DNA from: Chaetoceros tenuissimus
Lineage: Eukaryota > Bacillariophyta > Thalassiosirophyceae > Chaetocerotales > Chaetocerotaceae
DNA length: 64,000 nt
Direction: 5' to 3'
NCBI GenBank assembly: GCA_021927905.1
Contig: BLLK01000047.1
Span: 1,302,001 to 1,366,000, forward strand
A model generated the notes under the pieces. It ran no database searches and was not told the DNA's origin. It saw nothing but the letters and a program-made list of their open reading frames with translations. The position numbers and the translations under genes were made by a program. Shown in pieces: positions 1 to 64,000 of this stretch. Numbering within the stretch: the stretch's first letter is position 1; each line of letters opens with the position of its first letter.

Positions 1-783
1 ACTCCGAGAAAAGTTTCGCCTTGGACCTTAAAAGTAGTTCATAGTTCAGATACTTTGGTCCATGAGCTTTCATAGATGGCACTATTGTTTGAGGCTTTGT
101 CTTGATTTCACTGACAATCTTCTCATCTTCTTTCTCAGACATGGACTTTGAAATTGTCAGCTCTATTTTTCTTCCCTTCTCAGAGTTCATGGTATTTTGA
201 TGTTGGATTTCACCAGTAATACCCACATTCTTCTTTTTAGAAGAAGTTATTAATTCCTCCACATCACAACTCTGCATAGAAGCATTGGCTCCAATTGAAT
301 CATAGGAGTTGCGTGATGTCAACCCTGTACTAACTTGACGACAGTACTTGAAATCAATCTAGTAGTATCAAGATGTTTAGTACTTGAGAAGAATTGTCAC
401 AATTCAAAACATGGCATTTGGTCACTTACCATCTTCCCATTCTTATCGTAGTTGTCCAACGGTTGAATGTCATCAGTATTTGGAGAGATTTTTGGTCTAA
501 AAATGGAGGAATGCATATCTCTCGTTGCAGGGAAACCATGAGTATATGATTCTACTGAGGACGATGGTGAAGATGCAGTGGTTCCTTTCTGATACTCAGT
601 TGTTGCTGGAGATTTTCTTTCTTCTGAAAAGGTTGGTATTAATAGTTGTGCATTATCATCTCCTCTGGCTTTTTCACTACCATTTGAAAACATGGAAAAA
701 CTCATTTTTTCGGATTGTCCGATATTGTTTGCACCAACATATTCCAATTCTTTTCTTGATGTTTCGTCAAATCTATCAATCAT
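1..783 (-). CDS. Ser/Lys-rich protein of unknown function, N-terminal part (runs off left edge)
   Basis: Two exons on the minus strand: 783..430 and 358..<1, joined across a 71-bp intron (359..429) with a clear GTAAGT donor and a CTACTAG acceptor. The join is phase 0 and the frame stays open to the window edge, giving about 237 visible residues. The protein starts MIDRFDETSRKELEY and is rich in Ser, Thr, Lys and Glu with no recognisable domain, signal peptide or membrane segment, so it looks largely disordered. No family was recognised. The start is the first ATG of the open frame; an additional upstream exon cannot be excluded. The splice join is inferred from frame and consensus, not from transcripts. 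Confidence 0.55.
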
Positions 784-1506
784 TTTTATGTGCTGGAGAT
801 TGCGAACGTTGAAATTAGTTTGTATCTTTTAAGACTGAGAGTGAAACGAAGATTGCAAAAATGTTTCATTCATGCTGGAACTCACCACTAGCTTGTTGAT
901 TACCAATCTTTAGGAATTATTGTATACGGAAGGGATATAAGATATCTAGGAAATAAGGTTTGAATAACAGTAATGTGTTCAATCAAATTGTTGTTGTAGT
1001 GATGAACAGTAACACTATCGAGTGCTGAACGAACCCTACAATAAATAATGAGACAAACTCAGAAATATAACCAATTTAGACTTTTCCTCTGAAAAATGAG
1101 AGAAAATTCAGTCTAAATTGGTTTGACCAACGGAAAAATATTGCTTTTTTTGCATGATCCAACGGCCCCTTTTTTCTTTCCCTTCCCCCTTCCTTTTTTC
1201 TTTTTCCAAACCACGACTCAACTTAGTTTTGTAAGGTTTTTGCAGCAGCCAAGGAGACGACACCGCCTGCCGCAGCAAAGAAGATTTTTTGATTCCATCA
1301 AAATGCTCATTACTCTAAACCTCCTGTGATAGCATTCTACTTCTACACCTTTAAACTTATTGCACGAATCGCTTCAATTATACAATTCGTATAGTAGGGG
1401 CCATTGAACGGATCAAAAGCACACCGTAGATATCTCAATCTAGAAGTCCACCTACTCAGTTTCAAAAAGTCAAATTGACAAGTATCAGTTTCCTATTTTA
1501 AAAGTA
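784..1506. other. Intergenic region with a hairpin and a T/C-rich tract
   Basis: No convincing gene. It contains an inverted repeat at 1069..1123 (described separately) and a T/C-rich tract at about 1141..1215. A small plus-strand frame at 1123..1329 is low-complexity Phe/Pro/Leu produced by that tract and is not credible. The region lies upstream of the minus-strand gene at 1..783 and downstream of MRD1. Confidence 0.6.
1069..1123. repeat. 13-bp perfect inverted repeat able to form a long hairpin
   Basis: The left arm AACCAATTTAGAC (1069-1081) is matched exactly by the reverse complement at 1111-1123. Inside the arms, TTTTCCTCT pairs with AGAGAAAA with one bulge, leaving a loop of about eight bases. 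The whole structure is about 55 bp and lies in non-coding DNA. It could be a minimal MITE remnant or an RNA hairpin. No target-site duplication was obvious. Confidence 0.6.
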
Positions 1507-4009
1507 TCAATCAAACCTTATCTTTTTGTTCTTAGGTTGTACAGTTTCCGTTGAAAGTTCTCTTTTCTCACTCTCTTTGTCTTCTGCCCATTCTAGAACT
1601 AAATGACGACCGTAAAGATGAGTTGATGCAAGAGCTTTCATTGCATTCAAAGCTTCTTTTGCGCCTGTGAATTCAACAAACGCAAAACCACGGTGACCAC
1701 CATCATATTTCTTTGGTAGTCGAACAGTCTTGAGCTGTCCAAAGCTTCCAAAGAGTTGCAGAATCTCTGTCCTTGTTGCTTGAAAAGGCACATTTCTGAC
1801 AATAATCTTGGTACTTGGTTTATTTTTCTTCCCAGCAGACTTTGATGATGAAGTGCTTGCTTTGGATATCTGAAGCTCAATTTCATGCCCATCAATGACA
1901 GCACCCTTCATGGTAGAAACAGCTTTCTTGGCTATTTCAAACGAACTAAATTCAACAAATCCAAAACCCATTGACATTTTTTGAGGTTCATTATTTTTTG
2001 CACCACGACCTGCTTTTACAGCAGCTGTCTTTGTAGGAATTCGAACTGACCTGACTTTTCCAACTTGCTCCTCAAAAGCTCTGCGAAGTGCATCTTCACT
2101 TGTACGAAAATTTAGATTTTTCACGTAGACTGCCGTGGATTCACCCTCATCAATATCTTCATTTTCATTGTCATTTTCATCCTGCTCCGATTCCATAATA
2201 TTGGACTTGGTATTTTCAACTTCTTTTATGGCTACAGGTTTCGATAAACATGCCCATTCAAGGTATAAAGGAACATTTTTGAAGCGCTTGTAAGCAAGCT
2301 TTCTGAAAGCTCTTTTTGCATCATTATTATTCGAGTATTCGACCAGTGCAATAGTTCGTGACGGTGGTAAAAGAATTTGGGGCTTCTTTCCTCCAGCTGC
2401 AACAAATACTTTTGACAATTCATCTATAGTAGTATCAAATGGCAAGTTTTTAACCAAAATCGTAGAGGAGCTCCTCTTTGCTTCAGCTGCAGATTTGGAA
2501 TTAGGTGATACTAAACTCTCCATGTCGATACCGTGCTTCTCAAAGAACTTTCTGTTTTCTTCAATAACTTGTGTCTCACCAAGGGCTAGACGTACAGCTG
2601 CGTTACCAGAAGACAAACCATCCTTGACATTCAGAATTGAGCCTTTATCGATACCTAGGCGCGATGCTAAATTTTCTACAACAGTATCCGATCGCACAAA
2701 GCTGGAATTCAAACCTGCTGTTTCACTTCCGGCATTCTTTTGTCTCTCTAGTTCCTTCTTTACTTTGTGTGATGTCATATTATCTTCGCCTTCAATATTT
2801 TCATCTTGCTGAACATGTTTTTCATCTTTTGCTGGTAGGACATGCATTAATCGGCCTTGGAAGGGAGTTCCATCCAAAGTGTTCATTGCAGTGTAAGCAT
2901 CGTCGTTGGAGGAAAATTTTACGAATGCATATCCTTTGTTGCGATCTGAATCATCCACTGGAATATGACATTCTAGAATTGTTCCAAACTTAGCAAAAAC
3001 CTCGTTGAGATCTTCTTCGACTACACTGAAAGGAAGGTTCCTCACAAACAAACGTGAATTTGTCAATATTTGATTATCATTGTTGTCATGAGATTTCATT
3101 TCGGAATTAATATCTTTTCCTTCCTTTGTCTTTGTAGTTTCAGTAGGATTGGATTCATTTGTCGACTCATCATCTGAATCTGAATCACTGTCTTCGCTAT
3201 CACTACCATCACTGCTTGGAGCAGATGAACTATCGTCGTCTGATAGATTTTCTTTGTTACTGAGAACTTTTGATTTCAGGAAGTCCAAATCTGATACTTC
3301 TGATTTGTAAGTTTTCATAACGTCTACTGAATCATCATCGCTATCAACATCATCATCGCTATCTGAATCACTTGTATCGCCTTTACTTCGATCATCTGGT
3401 GCTAGTCCAGTATTATTTTCATCTTGATCTTCACCTTTTCCATCATCATTGGCCCAAAACAAATTGGAATTACTCTTCTTGCCTCCCATAATGACGTCAA
3501 CAAATTCCTTTTTCTTTCTTTCTAGTTCTATATCTTTTTCTTCTTCTGTATTTGAAGGTTTCTTTTCTTTATTATCTTTCTTTTCATCGACAATGTTGTG
3601 GAGAGTGTTGTATCGCGAAGATCCTTTGCTATGCTTACTCCAAGGTCTGTACTCGCTATCGCCTTTCTTCGAGAATGCAGGTTCTACAAGAAGCCTTGAA
3701 GTTAAAGCGTAACTCTTGTCAAAGAATGAAATAGCGTGCTTCGCCATCTGTCAAGAGAAGTTAGTTGAAATTATAGCGAATAAAAGCTATAAAAATATCA
3801 AAACTTACATCTGCATTCTTGAAACCGACAAACGCTAGCTTACGACTAACTCCATCCTTTGTGCGAAGAATCTTGCAGTCTGTGATGGTCAGAGGTTCTT
3901 GAGCATTTGTAGCTAAATGAGAACGCAATTTTGCGTCTGTAAAATTTGGAGGAACATTCTTGATACAGATTCGAGTAGTCTCCTCTTGACTTTGAGGCTT
4001 TGCAGTCAT
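1507..4009 (-). CDS. MRD1: Multiple RRM-domain rRNA-processing protein MRD1/RBM19
   Basis: CDS complement(join(1507..3747,3809..4009)), 813 aa; the 61-bp intron (3748..3808) has a GTAAGT donor and a GACAG acceptor, phase 0, and falls inside RRM1. Five RNA-recognition motifs are visible: RRM1 about residues 11-90 (RNP2 ICIKNV, RNP1-like KLAFVGF), then a long Asp/Ser/Glu-rich linker, RRM2 about 297-375 (LFVRNL, GYAFVKF), RRM3 about 495-570, RRM4 about 605-700 (VYVKNL, GFGFVEF) and RRM5 about 711-790 (IIVRNV, GFAFVEF), ending in YGRHLVLEWAE, which is typical of the family. Five RRMs is the yeast Mrd1 arrangement; animal RBM19 has six. Known family members act in the 90S pre-ribosome and are needed for release of U3 snoRNA and 18S rRNA maturation in the nucleolus. 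Exon joining is by frame only. Confidence 0.93.
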
Positions 4010-4424
4010 TATGTTTCTATGGTAGTAGGTTCCAAATTCTTACAATCGAAGGTCTTTCTTGAACAATACTTCAGTTTTTGAACATAGAAGAGTGAAGAAA
4101 AGTTGTGCCTTAGAGGTTTCAGTGGAGATGGATCGATTTTTTCCTATTTTCAATTTTTTGGTTTTACTTGGACTTTCACTGGCTCCAGAGGCATTGGATT
4201 GAAAATGGGACTCAGTGTAATGTCAAATGACTAAAATAGTACCAACATAATTTTGTGGAAATGTATTGGTCTTCCTCTCTCTGCACTCTAGTATGTACCT
4301 TATTACAGTCAGCTGAAATTAAAAAATATTTTGTTTATCTGTTCATAAATCTTTAAAAAATCTCGATGGATATATGTTCATTACATTTTCCCGCTAAGAA
4401 ATATTCTATCCCAACCAGCGACAA
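4010..4424. other. Intergenic region between MRD1 and CHMP5
   Basis: AT-rich spacer holding the 5' region of MRD1 and the 3' region of the CHMP5-like gene; both are on the minus strand. No gene, strong repeat or recognisable regulatory motif was seen. Confidence 0.5.
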
Positions 4425-5063
4425 CTATAGTCCAGCCAATGCAGCTTCTTGTTCTTCTTGCTTCTGTGGTACACCAGTTGGATTTTCGGGTAACAAATAA
4501 CTAGGAACTTCCTCCCCAACTTCTTCCTCCAACTCATCCCCTAACAAATCTAATTCAGCTTCCAATTCTTCCTCGGTAATATCTTCTGGAGTTGCAAAAT
4601 TACGTCCCATGGCTTCGTTGATTTCATTCATTTCATACATCAATTCTTCCATATCATCAGCAAGGTCATCGACTTCATCAATATTCAAGTCATTCTTGAG
4701 CGCCGCCTTCAGTTCTGTATTAGCAGCCTTCATTGCTGCTACACTCTCAACAGTAGCCTTTGCACTTTCAATACCGAATCCAGCCTGGTCAATATTGAAT
4801 TGCTGAGCAAGTAGTTGATCTCTTTGTTGCTCATACATTCTCTTTCTTTTTAGAACATCCATCGCTCTCTTTTGCAAAGTTCTTTTCGCTGACGGATTTG
4901 CAGTTTGTAATTTCTTTTTGTACACATTTAGATCTTTGTCCAACGCAGCTATTTTGCTGTCTAGATGAGTTGATCGCTTTCCAAGATTTGTCGAGGCTTG
5001 ATCCAGTGACGGCGGTGGTGCAGTATTTGCTGGCTTCTTCTTTTTCCCAAAGACACGCTTCAT
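4425..5063 (-). CDS. CHMP5: Charged multivesicular body protein 5 (ESCRT-III subunit Vps60)
   Basis: Single-exon gene, 212 aa, close to the usual length of CHMP5/Vps60 (about 220). It begins MKRVFGKKKK, a basic membrane-binding tip like the MRRLFGR start of animal CHMP5, followed by a Pro patch and the Snf7-type helical core. The conserved stretch KRKRMYEQQRDQL (about residues 73-85) and the acidic C-terminal half with LEAELDLLGDEL match the family well. Such proteins polymerise with other ESCRT-III subunits and bind LIP5/Vta1 to promote Vps4 disassembly during endosomal sorting. The ATG at 5063 is favoured because the basic N-terminus is family-typical; a longer overlapping frame on the same strand is not supported. 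Confidence 0.93.
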   Translation of the reverse strand: MKRVFGKKKKPANTAPPPSLDQASTNLGKRSTHLDSKIAALDKDLNVYKKKLQTANPSAKRTLQKRAMDVLKRKRMYEQQRDQLLAQQFNIDQAGFGIESAKATVESVAAMKAANTELKAALKNDLNIDEVDDLADDMEELMYEMNEINEAMGRNFATPEDITEEELEAELDLLGDELEEEVGEEVPSYLLPENPTGVPQKQEEQEAALAGL

Positions 5064-5603
5064 TCTTTTTTTTATGTTTTAGACTAAACGCAAAGGAATC
5101 TATTAGAAAAAAGACAATACAAAAAAGTAGGATATACGACCAAGTAAAATACTTCCTATTTCGTTTGACTCCTCTCATTCCTTCCAATCTACAAAAGCTA
5201 CTCGACTTTGAAAGGACAATTGCTCTTACCTGTATTATTTATGCTGTATAGTTTCTAATGCAGTTGGCGTTTATTTCAGATTTTTTTGGTGAGGATGTAA
5301 AGAATCTATTGGAACAAAACACTCGATGAAGACAACAACACAACAACAGAAACAAGACAAAGAACGAACTCTTCCAAAAACTGAAGAATTCCACATCCGT
5401 TGAGTAAAGTCACTGTGTCATTATTAGCCTTATGACGTCACTGACGTTAATCACCAGCAATTCGGCTGGCATACTTTTTCACCATCCAACAATCCCAAAC
5501 ATCCACGAATACAGAGCATGGACTACCACAGTGTTATTATTTTTCTTATTGGCTGATACCTTTGGGTCCATAAGTAAGCTTTCATCAATAGAATAGCTTC
5601 TGT
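5064..5603. other. Divergent intergenic region between CHMP5 and the ankyrin gene
   Basis: About 540 bp between two divergently transcribed genes, so it should contain both promoters. The only motif that stands out is a palindromic CRE-type site with a second half-site (see 5433..5448). No gene was seen. Confidence 0.5.
5433..5448. promoter_or_regulatory. CRE-like palindrome TGACGTCA plus adjacent TGACGT half-site
   Basis: TGACGTCA at 5433-5440 is a full bZIP/CRE palindrome, followed at once by CTGACGTT, a second TGACGT core. It lies about 165 bp upstream of the ankyrin ORF and about 370 bp upstream of the CHMP5-like ATG. TGACGT cores are known cAMP/CO2-responsive elements in diatom promoters such as the Phaeodactylum carbonic anhydrase PtCA1. 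Function here is inference. Confidence 0.4.
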
Positions 5604-6722
5604 ATGCCAATCCGGAAAGGTTTCATGGAGAAAGGCATTATTGCAGAAGGTTTCATAGAAGATAGTCGAGATTCGTGGACTCTATTACTTACCACGTGCA
5701 TATTCATCTATTCAATCTACATCTACGTTTTGCAACCAAAACGAAAAAGTATGGGAAACACAGCTTCTGGAGAACCATTGTCGTTCATCGATTGTTCCGG
5801 CTACCAACAGAGGACGATGGATGAGCTAGGTAAACACTGCTGGATTCATGACTGGTATAATGCAACTGTATTTTTACTGCCCTCAAATAAGACAGAGAAG
5901 TGGAAAAAGAAGGAGGAACTCATGTCAAAAGATTTCTATGGTATGACTTGTCTTCATTCGGCATGTGCAAAAAACATGAGTAGATATAAACATGCTCCTA
6001 AAGAGGTTATCAAACTTATGATTGATATCGGAGGAGATGATCTGTTAATGGAAAAGGATAATTATTGTGATTACACTCCGCTTCAAATGCTTGCTTATGA
6101 TCAAAACACAAATGTAGAAATGATGAAGATTCTTTTAGAGCTAGGGGGTGGAAAAGAATTGATTAAAAAGTCTGGTTATTCACATGGTTATACCATGTTA
6201 CATGAATTAAGTATGCAATCAGCACAATGGTCTTGGGAAACTGATGAACCATCCTTGCAAAGAATCAAGCTGATTTTAGATTACACTGGTAAAGAATTAT
6301 TGTTTGCGAGAACCGAGGAAAATGGCAGAACACCACTTCATTTAGCATGTATGGAGCGAGCACCCGTAAATGTCATAAATATGTTGGTTGAAGCAGGAGG
6401 GGAGGAATTGGTACTTTTAACTGACAATGATGGACTGACTGCACTGCATTTTCTTTGTTATGATATAGATGAAGATATTGATGGATTACTTAAGATCGCG
6501 ATACTTCTCAATTGTTGCGGTTCCAAGTTACTACCAATGAAGACCAACGATTTGCGAACTGCTCTTGACTTTGCAAAAGAGGAAGGGGCATCCCAGGAAA
6601 TTTTGGAAGCGTTAGGACTTAAGAAGAGGAAGAAGTTACTCGGTAAAGCATTTTCAAAAGAGAAAACTCTTACAGAAGCAGCGACATGTGGAGCAATTAC
6701 TTCAGTTCAATGCCAGGCTTAA
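5604..6722 (+). CDS. Ankyrin-repeat protein
   Basis: Single-exon frame of 372 aa. Ankyrin-type repeats run from about residue 108 to 325, with recognisable motifs GMTCLHSAC, YTPLQMLA, GYTMLHEL, GRTPLHLAC and GLTALHFLC. Two starts are plausible. The first ATG (5604) gives a hydrophobic segment WTLLLTTCIFIYSIYIY, a possible membrane anchor. An internal ATG at 5751 gives MGNTASGEP, an N-myristoylation consensus (Gly2, Ser6), with a 323-aa product. Either way the N-terminus would put the repeats at a membrane surface. Such ankyrin proteins are abundant in diatoms and generally bind partner proteins; no specific function can be assigned. Confidence 0.8.
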   Translation: MPIRKGFMEKGIIAEGFIEDSRDSWTLLLTTCIFIYSIYIYVLQPKRKSMGNTASGEPLSFIDCSGYQQRTMDELGKHCWIHDWYNATVFLLPSNKTEKWKKKEELMSKDFYGMTCLHSACAKNMSRYKHAPKEVIKLMIDIGGDDLLMEKDNYCDYTPLQMLAYDQNTNVEMMKILLELGGGKELIKKSGYSHGYTMLHELSMQSAQWSWETDEPSLQRIKLILDYTGKELLFARTEENGRTPLHLACMERAPVNVINMLVEAGGEELVLLTDNDGLTALHFLCYDIDEDIDGLLKIAILLNCCGSKLLPMKTNDLRTALDFAKEEGASQEILEALGLKKRKKLLGKAFSKEKTLTEAATCGAITSVQCQA

Positions 6723-7094
6723 GGATCTCTTCCAAAAACAATTGTAAGGAAATACTGTAATTCATATTGGAAAAACTATTTTTGACACTTTAAAATTATT
6801 TTTATTAATAATTTGACCTTTGCTCTGTTGGAATTTTGTTTTCCTTCACTTTAGTCTATTACATTCAGTGAGAATTTGTTGCAATGTACTCTGCTCGAAC
6901 AATGACGTTGTAAACATATGGATATTTTAGCTGAGCGCCAAAAATCCTACAAGACTCATTATTTTTTCACATTTCTCTCCTCTCTCTTATTCTCTTATCT
7001 TCTCGTCGTCTACTTGAATAATGAAGTAATGAAATACGAGAACACATAAAGGTGATATCTTTGAAGACACACTAGATAAAACTCAAAATAGAAA
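6723..7094. other. MCM2 upstream region
   Basis: A 372-bp spacer between the ankyrin gene and MCM2, both on the plus strand. It contains an E2F-like site (6935..6942) and a pyrimidine-rich tract at about 6965-7010. No gene was seen. Confidence 0.5.
6935..6942 (-). promoter_or_regulatory. E2F/DP consensus site upstream of MCM2
   Basis: GCGCCAAA on the plus strand, i.e. TTTGGCGC on the minus strand, an exact match to the E2F consensus TTTSSCGC. It is 153 bp upstream of the MCM2 ATG. In plants and animals MCM genes are classic E2F targets at G1/S. From rough base-composition reasoning a few such matches are expected by chance in 64 kb, so position next to MCM2 is the main support. Confidence 0.5.
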
Positions 7095-10058
7095 ATGAGT
7101 TCCCAAGAGAGTTCTTCACAGCGCGAATCTCGTGAAGCTCGCCGACAGAGACGATTGCAACAAGAGCTAAGGGATCTACAAGAGCAGCAACAAACATTTT
7201 TTCCAGGTGATGACCAATACAATGCCACCGAAACAACTGAAATTGATGATGGAAATCAGTACGATGAATCTGAGGATGACGATTATGTTGAAGAAGGAGA
7301 AGATGAGGGGGTAGAAGCTCTTCCTGAAGAAGGTGTAAACTATATCATGGACAGAGAGAATGAAGACGAAGGTGAAGGCGAAGACTTGCTAGACAATGCT
7401 TTTCAAGACTACCAGAGAATTGATGCATTGGATACATATGGTCGGGAAGGCATTGATGATAGAGAATATCGTAATATGGATATGAATGAACGTATGGCGG
7501 CTGAAAGCCAAATCGCGGCACGGGAGGAAGAAGAGATGAAGCGTCGTGGCATTGGAGGACGTAGTGGAAAATTTTACGACAATCTCATGGAAGGAATGGA
7601 GGAAGATGATGAAGCACGTAGAAAGAGAAGAGCTAGAATGAGAAGAGGAACCGATATCGATGAGGATGATCTTGATATGACAGACGATATTGACAGACCT
7701 GATGAAGTTATTGATGAAGAAGAACTCTTCGAGACAGAAGAAGAGGTGAATCTTGAAGCATTTGATGTACCTTTACGAGAATGGATTGCACAAGATCGTA
7801 CTAGAAGAGAATTACAGAGAAGATTCCGTCGTTTTTTAATGGAGTTTGAACCCGATGAAGATGAAGATGAGGACTCAAAGCAAAAGAAGCGAAAGAAGAA
7901 ATCGCCAATTTATGAAGACCGTATCCGTAGCATGTGTGCTTCTAACCATGCATCACTTGAAGTTTCATACATGCATCTCATGGAAAAGGTGCCGACGTTG
8001 GCCATGTGGTTAGTTGACGCTCCAAGAGATATGTTGGATGTACTTAATGAAGCTGCAACAAGGCATACTCTTCGCTTGTTTCCTTCTTATGGATCAATCC
8101 AAGATGAAATCCATGTACGTGTTGCAGACATGCCAATTGTGGATTCTTTACGTGCACTGCGTAGAAGTCACCTTGATACCCTCATCAAGGTGAATGGGGT
8201 TGTTACGCGTAGAAGCAGTGTCTATCCTCAACTCAAAGTTGCATACTATGATTGTATCAAGTGTAGAGAATGTATTGGGCCATACAAAATTGATGAAGCC
8301 TCGATGATGAGTTCTTCTGGACCTGATGGAAGTGCGAAAGATTCTGCTTCAATGCACCAACCTAGTCAATGTGCTGGGTGTGATAGTGAGGGCCCTTTCA
8401 AACTAAATGCCACAAGATCACAATATAGAAACTACCAAAGAGTAAATCTACAAGAAACTCCTGGATCTGTTCCACCTGGACGCGTTCCACGAACAAAAGA
8501 AGTTATTCTTACAAATGACCTCATTGATAATGCAAGACCTGGAGAGGAAGTTGAAATCACTGGAGTTTTTTCACATAGTTATGATTACAGTCTTACACAG
8601 AAGAGCGGATTCCCTGTTTTTAGTACATTTATTTTTGCAAATCATGTCCGCAGAAAAGAGGATGCAGCTTCTGTTTCCAATCTCACCGAGGCGGACAAAG
8701 CTGAGATAATCGCTTTATCTAAAGAGACAGATATTGGTGATCGTATCGTTGAGAGTATTGCACCTAGTATTCATGGACATAAGCACGTAAAAATGGCACT
8801 TGCAATGAGTCTTTTTGGAGCAGTACCCAAAAATATCAGTGATAAACATCGTATTCGAGGAGACATCAACGTGTTACTTCTTGGAGATCCAGGAACTGCG
8901 AAATCTCAGATGCTCAAGTATGCAGAGAAGACAGCACCTCGTGCCGTATACAGTACTGGCAAAGGTGCAAGTGCTGTTGGTTTGACTGCAAGTGTACACA
9001 AAGATCCAATTACACGAGAGTGGACATTGGAGGGTGGAGCTTTAGTACTCGCCGATAAAGGAGTGTGTTTGATTGACGAGTTCGATAAAATGAATGAACA
9101 GGATAGAACTTCTATCCACGAAGCTATGGAACAGCAATCGATTTCTGTTTCAAAGGCAGGAATTGTAACATCTTTACAGGCTAGATGTTCCGTCATTGCC
9201 GCGGCGAATCCAATTGGCGGACGCTATGACAGCTCATGCACTTTTGCGGAAAACGTAGAATTGACTGATCCTATTCTTCAACGTTTTGATCTTCTTTGTG
9301 TTCTTCAAGATACAGTGGATCCAGTTTCAGACGAACGTCTTGCTAACTTTGTCACTGGCAGTCACATGAGAAGTGTCTCTACAGCTGAATACACTAGAGG
9401 CATTGTAGATCTGCCAGAAGACAAGGCTAATGATGCAAACACTGGTACCAAACTTATCCCCCAAGACATGTTGAGAAAGTACATTCAATATGCTAGGACA
9501 AATGTAAAGCCGGTACTTCGTAGTAATACATTTGACCAAGAAAAGATCGCGTCGCTTTATGTCGCCCTTCGAAAAGAATCTACAACTTCTGGTGGAGTTC
9601 CAATCGCAGTACGTCATATCGAATCTATCATGCGTCTTGCCGAAGCTCACGCTAAAATGCATTTGAGGGAATTTGTCCGCGATGATGACATGGACGCAAG
9701 TATATCCATGATGTTGGAAAGTTTTGTTACAGCACAAAAATTTTCTGTGAGAAGACAGTTGAAGCGCAGCTTTTCAAAATTCATTACATCTGGTGAAGAT
9801 AGACAACATCTCCTTCTACAGATATTGAAGGATTTGATGAGACGCGAGCAAATTTATCAGACTGTTCGTCTCCGTCAGAAAAATCAAAGCGCAGATTCCA
9901 TCGAAGTCTTGGAGGTTCCTCTGGAAGAATTCAGAAGCAAAGCCAGAGAGAAGAAGGTTTACACTATTGAACCATTTTTGGAAGGGGAAGCTTTTAAAGA
10001 AGAGGGTTACTTCTTTGATTCAAAGAGGAATGTTATTTCTCGTGATTTGAATGATTAA
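7095..10058 (+). CDS. MCM2: DNA replication licensing factor MCM2
   Basis: Single-exon gene of 987 aa, within the usual size of MCM2. The acidic, disordered N-terminal region (about 1-230) is typical of MCM2 and in other species binds histones and is phosphorylated by Cdc7. The OB/zinc-binding region follows, with CIKCREC near residue 388 and QCAGC near 427 supplying the zinc cysteines. The AAA+ core has Walker A GDPGTAKS near 598, Walker B CLIDEFDKMN near 659, and the MCM arginine-finger region LQRFDLL near 726. MCM2 is one of six subunits of the MCM2-7 ring, the motor of the CMG helicase in the nucleus. The first ATG follows a short AT-rich leader and gives the Arg/Gln/Ser-rich start expected for MCM2. 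Confidence 0.97.
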   Translation: MSSQESSSQRESREARRQRRLQQELRDLQEQQQTFFPGDDQYNATETTEIDDGNQYDESEDDDYVEEGEDEGVEALPEEGVNYIMDRENEDEGEGEDLLDNAFQDYQRIDALDTYGREGIDDREYRNMDMNERMAAESQIAAREEEEMKRRGIGGRSGKFYDNLMEGMEEDDEARRKRRARMRRGTDIDEDDLDMTDDIDRPDEVIDEEELFETEEEVNLEAFDVPLREWIAQDRTRRELQRRFRRFLMEFEPDEDEDEDSKQKKRKKKSPIYEDRIRSMCASNHASLEVSYMHLMEKVPTLAMWLVDAPRDMLDVLNEAATRHTLRLFPSYGSIQDEIHVRVADMPIVDSLRALRRSHLDTLIKVNGVVTRRSSVYPQLKVAYYDCIKCRECIGPYKIDEASMMSSSGPDGSAKDSASMHQPSQCAGCDSEGPFKLNATRSQYRNYQRVNLQETPGSVPPGRVPRTKEVILTNDLIDNARPGEEVEITGVFSHSYDYSLTQKSGFPVFSTFIFANHVRRKEDAASVSNLTEADKAEIIALSKETDIGDRIVESIAPSIHGHKHVKMALAMSLFGAVPKNISDKHRIRGDINVLLLGDPGTAKSQMLKYAEKTAPRAVYSTGKGASAVGLTASVHKDPITREWTLEGGALVLADKGVCLIDEFDKMNEQDRTSIHEAMEQQSISVSKAGIVTSLQARCSVIAAANPIGGRYDSSCTFAENVELTDPILQRFDLLCVLQDTVDPVSDERLANFVTGSHMRSVSTAEYTRGIVDLPEDKANDANTGTKLIPQDMLRKYIQYARTNVKPVLRSNTFDQEKIASLYVALRKESTTSGGVPIAVRHIESIMRLAEAHAKMHLREFVRDDDMDASISMMLESFVTAQKFSVRRQLKRSFSKFITSGEDRQHLLLQILKDLMRREQIYQTVRLRQKNQSADSIEVLEVPLEEFRSKAREKKVYTIEPFLEGEAFKEEGYFFDSKRNVISRDLND

Positions 10059-10458
10059 AAGAAGGAAATCAAATGGGGATAGTGCTAGTGTTATATAGTA
10101 GATACTTCAATTTAAAGATATTTGCTACACATTTTTCAAAAAGATTACATTATCACTTCACCTTCGTCTGTCATTGGTAAAAATGCAAAAGTGGGCTGAC
10201 TTTCACATCTTCCGTACGTAGTGATGATACGAGGTAGATTTGTACTTTGTCGGCGATGACGCAATGACAATACGAATGAAATCCCCCGAAACAACCCGAA
10301 AAAGAATATGTAATCAGCAATCAGCAACGAACATCGAACAAATAATACATAGTACGGTACATATAATACAACTCCGCATCAAAAGATAAAAGAAAGATCT
10401 CTTGCTACCTTAGTGATTGTGAAAGAGCAGGAAAGACGACTCTCTGATATCTATCAAA
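10059..10458. other. Spacer between MCM2 and the metallophosphoesterase gene
   Basis: 400 bp of AT-rich non-coding sequence, 3' region of MCM2 and 5' region of the next plus-strand gene. A short minus-strand frame here (about 10145-10327) has no family features. No motif stands out. Confidence 0.45.
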
Positions 10459-12387
10459 ATGATGCCAAAACATGCATTTTTCGGTTTCATTTCAAACTTG
10501 AATTTTGCGCTAGGATTAGGCATTTTCCAATCGCTTTTATCGTACCTTCCTGTATCAGTTCTTGCGTTAGTGGATGATGTATCAGCTCAAAATATAGACC
10601 CAATAATATCAACATCTCAACCATTGATATCTCTTCAAGATGTGAATATTCTCGCAGTTACAGACGTGCATAGTTGGGTTGCTGGACACTCTCATAATCA
10701 CAGTCTCGATGTTGACTACGGCGATGTATTGAGTTTCTACGAAAGGCTAAATGCAACAGCAGCAGAGCAGCAGAAAGATTTATTTTTCGTTATGAATGGG
10801 GACTGGATTGATGGAACTGGAATTTCCACGAATCCACCCAAGTATCTTACACCTATTCTTGAAAAAATGCCATGGGATGCTGTCAATGTTGGAAATCATG
10901 AATTATACAAGAACTCTACAATTGAATTCATCACTCAAGAAGATGGTCTCATCGATTTTTGGAAAGGTCGCTACCTTTCATCCAACATATATGTGACTGA
11001 TACCAATGAATTCCTAGGTGAAAGATATTTATTTCTTCAGGGAAAATTCTCTGGGAAATCAATTTTGTTTTTCGGTTTTCTTTTTAATTTTCAAAACCAT
11101 TGCGACATGACAGAAGTAGTAGATGTAGAAACTGTAGTGAATGAACCATGGTTTACAAATGTAGTCAGTGGACAAAACGGTTCCTACGATGCCATCGTAG
11201 TTTTGGCTCACATGGATGCTGATGATTCGTTGGTTTCTGTAATTCTAGACAAAATTCGAAGTATAGCTGGTCCTTCTATGCCAGTGCAATTCATTACTGG
11301 GCACAGTCATCAAAGAAAATTTAACCAGACTGATTCATTCAGTACAAGTTTTGAGGCTGGGCATTATCTTGATACGATAGGGTTTACATCATTTTCACTC
11401 GACGAAAGTTCTGCTAATTTTGAGCATAAGTTCATTGATGCAGAAACTGGGACTTTGAAGCAATTACTTGGCCTGAGCGAATCGGAGAATTTAAAGACCC
11501 CCAATGGCCAAGCATTGACTGATTTGATAAATAATACCCAGAATGCCCTAGGTCTCAATGAACGATTAGGTTGTTCACCTCAAACATATTACTTAATGAA
11601 AGGACTTGAGGAACCTGATTCCCTTTGGGGCTTTTATTCAAAAACCATTGTCCCCAAGGAACTTTTTGCGGGCAATGAGTCCAAATTATTTGTCCAAACT
11701 TCAGGAGGCTTTCGATACAATCTGTACGAAGGAAATTTCACAATGAACGATCTTGTAACGGTATCTCCGTTTGACGATGATATTTACTTAGCCGCACAAA
11801 GAGTCAAGGGAAGTGAATTCTTGACAGCATTTGGAGAACCGAACATCGTTGATGAACGCGCTCCTAGCTGGGGAGACATTCCAAAATTTGTTGTAGCTGG
11901 TACTGTAAAGGAGGACAAGTTGTATGATGTTTACACTGTTGACTTCAATGTAGAGTATGTAACTGACGGATTGTATACGTCCACAGGGAGAACATTCCAT
12001 CCTAAAAAGGTGGATGGCTTATCAACAAATGGGATGATCCGAAAATATGCAGCAGAAACATGGTTTTGCAATGAAGATGATGTTGGGCTACAAGACGAAT
12101 CATGGACTGATAAATTTCGAGATTTCTTTGAATCCTTCACCGTCGTGAAAATGATTGCTTTCATTCTTACATTCTTTGTTATCATCTTCTTTGGTTGGAT
12201 GTTCTTGTGCAGATATCCACATCAAAAGATTCCTGATGATTATGACGATCAATCCTACGACGATGATAGTGGAATGATATCCATCAGCGATGAGGATGAA
12301 GGTTCAAGTGTCTTTCCTATCGGTGAAAATTTTTCCAATGGTTCAAGATCTTATCAGTCTATAGCAGAGGAAAATAGTATTGTTTAG
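10459..12387 (+). CDS. Membrane-anchored calcineurin-like metallophosphoesterase / 5'-nucleotidase-like protein
   Basis: Single-exon gene, 642 aa. Metal-binding motifs of the calcineurin-like superfamily appear in order: TDVHSW near residue 68, NGDWIDG near 113, GNHELY near 150, LAHMD near 250 and TGHSHQ near 279. The region from about 370 to 540 corresponds in position to the C-terminal domain of the UshA/5'-nucleotidase family. The N-terminus (residues 1-40) is hydrophobic, consistent with a signal peptide, and a membrane helix near 561-582 (VVKMIAFILTFFVIIFF) is followed by an acidic cytosolic tail. This predicts a type I protein with an exoplasmic or vacuolar-lumen catalytic domain. The layout resembles the fungal YHR202W group. 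Substrate is unknown; a nucleotide or phosphoester is likely. Confidence 0.87.
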   Translation: MMPKHAFFGFISNLNFALGLGIFQSLLSYLPVSVLALVDDVSAQNIDPIISTSQPLISLQDVNILAVTDVHSWVAGHSHNHSLDVDYGDVLSFYERLNATAAEQQKDLFFVMNGDWIDGTGISTNPPKYLTPILEKMPWDAVNVGNHELYKNSTIEFITQEDGLIDFWKGRYLSSNIYVTDTNEFLGERYLFLQGKFSGKSILFFGFLFNFQNHCDMTEVVDVETVVNEPWFTNVVSGQNGSYDAIVVLAHMDADDSLVSVILDKIRSIAGPSMPVQFITGHSHQRKFNQTDSFSTSFEAGHYLDTIGFTSFSLDESSANFEHKFIDAETGTLKQLLGLSESENLKTPNGQALTDLINNTQNALGLNERLGCSPQTYYLMKGLEEPDSLWGFYSKTIVPKELFAGNESKLFVQTSGGFRYNLYEGNFTMNDLVTVSPFDDDIYLAAQRVKGSEFLTAFGEPNIVDERAPSWGDIPKFVVAGTVKEDKLYDVYTVDFNVEYVTDGLYTSTGRTFHPKKVDGLSTNGMIRKYAAETWFCNEDDVGLQDESWTDKFRDFFESFTVVKMIAFILTFFVIIFFGWMFLCRYPHQKIPDDYDDQSYDDDSGMISISDEDEGSSVFPIGENFSNGSRSYQSIAEENSIV

Positions 12388-12646
12388 TTTGTAGAAGAAA
12401 CCAATATAATAATTTTTGTGTCACCATCTTTCAACTGCGATGAAAAAGTGACGGTTTAAATTTCAGTTAAATGTTGGTTTCTTGTTCATATTTCCTCATT
12501 TCTTATTTTACCACAACAAAATTGTTTCATCTTTCTCTCATAGCTGTAGTGATAGATGTCCCTCTGCACCTTTGTGATATTTGACTTTATACCTTAGATA
12601 AAGTGTACGTTTCTGTGAGATTTTACTTTTCTGGAACGATATTCAG

Positions 12647-13255
12647 ATGTATAGGAGGTACCTATTGAAGCGATCTCTGCTACCCAAGCGAAGTGTTCAA
12701 GGTACAACAACTCCCTTTTTCCTCGCCTCGAACCAATTCTCCTCAGCTAAACATTCGCCTACACCCTCTTTTTCTACCTTACAAGATGAAATCGATGAAG
12801 CTAATGATCGCTATTTTGGAGAATTACGCATAGAAAAGGTTCCTTTTGGATATGGTCTCGTTGCATCTCGAGATTTTAGGAAAGGTGACAAGGTTATGAC
12901 TTCTAAAGCAATAGAAGAAAGACCAAGGGATTCTCACACAATCCAAACTAGTGATAATACGCATGTCCTGATTGATTTGCCGTCGAGATTTGTAAATCAT
13001 GCATGTGATCCCAATCTTGGAGTTCGCGATAATGACTTCCAAGCCTATGATTTTTATGCTTTAAATGATATTCACCAAGGCGAGGATCTATCTTTCGATT
13101 ATGAATCTACTGAATACGAAATAGAAGGTTTTGAAAAGTGTCTCTGTGGTAAGGAAAGATGTCGAAAGAAATTAGGCGGTTTCAAAAAGCACGGTGATAT
13201 TGTCAAAAAGCTGTATGGACAACATTTAGCAAAATATTTGAATACCCATCAATAA
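12647..13255 (+). CDS. SET-domain protein with probable organelle-targeting sequence
   Basis: 202 aa, single exon. The first 45 residues are rich in Arg, Lys, Ser and Phe with almost no acidic residues, as in a mitochondrial or plastid presequence. A compact SET domain follows: the GYGLVASRDFRKGD motif (about 68-81), RFVNHACDPNLG (about 111-122), which is the NHxCxPN signature that binds S-adenosylmethionine and forms the pseudoknot, and GEDLSFDYE (about 145-153). A post-SET-like cysteine cluster CLCGKERC follows near 165. The expected activity is lysine methylation of a protein; the presequence argues against a chromatin role. Target and compartment are inferred only. Confidence 0.85.
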   Translation: MYRRYLLKRSLLPKRSVQGTTTPFFLASNQFSSAKHSPTPSFSTLQDEIDEANDRYFGELRIEKVPFGYGLVASRDFRKGDKVMTSKAIEERPRDSHTIQTSDNTHVLIDLPSRFVNHACDPNLGVRDNDFQAYDFYALNDIHQGEDLSFDYESTEYEIEGFEKCLCGKERCRKKLGGFKKHGDIVKKLYGQHLAKYLNTHQ

Positions 13256-13861
13256 ATATAGAGTATTGATTAGGATATATTGAATAGATTTGCTTCTTTT
13301 ATGAATCTTAAAAACTCCGTAAAAAACAATTAGGTAAATATTACAGAAAATAGAAAAGAATGCTAGTCTAGGTATTTATTTTAGCACAATATTGTTTTTA
13401 AAAAAGATGTTGCTTATTATTCATGGTTTCATCTAAGCATTGGAAAATTTTCGATACTGTCCCATCAGGAGAAGATGTATCGATACAGTTGATTTTCAAA
13501 CAAGAATTTGGTGATGGGTACATAATAATTGTGCATGGCATACAGTGAATAAGAACAGATGAGGAAAAATAGAAACATGACAGTTGACATAGAAGTTAAT
13601 CTATCCGTTATATGTACGTTTCATTTGGCAAAGAGGGGTGAAGAATTTTCTTGGGACCCCTCATCTATTGCCAAAAGAACCAAGAGGCATCGCTGATTTG
13701 ATTTATCCAAAAATGAAAGCAACTGAAATACGAGTAATGTGTTGTTGTTGTACCCTCACACAATTTCATATTGCATTTCTTCACATTAGGTACTGCTCTA
13801 AGTCACTATATATTTAGAAAAAGAGAGATACTTAGTCTTTTGAGAGATTTTTGGAAGAGTC
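13256..13861. other. Spacer between the SET gene and the importin-like gene
   Basis: 606 bp of AT-rich sequence with no credible gene in any frame and no notable repeat. It should hold the 3' region of the SET gene and the promoter of the importin-alpha-like gene. Confidence 0.45.
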
Positions 13862-15751
13862 ATGTCATCACGGGCACAGCAGAGGACCAATCTCAAAAAT
13901 GCATCTGCGATCAGCATGCGCCAAGCAATGAACAAGAGAAGACATGATTTGAGTTCCAAAATTAGAAAGACAAAGAAATCACAACAACTTCAATTAAAGC
14001 GAGCACATACAGAGAGTCAGCAGCATCAAAATGATGATAGCCTTACCCCGATTGATTACCTGAAGCAATTTACAGCTTCTCCTACAATTTTTACTTTGGC
14101 ATCCTTACAAAGTAGTATCGCTTCATCTAAAAGGGAAGCCCTCCTTCTTCTCAACGAAATTGAGTTGGAGCAAGCAAATTTATTATTTAAGTATCTTCTG
14201 AAATGCCTATCATCACAAAATCAGGAAGAATGTTTGCAATCACTTCGCGTTCTCACGAATCTCGCGGCAATTGAATCGCCAGATTCTTACTATGGGAGTA
14301 GGAAATCTTGGTGTCATTTCATGTTAACAAATGGTTTATGGGAAGCAATATTACCATTACTATCCTCCAGCAATGAATCAATTAAAGAGCAGACTGGGTG
14401 GGTCATTGGAAATATTGCAGGTGATTCATCAACATGTAGAAATCTTCTTGTATCTTTAAAAGCTATCCCAGCATTAATAAACTGCCTTCGTACATCTCAG
14501 AATTTTGGTGTGATTAGAAACACTCTGTGGTGTCTTGGTAATATTGCTAGAGGTATAGATTCAGCTATACAATTTATTGAAGGTGGCATGAATTCGCAAG
14601 ATATTTTGAATGTACTTTGTTTAGGAGAAAATGTCACACAAGGTTCTATATCAACATGGGATATCAAAAAGGAATTGGTTTGGCTTTTATCTTTCCTTAC
14701 CTGTAAAGAAGATGATGCTATATCAGTACTAGTGAATGAAGCAGTACTGCTTCAACTTTCAAACCACTTTGCATATACAACAAAAACAGTATTGGAAAAG
14801 AGGGATAGGGGCAGTATTTTCAAATCAGCAATCCCAGTCATAAGGATCTTTGGCAATATTGCCACAGCATCTGATGGCAAATACATCCCATTAATCATAG
14901 AAGGTGATAAACATCTTTTCGTGAAGACGCTGATTCAATGGTTTCAGGTTCATAAACCATGCGGTGAAACAATGGCCATTGCTACAGAATGCACGTGGGT
15001 TGCTGGTAGTCTTTTATGTGATAACGGTTTTGCTGATCATCCATCTACAACTGTTGCATGTCCATTGCTAGTGCCACCATTGTGTCATATCCTACTCAAA
15101 GGAACTTTTACACTGGAATGGAAAAGAGAAGTTTTAAATGCGATATGGAATGCATTGGCTGCACCTCCTGATAGCAATCCAGAAGAGACGATAGAAGTCC
15201 GGGATCATCTATTGGGTCAAATTTATAGAGAAAAGGGTATGATCCGCAGTCTGGTGGGAATGCTTGTCTCCTTGGACGTTGATGCAATTAGACCTGCAAT
15301 CAACATGCTTGACGCTATGCATAGACGAATGAGTAGATACGATGACAATGCTCTTCGAATTCTGAGGGAAGCAGAGTGCGAACACGCACTCGAAACTGTT
15401 TGTGACTCCGCCACATCAAATGCATCTTATGGGGGCGGTTCTGAATGGCAGCAATCAGAAGGAGGCATGGACTATTGCGCTGAGATGGCTGCGAATCTAA
15501 TTGATGATTTTTACGGTGATGATGACGACGGTATGGAAAATTCAGCATCATCATTTGAACCATCTTCAAAATCTGGTTCTTTTGAATTCGGTTTCAGTGG
15601 TCCAACTCCCTCTTTCAACTTCTCTAATACTGGTAGCAATGACAGTGGGTTCAATTCAGTTACAAGTGATCCAATGGGGTCGCCAAATGGAAGAAGTAAG
15701 GGTAGAGGAAGAGGTAGGTCATTACCATCTTGGATGCAGAACAAGCGCTAA
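13862..15751 (+). CDS. Importin-alpha-like armadillo-repeat protein
   Basis: Single-exon gene, 629 aa. The N-terminal 60 residues are basic (NKRRHDL, SSKIRKTKKS), in the place of an importin-beta-binding region but diverged from the usual Arg-rich consensus. ARM repeats follow, with importin-alpha hallmarks: EQTGWVIGNIAGD near 178, RNTLWCLGNIARG near 221, KELVWLLSFL near 273 and ECTWVAGSLL near 375. The Trp and Asn positions are those that line the NLS-binding groove in the family. The C-terminus is unusual: a Gly/Ser/Phe-rich tail ending in a GRGRGR patch (KGRGRGRSLPSWM). The predicted role is binding nuclear-localisation signals for nuclear import. The tail and weak IBB region set it apart from canonical importin alpha. 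Confidence 0.87.
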   Translation: MSSRAQQRTNLKNASAISMRQAMNKRRHDLSSKIRKTKKSQQLQLKRAHTESQQHQNDDSLTPIDYLKQFTASPTIFTLASLQSSIASSKREALLLLNEIELEQANLLFKYLLKCLSSQNQEECLQSLRVLTNLAAIESPDSYYGSRKSWCHFMLTNGLWEAILPLLSSSNESIKEQTGWVIGNIAGDSSTCRNLLVSLKAIPALINCLRTSQNFGVIRNTLWCLGNIARGIDSAIQFIEGGMNSQDILNVLCLGENVTQGSISTWDIKKELVWLLSFLTCKEDDAISVLVNEAVLLQLSNHFAYTTKTVLEKRDRGSIFKSAIPVIRIFGNIATASDGKYIPLIIEGDKHLFVKTLIQWFQVHKPCGETMAIATECTWVAGSLLCDNGFADHPSTTVACPLLVPPLCHILLKGTFTLEWKREVLNAIWNALAAPPDSNPEETIEVRDHLLGQIYREKGMIRSLVGMLVSLDVDAIRPAINMLDAMHRRMSRYDDNALRILREAECEHALETVCDSATSNASYGGGSEWQQSEGGMDYCAEMAANLIDDFYGDDDDGMENSASSFEPSSKSGSFEFGFSGPTPSFNFSNTGSNDSGFNSVTSDPMGSPNGRSKGRGRGRSLPSWMQNKR

Positions 15752-15770
15752 ATATAACAACTAAGGGGTA

Positions 15771-15803
15771 CCATAAAATCTAATATAAGCTAATATTTTA
15801 TGG
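15771..15803. terminator. 9-bp inverted repeat between two convergent gene ends
   Basis: CCATAAAAT (15771-15779) and ATTTTATGG (15795-15803) are perfect inverted arms with a 15-base loop. They sit in the 77-bp gap between the stop codons of the importin-like gene (plus) and the prolyl hydroxylase gene (minus). A shared 3'-end or polyadenylation role is inference; AT-rich palindromes also arise by chance. Confidence 0.3.
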
Positions 15804-15828
15804 GAGTTTGAACGATCTATTATAACAT

Positions 15829-17395
15829 TTAAAAATCCTTGATTGGATCTCTCACCCATAAATTTATCAAATATTTCTCTCCTTTCAAAACAGGTTTGGC
15901 AGCATGCTGACTATAGTCATCAAGGTTTCCATCTGGCAAAAAAGAATAGAACAAAGCAGCTTTGCCTTTCTTAGGTTTTGTTAAAAGTTCTTTTCCAGTC
16001 TCACCATTGTGCCAACGTGGGAAACTTGTTTCACCTCCTTCCTCGACATCATTCAGATAGAGCAAAAGTGTTGCAAATCGAGCTGGTTGCAGTTTGTTGT
16101 CAACATCAGCATATCCAAAGTCATGATGTGCAGTATATTCTTGTTTCTCGTTATAATGGACCAATTGAAGCTGCTCTCCAATTGAACGTTTGTTTGGCCA
16201 ATCTGGGAATTCAGTTGCATCACGATCTCTAAACAAACTTTCATCAATCTGAAGTAAGTCAGCTGCTCTACGATAAACTGTATCAAAAATTTGATTGGTC
16301 TCTCTTCCAACCCATGTATTGTAGCTGGTTCGAACTTTTGCCTTCTTTGAGTCGCCGCCTTGTCCAACAGTTGAAAGCTTTAAGTTAGCAGATTGGGCAT
16401 AGGCTACTATGTGATCCACTTCTTGCTCGCTCAGGAATGAATCTATTTCATAAACTCTTGGGCGAACACTGACTACACGGATTGTCATATTTAGATGATC
16501 TCCAGGCTCACGATAATCTGAAAATGCAACTGGATCATCTTCTTTCAATTTTCTTTCTAATGGTTTTTCTCTGATTGTTCCTAAAAGATTATCCTCTGGA
16601 ATATTTTTGAAAAATGTTTCTCTTGATGTCACCCAATGAGTCTGATTGATGTAATCAGCAGGCCACATAAAATGTCGTGGCTTTGGACGTGGATACATTG
16701 TCAAATATTCCCTTCCAGTTACTTTCTTGTAATGTTCAGCGAACTTTCTATTTCGCACCATTTTATTATATTTTTCATATTCTGATAGAGTCAATCTGGC
16801 AAGATTCTTCTTTGTCCTTTCTTCATTACCAGGTACATGGATTGGATCATAGTAATACAGTGCATTAGTTCCAGTTTTATCGATAGGAAAGTGCTGATAA
16901 ACAACTTTGCTTTGCATGTAGTCCAGAGGTGCAAAGATGAAGTTATGACCAGGAAAAGATGCGGTGCCCACAGAATGAAATGGCTTACAAACTCCCATAT
17001 CCATAGGTTCATTGGAATCACTGATCCTGTAAAGGGTAAAGAAATCATGAGATATTGCTCATATAATTAGAGTAGTTCTGACAAAGAATGTGATTAGAGA
17101 TTAGAACTTACCAAAATAATTTCACTGAATATGGGGACATGTTGAAAAATTTGACTGCATGTCCTTTCATATGTGGTTTCACAATTTTATCGTGTTTACC
17201 TTGAGAAAATGCTTGAATATCAGGGTCCATAAAAACTTCGAAATTCTCTTCCCCGAAGCCTAGGTCAAAAGAAATCTCTTGCAAATTAGGGTCCTTTCTA
17301 TCGTCATCTACAGGAACAGACGCAGTATTTGCGACTGAAATGTTCACATGCTTCAGAAGAGAAGTTGCGAGTAGAAAATGCTTTAGCAGTTTCAT
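15829..17395 (-). CDS. Prolyl 4-hydroxylase-like 2-oxoglutarate/Fe(II) dioxygenase
   Basis: CDS complement(join(15829..17026,17112..17395)), 493 aa; the 85-bp intron has a GTAAGT donor and a TTACAG acceptor, phase 2, splitting a Trp codon. The N-terminus (MKLLKHFLLATSLL) looks like a signal peptide. The C-terminal half is a P4H catalytic domain: YEIDSFLSEQEVDHI opens it, HHDFG near 394 supplies the HxD iron ligands, and QHAAKPVLKGEK near 468 supplies the distal His and the Lys expected to hold 2-oxoglutarate. EEGGETSFP between them is strongly family-typical. Known relatives hydroxylate prolines in ER or Golgi proteins. It converges on the importin-like gene with 77 bp between stops. Confidence 0.92.
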
Positions 17396-17885
17396 AGCAA
17401 ATGATTGGAGTATATATGAGAGACTAAGTGAGGTTTGAGAGGAGCTTGATCAATCTTCTTTTGCCACATAATAACATCATCAACAAGCAAAAAAAAATTC
17501 TGAAGGGCTTTTTCATAGGGCTTCGGGTCGATCGATTTATTTATCAACGGTTGAAAAGTCTCATTCGTGCCACCTACCGAATATTATTTAGCTATGCTCA
17601 TTTTCTTAGTAACCGTATCCACTAGATAGGTATTTTCCCAGGACCAATCAATTTGATTGGATTGAGAAGCACAATAGGCCATTTCATTTATTGCTTCAAG
17701 TTCACTCCATGACACTTTTCTCTGATGAAATGTCTTTTGTTAGATGTAGTGGCAAAACAGCAGACAACAGCAGGAAGCAGGAGTAAAAACGTAAAAACAA
17801 AACAAAACAAACACAATATCTTCCACAACAAACCCCAACATCTAATATTGAATTACAACGAAAGAGAATTATCTATCAAATCCTA
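17396..17885. other. Divergent intergenic region between prolyl hydroxylase and ammonium transporter
   Basis: 490 bp that should contain both promoters. It has an A-rich stretch (about 17790-17815) just upstream of the transporter ATG. No gene or clear motif was seen. Confidence 0.45.
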
Positions 17886-19779
17886 ATGAGTGAGAACGAA
17901 AACTATGCAACATGTATTGCCCAATTCTTAGAGTCCGGCGAAGTAGATACAGTCTCGGCATTTGAATGCTTTGCAGCTGAAAGTAGAGTGGAAGCAGATG
18001 CCACAGAGAAGAAAACCAAGGTGCTATTCTTTGTATATTGCTCATCCCTTGTGTTCCTGATGCAAGCTGGGTTTGCAATGATATGCTCTGGATGTGTCCG
18101 TAAGAAGAATGTACAGAATACTATACTAAAAAACTTTCTAGATGTTTGTGGTAGTAGTATAGCCTTCTTCTTTGTTGGGTATGCATTTGCTTTCGGAGGC
18201 GGTGAAGAAGGCAAAACTACATTTATTGGGAACACTAACTTTCTCTTGACTCAAATGGATTTCAATGGATATGGAATAGACTATGCCCATTGGACTTTTC
18301 ATTTTGCATTTGCTGCTACTGCAGGTAAGTTCTATTTCTATTGTTCTTGGGGTTATTCATTTGATCTTGATGCCAATCTGACATTTCCTTTCTACTCCAT
18401 GCCACCTGAAAATGCAGCCACTATCGTTGCTGGAACACTTGCTGAACGTTGCCAAATGAATGCATATCTATTTTATAGTATGATGCTCACTGGATTTGGT
18501 AAGTCTCATTATGTTGACATTCTCAAAAAATTACGACTAGTGATATGATTCATTCACACTATATTTCTTCTTTATTTTTAACCTAGTTTATCCTGTGATT
18601 GTTCATAACGTTTGGAGCTCCAATGGATATCTATCTGCATCTAATGCAAACCCTTTGGTAAGATTCATGAGCCGTTTCAAATTTGGTTACTTGATATTTA
18701 TTGCGACTGACTCATTTCATTTCTTGTTCCAAAAATAGTTTGGGATTGGAATGATTGACTTTGCCGGTAGCGGTGTTGTCCATGTCACTGGTGGTATCAC
18801 TGCTCTTATTGCTACAAAATTATTGGGGCCTAGAAAAGGTAGATTCTTTGACGATCGAGGAAACAAACTGGAAAGACCGAAGTCTTTTCCTGGTCACTCA
18901 AAATCACTGCAGGTAAGAATTCGAGAGCTTATTGAACTTCATTTAATCACTTTGAATATTTCTCTTATAGTTTACGTTTTTTAGATGCTAGGAACCCTTA
19001 TCTTATGGTTTGGATGGTTTGGGTTTAACGCAGGATCTGCTGTGAAGAAGGAAGAGCCACTAGAACCTGTAATTATTGCGAAAGCGGTTGTAAACACAAC
19101 TCTTGCTGGCGCATGTTCCGGAATTGTAGCTTTAGTAATAAATCTATATTTGACCGAGCGCAAGACTGGTGAGCCAGTTTACAAACTATCTTCTGCGATG
19201 AATGGATGTCTAGCTGGGCTTGCTGCAATCACTGGAAGCTGTGGGATTGTAGAACCATGGGCTGCTTTAGTTATTGGAGTAATTGCGGGATGCCTATTCC
19301 TCTTTACTTCTTATTTGCTCGAGCGAAAGTGTCTCGATGATGCTGTAGATGCTATCCCAGTTCATCTAGCCGGTGGTGCATGGGGTGTGATCGCAACTGG
19401 TCTCTTTGCAAGTCCACGAGCACTAGAAACTTATTTTCACACCGAGGTTGATCATGTTGGTTGGTTCTATTCGTGGGGTCGCGGATCTGGAGATTTCACA
19501 TTGATGGGGTGTCAGCTTGTTGGTCTCATCTGTATTTTAATTTGGGTGTCAGGTATCATGTTCCCGTTCTTCTTCGTTCTCAACTATTTAGGCCTGTTGA
19601 GATCAGATGGATTAGAAGAAATAGTTGGACTTGATGTTTCCTATCATGGATATTCAACCCAAAATACCAGCGACGAAGATTTGAGTAGGGAAACACTTCG
19701 GCAGTATGTCCAGAAATATAGGAAAGTTCCTGCTGACGAAGAAGAAAATGACAATGAGAATACCGATAGATTTGAATAA
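17886..19779 (+). CDS. AMT: Ammonium transporter (AMT/Mep/Rh family)
   Basis: CDS join(17886..18324,18418..18498,18587..18657,18739..18912,18985..19779), 519 aa. Four introns of 93, 88, 81 and 72 bp all have GTAAG donors and AG acceptors, and the joins restore family sequence, e.g. FAATA|ATIVAG and NPL|FGIGMIDFAG. Eleven or so membrane helices are apparent. Hallmarks include AGFAMICSG, AATIVAGTLAERC, DFAGSGVVHVTGG and VHLAGGAWGV; the last two carry the twin pore histidines that conduct ammonium in AmtB. The first, FVYPVIVHNVW block lines the vestibule. The C-terminal tail is acidic. It would import ammonium across the plasma membrane, the usual role of the several AMTs in diatoms. Intron 1 is unusual (see findings). 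Confidence 0.95.
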
Positions 19780-19975
19780 TGTATTTTTTGGAATGAATAC
19801 ATTATTAACTATTTTCATTTAGCTTCGAAGAAGATGGAAATTATTTATGCTATTACTAAAATTATAAAAACTGTGTTATATTAAAATACATAATACATAC
19901 GGATAACTCGGTAGGATACATGCGGTAGGATACATGATATGTTTAAGGTAAGGTAAAGGCAACCGGGAAACGCAA

Positions 19976-21011
19976 TTACTCCAATCCGCAGACAGTTGTG
20001 TCCAAAAGAGCACCACCATGAATGTTCTTGTTCTTAATTTTTCGTCTTCTCTCCATGAATGATTCAAATCCATCAAACTCATTCAGTTGCCCATTGGTCA
20101 TTCTATTTCCTTTCAAACTAAGGTCGATCAATGACGTGTCTTTAAACAATTCACTAGGTAAAGGTTGAGGATAAGTTTGATCAAAGTTTGTTCGTAAAAC
20201 AACAATCTTATTGTTTTCGATCGAGAGGGACTTAAGCTTTGTGAGAAGCCCAATTTCCTTTGGCAAAGAAGAGATAAGATTATGGTCAAGATTCAAACTT
20301 GTCAGAGAAACCAAGTTCTTGCAAAAATCCTCTGGAATAATGTTGATTTGATTTCGACTAAGATCTAGTGACTCAAGCTTTGTCAATGTTGGGGCATAGA
20401 TTGCTCTTGGGATCATTGTTAAGCTATTTCCATCCAGCTTGACTGTTTTCATTTTTTCTGACAATGTAGGTAGATGTGGTCCTACCAGTTTCTGCTCACC
20501 ATCTTTCTCCAGTCCAATCCGATTATTACTGAGCAAGAGTGTTTGCATGTTTGTCATTGTCGAAATAGGTACCAAGGATCCTTTTATAAGTTTATTGTCA
20601 CTCAAGTTCAAAGTCTTTATTGTTTTCAATTGATTCAATCTATTTGGTAGCTTCTTTAGATAATTCTTGGATAAATCTAAAACTCTCAAGTTTGTAATTC
20701 TGTAAAGAAAAAAAGTATTCTGTGGTATGAGAAAGATCGGGCGGGGAAACAGATGCAAAGATGCGAATCTAAAGTTTACTTACTCAAAGACTTTTACAGG
20801 TACTTCCATAAGTTTGTGTTCACATAGAGATAGAACGCCAGTTTTGTAAGCCGTATCGGTTTTCTTTTCATTGGTGTGTGAGTAAAGGGCGAAAAGTTCA
20901 GTCAGGTTGAAATATCAGTATCATGGTCATCCCTCGATTTCCTGTTCTACTTACAAGCTTCACGACACTCTTTCCTGTCTTATTCTTTGGTGCAGATTTT
21001 GCGTTACCCAT
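19976..21011 (-). CDS. LRRC57: LRRC57-like leucine-rich repeat protein
   Basis: Three exons, complement(join(19976..20699,20784..20863,20955..21011)), 286 aa. Introns are 84 and 91 bp with GTAAGT donors. Exon 1 encodes MGNAKSAPKNKTGKSVVKL, matching the MGN start of animal LRRC57 and an N-myristoylation signal. Exon 2 gives TDTAYKTGVLSL, like VETAQKTGVFQL of LRRC57. About eight leucine-rich repeats follow (LRVLDLSKNYLKKLP, LESLDLSRNQINIIP, LTSLNLDHNLISSLP). The C-terminus LSLKGNRM...EFDGFESFMERRRK matches the LRRC57 tail. This is a membrane-tethered, protein-binding LRR protein of unknown biochemical role. Finding exon 1 depends on frame and family similarity. Confidence 0.88.
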
Positions 21012-21347
21012 CGTAGCTCTATTCGATCAACCTTGTAGTAAGTACAGAGTAAGTCCTCCTAGGTTTTTTATAATAGAGGAAAAGATACCTACCAGAAAAG
21101 TTGTGGTCTTTTGACAATAGTATCTATATTGCACCCCTATTATCCCCCTTTCATTGAAGTGGATGTCACTAGACACCAGAATTCTCAAATGCGTTGAATT
21201 CGACATGAAGAATAAGGTAATGATAAGGTAAACTTGAAAGAAAGATGATAGCTTATCATTACCTATACCAAATAAAGAGAGAAAGAAGTGCACAAAGCTA
21301 CAATATATTTATTATAAGAAAATCCATCCATACAAAGCTGAGAAGAA
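21012..21347. other. Divergent spacer between LRRC57-like gene and SKP1
   Basis: 336 bp between divergent starts, expected to hold both promoters. AT-rich, with TATTTATTATAA-like sequence about 40 bp upstream of the SKP1 ATG that could serve as a TATA-like element. No gene was seen. Confidence 0.4.
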
Positions 21348-21854
21348 ATGGAAGAACTAATTACGCTGAAATCAAGTGATGGAACAAAGTTTCAACTTGC
21401 TCGAGTTGAAGCGATGACGTCGAAACTTATTGAACATGCTATAGAAGACGATGATTGTGATAGTGATGAAGATAATGTATGTGAAGAAAATACAGAGGCT
21501 ATTCCTGTAAATGTCAATGCTGATATCCTAGAAATGGTTGTTGAATTCATGAAGCACCATGCGATCGATCCTCTTCGTCCAATAAGCCAGCCTCTTGGTC
21601 CAAACTTTCGATCGCAAATTACACAAGACTATTATTTCAACTTTATAGAAGAAAAGAGCGTCGAAGATATATTTAAACTATCATCAGCTGCCAATTACTT
21701 AGATATCAATCCGCTCTTTGACCTGACTGTGTTGTATTGCTCTTTCCAGTTGATGGATAAGAGTGCTGAAGAAATTAGAGAATTCTTGAAATTACCGAAA
21801 ATGACAGAGAGCGAAGAGAAGAGAGCTAGGGAAGAGCATTCATGGATGTTTTGA
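21348..21854 (+). CDS. SKP1: SKP1, core adaptor of SCF ubiquitin ligases
   Basis: 168 aa, single exon, the usual SKP1 size. It starts with the BTB/POZ-like fold (ITLKSSDGTKFQL), followed by an acidic insert, IPVNVNADILEMVVEF, then the F-box-binding helices: SVEDIFKLSSAANYLDI and a C-terminal EEIREFLKLPKMTESEE. The ending, EEHSWMF, is a variant of the nearly universal ENxWAF. SKP1 links F-box proteins to cullin-1 in SCF complexes. Two F-box-like genes lie further along this window, but that is probably coincidence. It converges on the coiled-coil gene with 135 bp between stops. Confidence 0.95.
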   Translation: MEELITLKSSDGTKFQLARVEAMTSKLIEHAIEDDDCDSDEDNVCEENTEAIPVNVNADILEMVVEFMKHHAIDPLRPISQPLGPNFRSQITQDYYFNFIEEKSVEDIFKLSSAANYLDINPLFDLTVLYCSFQLMDKSAEEIREFLKLPKMTESEEKRAREEHSWMF

Positions 21855-21989
21855 AGTTTCATCACAGTCACATAAGAAATTGGGTGATTTATTGAATGAT
21901 GACTCAAAATATTTGCATATATTGTAAAAAGAAATAAACTATAGTAATTTAGTAACCCAAAATTTATGAAGTAGAAATAGATGATCCCC

Positions 21990-24338
21990 TTAAAGTTCTA
22001 TTCTCGTAACATTCTTTTTCATTCGTCGCATTTTACGCTGAAGCTTTTCAACTTGGTCCTTTAATTCATCATTTCGATCTCTCAGGACGCGCATTGAGCT
22101 TTGGAATGTATTTGATTGGTCATTGGCGCTCTCCTTCATATGTAGTCGCCTTATTTCGTGCTTGAGATTGCTAATCTCCTCCTCTAGGGCTGCATTTCGA
22201 AAGTGTACTCGTTCAACTTCGGCTCTGTTTGCACTGAACTCGTCAATTTCTCGTCTGAGTTCTGCAATCTCAGTATCATGCCTTAGTTTCATATCTTCCA
22301 TGTCTGACTTCAATTTTATCACTTCTCTTTCTCTATCTGAAAGGAGTGAGGATTTCTGTACTACTTCACCATTTAGACTAGTAATTTCACTTCGCCTTGA
22401 GTCTGATTCTCTCTCTATTTGACTTCGAAGCTCGTTCAACTCATCACGCATGCGATCTACGTCCTTTTCTTTGTTTGTGATGAGGATCTCAAGTTTAGTA
22501 GCTTTTGCATTTTCAAAGTCTAGTTTGTCCTGTAATTCCGTTTTGAGAGTATCCTTTGTGCTTTGTGAGGTAACCATATCGTTCATAACTTCCATTAGCT
22601 TCAGCTCGATTTCTGTTTTCGACACATTAGCATTGGTGAGTTCCTTTTTCAGGGTGCTAATTTCTCTATCTCTCTTTTTCAAGTCGTTTTCACTTTCTTT
22701 CTTTGCCTGGAGTAGAATTTCTTCAGGTGAAAATTGGTCAACTTGATCTTGCAAGGTTTTCTTTTCCACAACCTCCTGTTCATATTTGACCTTCAAATCT
22801 TCTAGTTCATCAAATGTTTTTGATGATTTCATTTGCATGGTAATCATATCCTCTTCGAGACGATTCAGACTCTGATCTTTTGCTTCTTTGATCGTCTCGA
22901 GTTCCTCCTTCTTATTCTGTACCTCTTGTTTAAGAGATTGAATCTCTAGTTGAAGACCTTCGACTTGGGATTTTAGCTTTTGCTCGTTTTTGGTTGAAAC
23001 GTCCGATTTTGAAGCCTTATCATTTGCCTGAAGTTCTTTATTTTTCTTTGACTCGTTTTCATATTTCAGTTTGTATTCTTCCATCTGCTGTATTGTTTCA
23101 GTATGTCGCTTCTGAATGGTATTAAAATCAGTTTCCAAAGTTTTCAAGTTGGACTGGATAGTTGCCTTCTCTTTCCTCATTGCATCTAGCTCTTCATTTT
23201 TAATTTTTAACTCATTCTGCAATTGAACAACATTGGAATCATGATTCTCTTTCTTTCCATTCTTTGTCTTTTGGATTGCTTCCTCTTTTGTATTGATGTC
23301 ATTCTGTAGCGTTGCAATCAAAATACTCTGTTCACCAATTTTTTGCACTAAATCGGCGATTTCTTTGTCTTTGCTATCGCTGGTATTTTCATTTGATTGA
23401 AGCCCTGCCACAGCCTTTTCCGTTTGATTCATTGTAGTTTGAGCTTCGTCTAATTTCAATCTCAGCTGATCCACTTCCTTCTGCTTTTCATCAAGTTTCT
23501 TGTCCATCGAATCAGTAAGTTCATCTAGCTTTGCTTGGATTGACTCTTTTTCAATTTCAACTTCTCTCAATGATTGTTTCAATTTATCATTTCTCTGAAG
23601 TTCCTTGATAAAATTACGTTCAAGTCTCTTTACTTCTACTAAATGCTGTCTTGGTGATGATAATGGAGAAGATACCAGAGATGTACCACTTCTAGCTGTA
23701 CCCAAAGTTGATATGCTGGAAGTGTCTGATATCGATGAATCTGATGCATCTGCTCTTCTTTGAGCATGTTTTTCTCTAATTCTTTTGATGCGATTGCTAA
23801 TTTCTGCATTATTATCTTGATGCTCTTTTAATTTCGCTTTCAAACGTTCAAGCTCGACAGTTCTCTGTGTGTCTGTATTTTCATCAAAGACGAAAGCTTC
23901 TCCAAGCCCTACACCCTCCTGCATATTTACAACTTGCCCTCGGCGAGATGAGGCCTTTGGAGTGGTAGGTGGTTTTGATCCATTAGAGTCGTAACTTTCT
24001 GGTCTTTCTCTTGCTTCAGCAGCATCATTTGCCATTTGCTCCAACTTAGCTTGGAGATCTGAAACTTGAGACATTAGATTTTTGTTTGACTCGGAAAGGT
24101 TTTCTGTTTCCTTTTGCCTTTTCATCATTTCTTCACGAGACTCGTGTTTCTCCTTTGAGAGTGAGTTGATGATATTTAGGTATTCCATCTCCATTTTTGC
24201 TTTTTCATCTATTACTTGAGCTGATGGAGGAGTCGAGGGTATAGAAGGAGTTGTCGTGACTGTAATAGTCTGCTTTGCAGGTGTTGTAGGATGCTGGGAT
24301 GAGCCAAGGGCATCTTTCTTCCTTCCGAAAAGACCCAT
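21990..24338 (-). CDS. Long coiled-coil protein of unknown function
   Basis: 782 aa, single exon. It starts MGLFGRKKDALG, followed by a Thr/Ser/Pro-rich segment to about residue 45. Heptad-rich, Lys/Glu/Leu-rich coiled coil then runs with short breaks from about 45 to the end, with a Ser-rich gap near 195-230. It ends in a basic patch (EKLQRKMRRMKKNVTRIEL). There are no motor, kinase or membrane features. Gly2 might be acylated, but position 6 is Arg, which is poor for myristoylation. A structural or tethering role is only a guess from composition. The start is the first ATG of a frame that begins abruptly after non-coding sequence. Confidence 0.75.
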   Translation of the reverse strand: MGLFGRKKDALGSSQHPTTPAKQTITVTTTPSIPSTPPSAQVIDEKAKMEMEYLNIINSLSKEKHESREEMMKRQKETENLSESNKNLMSQVSDLQAKLEQMANDAAEARERPESYDSNGSKPPTTPKASSRRGQVVNMQEGVGLGEAFVFDENTDTQRTVELERLKAKLKEHQDNNAEISNRIKRIREKHAQRRADASDSSISDTSSISTLGTARSGTSLVSSPLSSPRQHLVEVKRLERNFIKELQRNDKLKQSLREVEIEKESIQAKLDELTDSMDKKLDEKQKEVDQLRLKLDEAQTTMNQTEKAVAGLQSNENTSDSKDKEIADLVQKIGEQSILIATLQNDINTKEEAIQKTKNGKKENHDSNVVQLQNELKIKNEELDAMRKEKATIQSNLKTLETDFNTIQKRHTETIQQMEEYKLKYENESKKNKELQANDKASKSDVSTKNEQKLKSQVEGLQLEIQSLKQEVQNKKEELETIKEAKDQSLNRLEEDMITMQMKSSKTFDELEDLKVKYEQEVVEKKTLQDQVDQFSPEEILLQAKKESENDLKKRDREISTLKKELTNANVSKTEIELKLMEVMNDMVTSQSTKDTLKTELQDKLDFENAKATKLEILITNKEKDVDRMRDELNELRSQIERESDSRRSEITSLNGEVVQKSSLLSDREREVIKLKSDMEDMKLRHDTEIAELRREIDEFSANRAEVERVHFRNAALEEEISNLKHEIRRLHMKESANDQSNTFQSSMRVLRDRNDELKDQVEKLQRKMRRMKKNVTRIEL

Positions 24339-24738
24339 AGTTTCCTATGAGATATCTACAGAAATGAAAAAAGACAATGTAGTGATGAGCTGATGGTATT
24401 ATGTAGAAATCAAGAAGAACAATTGTAACTTTCAACGCTCATCGCAAAAAAAGTGAGCTGAAATCGCCCAATTTTCAGCGAAGCATGATTGACTGAAATA
24501 GATCTGTTGACAGCAAGACTGATGTCAATTATCTTAGATGAGTTGGAGTAGTAAATAATAGGTAATCAGTCTAATACTTTGGCGTTTGGCGGGCGCATTG
24601 TGTATTTCATTTTTTACAAAAATTGAAAGTACATCTTTACGAACTTTGTACTAATTGAATACATACCTTGAAGAAGCTGAGGCGATTTTATCACAGACCT
24701 TTTCACTTTTTCCCATTACTGAACTCATATAGAAGAAA
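24339..24738. other. Divergent promoter region upstream of SLD5 and the coiled-coil gene
   Basis: 400 bp between divergent starts. It contains an E2F-like site (24585..24594). No gene was seen. Confidence 0.5.
24585..24594 (+). promoter_or_regulatory. E2F-like site upstream of SLD5
   Basis: TTTGGCGGGC fits the relaxed E2F site TTTSSCGS and lies about 145-155 bp upstream of the SLD5 ATG, nearly the same distance as the E2F-like site upstream of MCM2. Functional status is inference. Confidence 0.45.
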
Positions 24739-25731
24739 ATGGCTGACTTTGGGGATTTACTAGGAGATATAGAGGAAACACAGGCAACACAACCACTATC
24801 TGGATATTCGTCATCTATACAAGACCCAGGTGGAAATATTGAAACTCAAGATGAGAACGATCCTGTTGGAGATGAAGCAGATGATGCTGAAATTCCTACG
24901 GCTCTGCAAGAAGCCATGATACGGCGTGAAAATAGAGCGTATGATGAGGAAGTGCATGACGACGATTCACTTGATAATAATGAAAAGGATGCAAGTGATC
25001 GCATTGACTATCAAATGTTGAAAGAAATCTGGATTCAAGAACTCAACACTTCTGAATTGTGTAGATATAATGAAGAACTTATCGACATACTTCTTGATCT
25101 GCTACAAGAAAATGAGGATAATTTGGAAGAATTGCAGGAGCAAGGGAGAACCGGAGCAGATCCGACCCTTTCCAACATTGCAGCCAATATATGTAAAATG
25201 GACATGGATAGACTCAGTTTCGTTATTTCTGATTTGATGAGAATTAGACTTGAAAAGATTGAGAAATATTATATTCACAATAGAGACTTTTTAGATCGTA
25301 TGAGTCAGAGAGAGGTGAGCAATATTTTTATGTTCTTCTTTTTATTATCACTGGCTTTTGTCACGTATCACTGACGACTCTTTCTGATGCTATATTTGCA
25401 GATTGAGTATCATCACCAATATAGTGAGTTAGTCCAAAAGCATATGGAACGATCTGTTACAAGTCACTTTGGCAAGGATGCATGGAAAAAACTTGATGAT
25501 CCTGAGATGATAGATAGACCGAACTTGGATACTTTTGTGTTTTGTAAAGTTGTTGATCCGGAAGGAATCAATATTGATAACTGGGAGGGTATGAACATCG
25601 ACCTTAATGAAGAAGACGATGACTTGGGTGATGGTAGATTTTCTAACTTTACCTACAAATCCCAAATGTTTGTGCGTTATCGTGCAGTTCTCGAACTTGT
25701 AGATGAGGGCAAGATTGAATTGATTATGTAA
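24739..25731 (+). CDS. SLD5: GINS complex subunit SLD5
   Basis: CDS join(24739..25314,25402..25731), 301 aa; the 87-bp intron has a GTGAGC donor and a TTGCAG acceptor, phase 0. The N-terminal 90 residues are acidic and disordered, making the protein longer than animal SLD5 (about 220 aa). The helical A domain then reads LKEIWIQELNTSELCRYNEELIDILLDLL and continues through LSFVISDLMRIRLEKIEKYY, as in GINS4. The C-terminal B domain ends RAVLELVDEGKIELIM, like the terminal strand of SLD5. GINS joins Cdc45 and MCM2-7 to form the CMG helicase. It converges on the uridine kinase gene with about 138 bp between stops. Confidence 0.92.
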
Positions 25732-25869
25732 CTTTCTATTGTTCACATTACGGTTCAGTTTACTTTAATTTCATAAGAGGGGTTCAAAATATTTCTACAT
25801 AGCTCTAACCAAAGAGCTGTAGCAAAGAAAAGAGAAAAAGTTCGTTATCGAAGTGCTTATTTCGTAAAT

Positions 25870-26493
25870 CTATATCCCATTTGAAATTGACTTCAAATGA
25901 TTAACGATGACAGCCAAGGAAATTTTAGGATCATTATATCTGTCACTCATTATCACAATATCTGCCACACTTTTGCTTGGCTCTACAAACTTTTCGTGCA
26001 TTGGTTTTACAGTAGTTTGATATTGATCAATGACTTGTTCAACTGTCCGACCTCTTTCCTTCATGTCACGTTTTAGTCGCCTTATCAATCTCACATCCGC
26101 GTCTGCATCTACAAAAACTTTAACATCTAACTCCTTGACAAGTTCAGGATCTGAAAATATCAAAATCCCTTCAACAATGACAATCGGTTTAGGTTGTACG
26201 GTGGTTGTAACATTTGTTCGCATGTGAGTGCTGAAGTCATAGTTTGGCACCTCCACTGTCTTTCCTTGCTTCAAATCCTGAACGTGTTGAATCAAAAGAG
26301 AGGTGTCCAGGCTAGATGGATGGTCAAAATTTGTTTTTGCTCTTTCTTCGAGGGTTAAATGGGAGATGTCTTTGTAGTAGCTATCGTGTATGAGTACACA
26401 ACAGGTATCACTAGTCAATTCGTCTGCAACTGCTTTTGACAGAGTACTTTTTCCTCCTCCGCTTCCTCCGGCGATTCCAATGACAGTAACCAT
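25870..26493 (-). CDS. UCK: Uridine kinase
   Basis: 207 aa, single exon, the size of bacterial and eukaryotic uridine kinases. Walker A is GGSGGGKST at residues 9-17. HDSYYKD (about 36-42) and NFDHPSSLD (about 55-63) form the uridine-binding region. The sequence VPNYDFSTHMR (about 82-92), the strand IVIVEGILIF (about 104-113) and the LID-like RLIRRLKRDMKERGR (about 133-147) complete the family signature. It phosphorylates uridine and cytidine with ATP or GTP in pyrimidine salvage. No transit peptide precedes the P-loop, so it is probably cytosolic. Confidence 0.95.
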   Translation of the reverse strand: MVTVIGIAGGSGGGKSTLSKAVADELTSDTCCVLIHDSYYKDISHLTLEERAKTNFDHPSSLDTSLLIQHVQDLKQGKTVEVPNYDFSTHMRTNVTTTVQPKPIVIVEGILIFSDPELVKELDVKVFVDADADVRLIRRLKRDMKERGRTVEQVIDQYQTTVKPMHEKFVEPSKSVADIVIMSDRYNDPKISLAVIVNHLKSISNGI

Positions 26494-26868
26494 AATTCCT
26501 GATTCGAATGATGCAATGAAAGGAGGTAGAATAAGTTAGAGTTTAGCAAAATTCTTCGCGTATTTTCTAAACTTCAACTCACACTCTTTTCACTTTTCAC
26601 TCACGTAACATACTGAAGGCAGTACGTACATATGTACATTCAAAAGGGGAAAAGGGGCGTCCAGAAACTAATGAAATCTTTTTTCTCTCGCTCCTCGCTC
26701 CTCACTATTCATCACTCATCATCTCTCATCTCAATCTCACATCATACCTCTCATTAACCTTACACTACCTTCTATTCGTATTATTGTATCACTGATCATA
26801 CTGTAAAAATATTCTCGTGTGCCTGTATTTCTAGCAAGAAGGAGTCTGAACCTTTAGCAGAGTAGAAT
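26494..26868. other. Divergent intergenic region between uridine kinase and the dioxygenase gene
   Basis: 375 bp. It holds a pyrimidine-rich tract with repeated CTCATC/CTCACT words (about 26685-26750) and a palindromic GTACGTACATATGTAC-like stretch near 26623-26640. These probably belong to the promoters; no gene was seen. Confidence 0.45.
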
Positions 26869-28302
26869 ATGAATATGCTAAAACGAATACCGTGTTCGTT
26901 GGTCAGACGTCGACCTGGACGCTCTTACCGCCATTTTTCTACCGGAGATGAGTTGATTTCACAACTACCTCCTCAATTTCTCCGAATGTCATGTGATGAT
27001 TGTTTTGATCCTAAAACTCACCAACGATCTGATGTAAAGGTGGACATAAATGATGGTCGTCCGATTCAACAAGCTATAGAAGGCAAAATATTTGACATCC
27101 GCGAAATCGTATTCGATAGCAGCTCTAACTCGTATATTGTACATTTTCAAGATGGTCATGAAAACACATTTTCAAAAGATTGGGTTGAAATGCAAATATC
27201 AAGAATGCAAGGTATGAAAGATTTAACATCTTTATCGCCTATTATTTCGAGAACTCCATGGACAAATCTCCAAGACATAGATTTACGGAGGCCATATTCA
27301 AATGATTGTGAAGAAAATATGGAAGGGATAGAAGGAATGGCTTTTTCTTTTCATGATCTTGTTCTGAGCGAGAACCATGAACATAATGTTGATAAGGCGC
27401 TTGAACTTCTTCACCGATATGGTATTCTTCTTGTTTCATCGACGCCAGTAGACGACAATGGAGCGGCGATTGCAGCTTTATCTTCTGTTTTTAGTGGAGC
27501 AGCATTCAAAACATCACCAGATACATCACCGTTGGCTCATTATAGACATGGTATTGAGCAAGGTATAAAACCAAATTCTGTGCCGTGTTTGGGTGATGCT
27601 GCAGATGGACCTTACAGAACGTTGTTTGGTGGAGTTTGGTCGACGCATTCATCACAAATGACCGAAGGAACAAGCACAGCTGATTCTGCATATGGTAACG
27701 ATGCTTTACCCCTTCATACAGATATGACATATTATAGAGACCCACCGGGCCTACAAATTTTTACAATGGTGTCACCAGCTGATCAAGGTGGAGAGTCTAT
27801 ATTTACAGACGGCTTAGCAGTTGGTGAAAGAATGAGAAAAGAATATCCAAAAGAATTCGAAATATTATGTAGCACAAGCAGAAGATATAGGAGTATTGAT
27901 GACAAGACAGGTTGGCATTTGGAAGCTTGTGGGCCTATTTTCCAAACATCAAGTCTTAATGCACGGAATAATTTCGGTCCTATACTTTCAATCAGACATA
28001 ACGATTTGGATCGTTTACCCGATTTGCCTGTCGTAATTCTTAAGAATTACGACACATTTTATAAAGATTTGATAGATTCCCACAAAGTCCTTGATAAGTT
28101 GTTGTCAAGTGATGAATTTCGTCTCGTTATTGGCCTTCAAGCTGGAGAAACTGTTGTCGTTTCTAATCAAAGATGTTTGCACGGAAGACAAAGTTTTCTA
28201 GCCACCAGCTCGCCAAGAATTGTGATGGGAAGTTATGTGAGCCAAGATGACCTTGATTCAAGAATGAGGTGGATGATGAACGGCCTCTGCACATTTCAAT
28301 AA
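26869..28302 (+). CDS. Gamma-butyrobetaine / trimethyllysine dioxygenase-like enzyme
   Basis: 477 aa, single exon, with a mitochondrial-type Arg-rich presequence (LKRIPCSLVRRRPGRSYRHFS). The N-terminal region about 30-130 (LPPQFLRMSCDDCFDP, then YIVHFQDGHENTFSKDW) matches the GBBH-type N-terminal domain. The TauD-type catalytic core has iron ligands LHTDMTYY (His/Asp near 282-284) and SNQRCLHGRQSF (distal His near 437), with the Arg expected to bind 2-oxoglutarate nearby. Family members hydroxylate gamma-butyrobetaine (BBOX1) or trimethyllysine (TMLHE) in carnitine synthesis. The sequence alone does not decide between the two. Some homologues are other 2OG oxygenases, so the substrate call is tentative. 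Confidence 0.88.
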   Translation: MNMLKRIPCSLVRRRPGRSYRHFSTGDELISQLPPQFLRMSCDDCFDPKTHQRSDVKVDINDGRPIQQAIEGKIFDIREIVFDSSSNSYIVHFQDGHENTFSKDWVEMQISRMQGMKDLTSLSPIISRTPWTNLQDIDLRRPYSNDCEENMEGIEGMAFSFHDLVLSENHEHNVDKALELLHRYGILLVSSTPVDDNGAAIAALSSVFSGAAFKTSPDTSPLAHYRHGIEQGIKPNSVPCLGDAADGPYRTLFGGVWSTHSSQMTEGTSTADSAYGNDALPLHTDMTYYRDPPGLQIFTMVSPADQGGESIFTDGLAVGERMRKEYPKEFEILCSTSRRYRSIDDKTGWHLEACGPIFQTSSLNARNNFGPILSIRHNDLDRLPDLPVVILKNYDTFYKDLIDSHKVLDKLLSSDEFRLVIGLQAGETVVVSNQRCLHGRQSFLATSSPRIVMGSYVSQDDLDSRMRWMMNGLCTFQ

Positions 28303-28408
28303 TCAAAAGTGAAAATGAGAAATTGAATTTTCCCAATGACGTCCATATATCCAAGTTAGTTTGGTTGACTGTCCGTATTCGTATGTGACGTCTTTGCTGA
28401 ATAATAGC

Positions 28409-28416
28409 GCGCCAAA
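28409..28416 (-). promoter_or_regulatory. E2F-like site upstream of the MDP-1 fusion gene
   Basis: GCGCCAAA (TTTGGCGC on the minus strand) lies about 150 bp upstream of the ATG at 28564, the same spacing as in MCM2. The gene is not a known replication gene, so this may be chance or an unrecognised cell-cycle link. Confidence 0.3.
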
Positions 28417-28563
28417 ATATGTGCCGATGACGACCACACTTTTCTCACACTGTCAATATGGCAATTCAATTCACGTAAAACGTTTGATATTCTAATTTCA
28501 ATTACTCCTTTTGATAAGGAATAAGTACAGAGTCTATCAACTTGTGGTTCTATCTCTGAAACA

Positions 28564-30026
28564 ATGGATAGCTTCTTGTCTGTACGAGGTCTCATCCAGT
28601 TAGGGTTACTCTCAAGTTGTCTCTTTCAATATTCATCGGCTTTCCTCGGTATGACGAAAAAGCAATCAGTTACGTCTCTGTCTGCAGTGCCTCAGCTCAT
28701 AGTTTTCGACTTGGACAATACACTCTGGACTCCAGGTAACTTTAACGCACTATCTCTTTTTGCTTATCAACATAATTCATTTCTATTGACTTGTCCTTTC
28801 TATTAGAATTATATCAGCTTCGTAAACTTAAACGACAGAATGTCTTCCCAGAAGCACATGTAGATGTTAAACTCTTTCCTGCCGCGTGGGATATCATTCA
28901 GCAATGTCGTAATGATGAGAAATACGCAAACACTAAATTTGCCGTTGCATCAAGAACAAAAAGTGGAGAATGGGCACATGATCTTCTAGAGCAGTTTGGT
29001 TTGACTACATTTTTTGACTACGTCGAAATTTTCCCAGGTGATAAGAAAAGTCACTTTAACAATCTAAAGAAAAGTTCAGGTCTTGATTTTCACGACATGC
29101 TATTCTTTGATGATTCAAGAGACGGAAGATTCGGAAATTGCGAACCAGTCTCCAATCTCGGTGTACTTTCTGTGCATTGCCCAAACGGAATTTACGAAGA
29201 GCAAATTTTTCACGGTGCATTGGACCATTACAAGAATTGGTATACTTCCCATAGATCTCCTGATACTATCATCGAATGGGATGGATCCATCACAACCAAC
29301 ACTATCGATCCAAATGAACGTTTCACTGGAATTGTAAAAATGGTGAACTATCAGAAAAATTTTGGGTTTATTCGTTATGGAGACAGAAAAACAAAGGATA
29401 TGTTTTTTCATTTCAGTGCTTTGCCATCCAATGCAAATGTCGAAGAAGGAGATGAAGTTTCATTCCGGATCACAAAGGATTCAAGAAAAGGAAAATTGGC
29501 GGCGGAGGATGTAGAACTGGTCAATTCAGGTAGTAACAATGACGACACTGTAAACATGAGGGTCTTTTCAATGAACTTGCCATTTGCCGCTTTGTTGTCT
29601 AATGGATACAAGACTTTGGAAACAAGAAATGGTACAATGTTTACTCCATATGAAGAGGGAACCAAAATGCTTCTTCATGTTGGACAGAGAATATATCCTG
29701 ATGGCAACAGACATTTAGATGTCATGAAGAGTGGCGGTTTGAGTGATGCCGAAATAGAGGATTTAAAATCTTTGCCTAAAGGATTTGGGAAAGGAATGGC
29801 GGTGGCAATAGTTGAACTAGGAAAAACTTTTGAAACAACTTTGGAAGAGAGATGTGATCCTGATTTCCAGAGAAGTGTAGGTGCCTTTGGTGCTGATAGT
29901 GGCATGAGGGCAACGGAAATCAAACGAGTGGAATACCTAAAGAAGCCTTTACGAGTCTCTGGACGAGGAGGTGTCTTCAAGGCTCAAGTACCAAGAGATG
30001 TGATTCCAGATGGATGGCTTGATTAG
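28564..30026 (+). CDS. MDP-1-type HAD phosphatase fused to cold-shock and ASCH-like domains
   Basis: CDS join(28564..28735,28807..30026), 463 aa; the 71-bp intron has a GTAACT donor and a TATTAG acceptor, phase 1. The N-terminus is a hydrophobic signal-like segment ending YSSAFLG, similar to diatom plastid targeting motifs. The HAD phosphatase follows: VFDLDNTLW near 48, with the DxDxT nucleophile, and FFDDSRDGR near 150, as in magnesium-dependent phosphatase 1. A cold-shock domain spans about 228-300 (GIVKMVNYQKNFGFIR, DMFFHFSAL: RNP1- and RNP2-like). An ASCH/PUA-like domain begins near 307 with SMNLPFAALLSNGYKTLETRN, containing GxKxxExR. MDP-1 enzymes dephosphorylate small phosphates or phosphotyrosine; the two extra domains bind nucleic acid in other proteins. 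The combination is unusual. Confidence 0.88.
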
Positions 30027-30070
30027 AAATATTTGATCAACATATTTAGCATCCATATTTACAGCAGACA

Positions 30071-32246
30071 TTATTCTGAGTCTTTATAGCCTTCTTCTTC
30101 TTCCATTGTGATAACGCCATCCTTGACACTTGCAATCTTCGCAACGCTTTCTATTGGAATGTTGAAACCTGAAAGAGATTGACGACCAGCATTGTATGAC
30201 TTTTCAAGTAAAATACCAACACCAATAGCTTTTGCACCTGCATCCGATACGATTCTCAATAGAGCTTCTTGACTTGCACCACTAGAAAGAAAGTCATCAA
30301 CAACTAAAATTCTATCATCCTCGCTGATATGCTTTTTGCTCACTAAGAGTTGTCTATTCTTTCCGACTGTGTTACTGGAATATGTAGCTTTGAACGTATC
30401 AGACATGACTACGTTCCTCTCCTTTCTCGCATAAACGACAGGGACTTGCAAATATTTGGCCATTGGTATAGCAAGAACTAATCCAGTCGTAGCGATTGTT
30501 AGAATCTTTGTTGGCTTCATGGATTCGAATCGATTTGCCAATTCCTTTGCGCAATCATCCATGAGATTGACATCGATCATTGAATCCATAAAAGCGCTGA
30601 CATCAACAATATTATTTGGAAGGACTTTTCCTTCTTTCAGTATACGATCTCGCAACTGGAATGCGACCTTACTATCTCCACCTCCCATTGCATCCCTATA
30701 TTTTTTCTTCAACCAACCTTGGAACTCAAGGCCTAATGCAAGCTGTAGCGTTTTTCCAATACCATCAATACCTGCGCTCATTGGAATGTATGTTCTCATG
30801 GAGTTACTGAAGTGAAGGTCACAGTCCAATTCGCCATAATCAAACATTTCAATCTCTCCGTCGTAAAAGCAGAAACAGCTTCTAAATCTAGTGACACGAG
30901 TAGGCTCAGAATATGGTTTCATTGCTTCTACGATGTGATCAACGTGGTCACCAACATCATTAAACTTATAGCCTGATGTAATTCTTGTGTTTTGGAATGA
31001 TCGATTCATAGGTGTGCTTCTATCCTGAACAAATGCAGGTTCAATTTCAAATGATGTTCGTGATGCAATACAAGGGAGTCCAGTCACTTCGTATACTTTT
31101 CTCGCTTTGTAACTTGCGATATCTTCAATTGTCTGGAATGCGTCATCATCGACACCGTTTTCCCAGTCACCAAAGTTACATGCGAATTCGACTCCATAGT
31201 TTCGAAAAGACCCTTTCAAGTTGTGCAAACAAGCATTATCTATTGCTGAAACCCAGATTCTATCAAAACCCTCAATTTCATTCGCGGGGCGTGAAAAGAA
31301 AGCAGCAGCCTTTGGATTATTCTTTGCATTCTCCAAGCTTTGTGATTTTAAGCATATTTTTGACAGATTTTGTAAATGAATCGCCTCTTCTTGGGCATTA
31401 TACTGTTCCATGTCGAAATCTTCATCGAGACCACCATCAAGTAAAAATTCCTTTGCCATCTCAGAATTTGCTTTGAAAATAATTGTAAGATTCTTTCATC
31501 ATATGACAATAAACGTGAAAAAATATATATATCTCACCTTTGCTAGGATCAAAAACAAATCGATCCAGATCCTCGTCATCGTCCCTAGCACGATCTAAGT
31601 CTGATTTTGTGCCATCATCCCACATATCCCAAGGATCGCTTCCTTTCCTCAATGATTGTAGATCTATCCTTTCGTCATCATCATCATCTATTCCCATTTC
31701 GAGCTCTGCAAATTGTTTATCAATTTCTTTGTCTTGTTGTTCAATATCAATATCATCCATACTCATCATATTTATGTATTTCTCAGCTAGCCAATTGTCA
31801 TCAACCATAAAGGAAGCATAATTTGCCAAAGTCTTGTCTGTAGCACGTTCTTCACTGATTGAATTAGTACTCACGGCACCTCTTCCAGCTTCTGCTATAT
31901 TTGCAGTTGTAGGTGGCACAGATTTTATACCCTGATTTTGTAAATTAGACATATCATTCATGGCACTAAATGGATCGATTGTTTCAGTTTCAGAAGGCAC
32001 GCCTGACATTGCCTTTTGTCGCTCCATCTCGGACCAAAAGACGTCATCTGGAGTAGCTCCTTTCTCAACATCATCATACCAAGATGAAAAGTCATCTGAT
32101 TGCTTGTCATTCTTTCGTCTTTTCGCGAGTACTTTAGTTTCCTTCTCTAATAACCTTTGAATGGAATTATTTTTCAATTGGATTTGAGAATGCGGAGCAA
32201 ATCCTTCCACAAAAGAGAGTGCAAATAAAGTAAAGTAGATACGCAT
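30071..32246 (-). CDS. Plastid-type fusion: degenerate ITPase-like domain plus bacterial-type xanthine phosphoribosyltransferase
   Basis: CDS complement(join(30071..31470,31538..32246)), 702 aa. The 67-bp intron has a GTGAGA donor and a CAAAG acceptor and joins DPSK|ANSEM with a total divisible by three. The N-terminus MRIYFTLFALSFVEGFAPH is a signal peptide with a GFAP motif, as in diatom plastid proteins. Residues 20-240 are acidic and disordered. Residues about 303-480 show remote similarity to the Maf/HAM1 ITPase fold (YKARKVYEVTGLPCIA, like the KAR...ALPAIA block of RdgB), but catalytic motifs are changed. Residues about 513-690 closely match Bacillus Xpt: TIATTGLVLAIPMA, VPVVYARKER, PRPP loop ILVVDDFLSSGAS near 621, GVGILLEKSYNAGR. 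The predicted activity is xanthine plus PRPP to XMP. It converges on the MDP-1 fusion gene. Confidence 0.85.
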
Positions 32247-33626
32247 GATTTGACTAGTGCTTTTTCTTGTGCCAAAATGCTTCCCGATATCTATCTACCT
32301 TCTATATCAATAGTATATTTTCTATTTGTATGGTGTAGATAATATACAAGAGATGGAGAAGTGACGAAGAAAATGATAAGGAAATGAAATGCAGTGAAAA
32401 ACAAGTCAGGTTGAAATCGGTTTGTTTGTTTTTTCTTATCGAAACTAAAAGTAAATGATAGTACATAGTAGGTTCACCCTATTTTGGAAGAAGTAAAACG
32501 GTACAGCACCATGGTGTGGGGCGTTTCATACAAATTTGTACAAAAGACCCTTCTTTTCCCTTTCTTTTCTCTATGTTTTTGAAAAAATCAATCTAAGAGT
32601 AGTGTTTCTCATTCTCACACTTTAATAATTGAGTATAATACTTTCATTATAAGCTTAGTTACACCATAGACACATCCTTTAATTAATAAAGCATTATAAG
32701 AAAATAATGCAAAGAAATCTTACGAATTCATATGTATGAAATATATGTCACGAAAGAGGTAGACTTGAATGTTGCTGGTAATTAAATAATATTTTTATTG
32801 CCCGAAAGGCTTACATAATTAAGAAAGTCTGTAATTGAAGAGTTAAAGTGGATATGTTTAAAGCTAATTATTTTGCAAAACAAATGACGTACTCGTACGT
32901 ATAAGCTTAGTATGACGATTTTTTGTATGGAACGGCTCATAATCCTTTGTATGAAACGACCCACATTGGGTACAGCACGCACTTACCTCGTCACTGTGTT
33001 AGAATGTCTGTACAATAGACAATAGAATGGTCCTAGGTAGAGTGTCTTTTACTTGCAGACAGTCTGACCTTCTATCCGTCAATCATGTCAAGTAGGTAGT
33101 TACAATTGTGAGAATGAACGAATCATCTTCACCCATTTAGAGTCAACAGTTAGTAGTGCGACGCGAACAATAGAACGGAGCGAATCATTTCACCCCGTTG
33201 GGGTCATCTGTTAGTAGTGTGACACGAACGAACGAACGAACTCACGCACGAACGGAAAAATAAACGGGGTAAGGAATCGGTTCCCTGACAAACCGATAAT
33301 AAAATGTAAAAGTTGATGTGTGGAATGTTCGGTACTGTAAGTACGCACGTATTTGATTCATGAGGATCTCAAAGTGACGACGTATTCGTCTCAGAACCTA
33401 TTTTGCACTTTAATCTTACCAAAATCAAGCGATAGCCAAAATACTTACTGTACGTCATCGACATGGAAGAAGAAGGAAGAATGAGCACAACATTTGTTGC
33501 GACATTGGATGATGATGATGATGGAGTGTGAAGCAGTGAAGAAAGAACGTCTACCTGGCTCTATCATTTCATTGTTGTTTGAAGACTTCCAACACATTCA
33601 TAAGCAGATTTACATCCAGAACTAAG
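32247..33626. other. Long intergenic region with degenerate repeats
   Basis: About 1.38 kb between the xanthine phosphoribosyltransferase gene and the PDZ-ferredoxin gene, which diverge. No credible gene in any frame. It contains an imperfect tandem duplication (33113..33240, listed separately) and a pair of related words TGTATGGAACGGCTCA / TGTATGAAACGACCCA near 32927-32963. Confidence 0.5.
33113..33240. repeat. Imperfect tandem duplication of about 60-65 bp with a GAAC microsatellite
   Basis: Two diverged copies share GAATCAT.TTCACCC, then a GTCA.C.GTTAGTAGTG core, then GAC.CGAACNA. The first is about 33113-33176, the second about 33177-33240. The second runs into a short GAAC/CGAA array (AACGAACGAACGAAC). 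It lies in non-coding DNA upstream of the PDZ-ferredoxin gene. Confidence 0.55.
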
Positions 33627-34325
33627 ATGATTAAGGCTCTCTCTTTGCTACTTGCAGCAGCAGCTCCTTGTTCTGCGTTCACTGTAAACAAGCCTTCATT
33701 CAGTGTCATGAACAAGTCTCCATTATCAAGATCTGCTCTCGATGCTTTGCTTTCAGCAGAATTAGAAAAGCCGCTTGGAATCATCCTCGAGGAAGTAGAG
33801 GAAAATCAGGCAAAAGGTGTCAAGGTTGAAGAATTAACAGAGGACGGATCAGCAAATGCATCTGAATTCAAAGATCAACTTGTTGGATTAAAGGTGGCAA
33901 CTGTTCAAGGAACAGATGTTACTAACATGGCTTTTGATGATGTTATGGACTGTATCATTAATGCTCCATCTCCAGTCAGTATCGAATTTGAAGTTCCAGA
34001 TGAACCAATGTTTGAGGCTGGAGCTACTGTGCAGATTAAAGTGATTCAAGAAGGAAATGCTGATAAGGTCATCGATGGAAAGGTTGGTGAGAATCTACGC
34101 CAAACTCTATTGAACAATGATGTGGAATTGTACAGAGGATTGAAGAAGAAGCTCGGGAACTGCGGTGGGGGTGGACAGTGCACCTTTTGTGCAGTTGATT
34201 TAGGACCCAGCGAGGGATGGCAAGAAAGAAGCGACTATGAAAATAAGAAACTTGCCAAGGCGCCGAACGCTAGGTTGGCTTGCTTAAACAATATCCAAGG
34301 ACCAGCAACCATTCGTGTTCAATAA
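33627..34325 (+). CDS. Plastid-targeted PDZ plus [2Fe-2S] ferredoxin-like protein
   Basis: 232 aa from the ATG at 33627; an upstream in-frame ATG at 33579 would add 16 residues. The downstream start is preferred because it places the hydrophobic signal sequence MIKALSLLLAAAAPCSAF directly at the N-terminus, with a CSAF plastid motif. Residues about 35-130 look like a PDZ domain (KPLGIILEE, then DQLVGLKVATVQG). The C-terminal domain is plant-type ferredoxin-like: GENLRQTLLNNDVELY, then cysteines in NCGGGGQCTFC (about 178, 184 and 187) and RLACLN (about 218), a Cx5Cx2C...C pattern. It resembles the ferredoxin-like PNSB3 group of chloroplast NDH accessory proteins, but that is a family hint, not an assignment. 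A thylakoid or stromal electron-carrier or scaffold role is likely. Confidence 0.82.
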   Translation: MIKALSLLLAAAAPCSAFTVNKPSFSVMNKSPLSRSALDALLSAELEKPLGIILEEVEENQAKGVKVEELTEDGSANASEFKDQLVGLKVATVQGTDVTNMAFDDVMDCIINAPSPVSIEFEVPDEPMFEAGATVQIKVIQEGNADKVIDGKVGENLRQTLLNNDVELYRGLKKKLGNCGGGGQCTFCAVDLGPSEGWQERSDYENKKLAKAPNARLACLNNIQGPATIRVQ

Positions 34326-34409
34326 AGCTAGTATTACAAAAATAGAATCAATGGCATCTACAATCATGTACCTAAATGGAATGTTATAGCCTTATCACCA
34401 ATTATCCCT

Positions 34410-35105
34410 CTACTTTTGTCTATTCTTCCAAGGTAGCGCAGGCATATTGTAAACACCAGCATCCTCGTCACCGTCAAACTCTTCTACATTCATTTTGTTC
34501 TCTTCTTCAATTCTAGTCCTAGCACCTTCAAGTTTGTCTTGAGGCATAAAGTCCAGAAAAACAAATAATTGCTCTCTTGTTGTAGTCAATGCATCCGTAA
34601 TATAATCTTTCTGAGCTTGAGTCATTGGTCCAGATTTCAATTCACTTCTAACATAATCAATTGCACTTTGTAGCTCCTCCGCTGCGATATTACCAGCTTC
34701 CGTTGCTTCAACTAAATGTTCAGACGGTACTAATGTTGAACAGTATGTGATTTGGTCCAGTAATCGATAATTCTTTTCAATAAGTAAAAGAGTCAATTTC
34801 ATTTTGTTCTTCAAAGCTTGTTGATCTGTCGCTCTGCGTACAAACCGCTCTTGTTGGACAGTTGCCTCTTGTACTCTTGATATGAAATATAAACTCTCTC
34901 GTACAGGGTCAGAATCTGGAGTGTATGCAACACTCCTTTTTGGAAAGCTAACCAGTGGCATTGGTGAAATTACAATGGCTGAAGTCTGTGCTAGCATATC
35001 TCGCCGATTCACTGCTGGTGTGCTTATTGCGTCATTTTGAAAAGGTGATGTCCAAGCAGCACATAATGAAAAAAGGCTGAGGAGGAAATAAATAATGAAT
35101 GCCAT
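34410..35105 (-). CDS. Probable thylakoid-lumen protein of unknown function
   Basis: 231 aa from the ATG at 35105. An open frame continues upstream to 35210, but the later ATG puts the signal peptide MAFIIYFLLSLFSLCAAW at the N-terminus. A second targeting element follows: NRRDMLAQTSAIVISPMPL, a twin-arginine motif plus hydrophobic stretch, then SVAYTPDS, a likely lumenal cleavage site. This layered signal is that of secondary-plastid lumen proteins. The mature part is about 165 residues, mostly helical, with no cysteines in recognisable redox motifs. A PsbQ-like four-helix fold is possible from length and helix pattern but not demonstrated. It converges on the PDZ-ferredoxin gene with 84 bp between stops. 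Confidence 0.72.
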   Translation of the reverse strand: MAFIIYFLLSLFSLCAAWTSPFQNDAISTPAVNRRDMLAQTSAIVISPMPLVSFPKRSVAYTPDSDPVRESLYFISRVQEATVQQERFVRRATDQQALKNKMKLTLLLIEKNYRLLDQITYCSTLVPSEHLVEATEAGNIAAEELQSAIDYVRSELKSGPMTQAQKDYITDALTTTREQLFVFLDFMPQDKLEGARTRIEEENKMNVEEFDGDEDAGVYNMPALPWKNRQK

Positions 35106-35553
35106 TTTTCTGCACGCACTACGATGGCAGACAGATGACATTTCAAAACAAACGATTTCGTGGTAATCAAAGCTATTGAATAAAGCTTTTTTGGAGATAT
35201 CTTTGTACAAAAGTATGTATCATATCATCAATGGTTCTATATGATGGTGGAAAGTGGAAAGATAACGATACTGTATCACACGCTCCACGCACTGTGATGT
35301 CACTCATTTTCATTCACACAATGACGACAGTGATTAGGAATATTGCTAAATGGCTAGCTATTTAGTAGCATTGCAAAAGTTGTTGCCACCCCTTCTTTTC
35401 GAATGAATTCATTTTTCCATTTCAACATTCAAATTATGCCTCCATCACATTGCAATTTTCACTGGAAACTCTTATAATATATAGTTCCTTTTCTCATAGT
35501 ATCATTAGATAACGTCTTAGCTCTTTGCTCTATTCCTCTCTGTTGCCACTACG
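35106..35553. other. Divergent spacer upstream of the F-box-like gene
   Basis: 448 bp between divergent starts. It has TATAATATATAG about 80 bp upstream of the F-box-like ATG, a plausible TATA region. No gene was seen. Confidence 0.4.
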
Positions 35554-36713
35554 ATGGATACCGAGGAAGATGATAGTGTTGTTTCCGGTCAACAAGGAGG
35601 AGAATGTGTTTTAGATGAATTGCATGGAATAACTTCAACAAAGAAGAAAGAATTTCAGGAATTCAAAAACAAAGTAGAAACTTTGAATATTATTGCTTCG
35701 GTAATGAATAGGCGTAGAAAGAAGAAAAGGCTTGAAACGTGGACTCCGGAGATGGTTGAAATCTTTCAAACTAGACACTTTTCCAATTCGAAATACTTGA
35801 ACTCGCAAAATGATCTTCAAAGCATTGGACCCTTTCACATTTGCTCTTCTGACCCAATCAATTACAAGCTAGGAGCTCAAGAAACAGAGGTTACTATTCT
35901 CGATTGTGATGACATACTACGGGAGACTATCTCTTTTCTAGACTATTACTCTCTAAACAAAATGAGTTATGTTTCCAAGAGAGTGAACAGAATTGTTACT
36001 TCTTTGAAGAAAGAGGCTGCCCATGATTTGATTAATCGAATGCCTTTTGGTGTGGATGTTCATAGATCGCTTGGGACACCTATCTATTGTCCAACTTTTC
36101 ACTTCAACAAGTCGTGGGATCCAAAGTACAATGATTTTGATATCCTCGATTTTGACCGGTATCCAGATGGCCATCCATCATCGATCTAATCATGGACTTC
36201 ATGAAAAGATTTGATTTATTTGATTATTGGAGTTATAATGAGGAGACTGGCGAAGTGAATTGGGAGACCATGGAAACTTATTCAGTTGCTGTATGCCATT
36301 GTATTCACGAATACTCCAGTTTTTCTAGCCAGACAGTTCTAAACTTCATCCTGGAAGATCCGGAATTATCTGCCAACTTTATTCAAGAGGATTACAGGGG
36401 AGAGGATTGGATTGGGTTACATGTGATACCACGACGACGCGCTACGTTGAAAGAAGCATGGGAACTATTAGTTGATCGAGTAGTTTTTGATGTAGATTTG
36501 AAGGATTTGCCTAAAAAGAACAATCAAAAATACATGATATACAATTTGTTATCTGCAGCGGATCCGTCATCTATTCACATTTCTCACATCCATACGAGCG
36601 CCATCAGTGGCCTCTGCGCGAATGAGCATTCCGCCTATGATAATGTTGCTATTTCTTTTCAAGTGAATGGCGAAAGACTAGAATTCAGCGGATTTGTTTA
36701 CAACATAGGTTAG
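35554..36713 (+). pseudogene. F-box-like gene, left copy, frameshifted
   Basis: The frame opens at 35554 (MDTEEDDSVVSGQQGG) and runs to a stop at 36189; a second open block in another frame runs from 36192 to 36713. The right copy at 57579 reads through the same place. A single G present there after CCATCCA is absent here between 36177 and 36178, so this copy has a 1-nt deletion relative to it. An F-box-like segment lies at about residues 112-150 (ILRETISFLDYYSLNKMSYV, then SKRVNRIV). The rest, about 200 residues, matches nothing I recognise. Only this copy has the N-terminal 59 codons before the duplication boundary. It could be a recent pseudogene, a polymorphic allele or a sequencing error. 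It converges on the giant coiled-coil gene, 49 bp between ends. Confidence 0.7.
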
Positions 36714-39700
36714 AAATAAAATGGAAACTCATCAAACGTATTTTCTGTTAATTTACAATCAACTAAACTTCCTCTTCATCATCTGAAACTGACCAATTTA
36801 GACTGTCTATGGAGTTAGTATTTTGAATTTCGCCATATTGATCTGGTGGGGAATCATTTCTATATGGCGTTTGGTATGGAGCAGGAGAAGACTTCAAACT
36901 CATTTCTTGTTTCAAGAGACCTTCGCTTTGCAAATGCTGTTTCAAGGCGTATATTTTTTGCTTTGTAGTATGAAGCTGTCTTGCTAGATTTCTGGCTACG
37001 TTGATTTGCTCCTGAACTGCACTTTCTTTCTTTTTAATTTCTTTTTGGAATTGTTGAGACTTTGTCTCGAATTCAATTGTGAGTACCTCTTTCTCGTCTT
37101 GAGCAGACTTTAAAATATCCTCAATTTCTCTTCTATGCTTTACCTCGTGTGATAACGCTTCCTCGAGTTGTTTAATGTACTTTTTGCGCTGATTTAATTT
37201 TCTACTCAACTCCTCCTTCTGATTTTCAAGCTCCTGCACAAAAGACTTGAGGTCTTCGACTATTGTTTCCTTTTCACTCAGAGATTCCTTTGTACTTTCC
37301 ACATCGGCTAGCAAAGTGTCGATTTGGCTACTCATGGATGTCAAGAGTTTGTTCTTTTCGTCTAATTCTGCTTGAAGTAGCTGCAATTGAGAAGAGTCTG
37401 TTCCATGAGAATATGATTCTGTTGCTGGGGGTGATCTACTAGGTGATATGGCATTATTGATGGAAGCCTTCATCTTGACAAGATCATCTAGAAGCTCACT
37501 GTGTTTGTTAATAATGTCTGAAGCTGTCGGTGACAAGCTTGGTCTAGCACTAATTCCAAGGGAGACGTCATCGTCTTCTTCTAGATATTGTCGGTGAACA
37601 GGACTTTGTCCCTCTTGCTCCTCAAGTGCGCTTTGCTCGTCAAATGGAGCGAGTGACGAAGGAGTTTGAGAGCCTCTAGGAATGTTACCATTACGCAAAT
37701 CGTCTAATTCCAATTCCAGTTCTCCAATTTCTTTCTCTTTCTCCTCGATAGATTCACAAAGTAGTTGCACTTCATCTTCTGCAGCAGCAAGTTTATGATG
37801 AGTTTCTTCCAGTTTGGACACAAGGTCTCTGTTTTCGTCCAACATAACTTCTATTTCAGTTTCTCTGTCCTCAAGCTGTATTTCAAGATCAGTTATTCTC
37901 TCTTGTAAATCAGAACTTGGGCTCTGCCAGGAACTACTCTGGGTTTCAAGGGATTGGATCTGGCTCGATTTTGTGTGAACTTCCAATTCAAGAGTTGAAA
38001 TCATGTCCTTCTGAGTTGCGACTGCTGCTTCAAATTCATTGTTGACAGACTTCAAGTCGTCAAGATTCTTTTGCAAGTCAGCATTCTCGGCATTGATGGC
38101 ATAAATCTCCTCATTCTTGATCTCAATGTCATTCAATAGACGGACGCACTCCTTGTCGTGAATGTTAGCAAGCTTCTCAGCTCCAAAAAGTTTTGCCTTG
38201 GTTGTCTGCAGCTCATTTTCGACTTCATTCAGCCTTTCTTCACTAGACTTTTTCTCTGAAGCAAGAGCTTTTTTCAACTCTATCTGTGAGTTGGCTGCCA
38301 CTGTGAGGGAGTCACTTACACGAGAGATTTCTTTTTCAAGGTCTATCTTTTCATCTGATAGCTCAGATACAGTGCTAGTAAGGGCGGAAATCTGTAGCTT
38401 CAACTCGTCCATAGCAAAAGTCTTGTTGTCAACATCAGACTTTAGTTCTTGCATTTGCTCTGACATGCATTCTTGTTGTTTAATGCTTGCACTTTCGAGA
38501 TCTTGGAGTTTAGAAACTAACTCAGAATTCGTATTCTCTATTTGAGTCTTGATTTCTACAAGTTCGGTAATTCTTTCGTCCTTCTTTTCGAGTAGAGAAA
38601 TTGCATCATTTGCCGTTGCTTCAGTTTCTTTCATGGCATCCTGAATCTCTTGCTTCTCTTTAGTTGTAGCGCTGAGACTTGTATTTGCTTCTTGTAGTTT
38701 GTTCTTCAGATTGCAAAGGTCCTCCTTCAATCTACCAATTTCTTGTTGTAATGATGTCTCTGTAGACTGCTTACTCTCGAGAAGGGATGTATACTCGTCA
38801 GACTTGAGTTTTAAATGTTTTTCTAGGATTGTGGCAACCTTCTTTTGTGACAAGGAATGAGAATCAAAGTTTTCTTTTTGTACATTCAATTCCGATTTGA
38901 TCAAGGACAAATTCTTCTCCAATTTCTGGATATCTTTAATGTAGTTCTGGTTCTTTTCCATCAACTGGATTCTCTCATCTTGAAGGGAAGAGTTCTTCAT
39001 GATGATATTCGACTTTTCAGTTTCTACCTCGTTAAGTCTATTTTTCAATTCAGAATGTTGGGAAGCTAACTGAGAGTACTTGTTCTTCAACTCCTCCATA
39101 TCTCCGGTGATTTTTTCTTCGCGAGACAAAAAGTGTTCAAGCTCCAGAGCTACATCGTCCAAATCTTCTTCTAGATAAGCAACTTGCTTCTGATACATGG
39201 AGCTTTGATTCTTTGCTTCTTCAAGAACCATCATTTTGACTTCGGATTCGTTGATTACAGTCTCTGCATTGGCCTTTGCCTTCAACAGATCGTCAATTTC
39301 TACCATCTTGATTGAAATGCAGTCCTTGAGATCAGAATTCTCTTGGATCAGTTTTTCAATTGTTTCATCTTTCTGCAAGCTCTTATCTTGGGAAGAGGAC
39401 ATGTCATTGTAGATGGAAATAAGCTTGGTTTCCATATCAGACTTTTGTTCCTTTGCAGAGATGAGTTGATGTTTCAATTCAGATGAAGATTTCTTCATTT
39501 TTTCAATATCTTTTTGTAAGCTCTGAATGTCACGTTCTTTCGCATTCAAAGTTCTCTCAAGTCGATTCACTGCTTTTTCCCTACTGTTGGTCAGTTCGAA
39601 TCCAGCCATTGCATTGGAATGTTCGTCCTTTACTGCTTCTCGTAGCAACCTCACAAGATCTCGAGCATTGTCGATAGATAAATCTTCACTTGAAATATTC

Positions 39701-42165
39701 AGTTTGATTTCAGAAGCGATGAGGTCCTCACATGCACTTACAACATCTTCAGAAAGATTCGTGAAAGTAGATTTCAAATCAGCAACTTCACCTTCTGCGA
39801 TTGTAAGCTGTCGTTTCAAGGACAAAAGGGAATCATTGAGGTTCGATCTTTCACTCGTCATTTTGGAAATGATTATATCTTTGCGTTGATTGGATTCTTC
39901 CGAAGCGTTGAGTTTTTCGGTAAAAGACTTTACTTGCTCTTGGAGCAGCTCATCTCGAGCATTTCTAGACTCTAGCTGCTGTTGAAGCTCTTCAGCGGTA
40001 CGAGTCTTCATCTCAATTTCATCGGTGAGGGCGATAATGTCCTTCTTGGTAGTTTCGAGTGCGCTTCCTCTAGATTGACGAGCACAGCAGACATTTCTTT
40101 TTCATTCTGTGATTTCAATTTGGATACCTCGCTTTCAAATTTACTTTTCAAGGTTTCAGTAGAACTCTTCAATCTAGCCTTGGAAACTTTCAGTTGCTCT
40201 TCGGTGTGACTAATCTTTTTCTTCGAGCTCTCGATTTCTTTCTTCAAGTCTACATTGTTGGTGTAGCTCTCTTCAATCATCTGTTTCAGTTGAGCTTCAG
40301 TAGCTTGAGCTTGGTTTAGCTTATCTTGAGATGATTTCATCTCATGATTCAGACTAGCCATTGAATCTTCCAAGTCTTTGATATTGGACTCAAGATGGCC
40401 GATTGTCTGTCGCAAATTAGTAGTCACGGAAACTTCTTTGTTGTATTCTTCAGAAGCTTCCAATATTGTAGCCTCTTGTTGTTTCTCCTTTTCTTGAAGG
40501 CTCTTAATTATTACATCTTTTTCAGAAATAATGCCATTCAGATGAAGTTCCATCTCTGTCTTCAGATTCTTGGAGTTATCTAATTCTGATTTCAATTTCA
40601 TGTTATCAGCGCTGAGTAATTCAATGCGTTCCTGTATGTCTCCCTCCAATTTTGCGATTAAAACATCCTCATTTGCTTTCAAGTCAGTAATTATATTTTT
40701 GGATGTTTGAAGTTCTAATTCGAGTCCAGCCAAGGACTTGACCATTGACGACTTAGATTCCTGGACTCTGGCGAGGTTAGTCTTCAAAGCTTCGATTATT
40801 TTTTCATGAGACTTGATCTCTTTAGAATGAGATTCAGATAGTTCCATCAGTTTTGCCTTATGAATCTTTTCTACTTGCACAAGCTGCATTTTCAGGTCTT
40901 TTATTGTTGAGCACGATTCCTTTGTCTTGATTTCATTTTCCTGGAGAAGAGAATTGTATCTAGAATCAATGAGTGAGAGCTGTGTTTCTATCTCACACTT
41001 GGACTCTTCAATATCCTTCATGTCGATGATGAGTGTATCGATAGCATCCTGCTTCTCGACTAATTTTTCCTTGAGCTGAGAAATGACACCATCGCTTGAT
41101 TTCATCATTTCTTGAAGTCTATTGTTGAGAACATCAATTTGATCTTGATTGGATTGTTTTTGTGCGCAAAGAAGCTCTTGCTGCTTGTTGGCCTCAAACC
41201 TCCATTCAGTCACTTGATGCTGACTTTGTTTGTATTCGGATTGAATTTCCAAAACCTGTTTTTGTGCTGCTTCCAATTTCAACAGCGCAGAATCCTTTTC
41301 CTCTGTTGAAGCATCTAGCAAATTCTGCTTTTCATCTACATCATTCTGAAGCTTCTCAATAAAGTCTTCCTTTTCAGATAAAGAATCCTGCAAAATATTT
41401 TGGAATTGGATGTATCTAGACTCGGAATGTTGTGCAGCTGAACTGGTCTCTTTCAATGACTCTTCCAGTCTTTGTATTTCACTCTTGCTTGATTGTGTAT
41501 GTTCGTCAAGCTCTTTTCGCATATTCAAAAGACTTGCATTTGTCTCCTCTATTTTCCCAGGAACCTCAATTAGTTGGTCCTTTTCTGTTAATTTCTCTTC
41601 AAATCTTTCGAGTTGAGTGCATACTTCATCTCGATCTCTAGAAATTGCTTCTAGTTGAGATTGTTTCTCTTCGATATCTGCTTGAAGCTTCTCGATAAAG
41701 TCTTCCTTCTCTTCTACAGATTCGGAGAAAGATGCCTTGAGCTTTGAAAGTTTATCCTCGTAGGAACGGCTCAGTTGTGATAAGTGACTCTGCTTCTCAT
41801 CAGATGCATGCTTCAAGTTCAATTTAGCTTCGCGGATCTGATTCTCCAAGTCCAAAACAGTCCTCATCATATCACCATTGTTTGCCTCATCCTCAAGTGC
41901 TTCTTCGGCATGCTGAAGATCTCTTTCACAAGATTTGAGTTTCTCCTGCAATTCTTGGACTTGTTTGGAGTACCTAGTGTCGAGTTCATTTCTGTCACTT
42001 TCAAAAGATTTGACTTTTTCTTGCAATTTTTCCATATCTTTGACATGTTTGGCCTCGAGTTCATCTCTAGCACTGCGAAATGAATCGAGCGTAGATTGGA
42101 ACTGTTGTGCTTCTGTACTGTGTTTCTCTCTTTCGGCGGTCAGAGTTTCCTTGAGTTTGAAAAGG
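35731..42165. repeat. Direct segmental duplication, left copy
   Basis: Matches 57558..64000 in the same orientation, offset 21,827-21,835 bp. By reading both copies I count six substitutions (at 36066, 36594, 36601, 37525, 41784 and 42069 here) and two indels (1 bp near 36178, 7 bp near 40061) in about 6.4 kb. The left boundary is at CTTGAAACGTGG; upstream sequences are unrelated. The right boundary is unseen because the second copy leaves the window. Confidence 0.95.
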
Positions 42166-44247
42166 TCGCTGGAAGAGATTCTAGAAGTCTCCATCCATCG
42201 CTTTGTTTCTTCTTGAGCAGATGATAAACGAGATGCAAGGCTTTCATTATCTTTGACAAGTGCATCCCTTTCATTCTCACAGAGCTTGAGATTCTCATCG
42301 AGCAAAGCAACTTCTTTGTTCAAATCCACCACTTCAGCGCTCTTTTCGGCAAGAGAAGATTCCATCTTTATCAACTTTTGCTTAAATACATCAGCGTTCT
42401 CATTACTTCCATCCTCAAGTTGTTTCATGAGATTCTGGATGAATGCCTTGGAATCTGCAAGCTTCTCTTCAAGAGCAAGCTTTTCGTGGTCAAATCTGGA
42501 CCTCTCCTCTTCTAACTTGTTATTGAAATAATTCCCCTTGCTGGTAAAAGATCTCTGTAACTCTGAAAGTTGGTGACGGAGACTCTGAGATTCTGTCATG
42601 AGTGTTTGATTATGTTTGGAACTATTTTCCTGCTCAGTCAGGAGTTGTTTGTTCTGTTCTTCGAGCTCGCTGATACGCACATGATTCTGTTTGTTGAGGG
42701 TCTCCAAATTATTGATGATTCCGCCTTGACTAGATACCTCTTTTACCAATTGATTAGTTTTGTCCTTCTCCTCAAAAAGACTTTGCTGTGCTTTCTCAAA
42801 GTTTTGCTGCACAATAGTCAACTGAGACCTTGACGACTGAAGTAAAGCTACTTCCTCCTGTAGCGAATTAAGCTCTGATTCCAGCTCCTTCGACTTTTTA
42901 GTCTCATTTGAGAGTTGCTTTTGAGCGTTTTCAAAGCTCTGCTGAATAGTGGTTATCTGAGATTTCCCATCTACTAAACTTTGGTGAAGCTTTTCGTTCT
43001 CTCTTCTCAAATCTCTCTCCCTCTCTGACATTTGTTTCAAAAGCTGTTCCTCTCTACCCTTCTTTGAGTCTAATTCCTTCTGGGTAGCCTCAAGTTTCTG
43101 GTAGATTTGTGCAGTGGTTGATTCTAGAATTTGTTTAGAATCATCCAGTTGTTTCAAAGCATCGTCTCGCGATTTCTGAGTCTCGAGAAGTACAGCTTCA
43201 TGAGTTTTCTTCATTTCTTCTAATCTCTTTATTAGAATGCTGATTTCCTCCTTGAGATTAGATTCTAGTGTAGTTATTGAATCTTCTTTCTGTTTCAACG
43301 CTTCATCCTTGCGAATATTCTCCTCGTGAAGATTCTCTGACTCGGTCGTGAGCATGTTCAACTCCTCTGATAGTTCTGCAAGCTTCTTTTCAAGAGAAGC
43401 AATGTCCGATTTCAGTTCCATTTCCTTCTCTTGAAAAGTAGTTTCCTTGTCACTTAGTTCTGCTATCAAGCTTGTCACAAGCTCCTCTTTTTCCGATATT
43501 TTCTTGGAGACTTCTTCAACGGAGGATGTTCGAGTTACCAACTCGGTTGAAACTAAGCCTAGCTTCTTCTCCTTTTCTTGAAGCCTCTTTTCCAGAATGC
43601 TCAATTTCGTCTTGAAAAGATCCTTCTGCTCCAATTCTTTCTTGGCTTTGTTCAGCTGTCTATTCAGATCTCTTTCCTTTCCATTAAAGTCAACCTTTAG
43701 TTTTTCCTGCTCAGCACGCAATACACCATTTTGTTTCGCGAGTTCATTCACGCGCATAGTGCTTTCATCTAGACTTTGCTGAAACCGTTGAAGTTCATTT
43801 TCTTTCTCTTGCAAAACAGTTTTTATCTCTTCATCTTTTTCACATAGAATTGAATCGGAGAGTGTCTGAGTAAGAACAAAAACAAGGTTAGTATGAAACT
43901 TTCTATCAGACAAAGTTCAATGCACTATTTCATGTGAGAGTATGTACCTTTGCCTTTTGTGCTACTGAAAGCTCTTCCTGTAGATTATCCTTCTCACTCA
44001 ACACTGCAAGTTTCTCCTTATGGATGTCATTCATAATTTTTGTCATCATTTTCATGCTCTTTTCTTGCTCTCCAAGGGAAGCCTTGGCTTCACTTAATTC
44101 ACTCAAGAGTACCATTTTCATTCTGATGGTTTCATCTGATTCTTTGCTCGACCTGCCAGCAAAAGTCTGACCAATCTGCTTCGAAAGATTATTTGCAACT
44201 TGTGATTGTTTCGCCGTGCTCATTACAGGAGCAACGTTCTTCATCAC
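36763..44247 (-). pseudogene. Giant coiled-coil protein gene, left copy, frame interrupted once
   Basis: Exon 1 is 44247..43948; an 82-bp intron (43866..43947, donor GTACAT, acceptor CTCAG, phase 0) follows; exon 2 runs from 43865 to 36763. Translation is almost entirely heptad coiled coil rich in Glu, Lys, Leu, Ser and Gln, with an interruption near the C-terminus (Ser/Pro-rich, RPSLSPTASD) and a tail ending SVSDDEEEV. The left copy lacks 7 bp near 40061 that the right copy has, so the frame ends after EEAHSKLPRR and a second open block of 1,082 codons follows. The right-copy frame would give about 2,470 residues in total. Composition suggests a golgin-, centrosome- or cytoskeleton-like tether, but no family was recognised. 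No motor head or membrane helix is visible. Confidence 0.8.
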
Positions 44248-45237
44248 TGTACTGAGAACATCAGTAATGCCTCACGCAATCGCCCTTTAAATGTGTCAAA
44301 ACTCCCCACTCGACCGTCATCCTTTGGGCACTAACAAGTTTCATTACTCCAACGGTCCTTACAACACATGTGTAGCTTAGTACGCAATTCAATATTGCAT
44401 GAATTCTTCTTGGAATAATGTTGTACCATCCACTCCCATTGTCCCTTGATGACTTGAAGGCCCTGCTTTTGTTGCTGCCTACGGATAATTATCATTTCTC
44501 GTCACTTCTATATCATGAAGTGGGAGAAAATCAATCATCCATTCATATTCCCCGTGAATACCGACAGGAGGCCATGTGTCTTTGTTGTATAGATACGTGG
44601 CATTGATTTCTTGTGCAAAGTTCATCCCTAATACTACTTCGGTGAAACGATGACCTAATCCAGTATGGCCACTCAGAGGTAACATAGTAGCGAAGCGGAT
44701 ACAGTCGTTAGTAGCATTTGAAAGTATTGATGGTGTTCACCTTTCATCGCTTGCTTTGTTATTCTTGTTGCTCGCGATAGGAGAGGAGTCTTCTAGTCTT
44801 GGCTTGTTATTAGGGGATCCCTACTGGATGTGGTACTTACATTCTTTGTGATGGAATTTTCAGTAGCAAAGAAGTTGGAGAAAAGTGCCAATGCTAACGC
44901 ATTGTCCGTGTCAGATCAGGATACGTTACCTAACCGTTAGTCACTCTTCTCTCATCATGACCAGCCAATGACAAGAAGTTCTCAAATAGGTTTGAAAAGT
45001 GTTCGCGAGTCTTGAATAACAACATAAATTTAGTTCTCGGGAAAAAAGGGACCCTTGGGAAAAAGACCTGTTCCTCCCAAGATTTCCCTTCCGTTAGGAG
45101 AACTGTCAATGCCCCCCCATCTAGATTTTCCCCTCTGGAAATCATCCCAAGAGATTGGGGTGCTGGTATATTTCTTCTCATAATTTTTAGCATGGTTCTT
45201 CTATTCTGAACTGTCTCTTCTTTCACAATACTCCTGA
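44248..45237. other. Spacer region holding a gene fragment
   Basis: About 1 kb between the coiled-coil gene and the sulfotransferase-like gene. It holds the fragment at 44479..44750. A minus-strand frame at 44930..45253 lies in the 5' region of the next gene and lacks any family features. Nothing else was supported. Confidence 0.45.
44479..44750 (-). pseudogene. Glycosyltransferase-like gene fragment
   Basis: A short open block on the minus strand contains GHTGLGHRFTEVVLGMNFA, followed by NATYLYNKDTW and GIHGEYEWMIDFLPLH. The glycine/histidine opening followed by an NATY-type strand recalls nucleotide-sugar glycosyltransferases of the fucosyltransferase-like kind that are common in stramenopiles. 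It is only about 85 codons, has a stop just upstream of the block, and no splice site that would extend it was found. I read it as a remnant of a larger gene. Family identity is a weak inference. Confidence 0.4.
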
Positions 45238-46329
45238 TTGAAAATGTCAACATTTAAAAATAACAAGGATATCCTCAGAGTTTTTTGTGTTTTGCTTATT
45301 GTTTTGATTTACTATATTAACTCAGAATTTCGTCAAGTGAACAGCACAAATATTGCAAATAGCACTTCTAGTAGGGCTAGTAGTAGCGAATTGATGGGAG
45401 GATCCATCAAGAACAGGAGTTTTTCTTCATGCCAGCAAAAGAATATGTGTTTGTCATGTGTTTCTAAGGGATTGGAACTGGAGAAACTTGTCAACTCGAC
45501 ACAAAACGTCATTTTAATCATGCCGGCAAAGGCAGCTGGAACGTCATACAAATCATTTGCCAAGCAATGTTCAGGAAGGTCATATTCAAAGCTAAGAGAT
45601 AATTTCTTAAACTTTGAAACAGGAGAGAATTTTCTGACGAGTTCTTTTGAGCCGCCGGTGATTGCGTCCCATATGTATAAGGCTGAAACTATGACGAAGT
45701 TATTTCAGCATGCCTCAAAAGATACTTTATTCATATGGAGTCATCGTGAAGAGACGAGTCGCTTATTGTCTGCCATAAAACATGTTACAAAACAAATTTG
45801 TAGTGGATCTAGACCTCCGCCATCAGGGATTCAATTTTTGGAAAAGACAAATAAGAAATGCGTGATTTCTGAAAGCGATTTGATTGGTATAATTAAAAAA
45901 AAAACTATGGAGATAGGAATTGGTATGGAGCGATTATTATCATGTGATACCTATGATGCAATGAGAACTCATTTACCAAACCTTATATTAGCAGATTATA
46001 ATGAAGCGGATGAGATTCAAAAGCATGTGGCTCAAAGGTACTGTCATGAGCTATTGAAAAAGACGACAGTGCGCGAAAATGTCGCGAGTGATTTTAAAAC
46101 AGAAATGTATGTGAAACTCTCGAAAGCAGATCAAGCCACGGAGGCAAAGGCAGTGAACCATACGGTCCTACTAGAGAACTGGCTGAGAGTGAAACGCAGC
46201 TACATTGAATTGTCATTAGAACTGAAGAAGGACGTGAAATGCCAAGACAGAACTAGGCGTTTGGAACATACCCTTGATACCTGCGATGACCATATTGTAC
46301 AAATTGACAATGATTGGATTGGCAGATAG
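45238..46329 (+). CDS. Type II membrane protein, sulfotransferase-like
   Basis: 363 aa, single exon. A short cytosolic tail is followed by one membrane helix, ILRVFCVLLIVLIYYI (about 13-28), the topology of a Golgi type II enzyme. The lumenal part has several possible N-glycosylation sites (NSTNI, NSTSS, NHTV). NVILIMPAKAAGTSYKSF near residue 91 resembles the 5'-phosphosulfate loop of membrane sulfotransferases (PKxxGTS), which binds PAPS. FIWSHREETSRLLSAIKHV near 165 falls where the 3'-phosphate-binding Arg/Ser motif is expected. Many diatom genes of this type exist; the acceptor is unknown. An ATG two codons downstream is an equally good start. Confidence 0.7.
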   Translation: MKMSTFKNNKDILRVFCVLLIVLIYYINSEFRQVNSTNIANSTSSRASSSELMGGSIKNRSFSSCQQKNMCLSCVSKGLELEKLVNSTQNVILIMPAKAAGTSYKSFAKQCSGRSYSKLRDNFLNFETGENFLTSSFEPPVIASHMYKAETMTKLFQHASKDTLFIWSHREETSRLLSAIKHVTKQICSGSRPPPSGIQFLEKTNKKCVISESDLIGIIKKKTMEIGIGMERLLSCDTYDAMRTHLPNLILADYNEADEIQKHVAQRYCHELLKKTTVRENVASDFKTEMYVKLSKADQATEAKAVNHTVLLENWLRVKRSYIELSLELKKDVKCQDRTRRLEHTLDTCDDHIVQIDNDWIGR

Positions 46330-46689
46330 TCATGTGAAATAAGGCTTAATGTGGCATTTGCTCATGTGGAAGAGAAAGGTTACTTCCCTGTTATTAAAAG
46401 AAAGTCATCATCTATGTACATTTTAAAGCCAATGGGTTTACCTCTATTATCAATGTATTTTTATTTACCCTTGATAAGCAAGTCGATTTCACCAGGAATC
46501 TTCTTCCCCGAGCACCCCTCGAAAGTGATCTCAATTTATATTACCATCCTCCTTTTTCGTCTCTCTGAACCCATTCTAAACAACAACAAAGGCTTCTCAT
46601 GAAGTCCACCATTTTCAGCGCCAAACGTAAAAAATCCAAATAAGACCATTTGATTCGATTCGATTAAATTTTTAGGCGATGACCGCGAT
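46330..46689. other. Spacer between the sulfotransferase-like gene and the glycosyltransferase-like pseudogene
   Basis: 360 bp between two convergent 3' ends. A small plus-strand frame (46351..46602) has no family features. GCGCCAAA, an E2F-like octamer, occurs at 46618 with no gene downstream to regulate, which shows the background rate of that motif. Confidence 0.45.
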
Positions 46690-47891
46690 TCACAAAATCC
46701 TCAAATATGTTCTTCTGTATTTATCCAGTTCAAATTCAATATATTTGTGAAAAAATCCTAAATAAGAAACAATATTATTTTGTCTATTTGGTGCTTCCAA
46801 TCTAGTGACATAAGATGATCGCACCCAAATGCAGTTAAAATACACATACCCCCCACGAGTGATCGTAAAACCTGCCTTTTCTAATTGAGGGACAGTCTTA
46901 AAGCGAAATAATACATGTCTCCATGGCTCAATTACATGTTTAAACAATGGTCCATCAGTTGCTGCTCTCTTTGCTTGAGTCATATTTCAATGATTGACCA
47001 TTCCTTTACTATGCATGTAAAGAAAAACAGAGTCTTTCCTTTGTTGAATACTTTGGGACATGGCTTCTTCCCACATAGAATACAGCCCCCAGTACTCATA
47101 TCGATTTTCATAACGGGGTGTGACAGTGGCACTAGTGCCAGCAATTTCTTTCACAATACGGCCAAGTGACATCATATCTTCATCTGCTGTTGGAGAAGTT
47201 GAAGATGTTGCTGCTATCACATTTAATGAAGCCACATCTAAGAGTCCTGTTGCTTTCAGGTCTTTCAGTTGGGCAGTCACCAACCAAGTCCAGTGGCCGA
47301 AGCGTTCGGGGATGAAGACAAAGTAAAAGACGAACACATTCTTATCATGAGTATGATTTGCAGTAGCAACACTGTGTTCGATACCAATGATAGGAGCGTT
47401 GATGGTTTCATTTTTAATGCATTCACAGACTTTAAGCCTTAGGAAAGCACATTAGTAAAAACCAAACCTTTGTTCAGTTAAAAGCAAAGTAATAATGTGA
47501 AAAACTTGCCCATAATTATCACTCACATCGCTTCAGAGAGAGGAGATTCGACTATTATCGTTTCTCTGGAAGTCCAGTAGAATCTGATAATAGAGGCAAT
47601 GTAGAGCACAAGCACAATATGCAGCAGAAGTCCACCGTTTGTCTTGTTCATCAATATCATTTTTGGTGAATTGCAATCAATACTGTAGAGCAGATAATTT
47701 AATCCGCTGCGTAAATGAGAGAAATGGTCAGTATTATTATTTTGAAAAATCAAGATTTTGGATACTGTACGAGTATTACGTACGTAGAAACCAATCCACC
47801 AATAGAGAAAGTTGTTTTTAGGATGGAGTGCAGACCGATACGTTTTATCGTGTCCAGCAAGCGAGCAAGAAGAAGAAGAAGTTAAATTCAA
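46690..47891 (-). pseudogene. Type II glycosyltransferase-like gene with an in-frame stop
   Basis: Exon 1 lies within 47891..47527 and exon 2 is 47437..46690, joined across an 89-bp intron (GTGAGT donor, CTAAG acceptor, phase 2) to give SEAM|LKVCECIKN. A membrane helix GGLLLHIVLVLYIASII is followed by a lumenal region with IGIEHSV, FVFIPERFGHWTW, FLYMHSKGMVNH and YVYFNCIWVRSSYVTRLE, a pattern typical of a large stramenopile family of glycosyltransferase-like proteins with an HSKG motif. One TGA interrupts the frame right after VNH (46987-46989), and the same frame then continues for 98 codons. The start could be at 47891, 47660 or 47651; the latter two put the helix near the N-terminus. Probably a recent pseudogene, unless the TGA is a base error. 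Confidence 0.6.
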
Positions 47892-47939
47892 AATGTCCAG
47901 ATCTAGCTAGAATAGGATCGCGAATATTTTGAAAAGGAT

Positions 47940-47981
47940 GGTGAACTTGGGAAGGTTCGAAAAATGGAAGGGTTTGGAAAA
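47940..47981 (+). repeat. Imperfect direct repeat, left member
   Basis: GGTGAACTTGGGAAGG followed by TTCGAAAAATGGAAGGGTTT closely matches 51588..51627 in the same orientation. The pair brackets the transposase and cysteine-rich genes. Confidence 0.55.
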
Positions 47982-47991
47982 TTTTCTAAGT

Positions 47992-48199
47992 CTTCTTAGA
48001 TAAATTTAGACTAATGACCCGAACAGAAATTTCCTACGACTGATCAGTTGAGATAATTCTTCTTAGATAAATTTAGTCTAATGACCCGAACAGAAATTTC
48101 CTACGACTGATCAGTTGAGATATTTCTTCTTAGATAAATTTAGTCTAATGACCCGAACAGAAATTTCCTACGACTGATCAGTTGAGATAATTCTTCTTA
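47992..48199. repeat. 67-bp tandem repeat, three full copies plus a stub
   Basis: Units begin CTTCTTAGATAAATTTAG at 47992, 48059 and 48126; a truncated fourth begins at 48193. The unit carries the palindrome CTGATCAG. Copies differ at only a few bases (GACTAA versus GTCTAA, AATT versus ATTT), so the array expanded recently. There are no unique spacers between units, so it is not a CRISPR. Confidence 0.9.
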
Positions 48200-48224
48200 C
48201 TACGATTTCGGAAACAATTGAGAA

Positions 48225-48320
48225 TTGTGAGTTCAGAAACAGTTCAGAAAAGTTTAGAATTTTTTAAAAATAGTTTAGAATTTTTCAAAAATAGTTCAGA
48301 AAAGTTTAGAAATGTTCAGC
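48225..48320. repeat. Degenerate short-period repeat of AGTTCAGAA-type words
   Basis: Alternating AGTTCAGAAA, AGTTTAGAAT and TTTTTNAAAAATAG words recur about every 15-30 bp, giving an irregular array just after the 67-bp repeats. Probably slippage-derived. Confidence 0.5.
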
Positions 48321-48660
48321 TTCACGTACTTACACGGTATAGATTTCCACGTACAGCAAATCACAGTACTTGCACAGTATATTTTTCTACCTTTTTGTAA
48401 AAAATGAATAATGCTTCCACCCCTGCCTTTAGCTTAGACTCTTTTCTTCTATGCTATTGTGTGCTTGACATATTTAAGTTTTCTGTTGAACTTTGGAATC
48501 GAAAATAGACAGGTAAGGTACAGTACAGGAGTGATTGATTCGACGTCATTGGTTTGAATTTTTGTCTGAATTTGAAATTCGAAATGTCTCACATCGCTTG
48601 GTCTCACTCTCGGCTAAAAAACAAGAAACGCAAATCAATCGATTGAATGGATCCACCTCC

Positions 48661-49758
48661 ATGGATCCTGCTAATCAAAGAGCACAACATAGGAGTGCTC
48701 TTGGTCTAAGCAGAGAACTACAGCAAGACAGAACTGATCATCCGTCCTTGCCTTCAAGAGGAGGTTCAAGAGGATACCCTCTCTGGTTCCGCCTTCGGGT
48801 ATTGGATGCAGCTCATACAGTCAGTGTTGAGCAGGCTTCAGATCAGTATGGAGTGAGTGCAGCTAGTATTTATAGATGGCAAGGGCGAGTTACTCCATAC
48901 AGAATGACAGGTGGAGAAGAAAGAGCTGATCTTGTTGGTTATGATCTTCTTCTCTTAGCAATCGTTGTTGCAATTTTTCCGTGTGCTACTTTAGACGAAA
49001 TTGCTACATTCATTCTTGCGAATGGAGGAGATGTATACTCGAATCCGCAAATATCTGAAAGGCTAAAGGAGCTTCAAATTACAAGAAAAAGATGCACAAA
49101 GGAAGCATACGATGCCTTTAGTGAGAGGACACAAAGAAGAGTTCGGTGGTTCATGACATTGCCACCCCCACTTGGTGTTTACAGAGTGTGGATGCAAAGA
49201 CTCATTGATATTGACAAAACAGGTTTTTATCTGAAAAGTTGTTCACCAAACTACGGAAGAGGATTAATATGTCAAAGGGTTCGGAACCCTAGTCATTACA
49301 TCAAAAATGCGTTAAGAGTGAATGTTATACTTGCAATCGAACCAGGTGATCCACGATTGCCTGCAATTGTTGACGGATCTATAGAGAATCCACGAAGATG
49401 GATGAAAATTACTATTCAAAATATTGATCAGCATGTTTTTGCAGACTTTTGTGATGAGACCTGTACAGATTTAGAAAATAATCCGGTCAACAATGGTCTT
49501 GATGATGAACGCGTTTTTATGTGGGACAACCTTACTGCACATAAGACAGCATTGGTTATAAACACAGTAGAGGGAAGGGTTTCAAATAACAACTTTCAGA
49601 CAATGAATAGACCACCATATCATCCGAAACTTGCGCCAATCGAGTATGTTTTTTGTGAGCTTGCATGTGAGCTTTCACGGAGAGCAAGACGTGATTGGGA
49701 TGCTGCTAGATTGCAGCAAGAAATAGCAGTCATTATTGGACAGTTGGGGAGAAACTGA
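48661..49758 (+). mobile_element. IS630/Tc1-mariner-type DDE transposase gene, apparently intact
   Basis: 365 aa from the ATG at 48661; the same frame is open upstream to an ATG at 48535 (407 aa). A helix-turn-helix region, VEQASDQYGVSAASIYRWQG, lies near residues 58-77. The catalytic triad can be placed: IDIDKTGF with Asp near 185, FMWDNLTAHK with Asp near 289, and YHPKLAPIEYVF with Glu near 328, about 38 residues after the second Asp. The HPKLAPIE block is the hallmark of the IS630/mariner superfamily. No stop or frameshift interrupts it. It converges on the cysteine-rich gene with 98 bp between stops, so the two may form one element. I could not identify terminal inverted repeats by eye. 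Confidence 0.82.
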
Positions 49759-49856
49759 AAATTCTACAATACATTTTGTCATTGCGGTTACCCTTTTACT
49801 TAAACTGATTGATACATAAAGTAATTATAATGATGATGATGATCCCCAGATTTATT

Positions 49857-51474
49857 TTACAAGTTTGGATCGGATTTGTAAAAACCATCTACCATTTCAA
49901 GTAAATCTTTTGCACTCTGGCCACTTTTTGCATAGGAATTTGCACATTTGAGGACGACTTCATCAGTCTCTTGAAGAGTGCCCTTTCTAATACGCCCTAC
50001 TCCTTGTGAAATCTTTTTCATCGAATTAGGGGAAATAGTTGCATTGGCAAGAAAGAGATGGTCATCCTCCATTTCTTTCAAGAGAGCGAATCCAGCATCG
50101 TTCTCAATGCTGACAGAACGAGATTCACCTGTCATTGGAGTCGGAACTTGAAGTGGTTGGAGACCATTTCTTCCGTGACGTCCTCCTGTGCGAGCCATAT
50201 CATAGTTCAGAGTAGCAGTGGGGGTTGGCGAATCAAGGTGTTGAACCCCGTATCGATGTGGTTGATGCGCATTCGAGTTGTAAATATCGTTATTCTTCTT
50301 TCTCTTATTGTTCTTCTTATTGGCTCTATGTTCTGCAATGTTCATACCATTGTATTCGTCTGTCAAAGTGATTCCTTGCTGGAATTCGTTTCTATTGCGA
50401 ATGTTATTTAGACTACTAGAATGGAAAACATCAACTGCAGTCATACTATATGCGTTTTGTTCCGCCTCTTCTTTCCAGAGATTTGAAAAGACAACCTCAA
50501 GATTATGACGATGAGCAGCATAGGTTGAAGCGCATTGATCTCTAAGATCGGATAGGCTACTAACTGTAAAGCAATTTGTAAGCTTTTGGATTAAACAAAT
50601 GGAATCATTGGATAAGGTACTTACCATTCTTCTTCTTGTTTGCTGCTGATTCCTTCTCTTGCTCTCTTGCAAGCTGAGTTTGCTCAGAAATCTTGGTAAA
50701 TTCATCACCTTTGAAGAACAAGCTGCAAGTGCAATGGCAAATATCACAGGTGCACAGACATGTCTTTGTATCGATGTTTGGATTGATACTTTCCGGATCA
50801 TTATTGCATTTTCTTGTGATCTCAGTTGCTTGCTTGCATTGCAAACATCCGGTTCCGTCCTGTCTTGAAAGGCAGTTTTGCATGCAACAGAGACATGCAT
50901 ACCTAACTGATTCGTACTTTGGATTTTTAGGTTTCGGAATGATTCCTTTTTGTCTTTTCGAAGCACTCTTGGTTTTCTTTTTGTAATCTTCCATTTCCGC
51001 TTCAAAGGCTGTTCGCTTGGCTACGTTCTCCCTTTTGATTTCTTCCAGAGACTTCCCATGCACAACAAGAAATGAATGGTTACATCCTGGGCATGGTCGT
51101 GTAGAAAGGCGACCCATAGCTACTTCAGTGCCTCCTTCCATCATATTTTCGAATCTGTATTCTGGAGCTTCTTGAACCAGTTGCATGCCTTGTGGCTGAG
51201 CTCCAATCTTCTTCCCAGAACCTCTGCGTGCCTTTTGCCTTTGCGTTTCGGTGAACGTTGCATAATGAGCCTTGACTTCTTCGTCAACAAATTTCTTGAA
51301 AACAACTACACCTGCCGGAGCTTGTTCCATGTCCTTTTCGCTTTTAGATTCAAGCATCTCGATCACTTTGCACAGCATTCTCGCTATATCTTCCAATCCA
51401 GTTGTTTGTTTCATGGATTTGATTTGATTCACTAGCAATTCACAACTATTCTCGTCAGACACAAGAAAACTCAT
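49857..51474 (-). CDS. Cysteine-rich, zinc-binding-like protein of unknown function
   Basis: CDS complement(join(49857..50563,50625..51474)), 518 aa; the 61-bp intron has a GTAAGT donor and a TTACAG acceptor, phase 1, and the joined length is a multiple of three. Cysteine clusters in residues about 127-260 include CPGCNH, YACLCCMQNC, GCLQC and CLCTCDICHCTC, which suggests several zinc sites. The flanking sequence is Lys/Glu-rich (KRENVAKRTAFEAE). The C-terminal half is basic and Asn/His-rich (KKNNKRKKNNDIYNS), then SARGRH-like and a helical end. No family was recognised. It is convergent with the DDE transposase and inside the same pair of direct repeats, so it may be a transposon-borne accessory DNA-binding gene. 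It appears intact. Confidence 0.65.
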
Positions 51475-51587
51475 TGCAACTTGGTCATTTCCAATCCTTT
51501 GTAGAACTTCGAGTTTCCTAGGTCTGTTGAATCCGGTCCCTTGTCCGGTCCTACCTTTCAGTGTTTCAAAATACTGATGGTCTTTTG

Positions 51588-51627
51588 GTGAATTTGGGAA
51601 GTTCCAAGTGGAAGGGTTTGGAACACT
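51588..51627 (+). repeat. Imperfect direct repeat, right member
   Basis: GGTGAATTTGGGAAGTTCCA, then GTGGAAGGGTTTGGAACA, matching 47940..47981 with a few substitutions and small gaps. No second pair of equal quality was noticed elsewhere in the island. Confidence 0.55.
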
Positions 51628-51666
51628 TCAACCTGTTCCAAGCCATTCTTTTACCCATGACTACGC

Positions 51667-51715
51667 GCGTGGAAAACTCGTCCGCGTGGAAAACTCGTCC
51701 GAAACTCGGACGAGC
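51667..51715. repeat. 17-bp tandem duplication followed by an 8-bp hairpin
   Basis: GCGTGGAAAACTCGTCC occurs twice back to back (51667-51683 and 51684-51700). The second copy's end CTCGTCCG pairs with CGGACGAG a few bases later, forming a GC-rich hairpin that contrasts with the AT-rich surroundings. Confidence 0.7.
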
Positions 51716-52185
51716 TCTCTCAGCCACCAACACAGGAAAAGATGTTTTTTCACAACATACAACACCATCACCAACTGAAACTAGACACAACATCAACATA
51801 TATAATAATTAGAAGATGAAAAATCATATACATACACAGTATGGATAACCGTCTTCATCCATAACAATAGAACATGTAAGAGGACATTGTAAATTGAAAA
51901 ATCTGCTTTTCTACAAACATATTTCCTCACGTCTTCGAAGAAAATAAATTTTTCTTTACATTTTACTACCTCTTTTGAAACAGAGTAGATAGCACAACTT
52001 CCTTTTTTGAATTTCCAATGCAGACTGTTCATTCCATGACTCGATTTGAATTACGGAAGGGCAATAGTAGTAGTGGCTCCTAATGTCGCAGCTGTTTTTT
52101 CAAAAAAGGCAAGCGAAATTTTGCATGCATACTGTCACGTAATAGTCAACACACAACTTTTCATTACCAAGGAACACATGAAAAC

Positions 52186-54211
52186 ATGGAGAAGCTAATA
52201 GATAGAGAGGATCTTCTCACTGAGATAAACCGCCCATTTGGTCATACTGAAGGAGATAGGGTTGATAATATCCCTTTACTTCTAGTTCAAATGGAGAAGG
52301 ACATTGAACGTATCATCGCAGCATACGAATCGACGATCAACAGAATTAGTTTATTGAAAGGAATTACAAACATACTTGGAATCAAAAGTTGCCTCACACA
52401 GCTTGAAATATCAACAAAGATTGGAGCTATGGTTGATGCAGTGTCATGTGCACCATCTCTCTATAAACATGCATTTGAGAAGCAAAAGATACAGAATTCA
52501 TTCTCCACTGTCGGTGAAATAACCAATATTGGGTCGAAGGATTCTCCACAATACATTGCATGTCCCGACATTGATATTATACAAAAACAATGTAAGATTA
52601 CATGGACTTCAGATCAACGGGAACATTTCAATCGAAATTTAAAGTCAGGCGTAGAAGAAATTATGCGTAATGGCTACTTAGTGAAGAATGGTTTGATGCG
52701 AGAGGTTTTGCGAAAGATAGTCGGATTAATGGTGAGGAAGTCGAACGGAAGTATTCTCTTGAGCAGATGCATATGCAACGCCACGTATTATTATCAAATA
52801 GAGAAATCGCATCTTATTTTAGAAACGCTGAAGAAGATTTGATTAGGAAAAAAACAAAATGTTGCTGACAACTTGTACCAATCTGCGAGTCAAATAATCA
52901 AACTTAATGAAAAGGCAACTGAAGAACTGACAAAGTTTATCTCCAAAAAACAACCGGATGGATCAGTAATTCTTGAATGGAATAGTTTGACATTACAGCA
53001 AATGAACAAAGTCACTTCTGAAAAACTTCGCGCTTTCTATCTTGTTCGGAAATAACGATCTTCTCCGTGCTGTTTCGGAACCAAAGCTCAAAAAGGGTAA
53101 CCCTGAACAAGTCGCAAATGAGACTCTATCTCCAAATGTAGAGTCTCAGTTCAACTTAGGTAAAGCCTTTGCTGTAAAGAACCAACCAGTAATTGCAGCT
53201 GCGCCTGGAAGAGCTCCTCGAATTGTGTACACTCCATCATTGATCCAGCCGCCATCCACGATTCGTATGGAAGCGAGACCAAATTTCAATGTCACACCGC
53301 ATTTCATACGGAAAGCATGCGTCTCCATATCGTCACTTGATGATAAAGGTGAAGAATTTCTATTGCAGCAACTAGAGAACATTGCAGATTTAGATGATGA
53401 TACATTTTCGGATGTCCTACTCCAGCGTCTGTCACTCAACTTAGAAGTAAGAAGATGCCCAATGGACCATATCATATGGAAAGAATTTTTCATTCCTAAT
53501 TTGAAGCGTGGAGCTGCAATTGTGAAAATGCATGAGTGTGTATTGAATAATGCAGCGTTGCCTGGTCAAAGAGCACAGGACTCTCTTTTTAGTAACTCGT
53601 TTCGGGGGAAAATGGAGTGCTTAAGTGGAAGAGATGGTGCACTGTTGGATGATATTCCAGATCAAATAGGTGCATATTTGTTTGAGGATGAACCAGGTAT
53701 AGGGATATGTCGTGCTGGATCCGCTTCTGTTGGACTGAGAAAAAGGTACAATGGACATGTGGTAGCATCTAAAAGAGAATCACCAGACTCTATTAGATCA
53801 AACTTCTACAATTCTTACCCAGATAAAAGTAGCAATGGAGGGGAGAGGGGTATCAAAGGTAATTTTGAAGACTTGAGACAGATTACTGGGGTCCGCTTCA
53901 AACCAGAGATGGCGGAATCTATCATAGAATTGCTCGAGTGGGACGATGCAATCCTAAGTTTTCTTGAAACTAAGGGAACTGGATCGTTGTTGGAGAAGAA
54001 AACCAGAATGGTCTGTTACTTCTTCGAGAAGATATTTGATTTGATGATCGGTTTACACATGAATCTATCTAGAAATCCGGGGTTTGAAATGTTTCTAGGT
54101 GTATGGAATAATAACAGTATTGAGTGTAATTACAATGTGTTGGGTTTATCTTTTGTTGTTTCACTATTGCATGTAGCATGTGAAGAAGTAGTGGTGTCAG
54201 TTCTTTTCTAG
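52186..54211 (+). pseudogene. Broken gene with a GIY-YIG-like domain
   Basis: Three open blocks follow each other on the plus strand (52186..52842, 52873..53055 and 53042..54211) in changing frames. About three frame breaks are apparent, so the gene is not expressed as one protein as it stands. The first block is a helical region with no family match. The third block (389 codons) has, near its residues 205-265, QIGAYLFEDEPGIGICRAG, then LRKRYNGHVVASK and NFYNSYPD. The spacing of GxY, the second Ile/Gly strand, Arg and His resembles a GIY-YIG nuclease fold. That is a by-eye similarity only. Origin (host, transposon or other) is unresolved; position suggests it pairs with the hAT-like gene that converges on it. 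Confidence 0.5.
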
Positions 54212-54430
54212 TGTTTTGTGCTGTTTTGTGTGGTCAATATGACGTCATCTTTGAGACTCCAATCCTATTTCGTCATTGGATTGTACAATGAATAGAAATT
54301 CAACCGAAGGCGGAGGGCGGAAGACTTTGAAAAGACTTCCTTCAAAATGCAAGGAATAATTATTTCTGATGCCATCATAAGTATTTCTTCTAGCAGCAAA
54401 GGAATAGTCTAAGAAAGTATCAAAACATTT

Positions 54431-56628
54431 TCACAGTAGTTGTAAGTCAATCAAACTAATTATGACATCCCTTATATCTACCTTCGCTCCTTCTTCATTT
54501 TCGATATGCTGCATTTGATCTCTCACGTCAGGGATAACATTGTCTGCTCCTTCTTCTTCATTTTCCATATAGAGATTATTTATCATTTCCAACGTATGCC
54601 TTTTCTTTGCTCTTCGTTTGCGAGTGAGCTTTCTATCTGTATACAACTCCGATGGATCTGGCTCTGTTTCGAAATCAAAGTGCATATTATTTGCAAGGTC
54701 TTGCAATTCAATAATTTCCGCTTTCATTCCATTTATGAATACTGGATCGCAAAACTCTTTGAAACCGAAATTTTTCAGTTCATCAATGTGCCTTTTGATT
54801 TCATCAACTGTTTGACCATCTTGAAGCCATAGAATGTCAAAGATTTTACATGCATTGAATGCCTTTTGCGCTTTTCTTATTGATTCATCTGAAAACAGTT
54901 TCTCATACTTATCAAAGACAACCTTTGCAATGTCTTTACAGTACTCAATGAAGTCATCTTCTGAAATCAATCCATCAAACGTTCCATCAAGCTCAAGTAA
55001 TTCATCTTCGTGTTCTGCCAATTCCTTTTTCTTCTCATCTATTTCCTTCTTCTTAGCTTCCAATTCTTCCTTTTTCTTATCAACATTACCTTGCATATCA
55101 ATTGCAGTTGATGTACGACGACCTGCCATTGCAGCGAAGTCTTGGTGGTTATTCCTACGCCTTCCTCTAGCCGACGTTGACCTTCCATTCGCATCAGCCA
55201 AAGCACTTTCTGCTTCTTCAAGTGATGCCTGTAAATTCTCTTTTTCTGCATTTAATGTATTGATTGAAGATTCTGCTTCATCTATCTGCGCAAGTATTGG
55301 ATTGCGTTGTTTTGCAACTTCCTCAGCTGCGTGTCTACATTGCTTTCTAGTTGATGACTCCTCTGAAAAGTGTGGTCCTCGTCGCACAAAATTCTCAATT
55401 CGTTCAAGAATTGTATACACACAGATAGTGAGGGGGTCTTCTCCTTCTGAAAGGTAAGTTGCTAGACAGAACTCTCGACCTATTTCTGCAATTGTCGCCA
55501 CCTGCACTTAATTTTTAATAACTTTAGAGTTGTGTCATATGACTTCTTCAACTTGACAATCGATTTCTCTGACAACTTCTTAGCCTCTGCATAAGGAACC
55601 CAAGTTGAAATTATATTTCTTATTCCAAAACCATTTAGCTGTACTGACTGCTCCCAGTCCAGATACCAGCGCACTCCTCCTGCTATGACGGGCGATTCGT
55701 TCATGGACTCTTTTGCAAAGATATATAGCTTCCCACGGAACATGATAGCAGTGTTTAAATGTTTCTGAAATTCGTAGTATTCCTTACATATCTTTTTGAA
55801 CTCCTTTCCCGGTCCTGAGAATACATGTGGAAAACATGGGAAAAAGGACGGTTTGTAAAATGACTTGGTATTGATCTCAGATATTGCTTTTTGATTATTT
55901 TTCGCTCGATCCATAATTGAGGCTTTCCAATTCTCTAAGTCTAAACCAAACCTTTTCAACTCATTTATTAGGTGCACTGCTATTCCTTCTCCTGACAAAG
56001 ATGTTTGATATAACTGCAGAGAAATTAGTATCTCCACAATCTTGTGGTCATGGATGCGCACCAACCGCAGTTCTGCATTTGCCCCAAGTGGGCTTCCGTC
56101 AGATATTGAAACAAAAGCAGGATAACAACCATCCAAAGTCCACTTGATTTTCTTTAGCTGCTTTTCCCGCAACGATTTCCCAATTAGTCGAGGTAAATCT
56201 TTCACATTACCAAGATTCAAATTTGGGTTTCCCTTCAAATCAAGCGCTTCCTTGATTGTCTCAAGCATCGAATCCGACATGTTACTTTTGAGGTGTATCT
56301 CATAGACCTGCATTCTAAATTTGTCCACCACCTTATCAACAGTCAGACCTGCTAAGTCTTCTTCAAGTTGCTTTTTCTTAAGCTGCTCAATAACTTCGTC
56401 TAGGATTCGCTCATCAGCTTCCTTGCTGGTTTCGCCTTCTTTCCTGCCACTAGTGATTAGACTTTCCTGTGTCTTCGTGAATGAATTCCAATGCTTATCA
56501 CCAGCTAAATGTTGGCCAAATTTTTTCGGGACATAAGTATAACAATTGTTGCAGAATACTTTTCCATCTCTGTATGTAAGACTGTGTCCCTTTTTTATTA
56601 GGCCCTCCTCTCTCAAAAGGTGGGGCAT
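54431..56628 (-). mobile_element. hAT-like DNA transposase gene, one frame break
   Basis: Two overlapping minus-strand blocks, 56628..55480 (382 codons) and 55507..54431 (358 codons), in different frames. The first starts with a BED/C2H2-like zinc finger, VFCNNCYTYVPKKFGQHL followed by GDKH (about 29-50), then an RNase H-like core: VSISDGSPLG (first Asp), SIMDRAKNNQKAI (second Asp), FPCFPHVFSG and VRWYLDWEQ, in the order seen in hAT-type transposases. The second block opens with TIAEIGREFCLATYLSEGED, like the post-catalytic hAT helix region, then coiled coil. The frame changes near an A-rich run at about 55,520, and no splice sites explain it. This suggests a recently dead or mis-sequenced copy. 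Terminal inverted repeats were not found. Confidence 0.6.
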
Positions 56629-57557
56629 TCTTCTTGGTTACTATGCATTTCCAAGGTTTGGAAATAAAATTGTCAAACTCAAATCTACTCTTGCAAGTAT
56701 AGGGATCTTTAATTCCAATTGTGGCTGTGCGAGAAAAAGGTGCACCAAAATAGAAAAGTGAGAGCAGATTCGGCGATAAATTGAGGCCTATTTAGATCCA
56801 GATCGAGGTAGGTTTATGTGGGATGAGTAGGATAGGTAGGTTGTGGTAGGATGGATATTTCCCGAGTGGGGTTTGCTCAACGTCTCTCGTTTCTCCTATT
56901 TCATTTTTGTATCATGCATATCCTCAATGTCTCATCTATGAGAGTTTTCATTGTTCATCTCTTCCACAAGCACGAATTCACCAACATTATTTGTCAAACA
57001 GCTCGTAAATACCACAACCAAGCTACCTGTCTACTTGCTTCCTATGGTAGTAAAAGATACGCTTGCAGCTTCAAACCCAAAATCTTCAGCAATATTTTTC
57101 AAATCTATACATATTTTTCGTCCAATCAAAAGAAAGGTAGCCATCATGATATGACAATAATCACAACACCATGAAAAGAGCGAAGCAGATTCTTCAAGTC
57201 CTCTAGAACTCGTTAGTCGTCGTCTCTCGCTCTATCTTGCTTGTTGCTTGCTTTTCCTTGTTCATCAAATGGCAACTGAGCTTTTTTCTATCTTTTCTCC
57301 CACATGAAACGACTTCTCAACCATCATATATTATCCTAACAACATAGAACTGAATGCACCAATTATATATAGAAATGCGGACTATGTAGAAAGCTGATAG
57401 TGTGATGATTGATGATTGATTATGCAGTTATGTATCGCGTTCTATGTGCTTGTGCTGGACTCTGAAACAAGTTCATCCAAAAAACAAAAAACTTTTTAAA
57501 AGCTCGATTCTGATTGGCTATCTTTTTTAAAAACTCAACGCTGATTGGCTACTTTAT
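56629..57557. other. Spacer up to the duplication breakpoint
   Basis: About 930 bp. Small overlapping plus-strand frames near 56851-57174 show no family features. It includes a GGTAGG-rich stretch (56805-56850) and the 31-bp tandem duplication next to the breakpoint. No gene is supported. Confidence 0.45.
57493..57551. repeat. 31-bp tandem duplication with CCAAT boxes next to the breakpoint
   Basis: TTTTTAAAAGCTCGATTCTG continues as ATTGGCTA; a second diverged copy begins 31 bp later (57524). Each copy contains ATTGG, a reverse CCAAT box. The array ends six bases before the start of the duplicated segment at 57558. Confidence 0.75.
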
Positions 57558-57578
57558 CTTGAAACGTGGACTCCGGAG

Positions 57579-58541
57579 ATGGTTGAAATCTTTCAAACTA
57601 GACACTTTTCCAATTCGAAATACTTGAACTCGCAAAATGATCTTCAAAGCATTGGACCCTTTCACATTTGCTCTTCTGACCCAATCAATTACAAGCTAGG
57701 AGCTCAAGAAACAGAGGTTACTATTCTCGATTGTGATGACATACTACGGGAGACTATCTCTTTTCTAGACTATTACTCTCTAAACAAAATGAGTTATGTT
57801 TCCAAGAGAGTGAACAGAATTGTTACTTCTTTGAAGAAAGAGGCTGCCCATGATTTGATTAATCGAATGCCTTTTGGTGTGGATGTTCATAGGTCGCTTG
57901 GGACACCTATCTATTGTCCAACTTTTCACTTCAACAAGTCGTGGGATCCAAAGTACAATGATTTTGATATCCTCGATTTTGACCGGTATCCAGATGGCCA
58001 TCCAGTCATCGATCTAATCATGGACTTCATGAAAAGATTTGATTTATTTGATTATTGGAGTTATAATGAGGAGACTGGCGAAGTGAATTGGGAGACCATG
58101 GAAACTTATTCAGTTGCTGTATGCCATTGTATTCACGAATACTCCAGTTTTTCTAGCCAGACAGTTCTAAACTTCATCCTGGAAGATCCGGAATTATCTG
58201 CCAACTTTATTCAAGAGGATTACAGGGGAGAGGATTGGATTGGGTTACATGTGATACCACGACGACGCGCTACGTTGAAAGAAGCATGGGAACTATTAGT
58301 TGATCGAGTAGTTTTTGATGTAGATTTGAAGGATTTGCCTAAAAAGAACAATCAAAAATACATGATATACAATTTGTTATCTGCAGCGGATCCGTCATCT
58401 ATTCACATTTCTCACATCCATGCGAGCGTCATCAGTGGCCTCTGCGCGAATGAGCATTCCGCCTATGATAATGTTGCTATTTCTTTTCAAGTGAATGGCG
58501 AAAGACTAGAATTCAGCGGATTTGTTTACAACATAGGTTAG
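57579..58541 (+). CDS. F-box-like protein, right copy, 5'-truncated but open frame
   Basis: 320 codons from the first ATG (MVEIFQTRHFSNSKYL) to the same stop as the left copy. The frame is continuous, because the G missing from the left copy is present here (HPVIDLIMDF). The F-box-like segment lies at about residues 54-92. Compared with the left copy it lacks the N-terminal 59 or so codons and the original promoter, since the duplicated segment begins at 57558. Two residues differ (IHASVIS here, IHTSAIS on the left). If expressed, transcription would start from sequence upstream of the breakpoint, where two CCAAT boxes lie. Function beyond possible SKP1 binding is unknown. Confidence 0.6.
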   Translation: MVEIFQTRHFSNSKYLNSQNDLQSIGPFHICSSDPINYKLGAQETEVTILDCDDILRETISFLDYYSLNKMSYVSKRVNRIVTSLKKEAAHDLINRMPFGVDVHRSLGTPIYCPTFHFNKSWDPKYNDFDILDFDRYPDGHPVIDLIMDFMKRFDLFDYWSYNEETGEVNWETMETYSVAVCHCIHEYSSFSSQTVLNFILEDPELSANFIQEDYRGEDWIGLHVIPRRRATLKEAWELLVDRVVFDVDLKDLPKKNNQKYMIYNLLSAADPSSIHISHIHASVISGLCANEHSAYDNVAISFQVNGERLEFSGFVYNIG

Positions 58542-58590
58542 AAATAAAATGGAAACTCATCAAACGTATTTTCTGTTAATTTACAATCAA

Positions 58591-61500
58591 CTAAACTTCC
58601 TCTTCATCATCTGAAACTGACCAATTTAGACTGTCTATGGAGTTAGTATTTTGAATTTCGCCATATTGATCTGGTGGGGAATCATTTCTATATGGCGTTT
58701 GGTATGGAGCAGGAGAAGACTTCAAACTCATTTCTTGTTTCAAGAGACCTTCGCTTTGCAAATGCTGTTTCAAGGCGTATATTTTTTGCTTTGTAGTATG
58801 AAGCTGTCTTGCTAGATTTCTGGCTACGTTGATTTGCTCCTGAACTGCACTTTCTTTCTTTTTAATTTCTTTTTGGAATTGTTGAGACTTTGTCTCGAAT
58901 TCAATTGTGAGTACCTCTTTCTCGTCTTGAGCAGACTTTAAAATATCCTCAATTTCTCTTCTATGCTTTACCTCGTGTGATAACGCTTCCTCGAGTTGTT
59001 TAATGTACTTTTTGCGCTGATTTAATTTTCTACTCAACTCCTCCTTCTGATTTTCAAGCTCCTGCACAAAAGACTTGAGGTCTTCGACTATTGTTTCCTT
59101 TTCACTCAGAGATTCCTTTGTACTTTCCACATCGGCTAGCAAAGTGTCGATTTGGCTACTCATGGATGTCAAGAGTTTGTTCTTTTCGTCTAATTCTGCT
59201 TGAAGTAGCTGCAATTGAGAAGAGTCTGTTCCATGAGAATATGATTCTGTTGCTGGGGGTGATCTACTAGGTGATATGGCATTATTGATGGAAGCCTTCA
59301 TCTTGACAAGATCATCTAGAAGCTCACTGTGTTTGTTAATAATGTCTGAAGCAGTCGGTGACAAGCTTGGTCTAGCACTAATTCCAAGGGAGACGTCATC
59401 GTCTTCTTCTAGATATTGTCGGTGAACAGGACTTTGTCCCTCTTGCTCCTCAAGTGCGCTTTGCTCGTCAAATGGAGCGAGTGACGAAGGAGTTTGAGAG
59501 CCTCTAGGAATGTTACCATTACGCAAATCGTCTAATTCCAATTCCAGTTCTCCAATTTCTTTCTCTTTCTCCTCGATAGATTCACAAAGTAGTTGCACTT
59601 CATCTTCTGCAGCAGCAAGTTTATGATGAGTTTCTTCCAGTTTGGACACAAGGTCTCTGTTTTCGTCCAACATAACTTCTATTTCAGTTTCTCTGTCCTC
59701 AAGCTGTATTTCAAGATCAGTTATTCTCTCTTGTAAATCAGAACTTGGGCTCTGCCAGGAACTACTCTGGGTTTCAAGGGATTGGATCTGGCTCGATTTT
59801 GTGTGAACTTCCAATTCAAGAGTTGAAATCATGTCCTTCTGAGTTGCGACTGCTGCTTCAAATTCATTGTTGACAGACTTCAAGTCGTCAAGATTCTTTT
59901 GCAAGTCAGCATTCTCGGCATTGATGGCATAAATCTCCTCATTCTTGATCTCAATGTCATTCAATAGACGGACGCACTCCTTGTCGTGAATGTTAGCAAG
60001 CTTCTCAGCTCCAAAAAGTTTTGCCTTGGTTGTCTGCAGCTCATTTTCGACTTCATTCAGCCTTTCTTCACTAGACTTTTTCTCTGAAGCAAGAGCTTTT
60101 TTCAACTCTATCTGTGAGTTGGCTGCCACTGTGAGGGAGTCACTTACACGAGAGATTTCTTTTTCAAGGTCTATCTTTTCATCTGATAGCTCAGATACAG
60201 TGCTAGTAAGGGCGGAAATCTGTAGCTTCAACTCGTCCATAGCAAAAGTCTTGTTGTCAACATCAGACTTTAGTTCTTGCATTTGCTCTGACATGCATTC
60301 TTGTTGTTTAATGCTTGCACTTTCGAGATCTTGGAGTTTAGAAACTAACTCAGAATTCGTATTCTCTATTTGAGTCTTGATTTCTACAAGTTCGGTAATT
60401 CTTTCGTCCTTCTTTTCGAGTAGAGAAATTGCATCATTTGCCGTTGCTTCAGTTTCTTTCATGGCATCCTGAATCTCTTGCTTCTCTTTAGTTGTAGCGC
60501 TGAGACTTGTATTTGCTTCTTGTAGTTTGTTCTTCAGATTGCAAAGGTCCTCCTTCAATCTACCAATTTCTTGTTGTAATGATGTCTCTGTAGACTGCTT
60601 ACTCTCGAGAAGGGATGTATACTCGTCAGACTTGAGTTTTAAATGTTTTTCTAGGATTGTGGCAACCTTCTTTTGTGACAAGGAATGAGAATCAAAGTTT
60701 TCTTTTTGTACATTCAATTCCGATTTGATCAAGGACAAATTCTTCTCCAATTTCTGGATATCTTTAATGTAGTTCTGGTTCTTTTCCATCAACTGGATTC
60801 TCTCATCTTGAAGGGAAGAGTTCTTCATGATGATATTCGACTTTTCAGTTTCTACCTCGTTAAGTCTATTTTTCAATTCAGAATGTTGGGAAGCTAACTG
60901 AGAGTACTTGTTCTTCAACTCCTCCATATCTCCGGTGATTTTTTCTTCGCGAGACAAAAAGTGTTCAAGCTCCAGAGCTACATCGTCCAAATCTTCTTCT
61001 AGATAAGCAACTTGCTTCTGATACATGGAGCTTTGATTCTTTGCTTCTTCAAGAACCATCATTTTGACTTCGGATTCGTTGATTACAGTCTCTGCATTGG
61101 CCTTTGCCTTCAACAGATCGTCAATTTCTACCATCTTGATTGAAATGCAGTCCTTGAGATCAGAATTCTCTTGGATCAGTTTTTCAATTGTTTCATCTTT
61201 CTGCAAGCTCTTATCTTGGGAAGAGGACATGTCATTGTAGATGGAAATAAGCTTGGTTTCCATATCAGACTTTTGTTCCTTTGCAGAGATGAGTTGATGT
61301 TTCAATTCAGATGAAGATTTCTTCATTTTTTCAATATCTTTTTGTAAGCTCTGAATGTCACGTTCTTTCGCATTCAAAGTTCTCTCAAGTCGATTCACTG
61401 CTTTTTCCCTACTGTTGGTCAGTTCGAATCCAGCCATTGCATTGGAATGTTCGTCCTTTACTGCTTCTCGTAGCAACCTCACAAGATCTCGAGCATTGTC

Positions 61501-64000
61501 GATAGATAAATCTTCACTTGAAATATTCAGTTTGATTTCAGAAGCGATGAGGTCCTCACATGCACTTACAACATCTTCAGAAAGATTCGTGAAAGTAGAT
61601 TTCAAATCAGCAACTTCACCTTCTGCGATTGTAAGCTGTCGTTTCAAGGACAAAAGGGAATCATTGAGGTTCGATCTTTCACTCGTCATTTTGGAAATGA
61701 TTATATCTTTGCGTTGATTGGATTCTTCCGAAGCGTTGAGTTTTTCGGTAAAAGACTTTACTTGCTCTTGGAGCAGCTCATCTCGAGCATTTCTAGACTC
61801 TAGCTGCTGTTGAAGCTCTTCAGCGGTACGAGTCTTCATCTCAATTTCATCGGTGAGGGCGATAATGTCCTTCTTGGTAGTTTCGAGTGATTGATGCGCT
61901 TCCTCTAGATTGACGAGCACAGCAGACATTTCTTTTTCATTCTGTGATTTCAATTTGGATACCTCGCTTTCAAATTTACTTTTCAAGGTTTCAGTAGAAC
62001 TCTTCAATCTAGCCTTGGAAACTTTCAGTTGCTCTTCGGTGTGACTAATCTTTTTCTTCGAGCTCTCGATTTCTTTCTTCAAGTCTACATTGTTGGTGTA
62101 GCTCTCTTCAATCATCTGTTTCAGTTGAGCTTCAGTAGCTTGAGCTTGGTTTAGCTTATCTTGAGATGATTTCATCTCATGATTCAGACTAGCCATTGAA
62201 TCTTCCAAGTCTTTGATATTGGACTCAAGATGGCCGATTGTCTGTCGCAAATTAGTAGTCACGGAAACTTCTTTGTTGTATTCTTCAGAAGCTTCCAATA
62301 TTGTAGCCTCTTGTTGTTTCTCCTTTTCTTGAAGGCTCTTAATTATTACATCTTTTTCAGAAATAATGCCATTCAGATGAAGTTCCATCTCTGTCTTCAG
62401 ATTCTTGGAGTTATCTAATTCTGATTTCAATTTCATGTTATCAGCGCTGAGTAATTCAATGCGTTCCTGTATGTCTCCCTCCAATTTTGCGATTAAAACA
62501 TCCTCATTTGCTTTCAAGTCAGTAATTATATTTTTGGATGTTTGAAGTTCTAATTCGAGTCCAGCCAAGGACTTGACCATTGACGACTTAGATTCCTGGA
62601 CTCTGGCGAGGTTAGTCTTCAAAGCTTCGATTATTTTTTCATGAGACTTGATCTCTTTAGAATGAGATTCAGATAGTTCCATCAGTTTTGCCTTATGAAT
62701 CTTTTCTACTTGCACAAGCTGCATTTTCAGGTCTTTTATTGTTGAGCACGATTCCTTTGTCTTGATTTCATTTTCCTGGAGAAGAGAATTGTATCTAGAA
62801 TCAATGAGTGAGAGCTGTGTTTCTATCTCACACTTGGACTCTTCAATATCCTTCATGTCGATGATGAGTGTATCGATAGCATCCTGCTTCTCGACTAATT
62901 TTTCCTTGAGCTGAGAAATGACACCATCGCTTGATTTCATCATTTCTTGAAGTCTATTGTTGAGAACATCAATTTGATCTTGATTGGATTGTTTTTGTGC
63001 GCAAAGAAGCTCTTGCTGCTTGTTGGCCTCAAACCTCCATTCAGTCACTTGATGCTGACTTTGTTTGTATTCGGATTGAATTTCCAAAACCTGTTTTTGT
63101 GCTGCTTCCAATTTCAACAGCGCAGAATCCTTTTCCTCTGTTGAAGCATCTAGCAAATTCTGCTTTTCATCTACATCATTCTGAAGCTTCTCAATAAAGT
63201 CTTCCTTTTCAGATAAAGAATCCTGCAAAATATTTTGGAATTGGATGTATCTAGACTCGGAATGTTGTGCAGCTGAACTGGTCTCTTTCAATGACTCTTC
63301 CAGTCTTTGTATTTCACTCTTGCTTGATTGTGTATGTTCGTCAAGCTCTTTTCGCATATTCAAAAGACTTGCATTTGTCTCCTCTATTTTCCCAGGAACC
63401 TCAATTAGTTGGTCCTTTTCTGTTAATTTCTCTTCAAATCTTTCGAGTTGAGTGCATACTTCATCTCGATCTCTAGAAATTGCTTCTAGTTGAGATTGTT
63501 TCTCTTCGATATCTGCTTGAAGCTTCTCGATAAAGTCTTCCTTCTCTTCTACAGATTCGGAGAAAGATGCCTTGAGCTTTGAAAGTTTATCCTCGTAGGA
63601 ACGGCTCAGTTGTGATAACTGACTCTGCTTCTCATCAGATGCATGCTTCAAGTTCAATTTAGCTTCGCGGATCTGATTCTCCAAGTCCAAAACAGTCCTC
63701 ATCATATCACCATTGTTTGCCTCATCCTCAAGTGCTTCTTCGGCATGCTGAAGATCTCTTTCACAAGATTTGAGTTTCTCCTGCAATTCTTGGACTTGTT
63801 TGGAGTACCTAGTGTCGAGTTCATTTCTGTCACTTTCAAAAGATTTGACTTTTTCTTGCAATTTTTCCATATCTTTGACATGTTTGGCCTCGAGTTCATC
63901 TCTGGCACTGCGAAATGAATCGAGCGTAGATTGGAACTGTTGTGCTTCTGTACTGTGTTTCTCTCTTTCGGCGGTCAGAGTTTCCTTGAGTTTGAAAAGG
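58591..64000 (-). CDS. Giant coiled-coil protein, right copy, C-terminal part with continuous frame
   Basis: The frame is open from the right edge down to the stop at 58591, about 1,800 codons visible; it enters from beyond the window. It reads through EEAHQSLETTKKDIIALTDE where the left copy loses 7 bp. The rest is identical to the left copy except for single substitutions, one of which changes DEKQSQLS here from DEKQSHLS there. Coiled coil occupies nearly all of it, with a Ser/Pro-rich break about 230 residues from the end. This is probably the functional copy, provided its 5' end is present to the right. Confidence 0.8.
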   Translation of the reverse strand, partial: LFKLKETLTAEREKHSTEAQQFQSTLDSFRSARDELEAKHVKDMEKLQEKVKSFESDRNELDTRYSKQVQELQEKLKSCERDLQHAEEALEDEANNGDMMRTVLDLENQIREAKLNLKHASDEKQSQLSQLSRSYEDKLSKLKASFSESVEEKEDFIEKLQADIEEKQSQLEAISRDRDEVCTQLERFEEKLTEKDQLIEVPGKIEETNASLLNMRKELDEHTQSSKSEIQRLEESLKETSSAAQHSESRYIQFQNILQDSLSEKEDFIEKLQNDVDEKQNLLDASTEEKDSALLKLEAAQKQVLEIQSEYKQSQHQVTEWRFEANKQQELLCAQKQSNQDQIDVLNNRLQEMMKSSDGVISQLKEKLVEKQDAIDTLIIDMKDIEESKCEIETQLSLIDSRYNSLLQENEIKTKESCSTIKDLKMQLVQVEKIHKAKLMELSESHSKEIKSHEKIIEALKTNLARVQESKSSMVKSLAGLELELQTSKNIITDLKANEDVLIAKLEGDIQERIELLSADNMKLKSELDNSKNLKTEMELHLNGIISEKDVIIKSLQEKEKQQEATILEASEEYNKEVSVTTNLRQTIGHLESNIKDLEDSMASLNHEMKSSQDKLNQAQATEAQLKQMIEESYTNNVDLKKEIESSKKKISHTEEQLKVSKARLKSSTETLKSKFESEVSKLKSQNEKEMSAVLVNLEEAHQSLETTKKDIIALTDEIEMKTRTAEELQQQLESRNARDELLQEQVKSFTEKLNASEESNQRKDIIISKMTSERSNLNDSLLSLKRQLTIAEGEVADLKSTFTNLSEDVVSACEDLIASEIKLNISSEDLSIDNARDLVRLLREAVKDEHSNAMAGFELTNSREKAVNRLERTLNAKERDIQSLQKDIEKMKKSSSELKHQLISAKEQKSDMETKLISIYNDMSSSQDKSLQKDETIEKLIQENSDLKDCISIKMVEIDDLLKAKANAETVINESEVKMMVLEEAKNQSSMYQKQVAYLEEDLDDVALELEHFLSREEKITGDMEELKNKYSQLASQHSELKNRLNEVETEKSNIIMKNSSLQDERIQLMEKNQNYIKDIQKLEKNLSLIKSELNVQKENFDSHSLSQKKVATILEKHLKLKSDEYTSLLESKQSTETSLQQEIGRLKEDLCNLKNKLQEANTSLSATTKEKQEIQDAMKETEATANDAISLLEKKDERITELVEIKTQIENTNSELVSKLQDLESASIKQQECMSEQMQELKSDVDNKTFAMDELKLQISALTSTVSELSDEKIDLEKEISRVSDSLTVAANSQIELKKALASEKKSSEERLNEVENELQTTKAKLFGAEKLANIHDKECVRLLNDIEIKNEEIYAINAENADLQKNLDDLKSVNNEFEAAVATQKDMISTLELEVHTKSSQIQSLETQSSSWQSPSSDLQERITDLEIQLEDRETEIEVMLDENRDLVSKLEETHHKLAAAEDEVQLLCESIEEKEKEIGELELELDDLRNGNIPRGSQTPSSLAPFDEQSALEEQEGQSPVHRQYLEEDDDVSLGISARPSLSPTASDIINKHSELLDDLVKMKASINNAISPSRSPPATESYSHGTDSSQLQLLQAELDEKNKLLTSMSSQIDTLLADVESTKESLSEKETIVEDLKSFVQELENQKEELSRKLNQRKKYIKQLEEALSHEVKHRREIEDILKSAQDEKEVLTIEFETKSQQFQKEIKKKESAVQEQINVARNLARQLHTTKQKIYALKQHLQSEGLLKQEMSLKSSPAPYQTPYRNDSPPDQYGEIQNTNSIDSLNWSVSDDEEEV

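Follow-up and report, generated by a model that had tools for sequence, protein, structure and literature searches.

The closest described systems to the locus reported here are tandem duplications of the FoSTeS/MMBIR type. Microhomology and templated insertions are among the features reported for complex human insertions (PMC5120786), and microhomology and FoSTeS/MMBIR are among the subjects discussed for complex variants in the mouse (PMC3439969). The locus that we describe in the diatom Chaetoceros tenuissimus has in common with such duplications that the repeat is direct, that additional DNA sits precisely at the inner junction and that both joins may show short microhomology. However, its insert is 13.3 kb long, is itself a mosaic and has a donor that was not found intact, and it comes from an algal reference assembly instead of being a new mutation. 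A second related system is eccDNA-mediated duplication, which one report proposes for human regions (PMC7188851). A circular intermediate that reinserts is what it has in common with one possible reading of our locus, but in the system as presented in that report the cut circle reintegrates elsewhere, whereas our two copies lie at the original site, on either side of a block. A third comparison is with the local duplication of F-box genes, as relatives of the F-box protein are clustered at C27:1488805-1511447, but the unit described here contains parts of two genes and lies outside that cluster. The structural variant is of a known kind and is new only as an instance. In this young diatom case the junctions can be read, and the duplication seems to have arisen together with the large insertion. 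If this is true, neighbouring genes can be duplicated as well as damaged by template switching or circle integration; if the one-event reading is wrong, this is an ordinary structural variant.

Results and discussion

Extent and age of the repeat

The window, which is the whole stretch of DNA that was analysed, comprises 64,000 nucleotides (C34:1302001-1366000; GC 38.6%), and 30 kb more of the same contig past its end was included. Self-BLAST of the window gave one long direct match, between 35731-42165 and 57558-64000 (99.78% identity, 6 mismatches, 2 gap openings). This agrees with an earlier note on this DNA, according to which the segment at 35731 recurs at 57558 in the same orientation with six substitutions and two indels in about 6.4 kb. 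The repeat extends to 44268 in copy 1 and, beyond the window, to 66103 in copy 2, where it stops sharply, and the last 2.1 kb of copy 2 thus lie outside the window. The left boundary is sharp too, as the note had it, with the sequences upstream of 35731 and 57558 being unlike from the first base. The two copies have the same orientation and are 99.82% identical over 8,546 columns (BLAST E = 0, and global alignment); they differ by seven substitutions, a 1-bp indel and a 7-bp indel, and copy 1 is the shorter one at both indels. A search of the genome found the unit at these two places only, with neither a third copy nor a leftover haplotype contig, and with an E value of 0 the repeat is therefore not due to chance. 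Flank, unit and spacer have similar GC contents (0.38-0.39), and there were no Rfam matches to RNA genes in the window.

The copies are not adjacent head to tail. As 13,289 bp lie between them, we classed the locus as a duplication with a junction insertion and not as a plain tandem duplication. A 21.8-kb tandem unit from 35731 to 57557, which had been considered in the earlier note, did not hold: when the contig was extended rightward, as proposed there, none of the island (44269-57557) was found to recur in the 27.9 kb past copy 2. The alternative given there, that only the F-box/coiled-coil part was copied, was right. The coordinates of all features are given in Table 1.

Table 1. Features of the duplicated locus, in window coordinates.
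Feature	Position	Strand	Remarks
F-box gene 5' end, 59 codons	35554..35730	+	Outside the unit, beside copy 1 only; based on ORF continuity, codon score and paralogues
Copy 1 of the unit	35731..44268	none	8,538 bp; BLAST and global alignment
F-box gene body, copy 1	35731..36713	+	Split into two frames near 36178, where 1 bp is missing compared with copy 2
Coiled-coil gene, copy 1	36763..44247	-	Without the PDZ-bearing N-terminus; frame shifted at 40060, where 7 bp are missing compared with copy 2
Inner junction 1 (unit/spacer)	44266..44269	none	AAT, 3 bp in common with the C21 relative
Spacer	44269..57557	none	13,289 bp; mosaic of fragments, some of them repeats, with matches elsewhere in the genome
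Truncated IS630/Tc1-like transposon	48191..51587	+	93% identical to C61:54547-57922; has only one of its two terminal inverted repeats
DDE_3 transposase ORF	48535-49758	in + strand transposon	Pfam DDE_3, 1.4e-08
C24-like block	54746..57189	none	99.1% identical to C24:46344-48790; 6 substitutions, 3 indels
Copy of dispersed repeat family	56888..57557	none	Truncated at inner junction 2
Copy 2 of the unit	57558..64000 in the window, on to 66103	none	8,546 bp in all
F-box ORF, copy 2, 320 aa	57579..58541	+	Open, without the original 5' end; Pfam F-box, 1.8e-05
Coiled-coil gene, copy 2	58591..64000, on past the window	-	Open frame, then a short apparent intron, then PDZ exon 65765-66742

Four of the seven substitutions between the copies change an amino acid and three do not. 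Published mutation rates for diatoms include 4.77e-10 for substitutions and 1.58e-11 for indels, the latter being about 30 times rarer (PMC6604790). At this substitution rate, which is borrowed from Phaeodactylum, and with no gene conversion assumed, the copies would have split roughly 860,000 cell generations ago. With seven substitutions in 8,538 bp, the very young event suggested in the earlier note is supported. In comparison to the published diatom rates, the ratio of two indels to seven substitutions is high for so young a pair, which could reflect relaxed selection or an assembly error.

This ratio is one of the points that favour an assembly artefact, in which two haplotypes, or contigs ending in repeats, would have been joined one after the other by the hybrid assembler or by the haplotype merger. 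Both indels break frames in copy 1, which is suspicious, although neither of them lies within a homopolymer. Also, for the assembly of C. tenuissimus NIES-3715, a diploid with 1.56% heterozygosity, Illumina and MinION reads are reported to have been processed with MaSuRCA and HaploMerger2 (PMC8613185). At that value about 133 allelic differences would be expected in 8.5 kb, and the seven observed are not near this number. Tracts of low heterozygosity can occur in genomes. However, the spacer showed no match above chance to 10 kb of either outer flank (best E 0.078), so that the plain ancestral locus would be found in neither haplotype, and the inner junctions have just 0-4 bp of identity. Repeat-driven misjoins require longer overlaps. 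We consider an artefact of this kind unlikely, and the same applies to the two alleles in series of the earlier note, of which the copying of only a part and the youth of the event are what remain.

Outer edges of the unit

The right edge gives strong evidence for the ancestral arrangement. Most of a very long gene, judged from its sequence to encode a coiled coil, lies in the unit, and in copy 2 the ORF of its PDZ exon (325 aa) crosses 66103 in frame. The PDZ domain (Pfam 4.5e-06, residues 97-139 of the exon ORF) is located outside the unit together with other codons of this exon (about 213 of the 325 in all), and copy 1 does not have these. The PDZ/coiled-coil gene is intact across 66103, and the outer right edge is ancestral at copy 2. 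Pfam gave nothing above the cut-off in seven of the ten proteins scanned, with F-box, PDZ and DDE_3 being found in the others.

At the left edge the support is weaker, and it points, with moderate confidence, to copy 1 as carrying the ancestral junction. The ORF at 35554..36189 is unbroken across 35730/35731, whereas the frame upstream of copy 2 contains a stop, with no methionine between this stop and the internal start. The in-frame codon score of the 5' extension was 0.28, a value reached by 19 of 4686 frames from ORF-free windows, which overlap, so that these frames are not independent; among the stop-free ones, 19 of 236 scored as high. N-termini were compared for five of the 12 paralogue rows, and all five paralogues with a readable start extended some 55 residues further upstream than the aligned internal start. 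Against a profile of these five N-termini copy 1 scored 24.4 and copy 2 17.2, and 6 of 300 shuffles reached the score of copy 1. The copy-1 N-terminus alone gave only 2.8 bits against the profile, and one-to-one shuffle tests of it with three paralogues did not reach significance (P 0.14, 0.98 and 0.81).

As the complete genes stand on opposite outer edges, the ancestral order would be left flank, unit, right flank. This order in turn indicates a direct duplication with the spacer at its inner junction.

Composition of the spacer

A search of the spacer against its own genome gave at least 55 matches, covering about 8.9 of the 13.3 kb (67%); these counts are lower bounds, with 39 of 62 candidates scored. 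The largest matches were to C61 (93%), C24 (99.1% over 2.45 kb), C21 (85% and 91%), C60 (95%) and C46 (90%), and the right end consists of a dispersed repeat near 71% identity. Apart from C24, the pieces of 300 bp or more had identities of 69-95% among the matches listed. None of these matches provides a donor for the 13.3-kb block as a whole; the best of them, to C24, spans 2.4 kb at 99.1%. The relative of the IS630/Tc1-like transposon on C61 has both of its inverted repeats. Passenger ORFs of the transposon are found on the minus strand.

We considered C24 as a donor and rejected it, as only 2.45 kb is shared and the C24 piece looks like the fragment. It has sharp ends with neither inverted repeats nor shared flanks, and it is the window that carries the longer form. 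On the right, the repeat family is broken in C24 and continuous in the window: in an alignment with relatives of the family the C24 sequence has already left the family at 57189. On the left, the ORF at 54431-55507 runs on in the window. Substitutions numbered 6 in 2444 positions for the C24 block and 7 in 8538 for the unit copies (Fisher P 0.049).

A single mobile element was likewise rejected as an account of the spacer. A target-site duplication of 2-12 bp was not found at the spacer ends, the repeat at the right end is truncated, and similarity between the ends was not clear. Over 50, 200 and 600 bp, respectively, the score of the inverted ends was reached in 126, 22 and 41 shuffles out of 300 and that of the direct ends in 30, 135 and 229; none of the six tests was clear and one (inverted, 200 bp) was borderline. 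A 666-bp repeat ending near 57554 was also tried as the end of an element and discarded, because its relatives continue beyond this point. The repeat family continues past the cut point in all four aligned relatives.

These results bear on an origin in two events, either a plain tandem duplication whose junction later received the block or the placing of a dispersed unit copy at a distance of 13.3 kb. Later insertions do happen, given the many-copy repeats nearby: 5 kb of each flank gave only short repeat-like matches elsewhere in the genome, the widest at 32382-33314 and 68431-68986, and the repeats at 32401-33302 and 68434-68976 have many copies. The borderline end test also fits an insertion. 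Against this, an insertion exactly on the junction is improbable, and the missing target-site duplication, the lack of clear inverted or direct ends and the cut-off repeat do not suggest one, while a dispersed copy would not be expected to leave complete genes on opposite outer edges. We therefore regard two events as very improbable.

Inner junctions and origin of the duplication

The two inner junctions possibly have 3-4 bp of microhomology each, as far as the letters can tell, and here too the support is weaker than for the unit boundaries themselves. Junction 1 reads ...CATCAGTAAT / GCCTCACG, with the AAT match to C21, the sole relative that was compared. Junction 2 reads ...CTACTTTAT / CTTGAAACG, with CTT, or CTTG in comparison to some relatives, provided that the alignment may open a gap of about 9 bases. 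In front of the matched letters the relatives are longer by about 9 bases, which makes the microhomology at this junction uncertain.

Taken as a whole, the locus is probably a direct 8.54-kb tandem duplication that captured a 13.3-kb repeat-rich block at its inner junction, likely in one event. Such a capture is the simplest account. The right edge of the unit would have had a broken end or a stalled fork, which joined a repeat-rich donor, or switched to one, at the 3-bp match; 13.3 kb would then have been added to that end, and the end may have come back to the left edge of the unit via the 3-4 bp match. Microhomology-mediated template switching could have been the pathway, or alternatively end joining could have put a DNA fragment between sister chromatids. 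We infer both the single event and these pathways, whereas the copy number, the boundaries, the make-up of the spacer and the ancestral right edge at copy 2 are shown.

The same layout, with the block abutting both copies, is exactly what would result if a 21.8-kb circle made up of the unit and the 13.3-kb block had integrated by a single homologous crossover with the chromosomal unit, and the 21.8-kb period would equal the size of the circle. The sequence alone does not separate circle integration from the captured-block duplication that we favour. However, an extra step is needed to make the chimeric circle and no independent trace of a circle was found, and we think integration of this kind unlikely. 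Direct repeats such as these should in turn let the spacer and one unit loop out as a 21.8-kb circle. That a chimeric 21.8-kb circle has integrated and can loop out again, with the locus switching between a single-copy state and a duplicated state with a broken F-box gene, appears decidedly unlikely.

The effect of the favoured one-event duplication on the genes is likely to be loss and not gain. As assembled, the F-box gene is incomplete in both copies, with a frameshift in copy 1 and its 5' end lost in copy 2, while copy 2 retains the whole PDZ/coiled-coil gene. The F-box and coiled-coil gene models at this locus contain partial copies.

Repeats around the duplicated unit

A second, very recent tandem duplication of 823 bp (99.88% identity) was found 20 kb beyond copy 2, and is followed by arrays of shorter tandem repeats. 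On the other side, 2.4 kb left of copy 1, lies a repeat of ~0.9 kb that occurs in many copies, several of them 97-98% identical across most of its length; this repeat is a candidate for a recently active element.

Within the spacer, 3.2 repeats of a 67-bp unit directly adjoin the inverted repeat of the truncated IS630-like element. The related IS630/Tc1-like transposon on contig C61 (~3.9 kb) has long inverted repeats (~160 bp) and carries two long ORFs, one of them cysteine-rich, on the strand opposite the transposase. The family to which the repeat at the right end of the spacer belongs is present on C44 as two direct copies, ~1.36 kb apart and 96% alike, with 98.7% relatives on C48.

Paralogues of the duplicated F-box gene are clustered on C27, with 27-46% identity depending on the matched piece, and two further matched pieces were located on C13.

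Coordinates of the repeats, transposon and paralogues
Feature	Locus	Contig position	Position in window numbering
~0.9-kb repeat			32401-33302
67-bp repeat array			47987-48199
823-bp tandem duplication	L005	C34 (BLLK01000047.1):1388507-1390151	86507-88151
Shorter tandem repeats			88971-91174
Right-end repeat family, direct copies	L012/L013	C44:1308010-1310003	
IS630/Tc1-like transposon	L006	C61:54547-58464	
F-box paralogue cluster	L029-L032	C27:1488805-1511447
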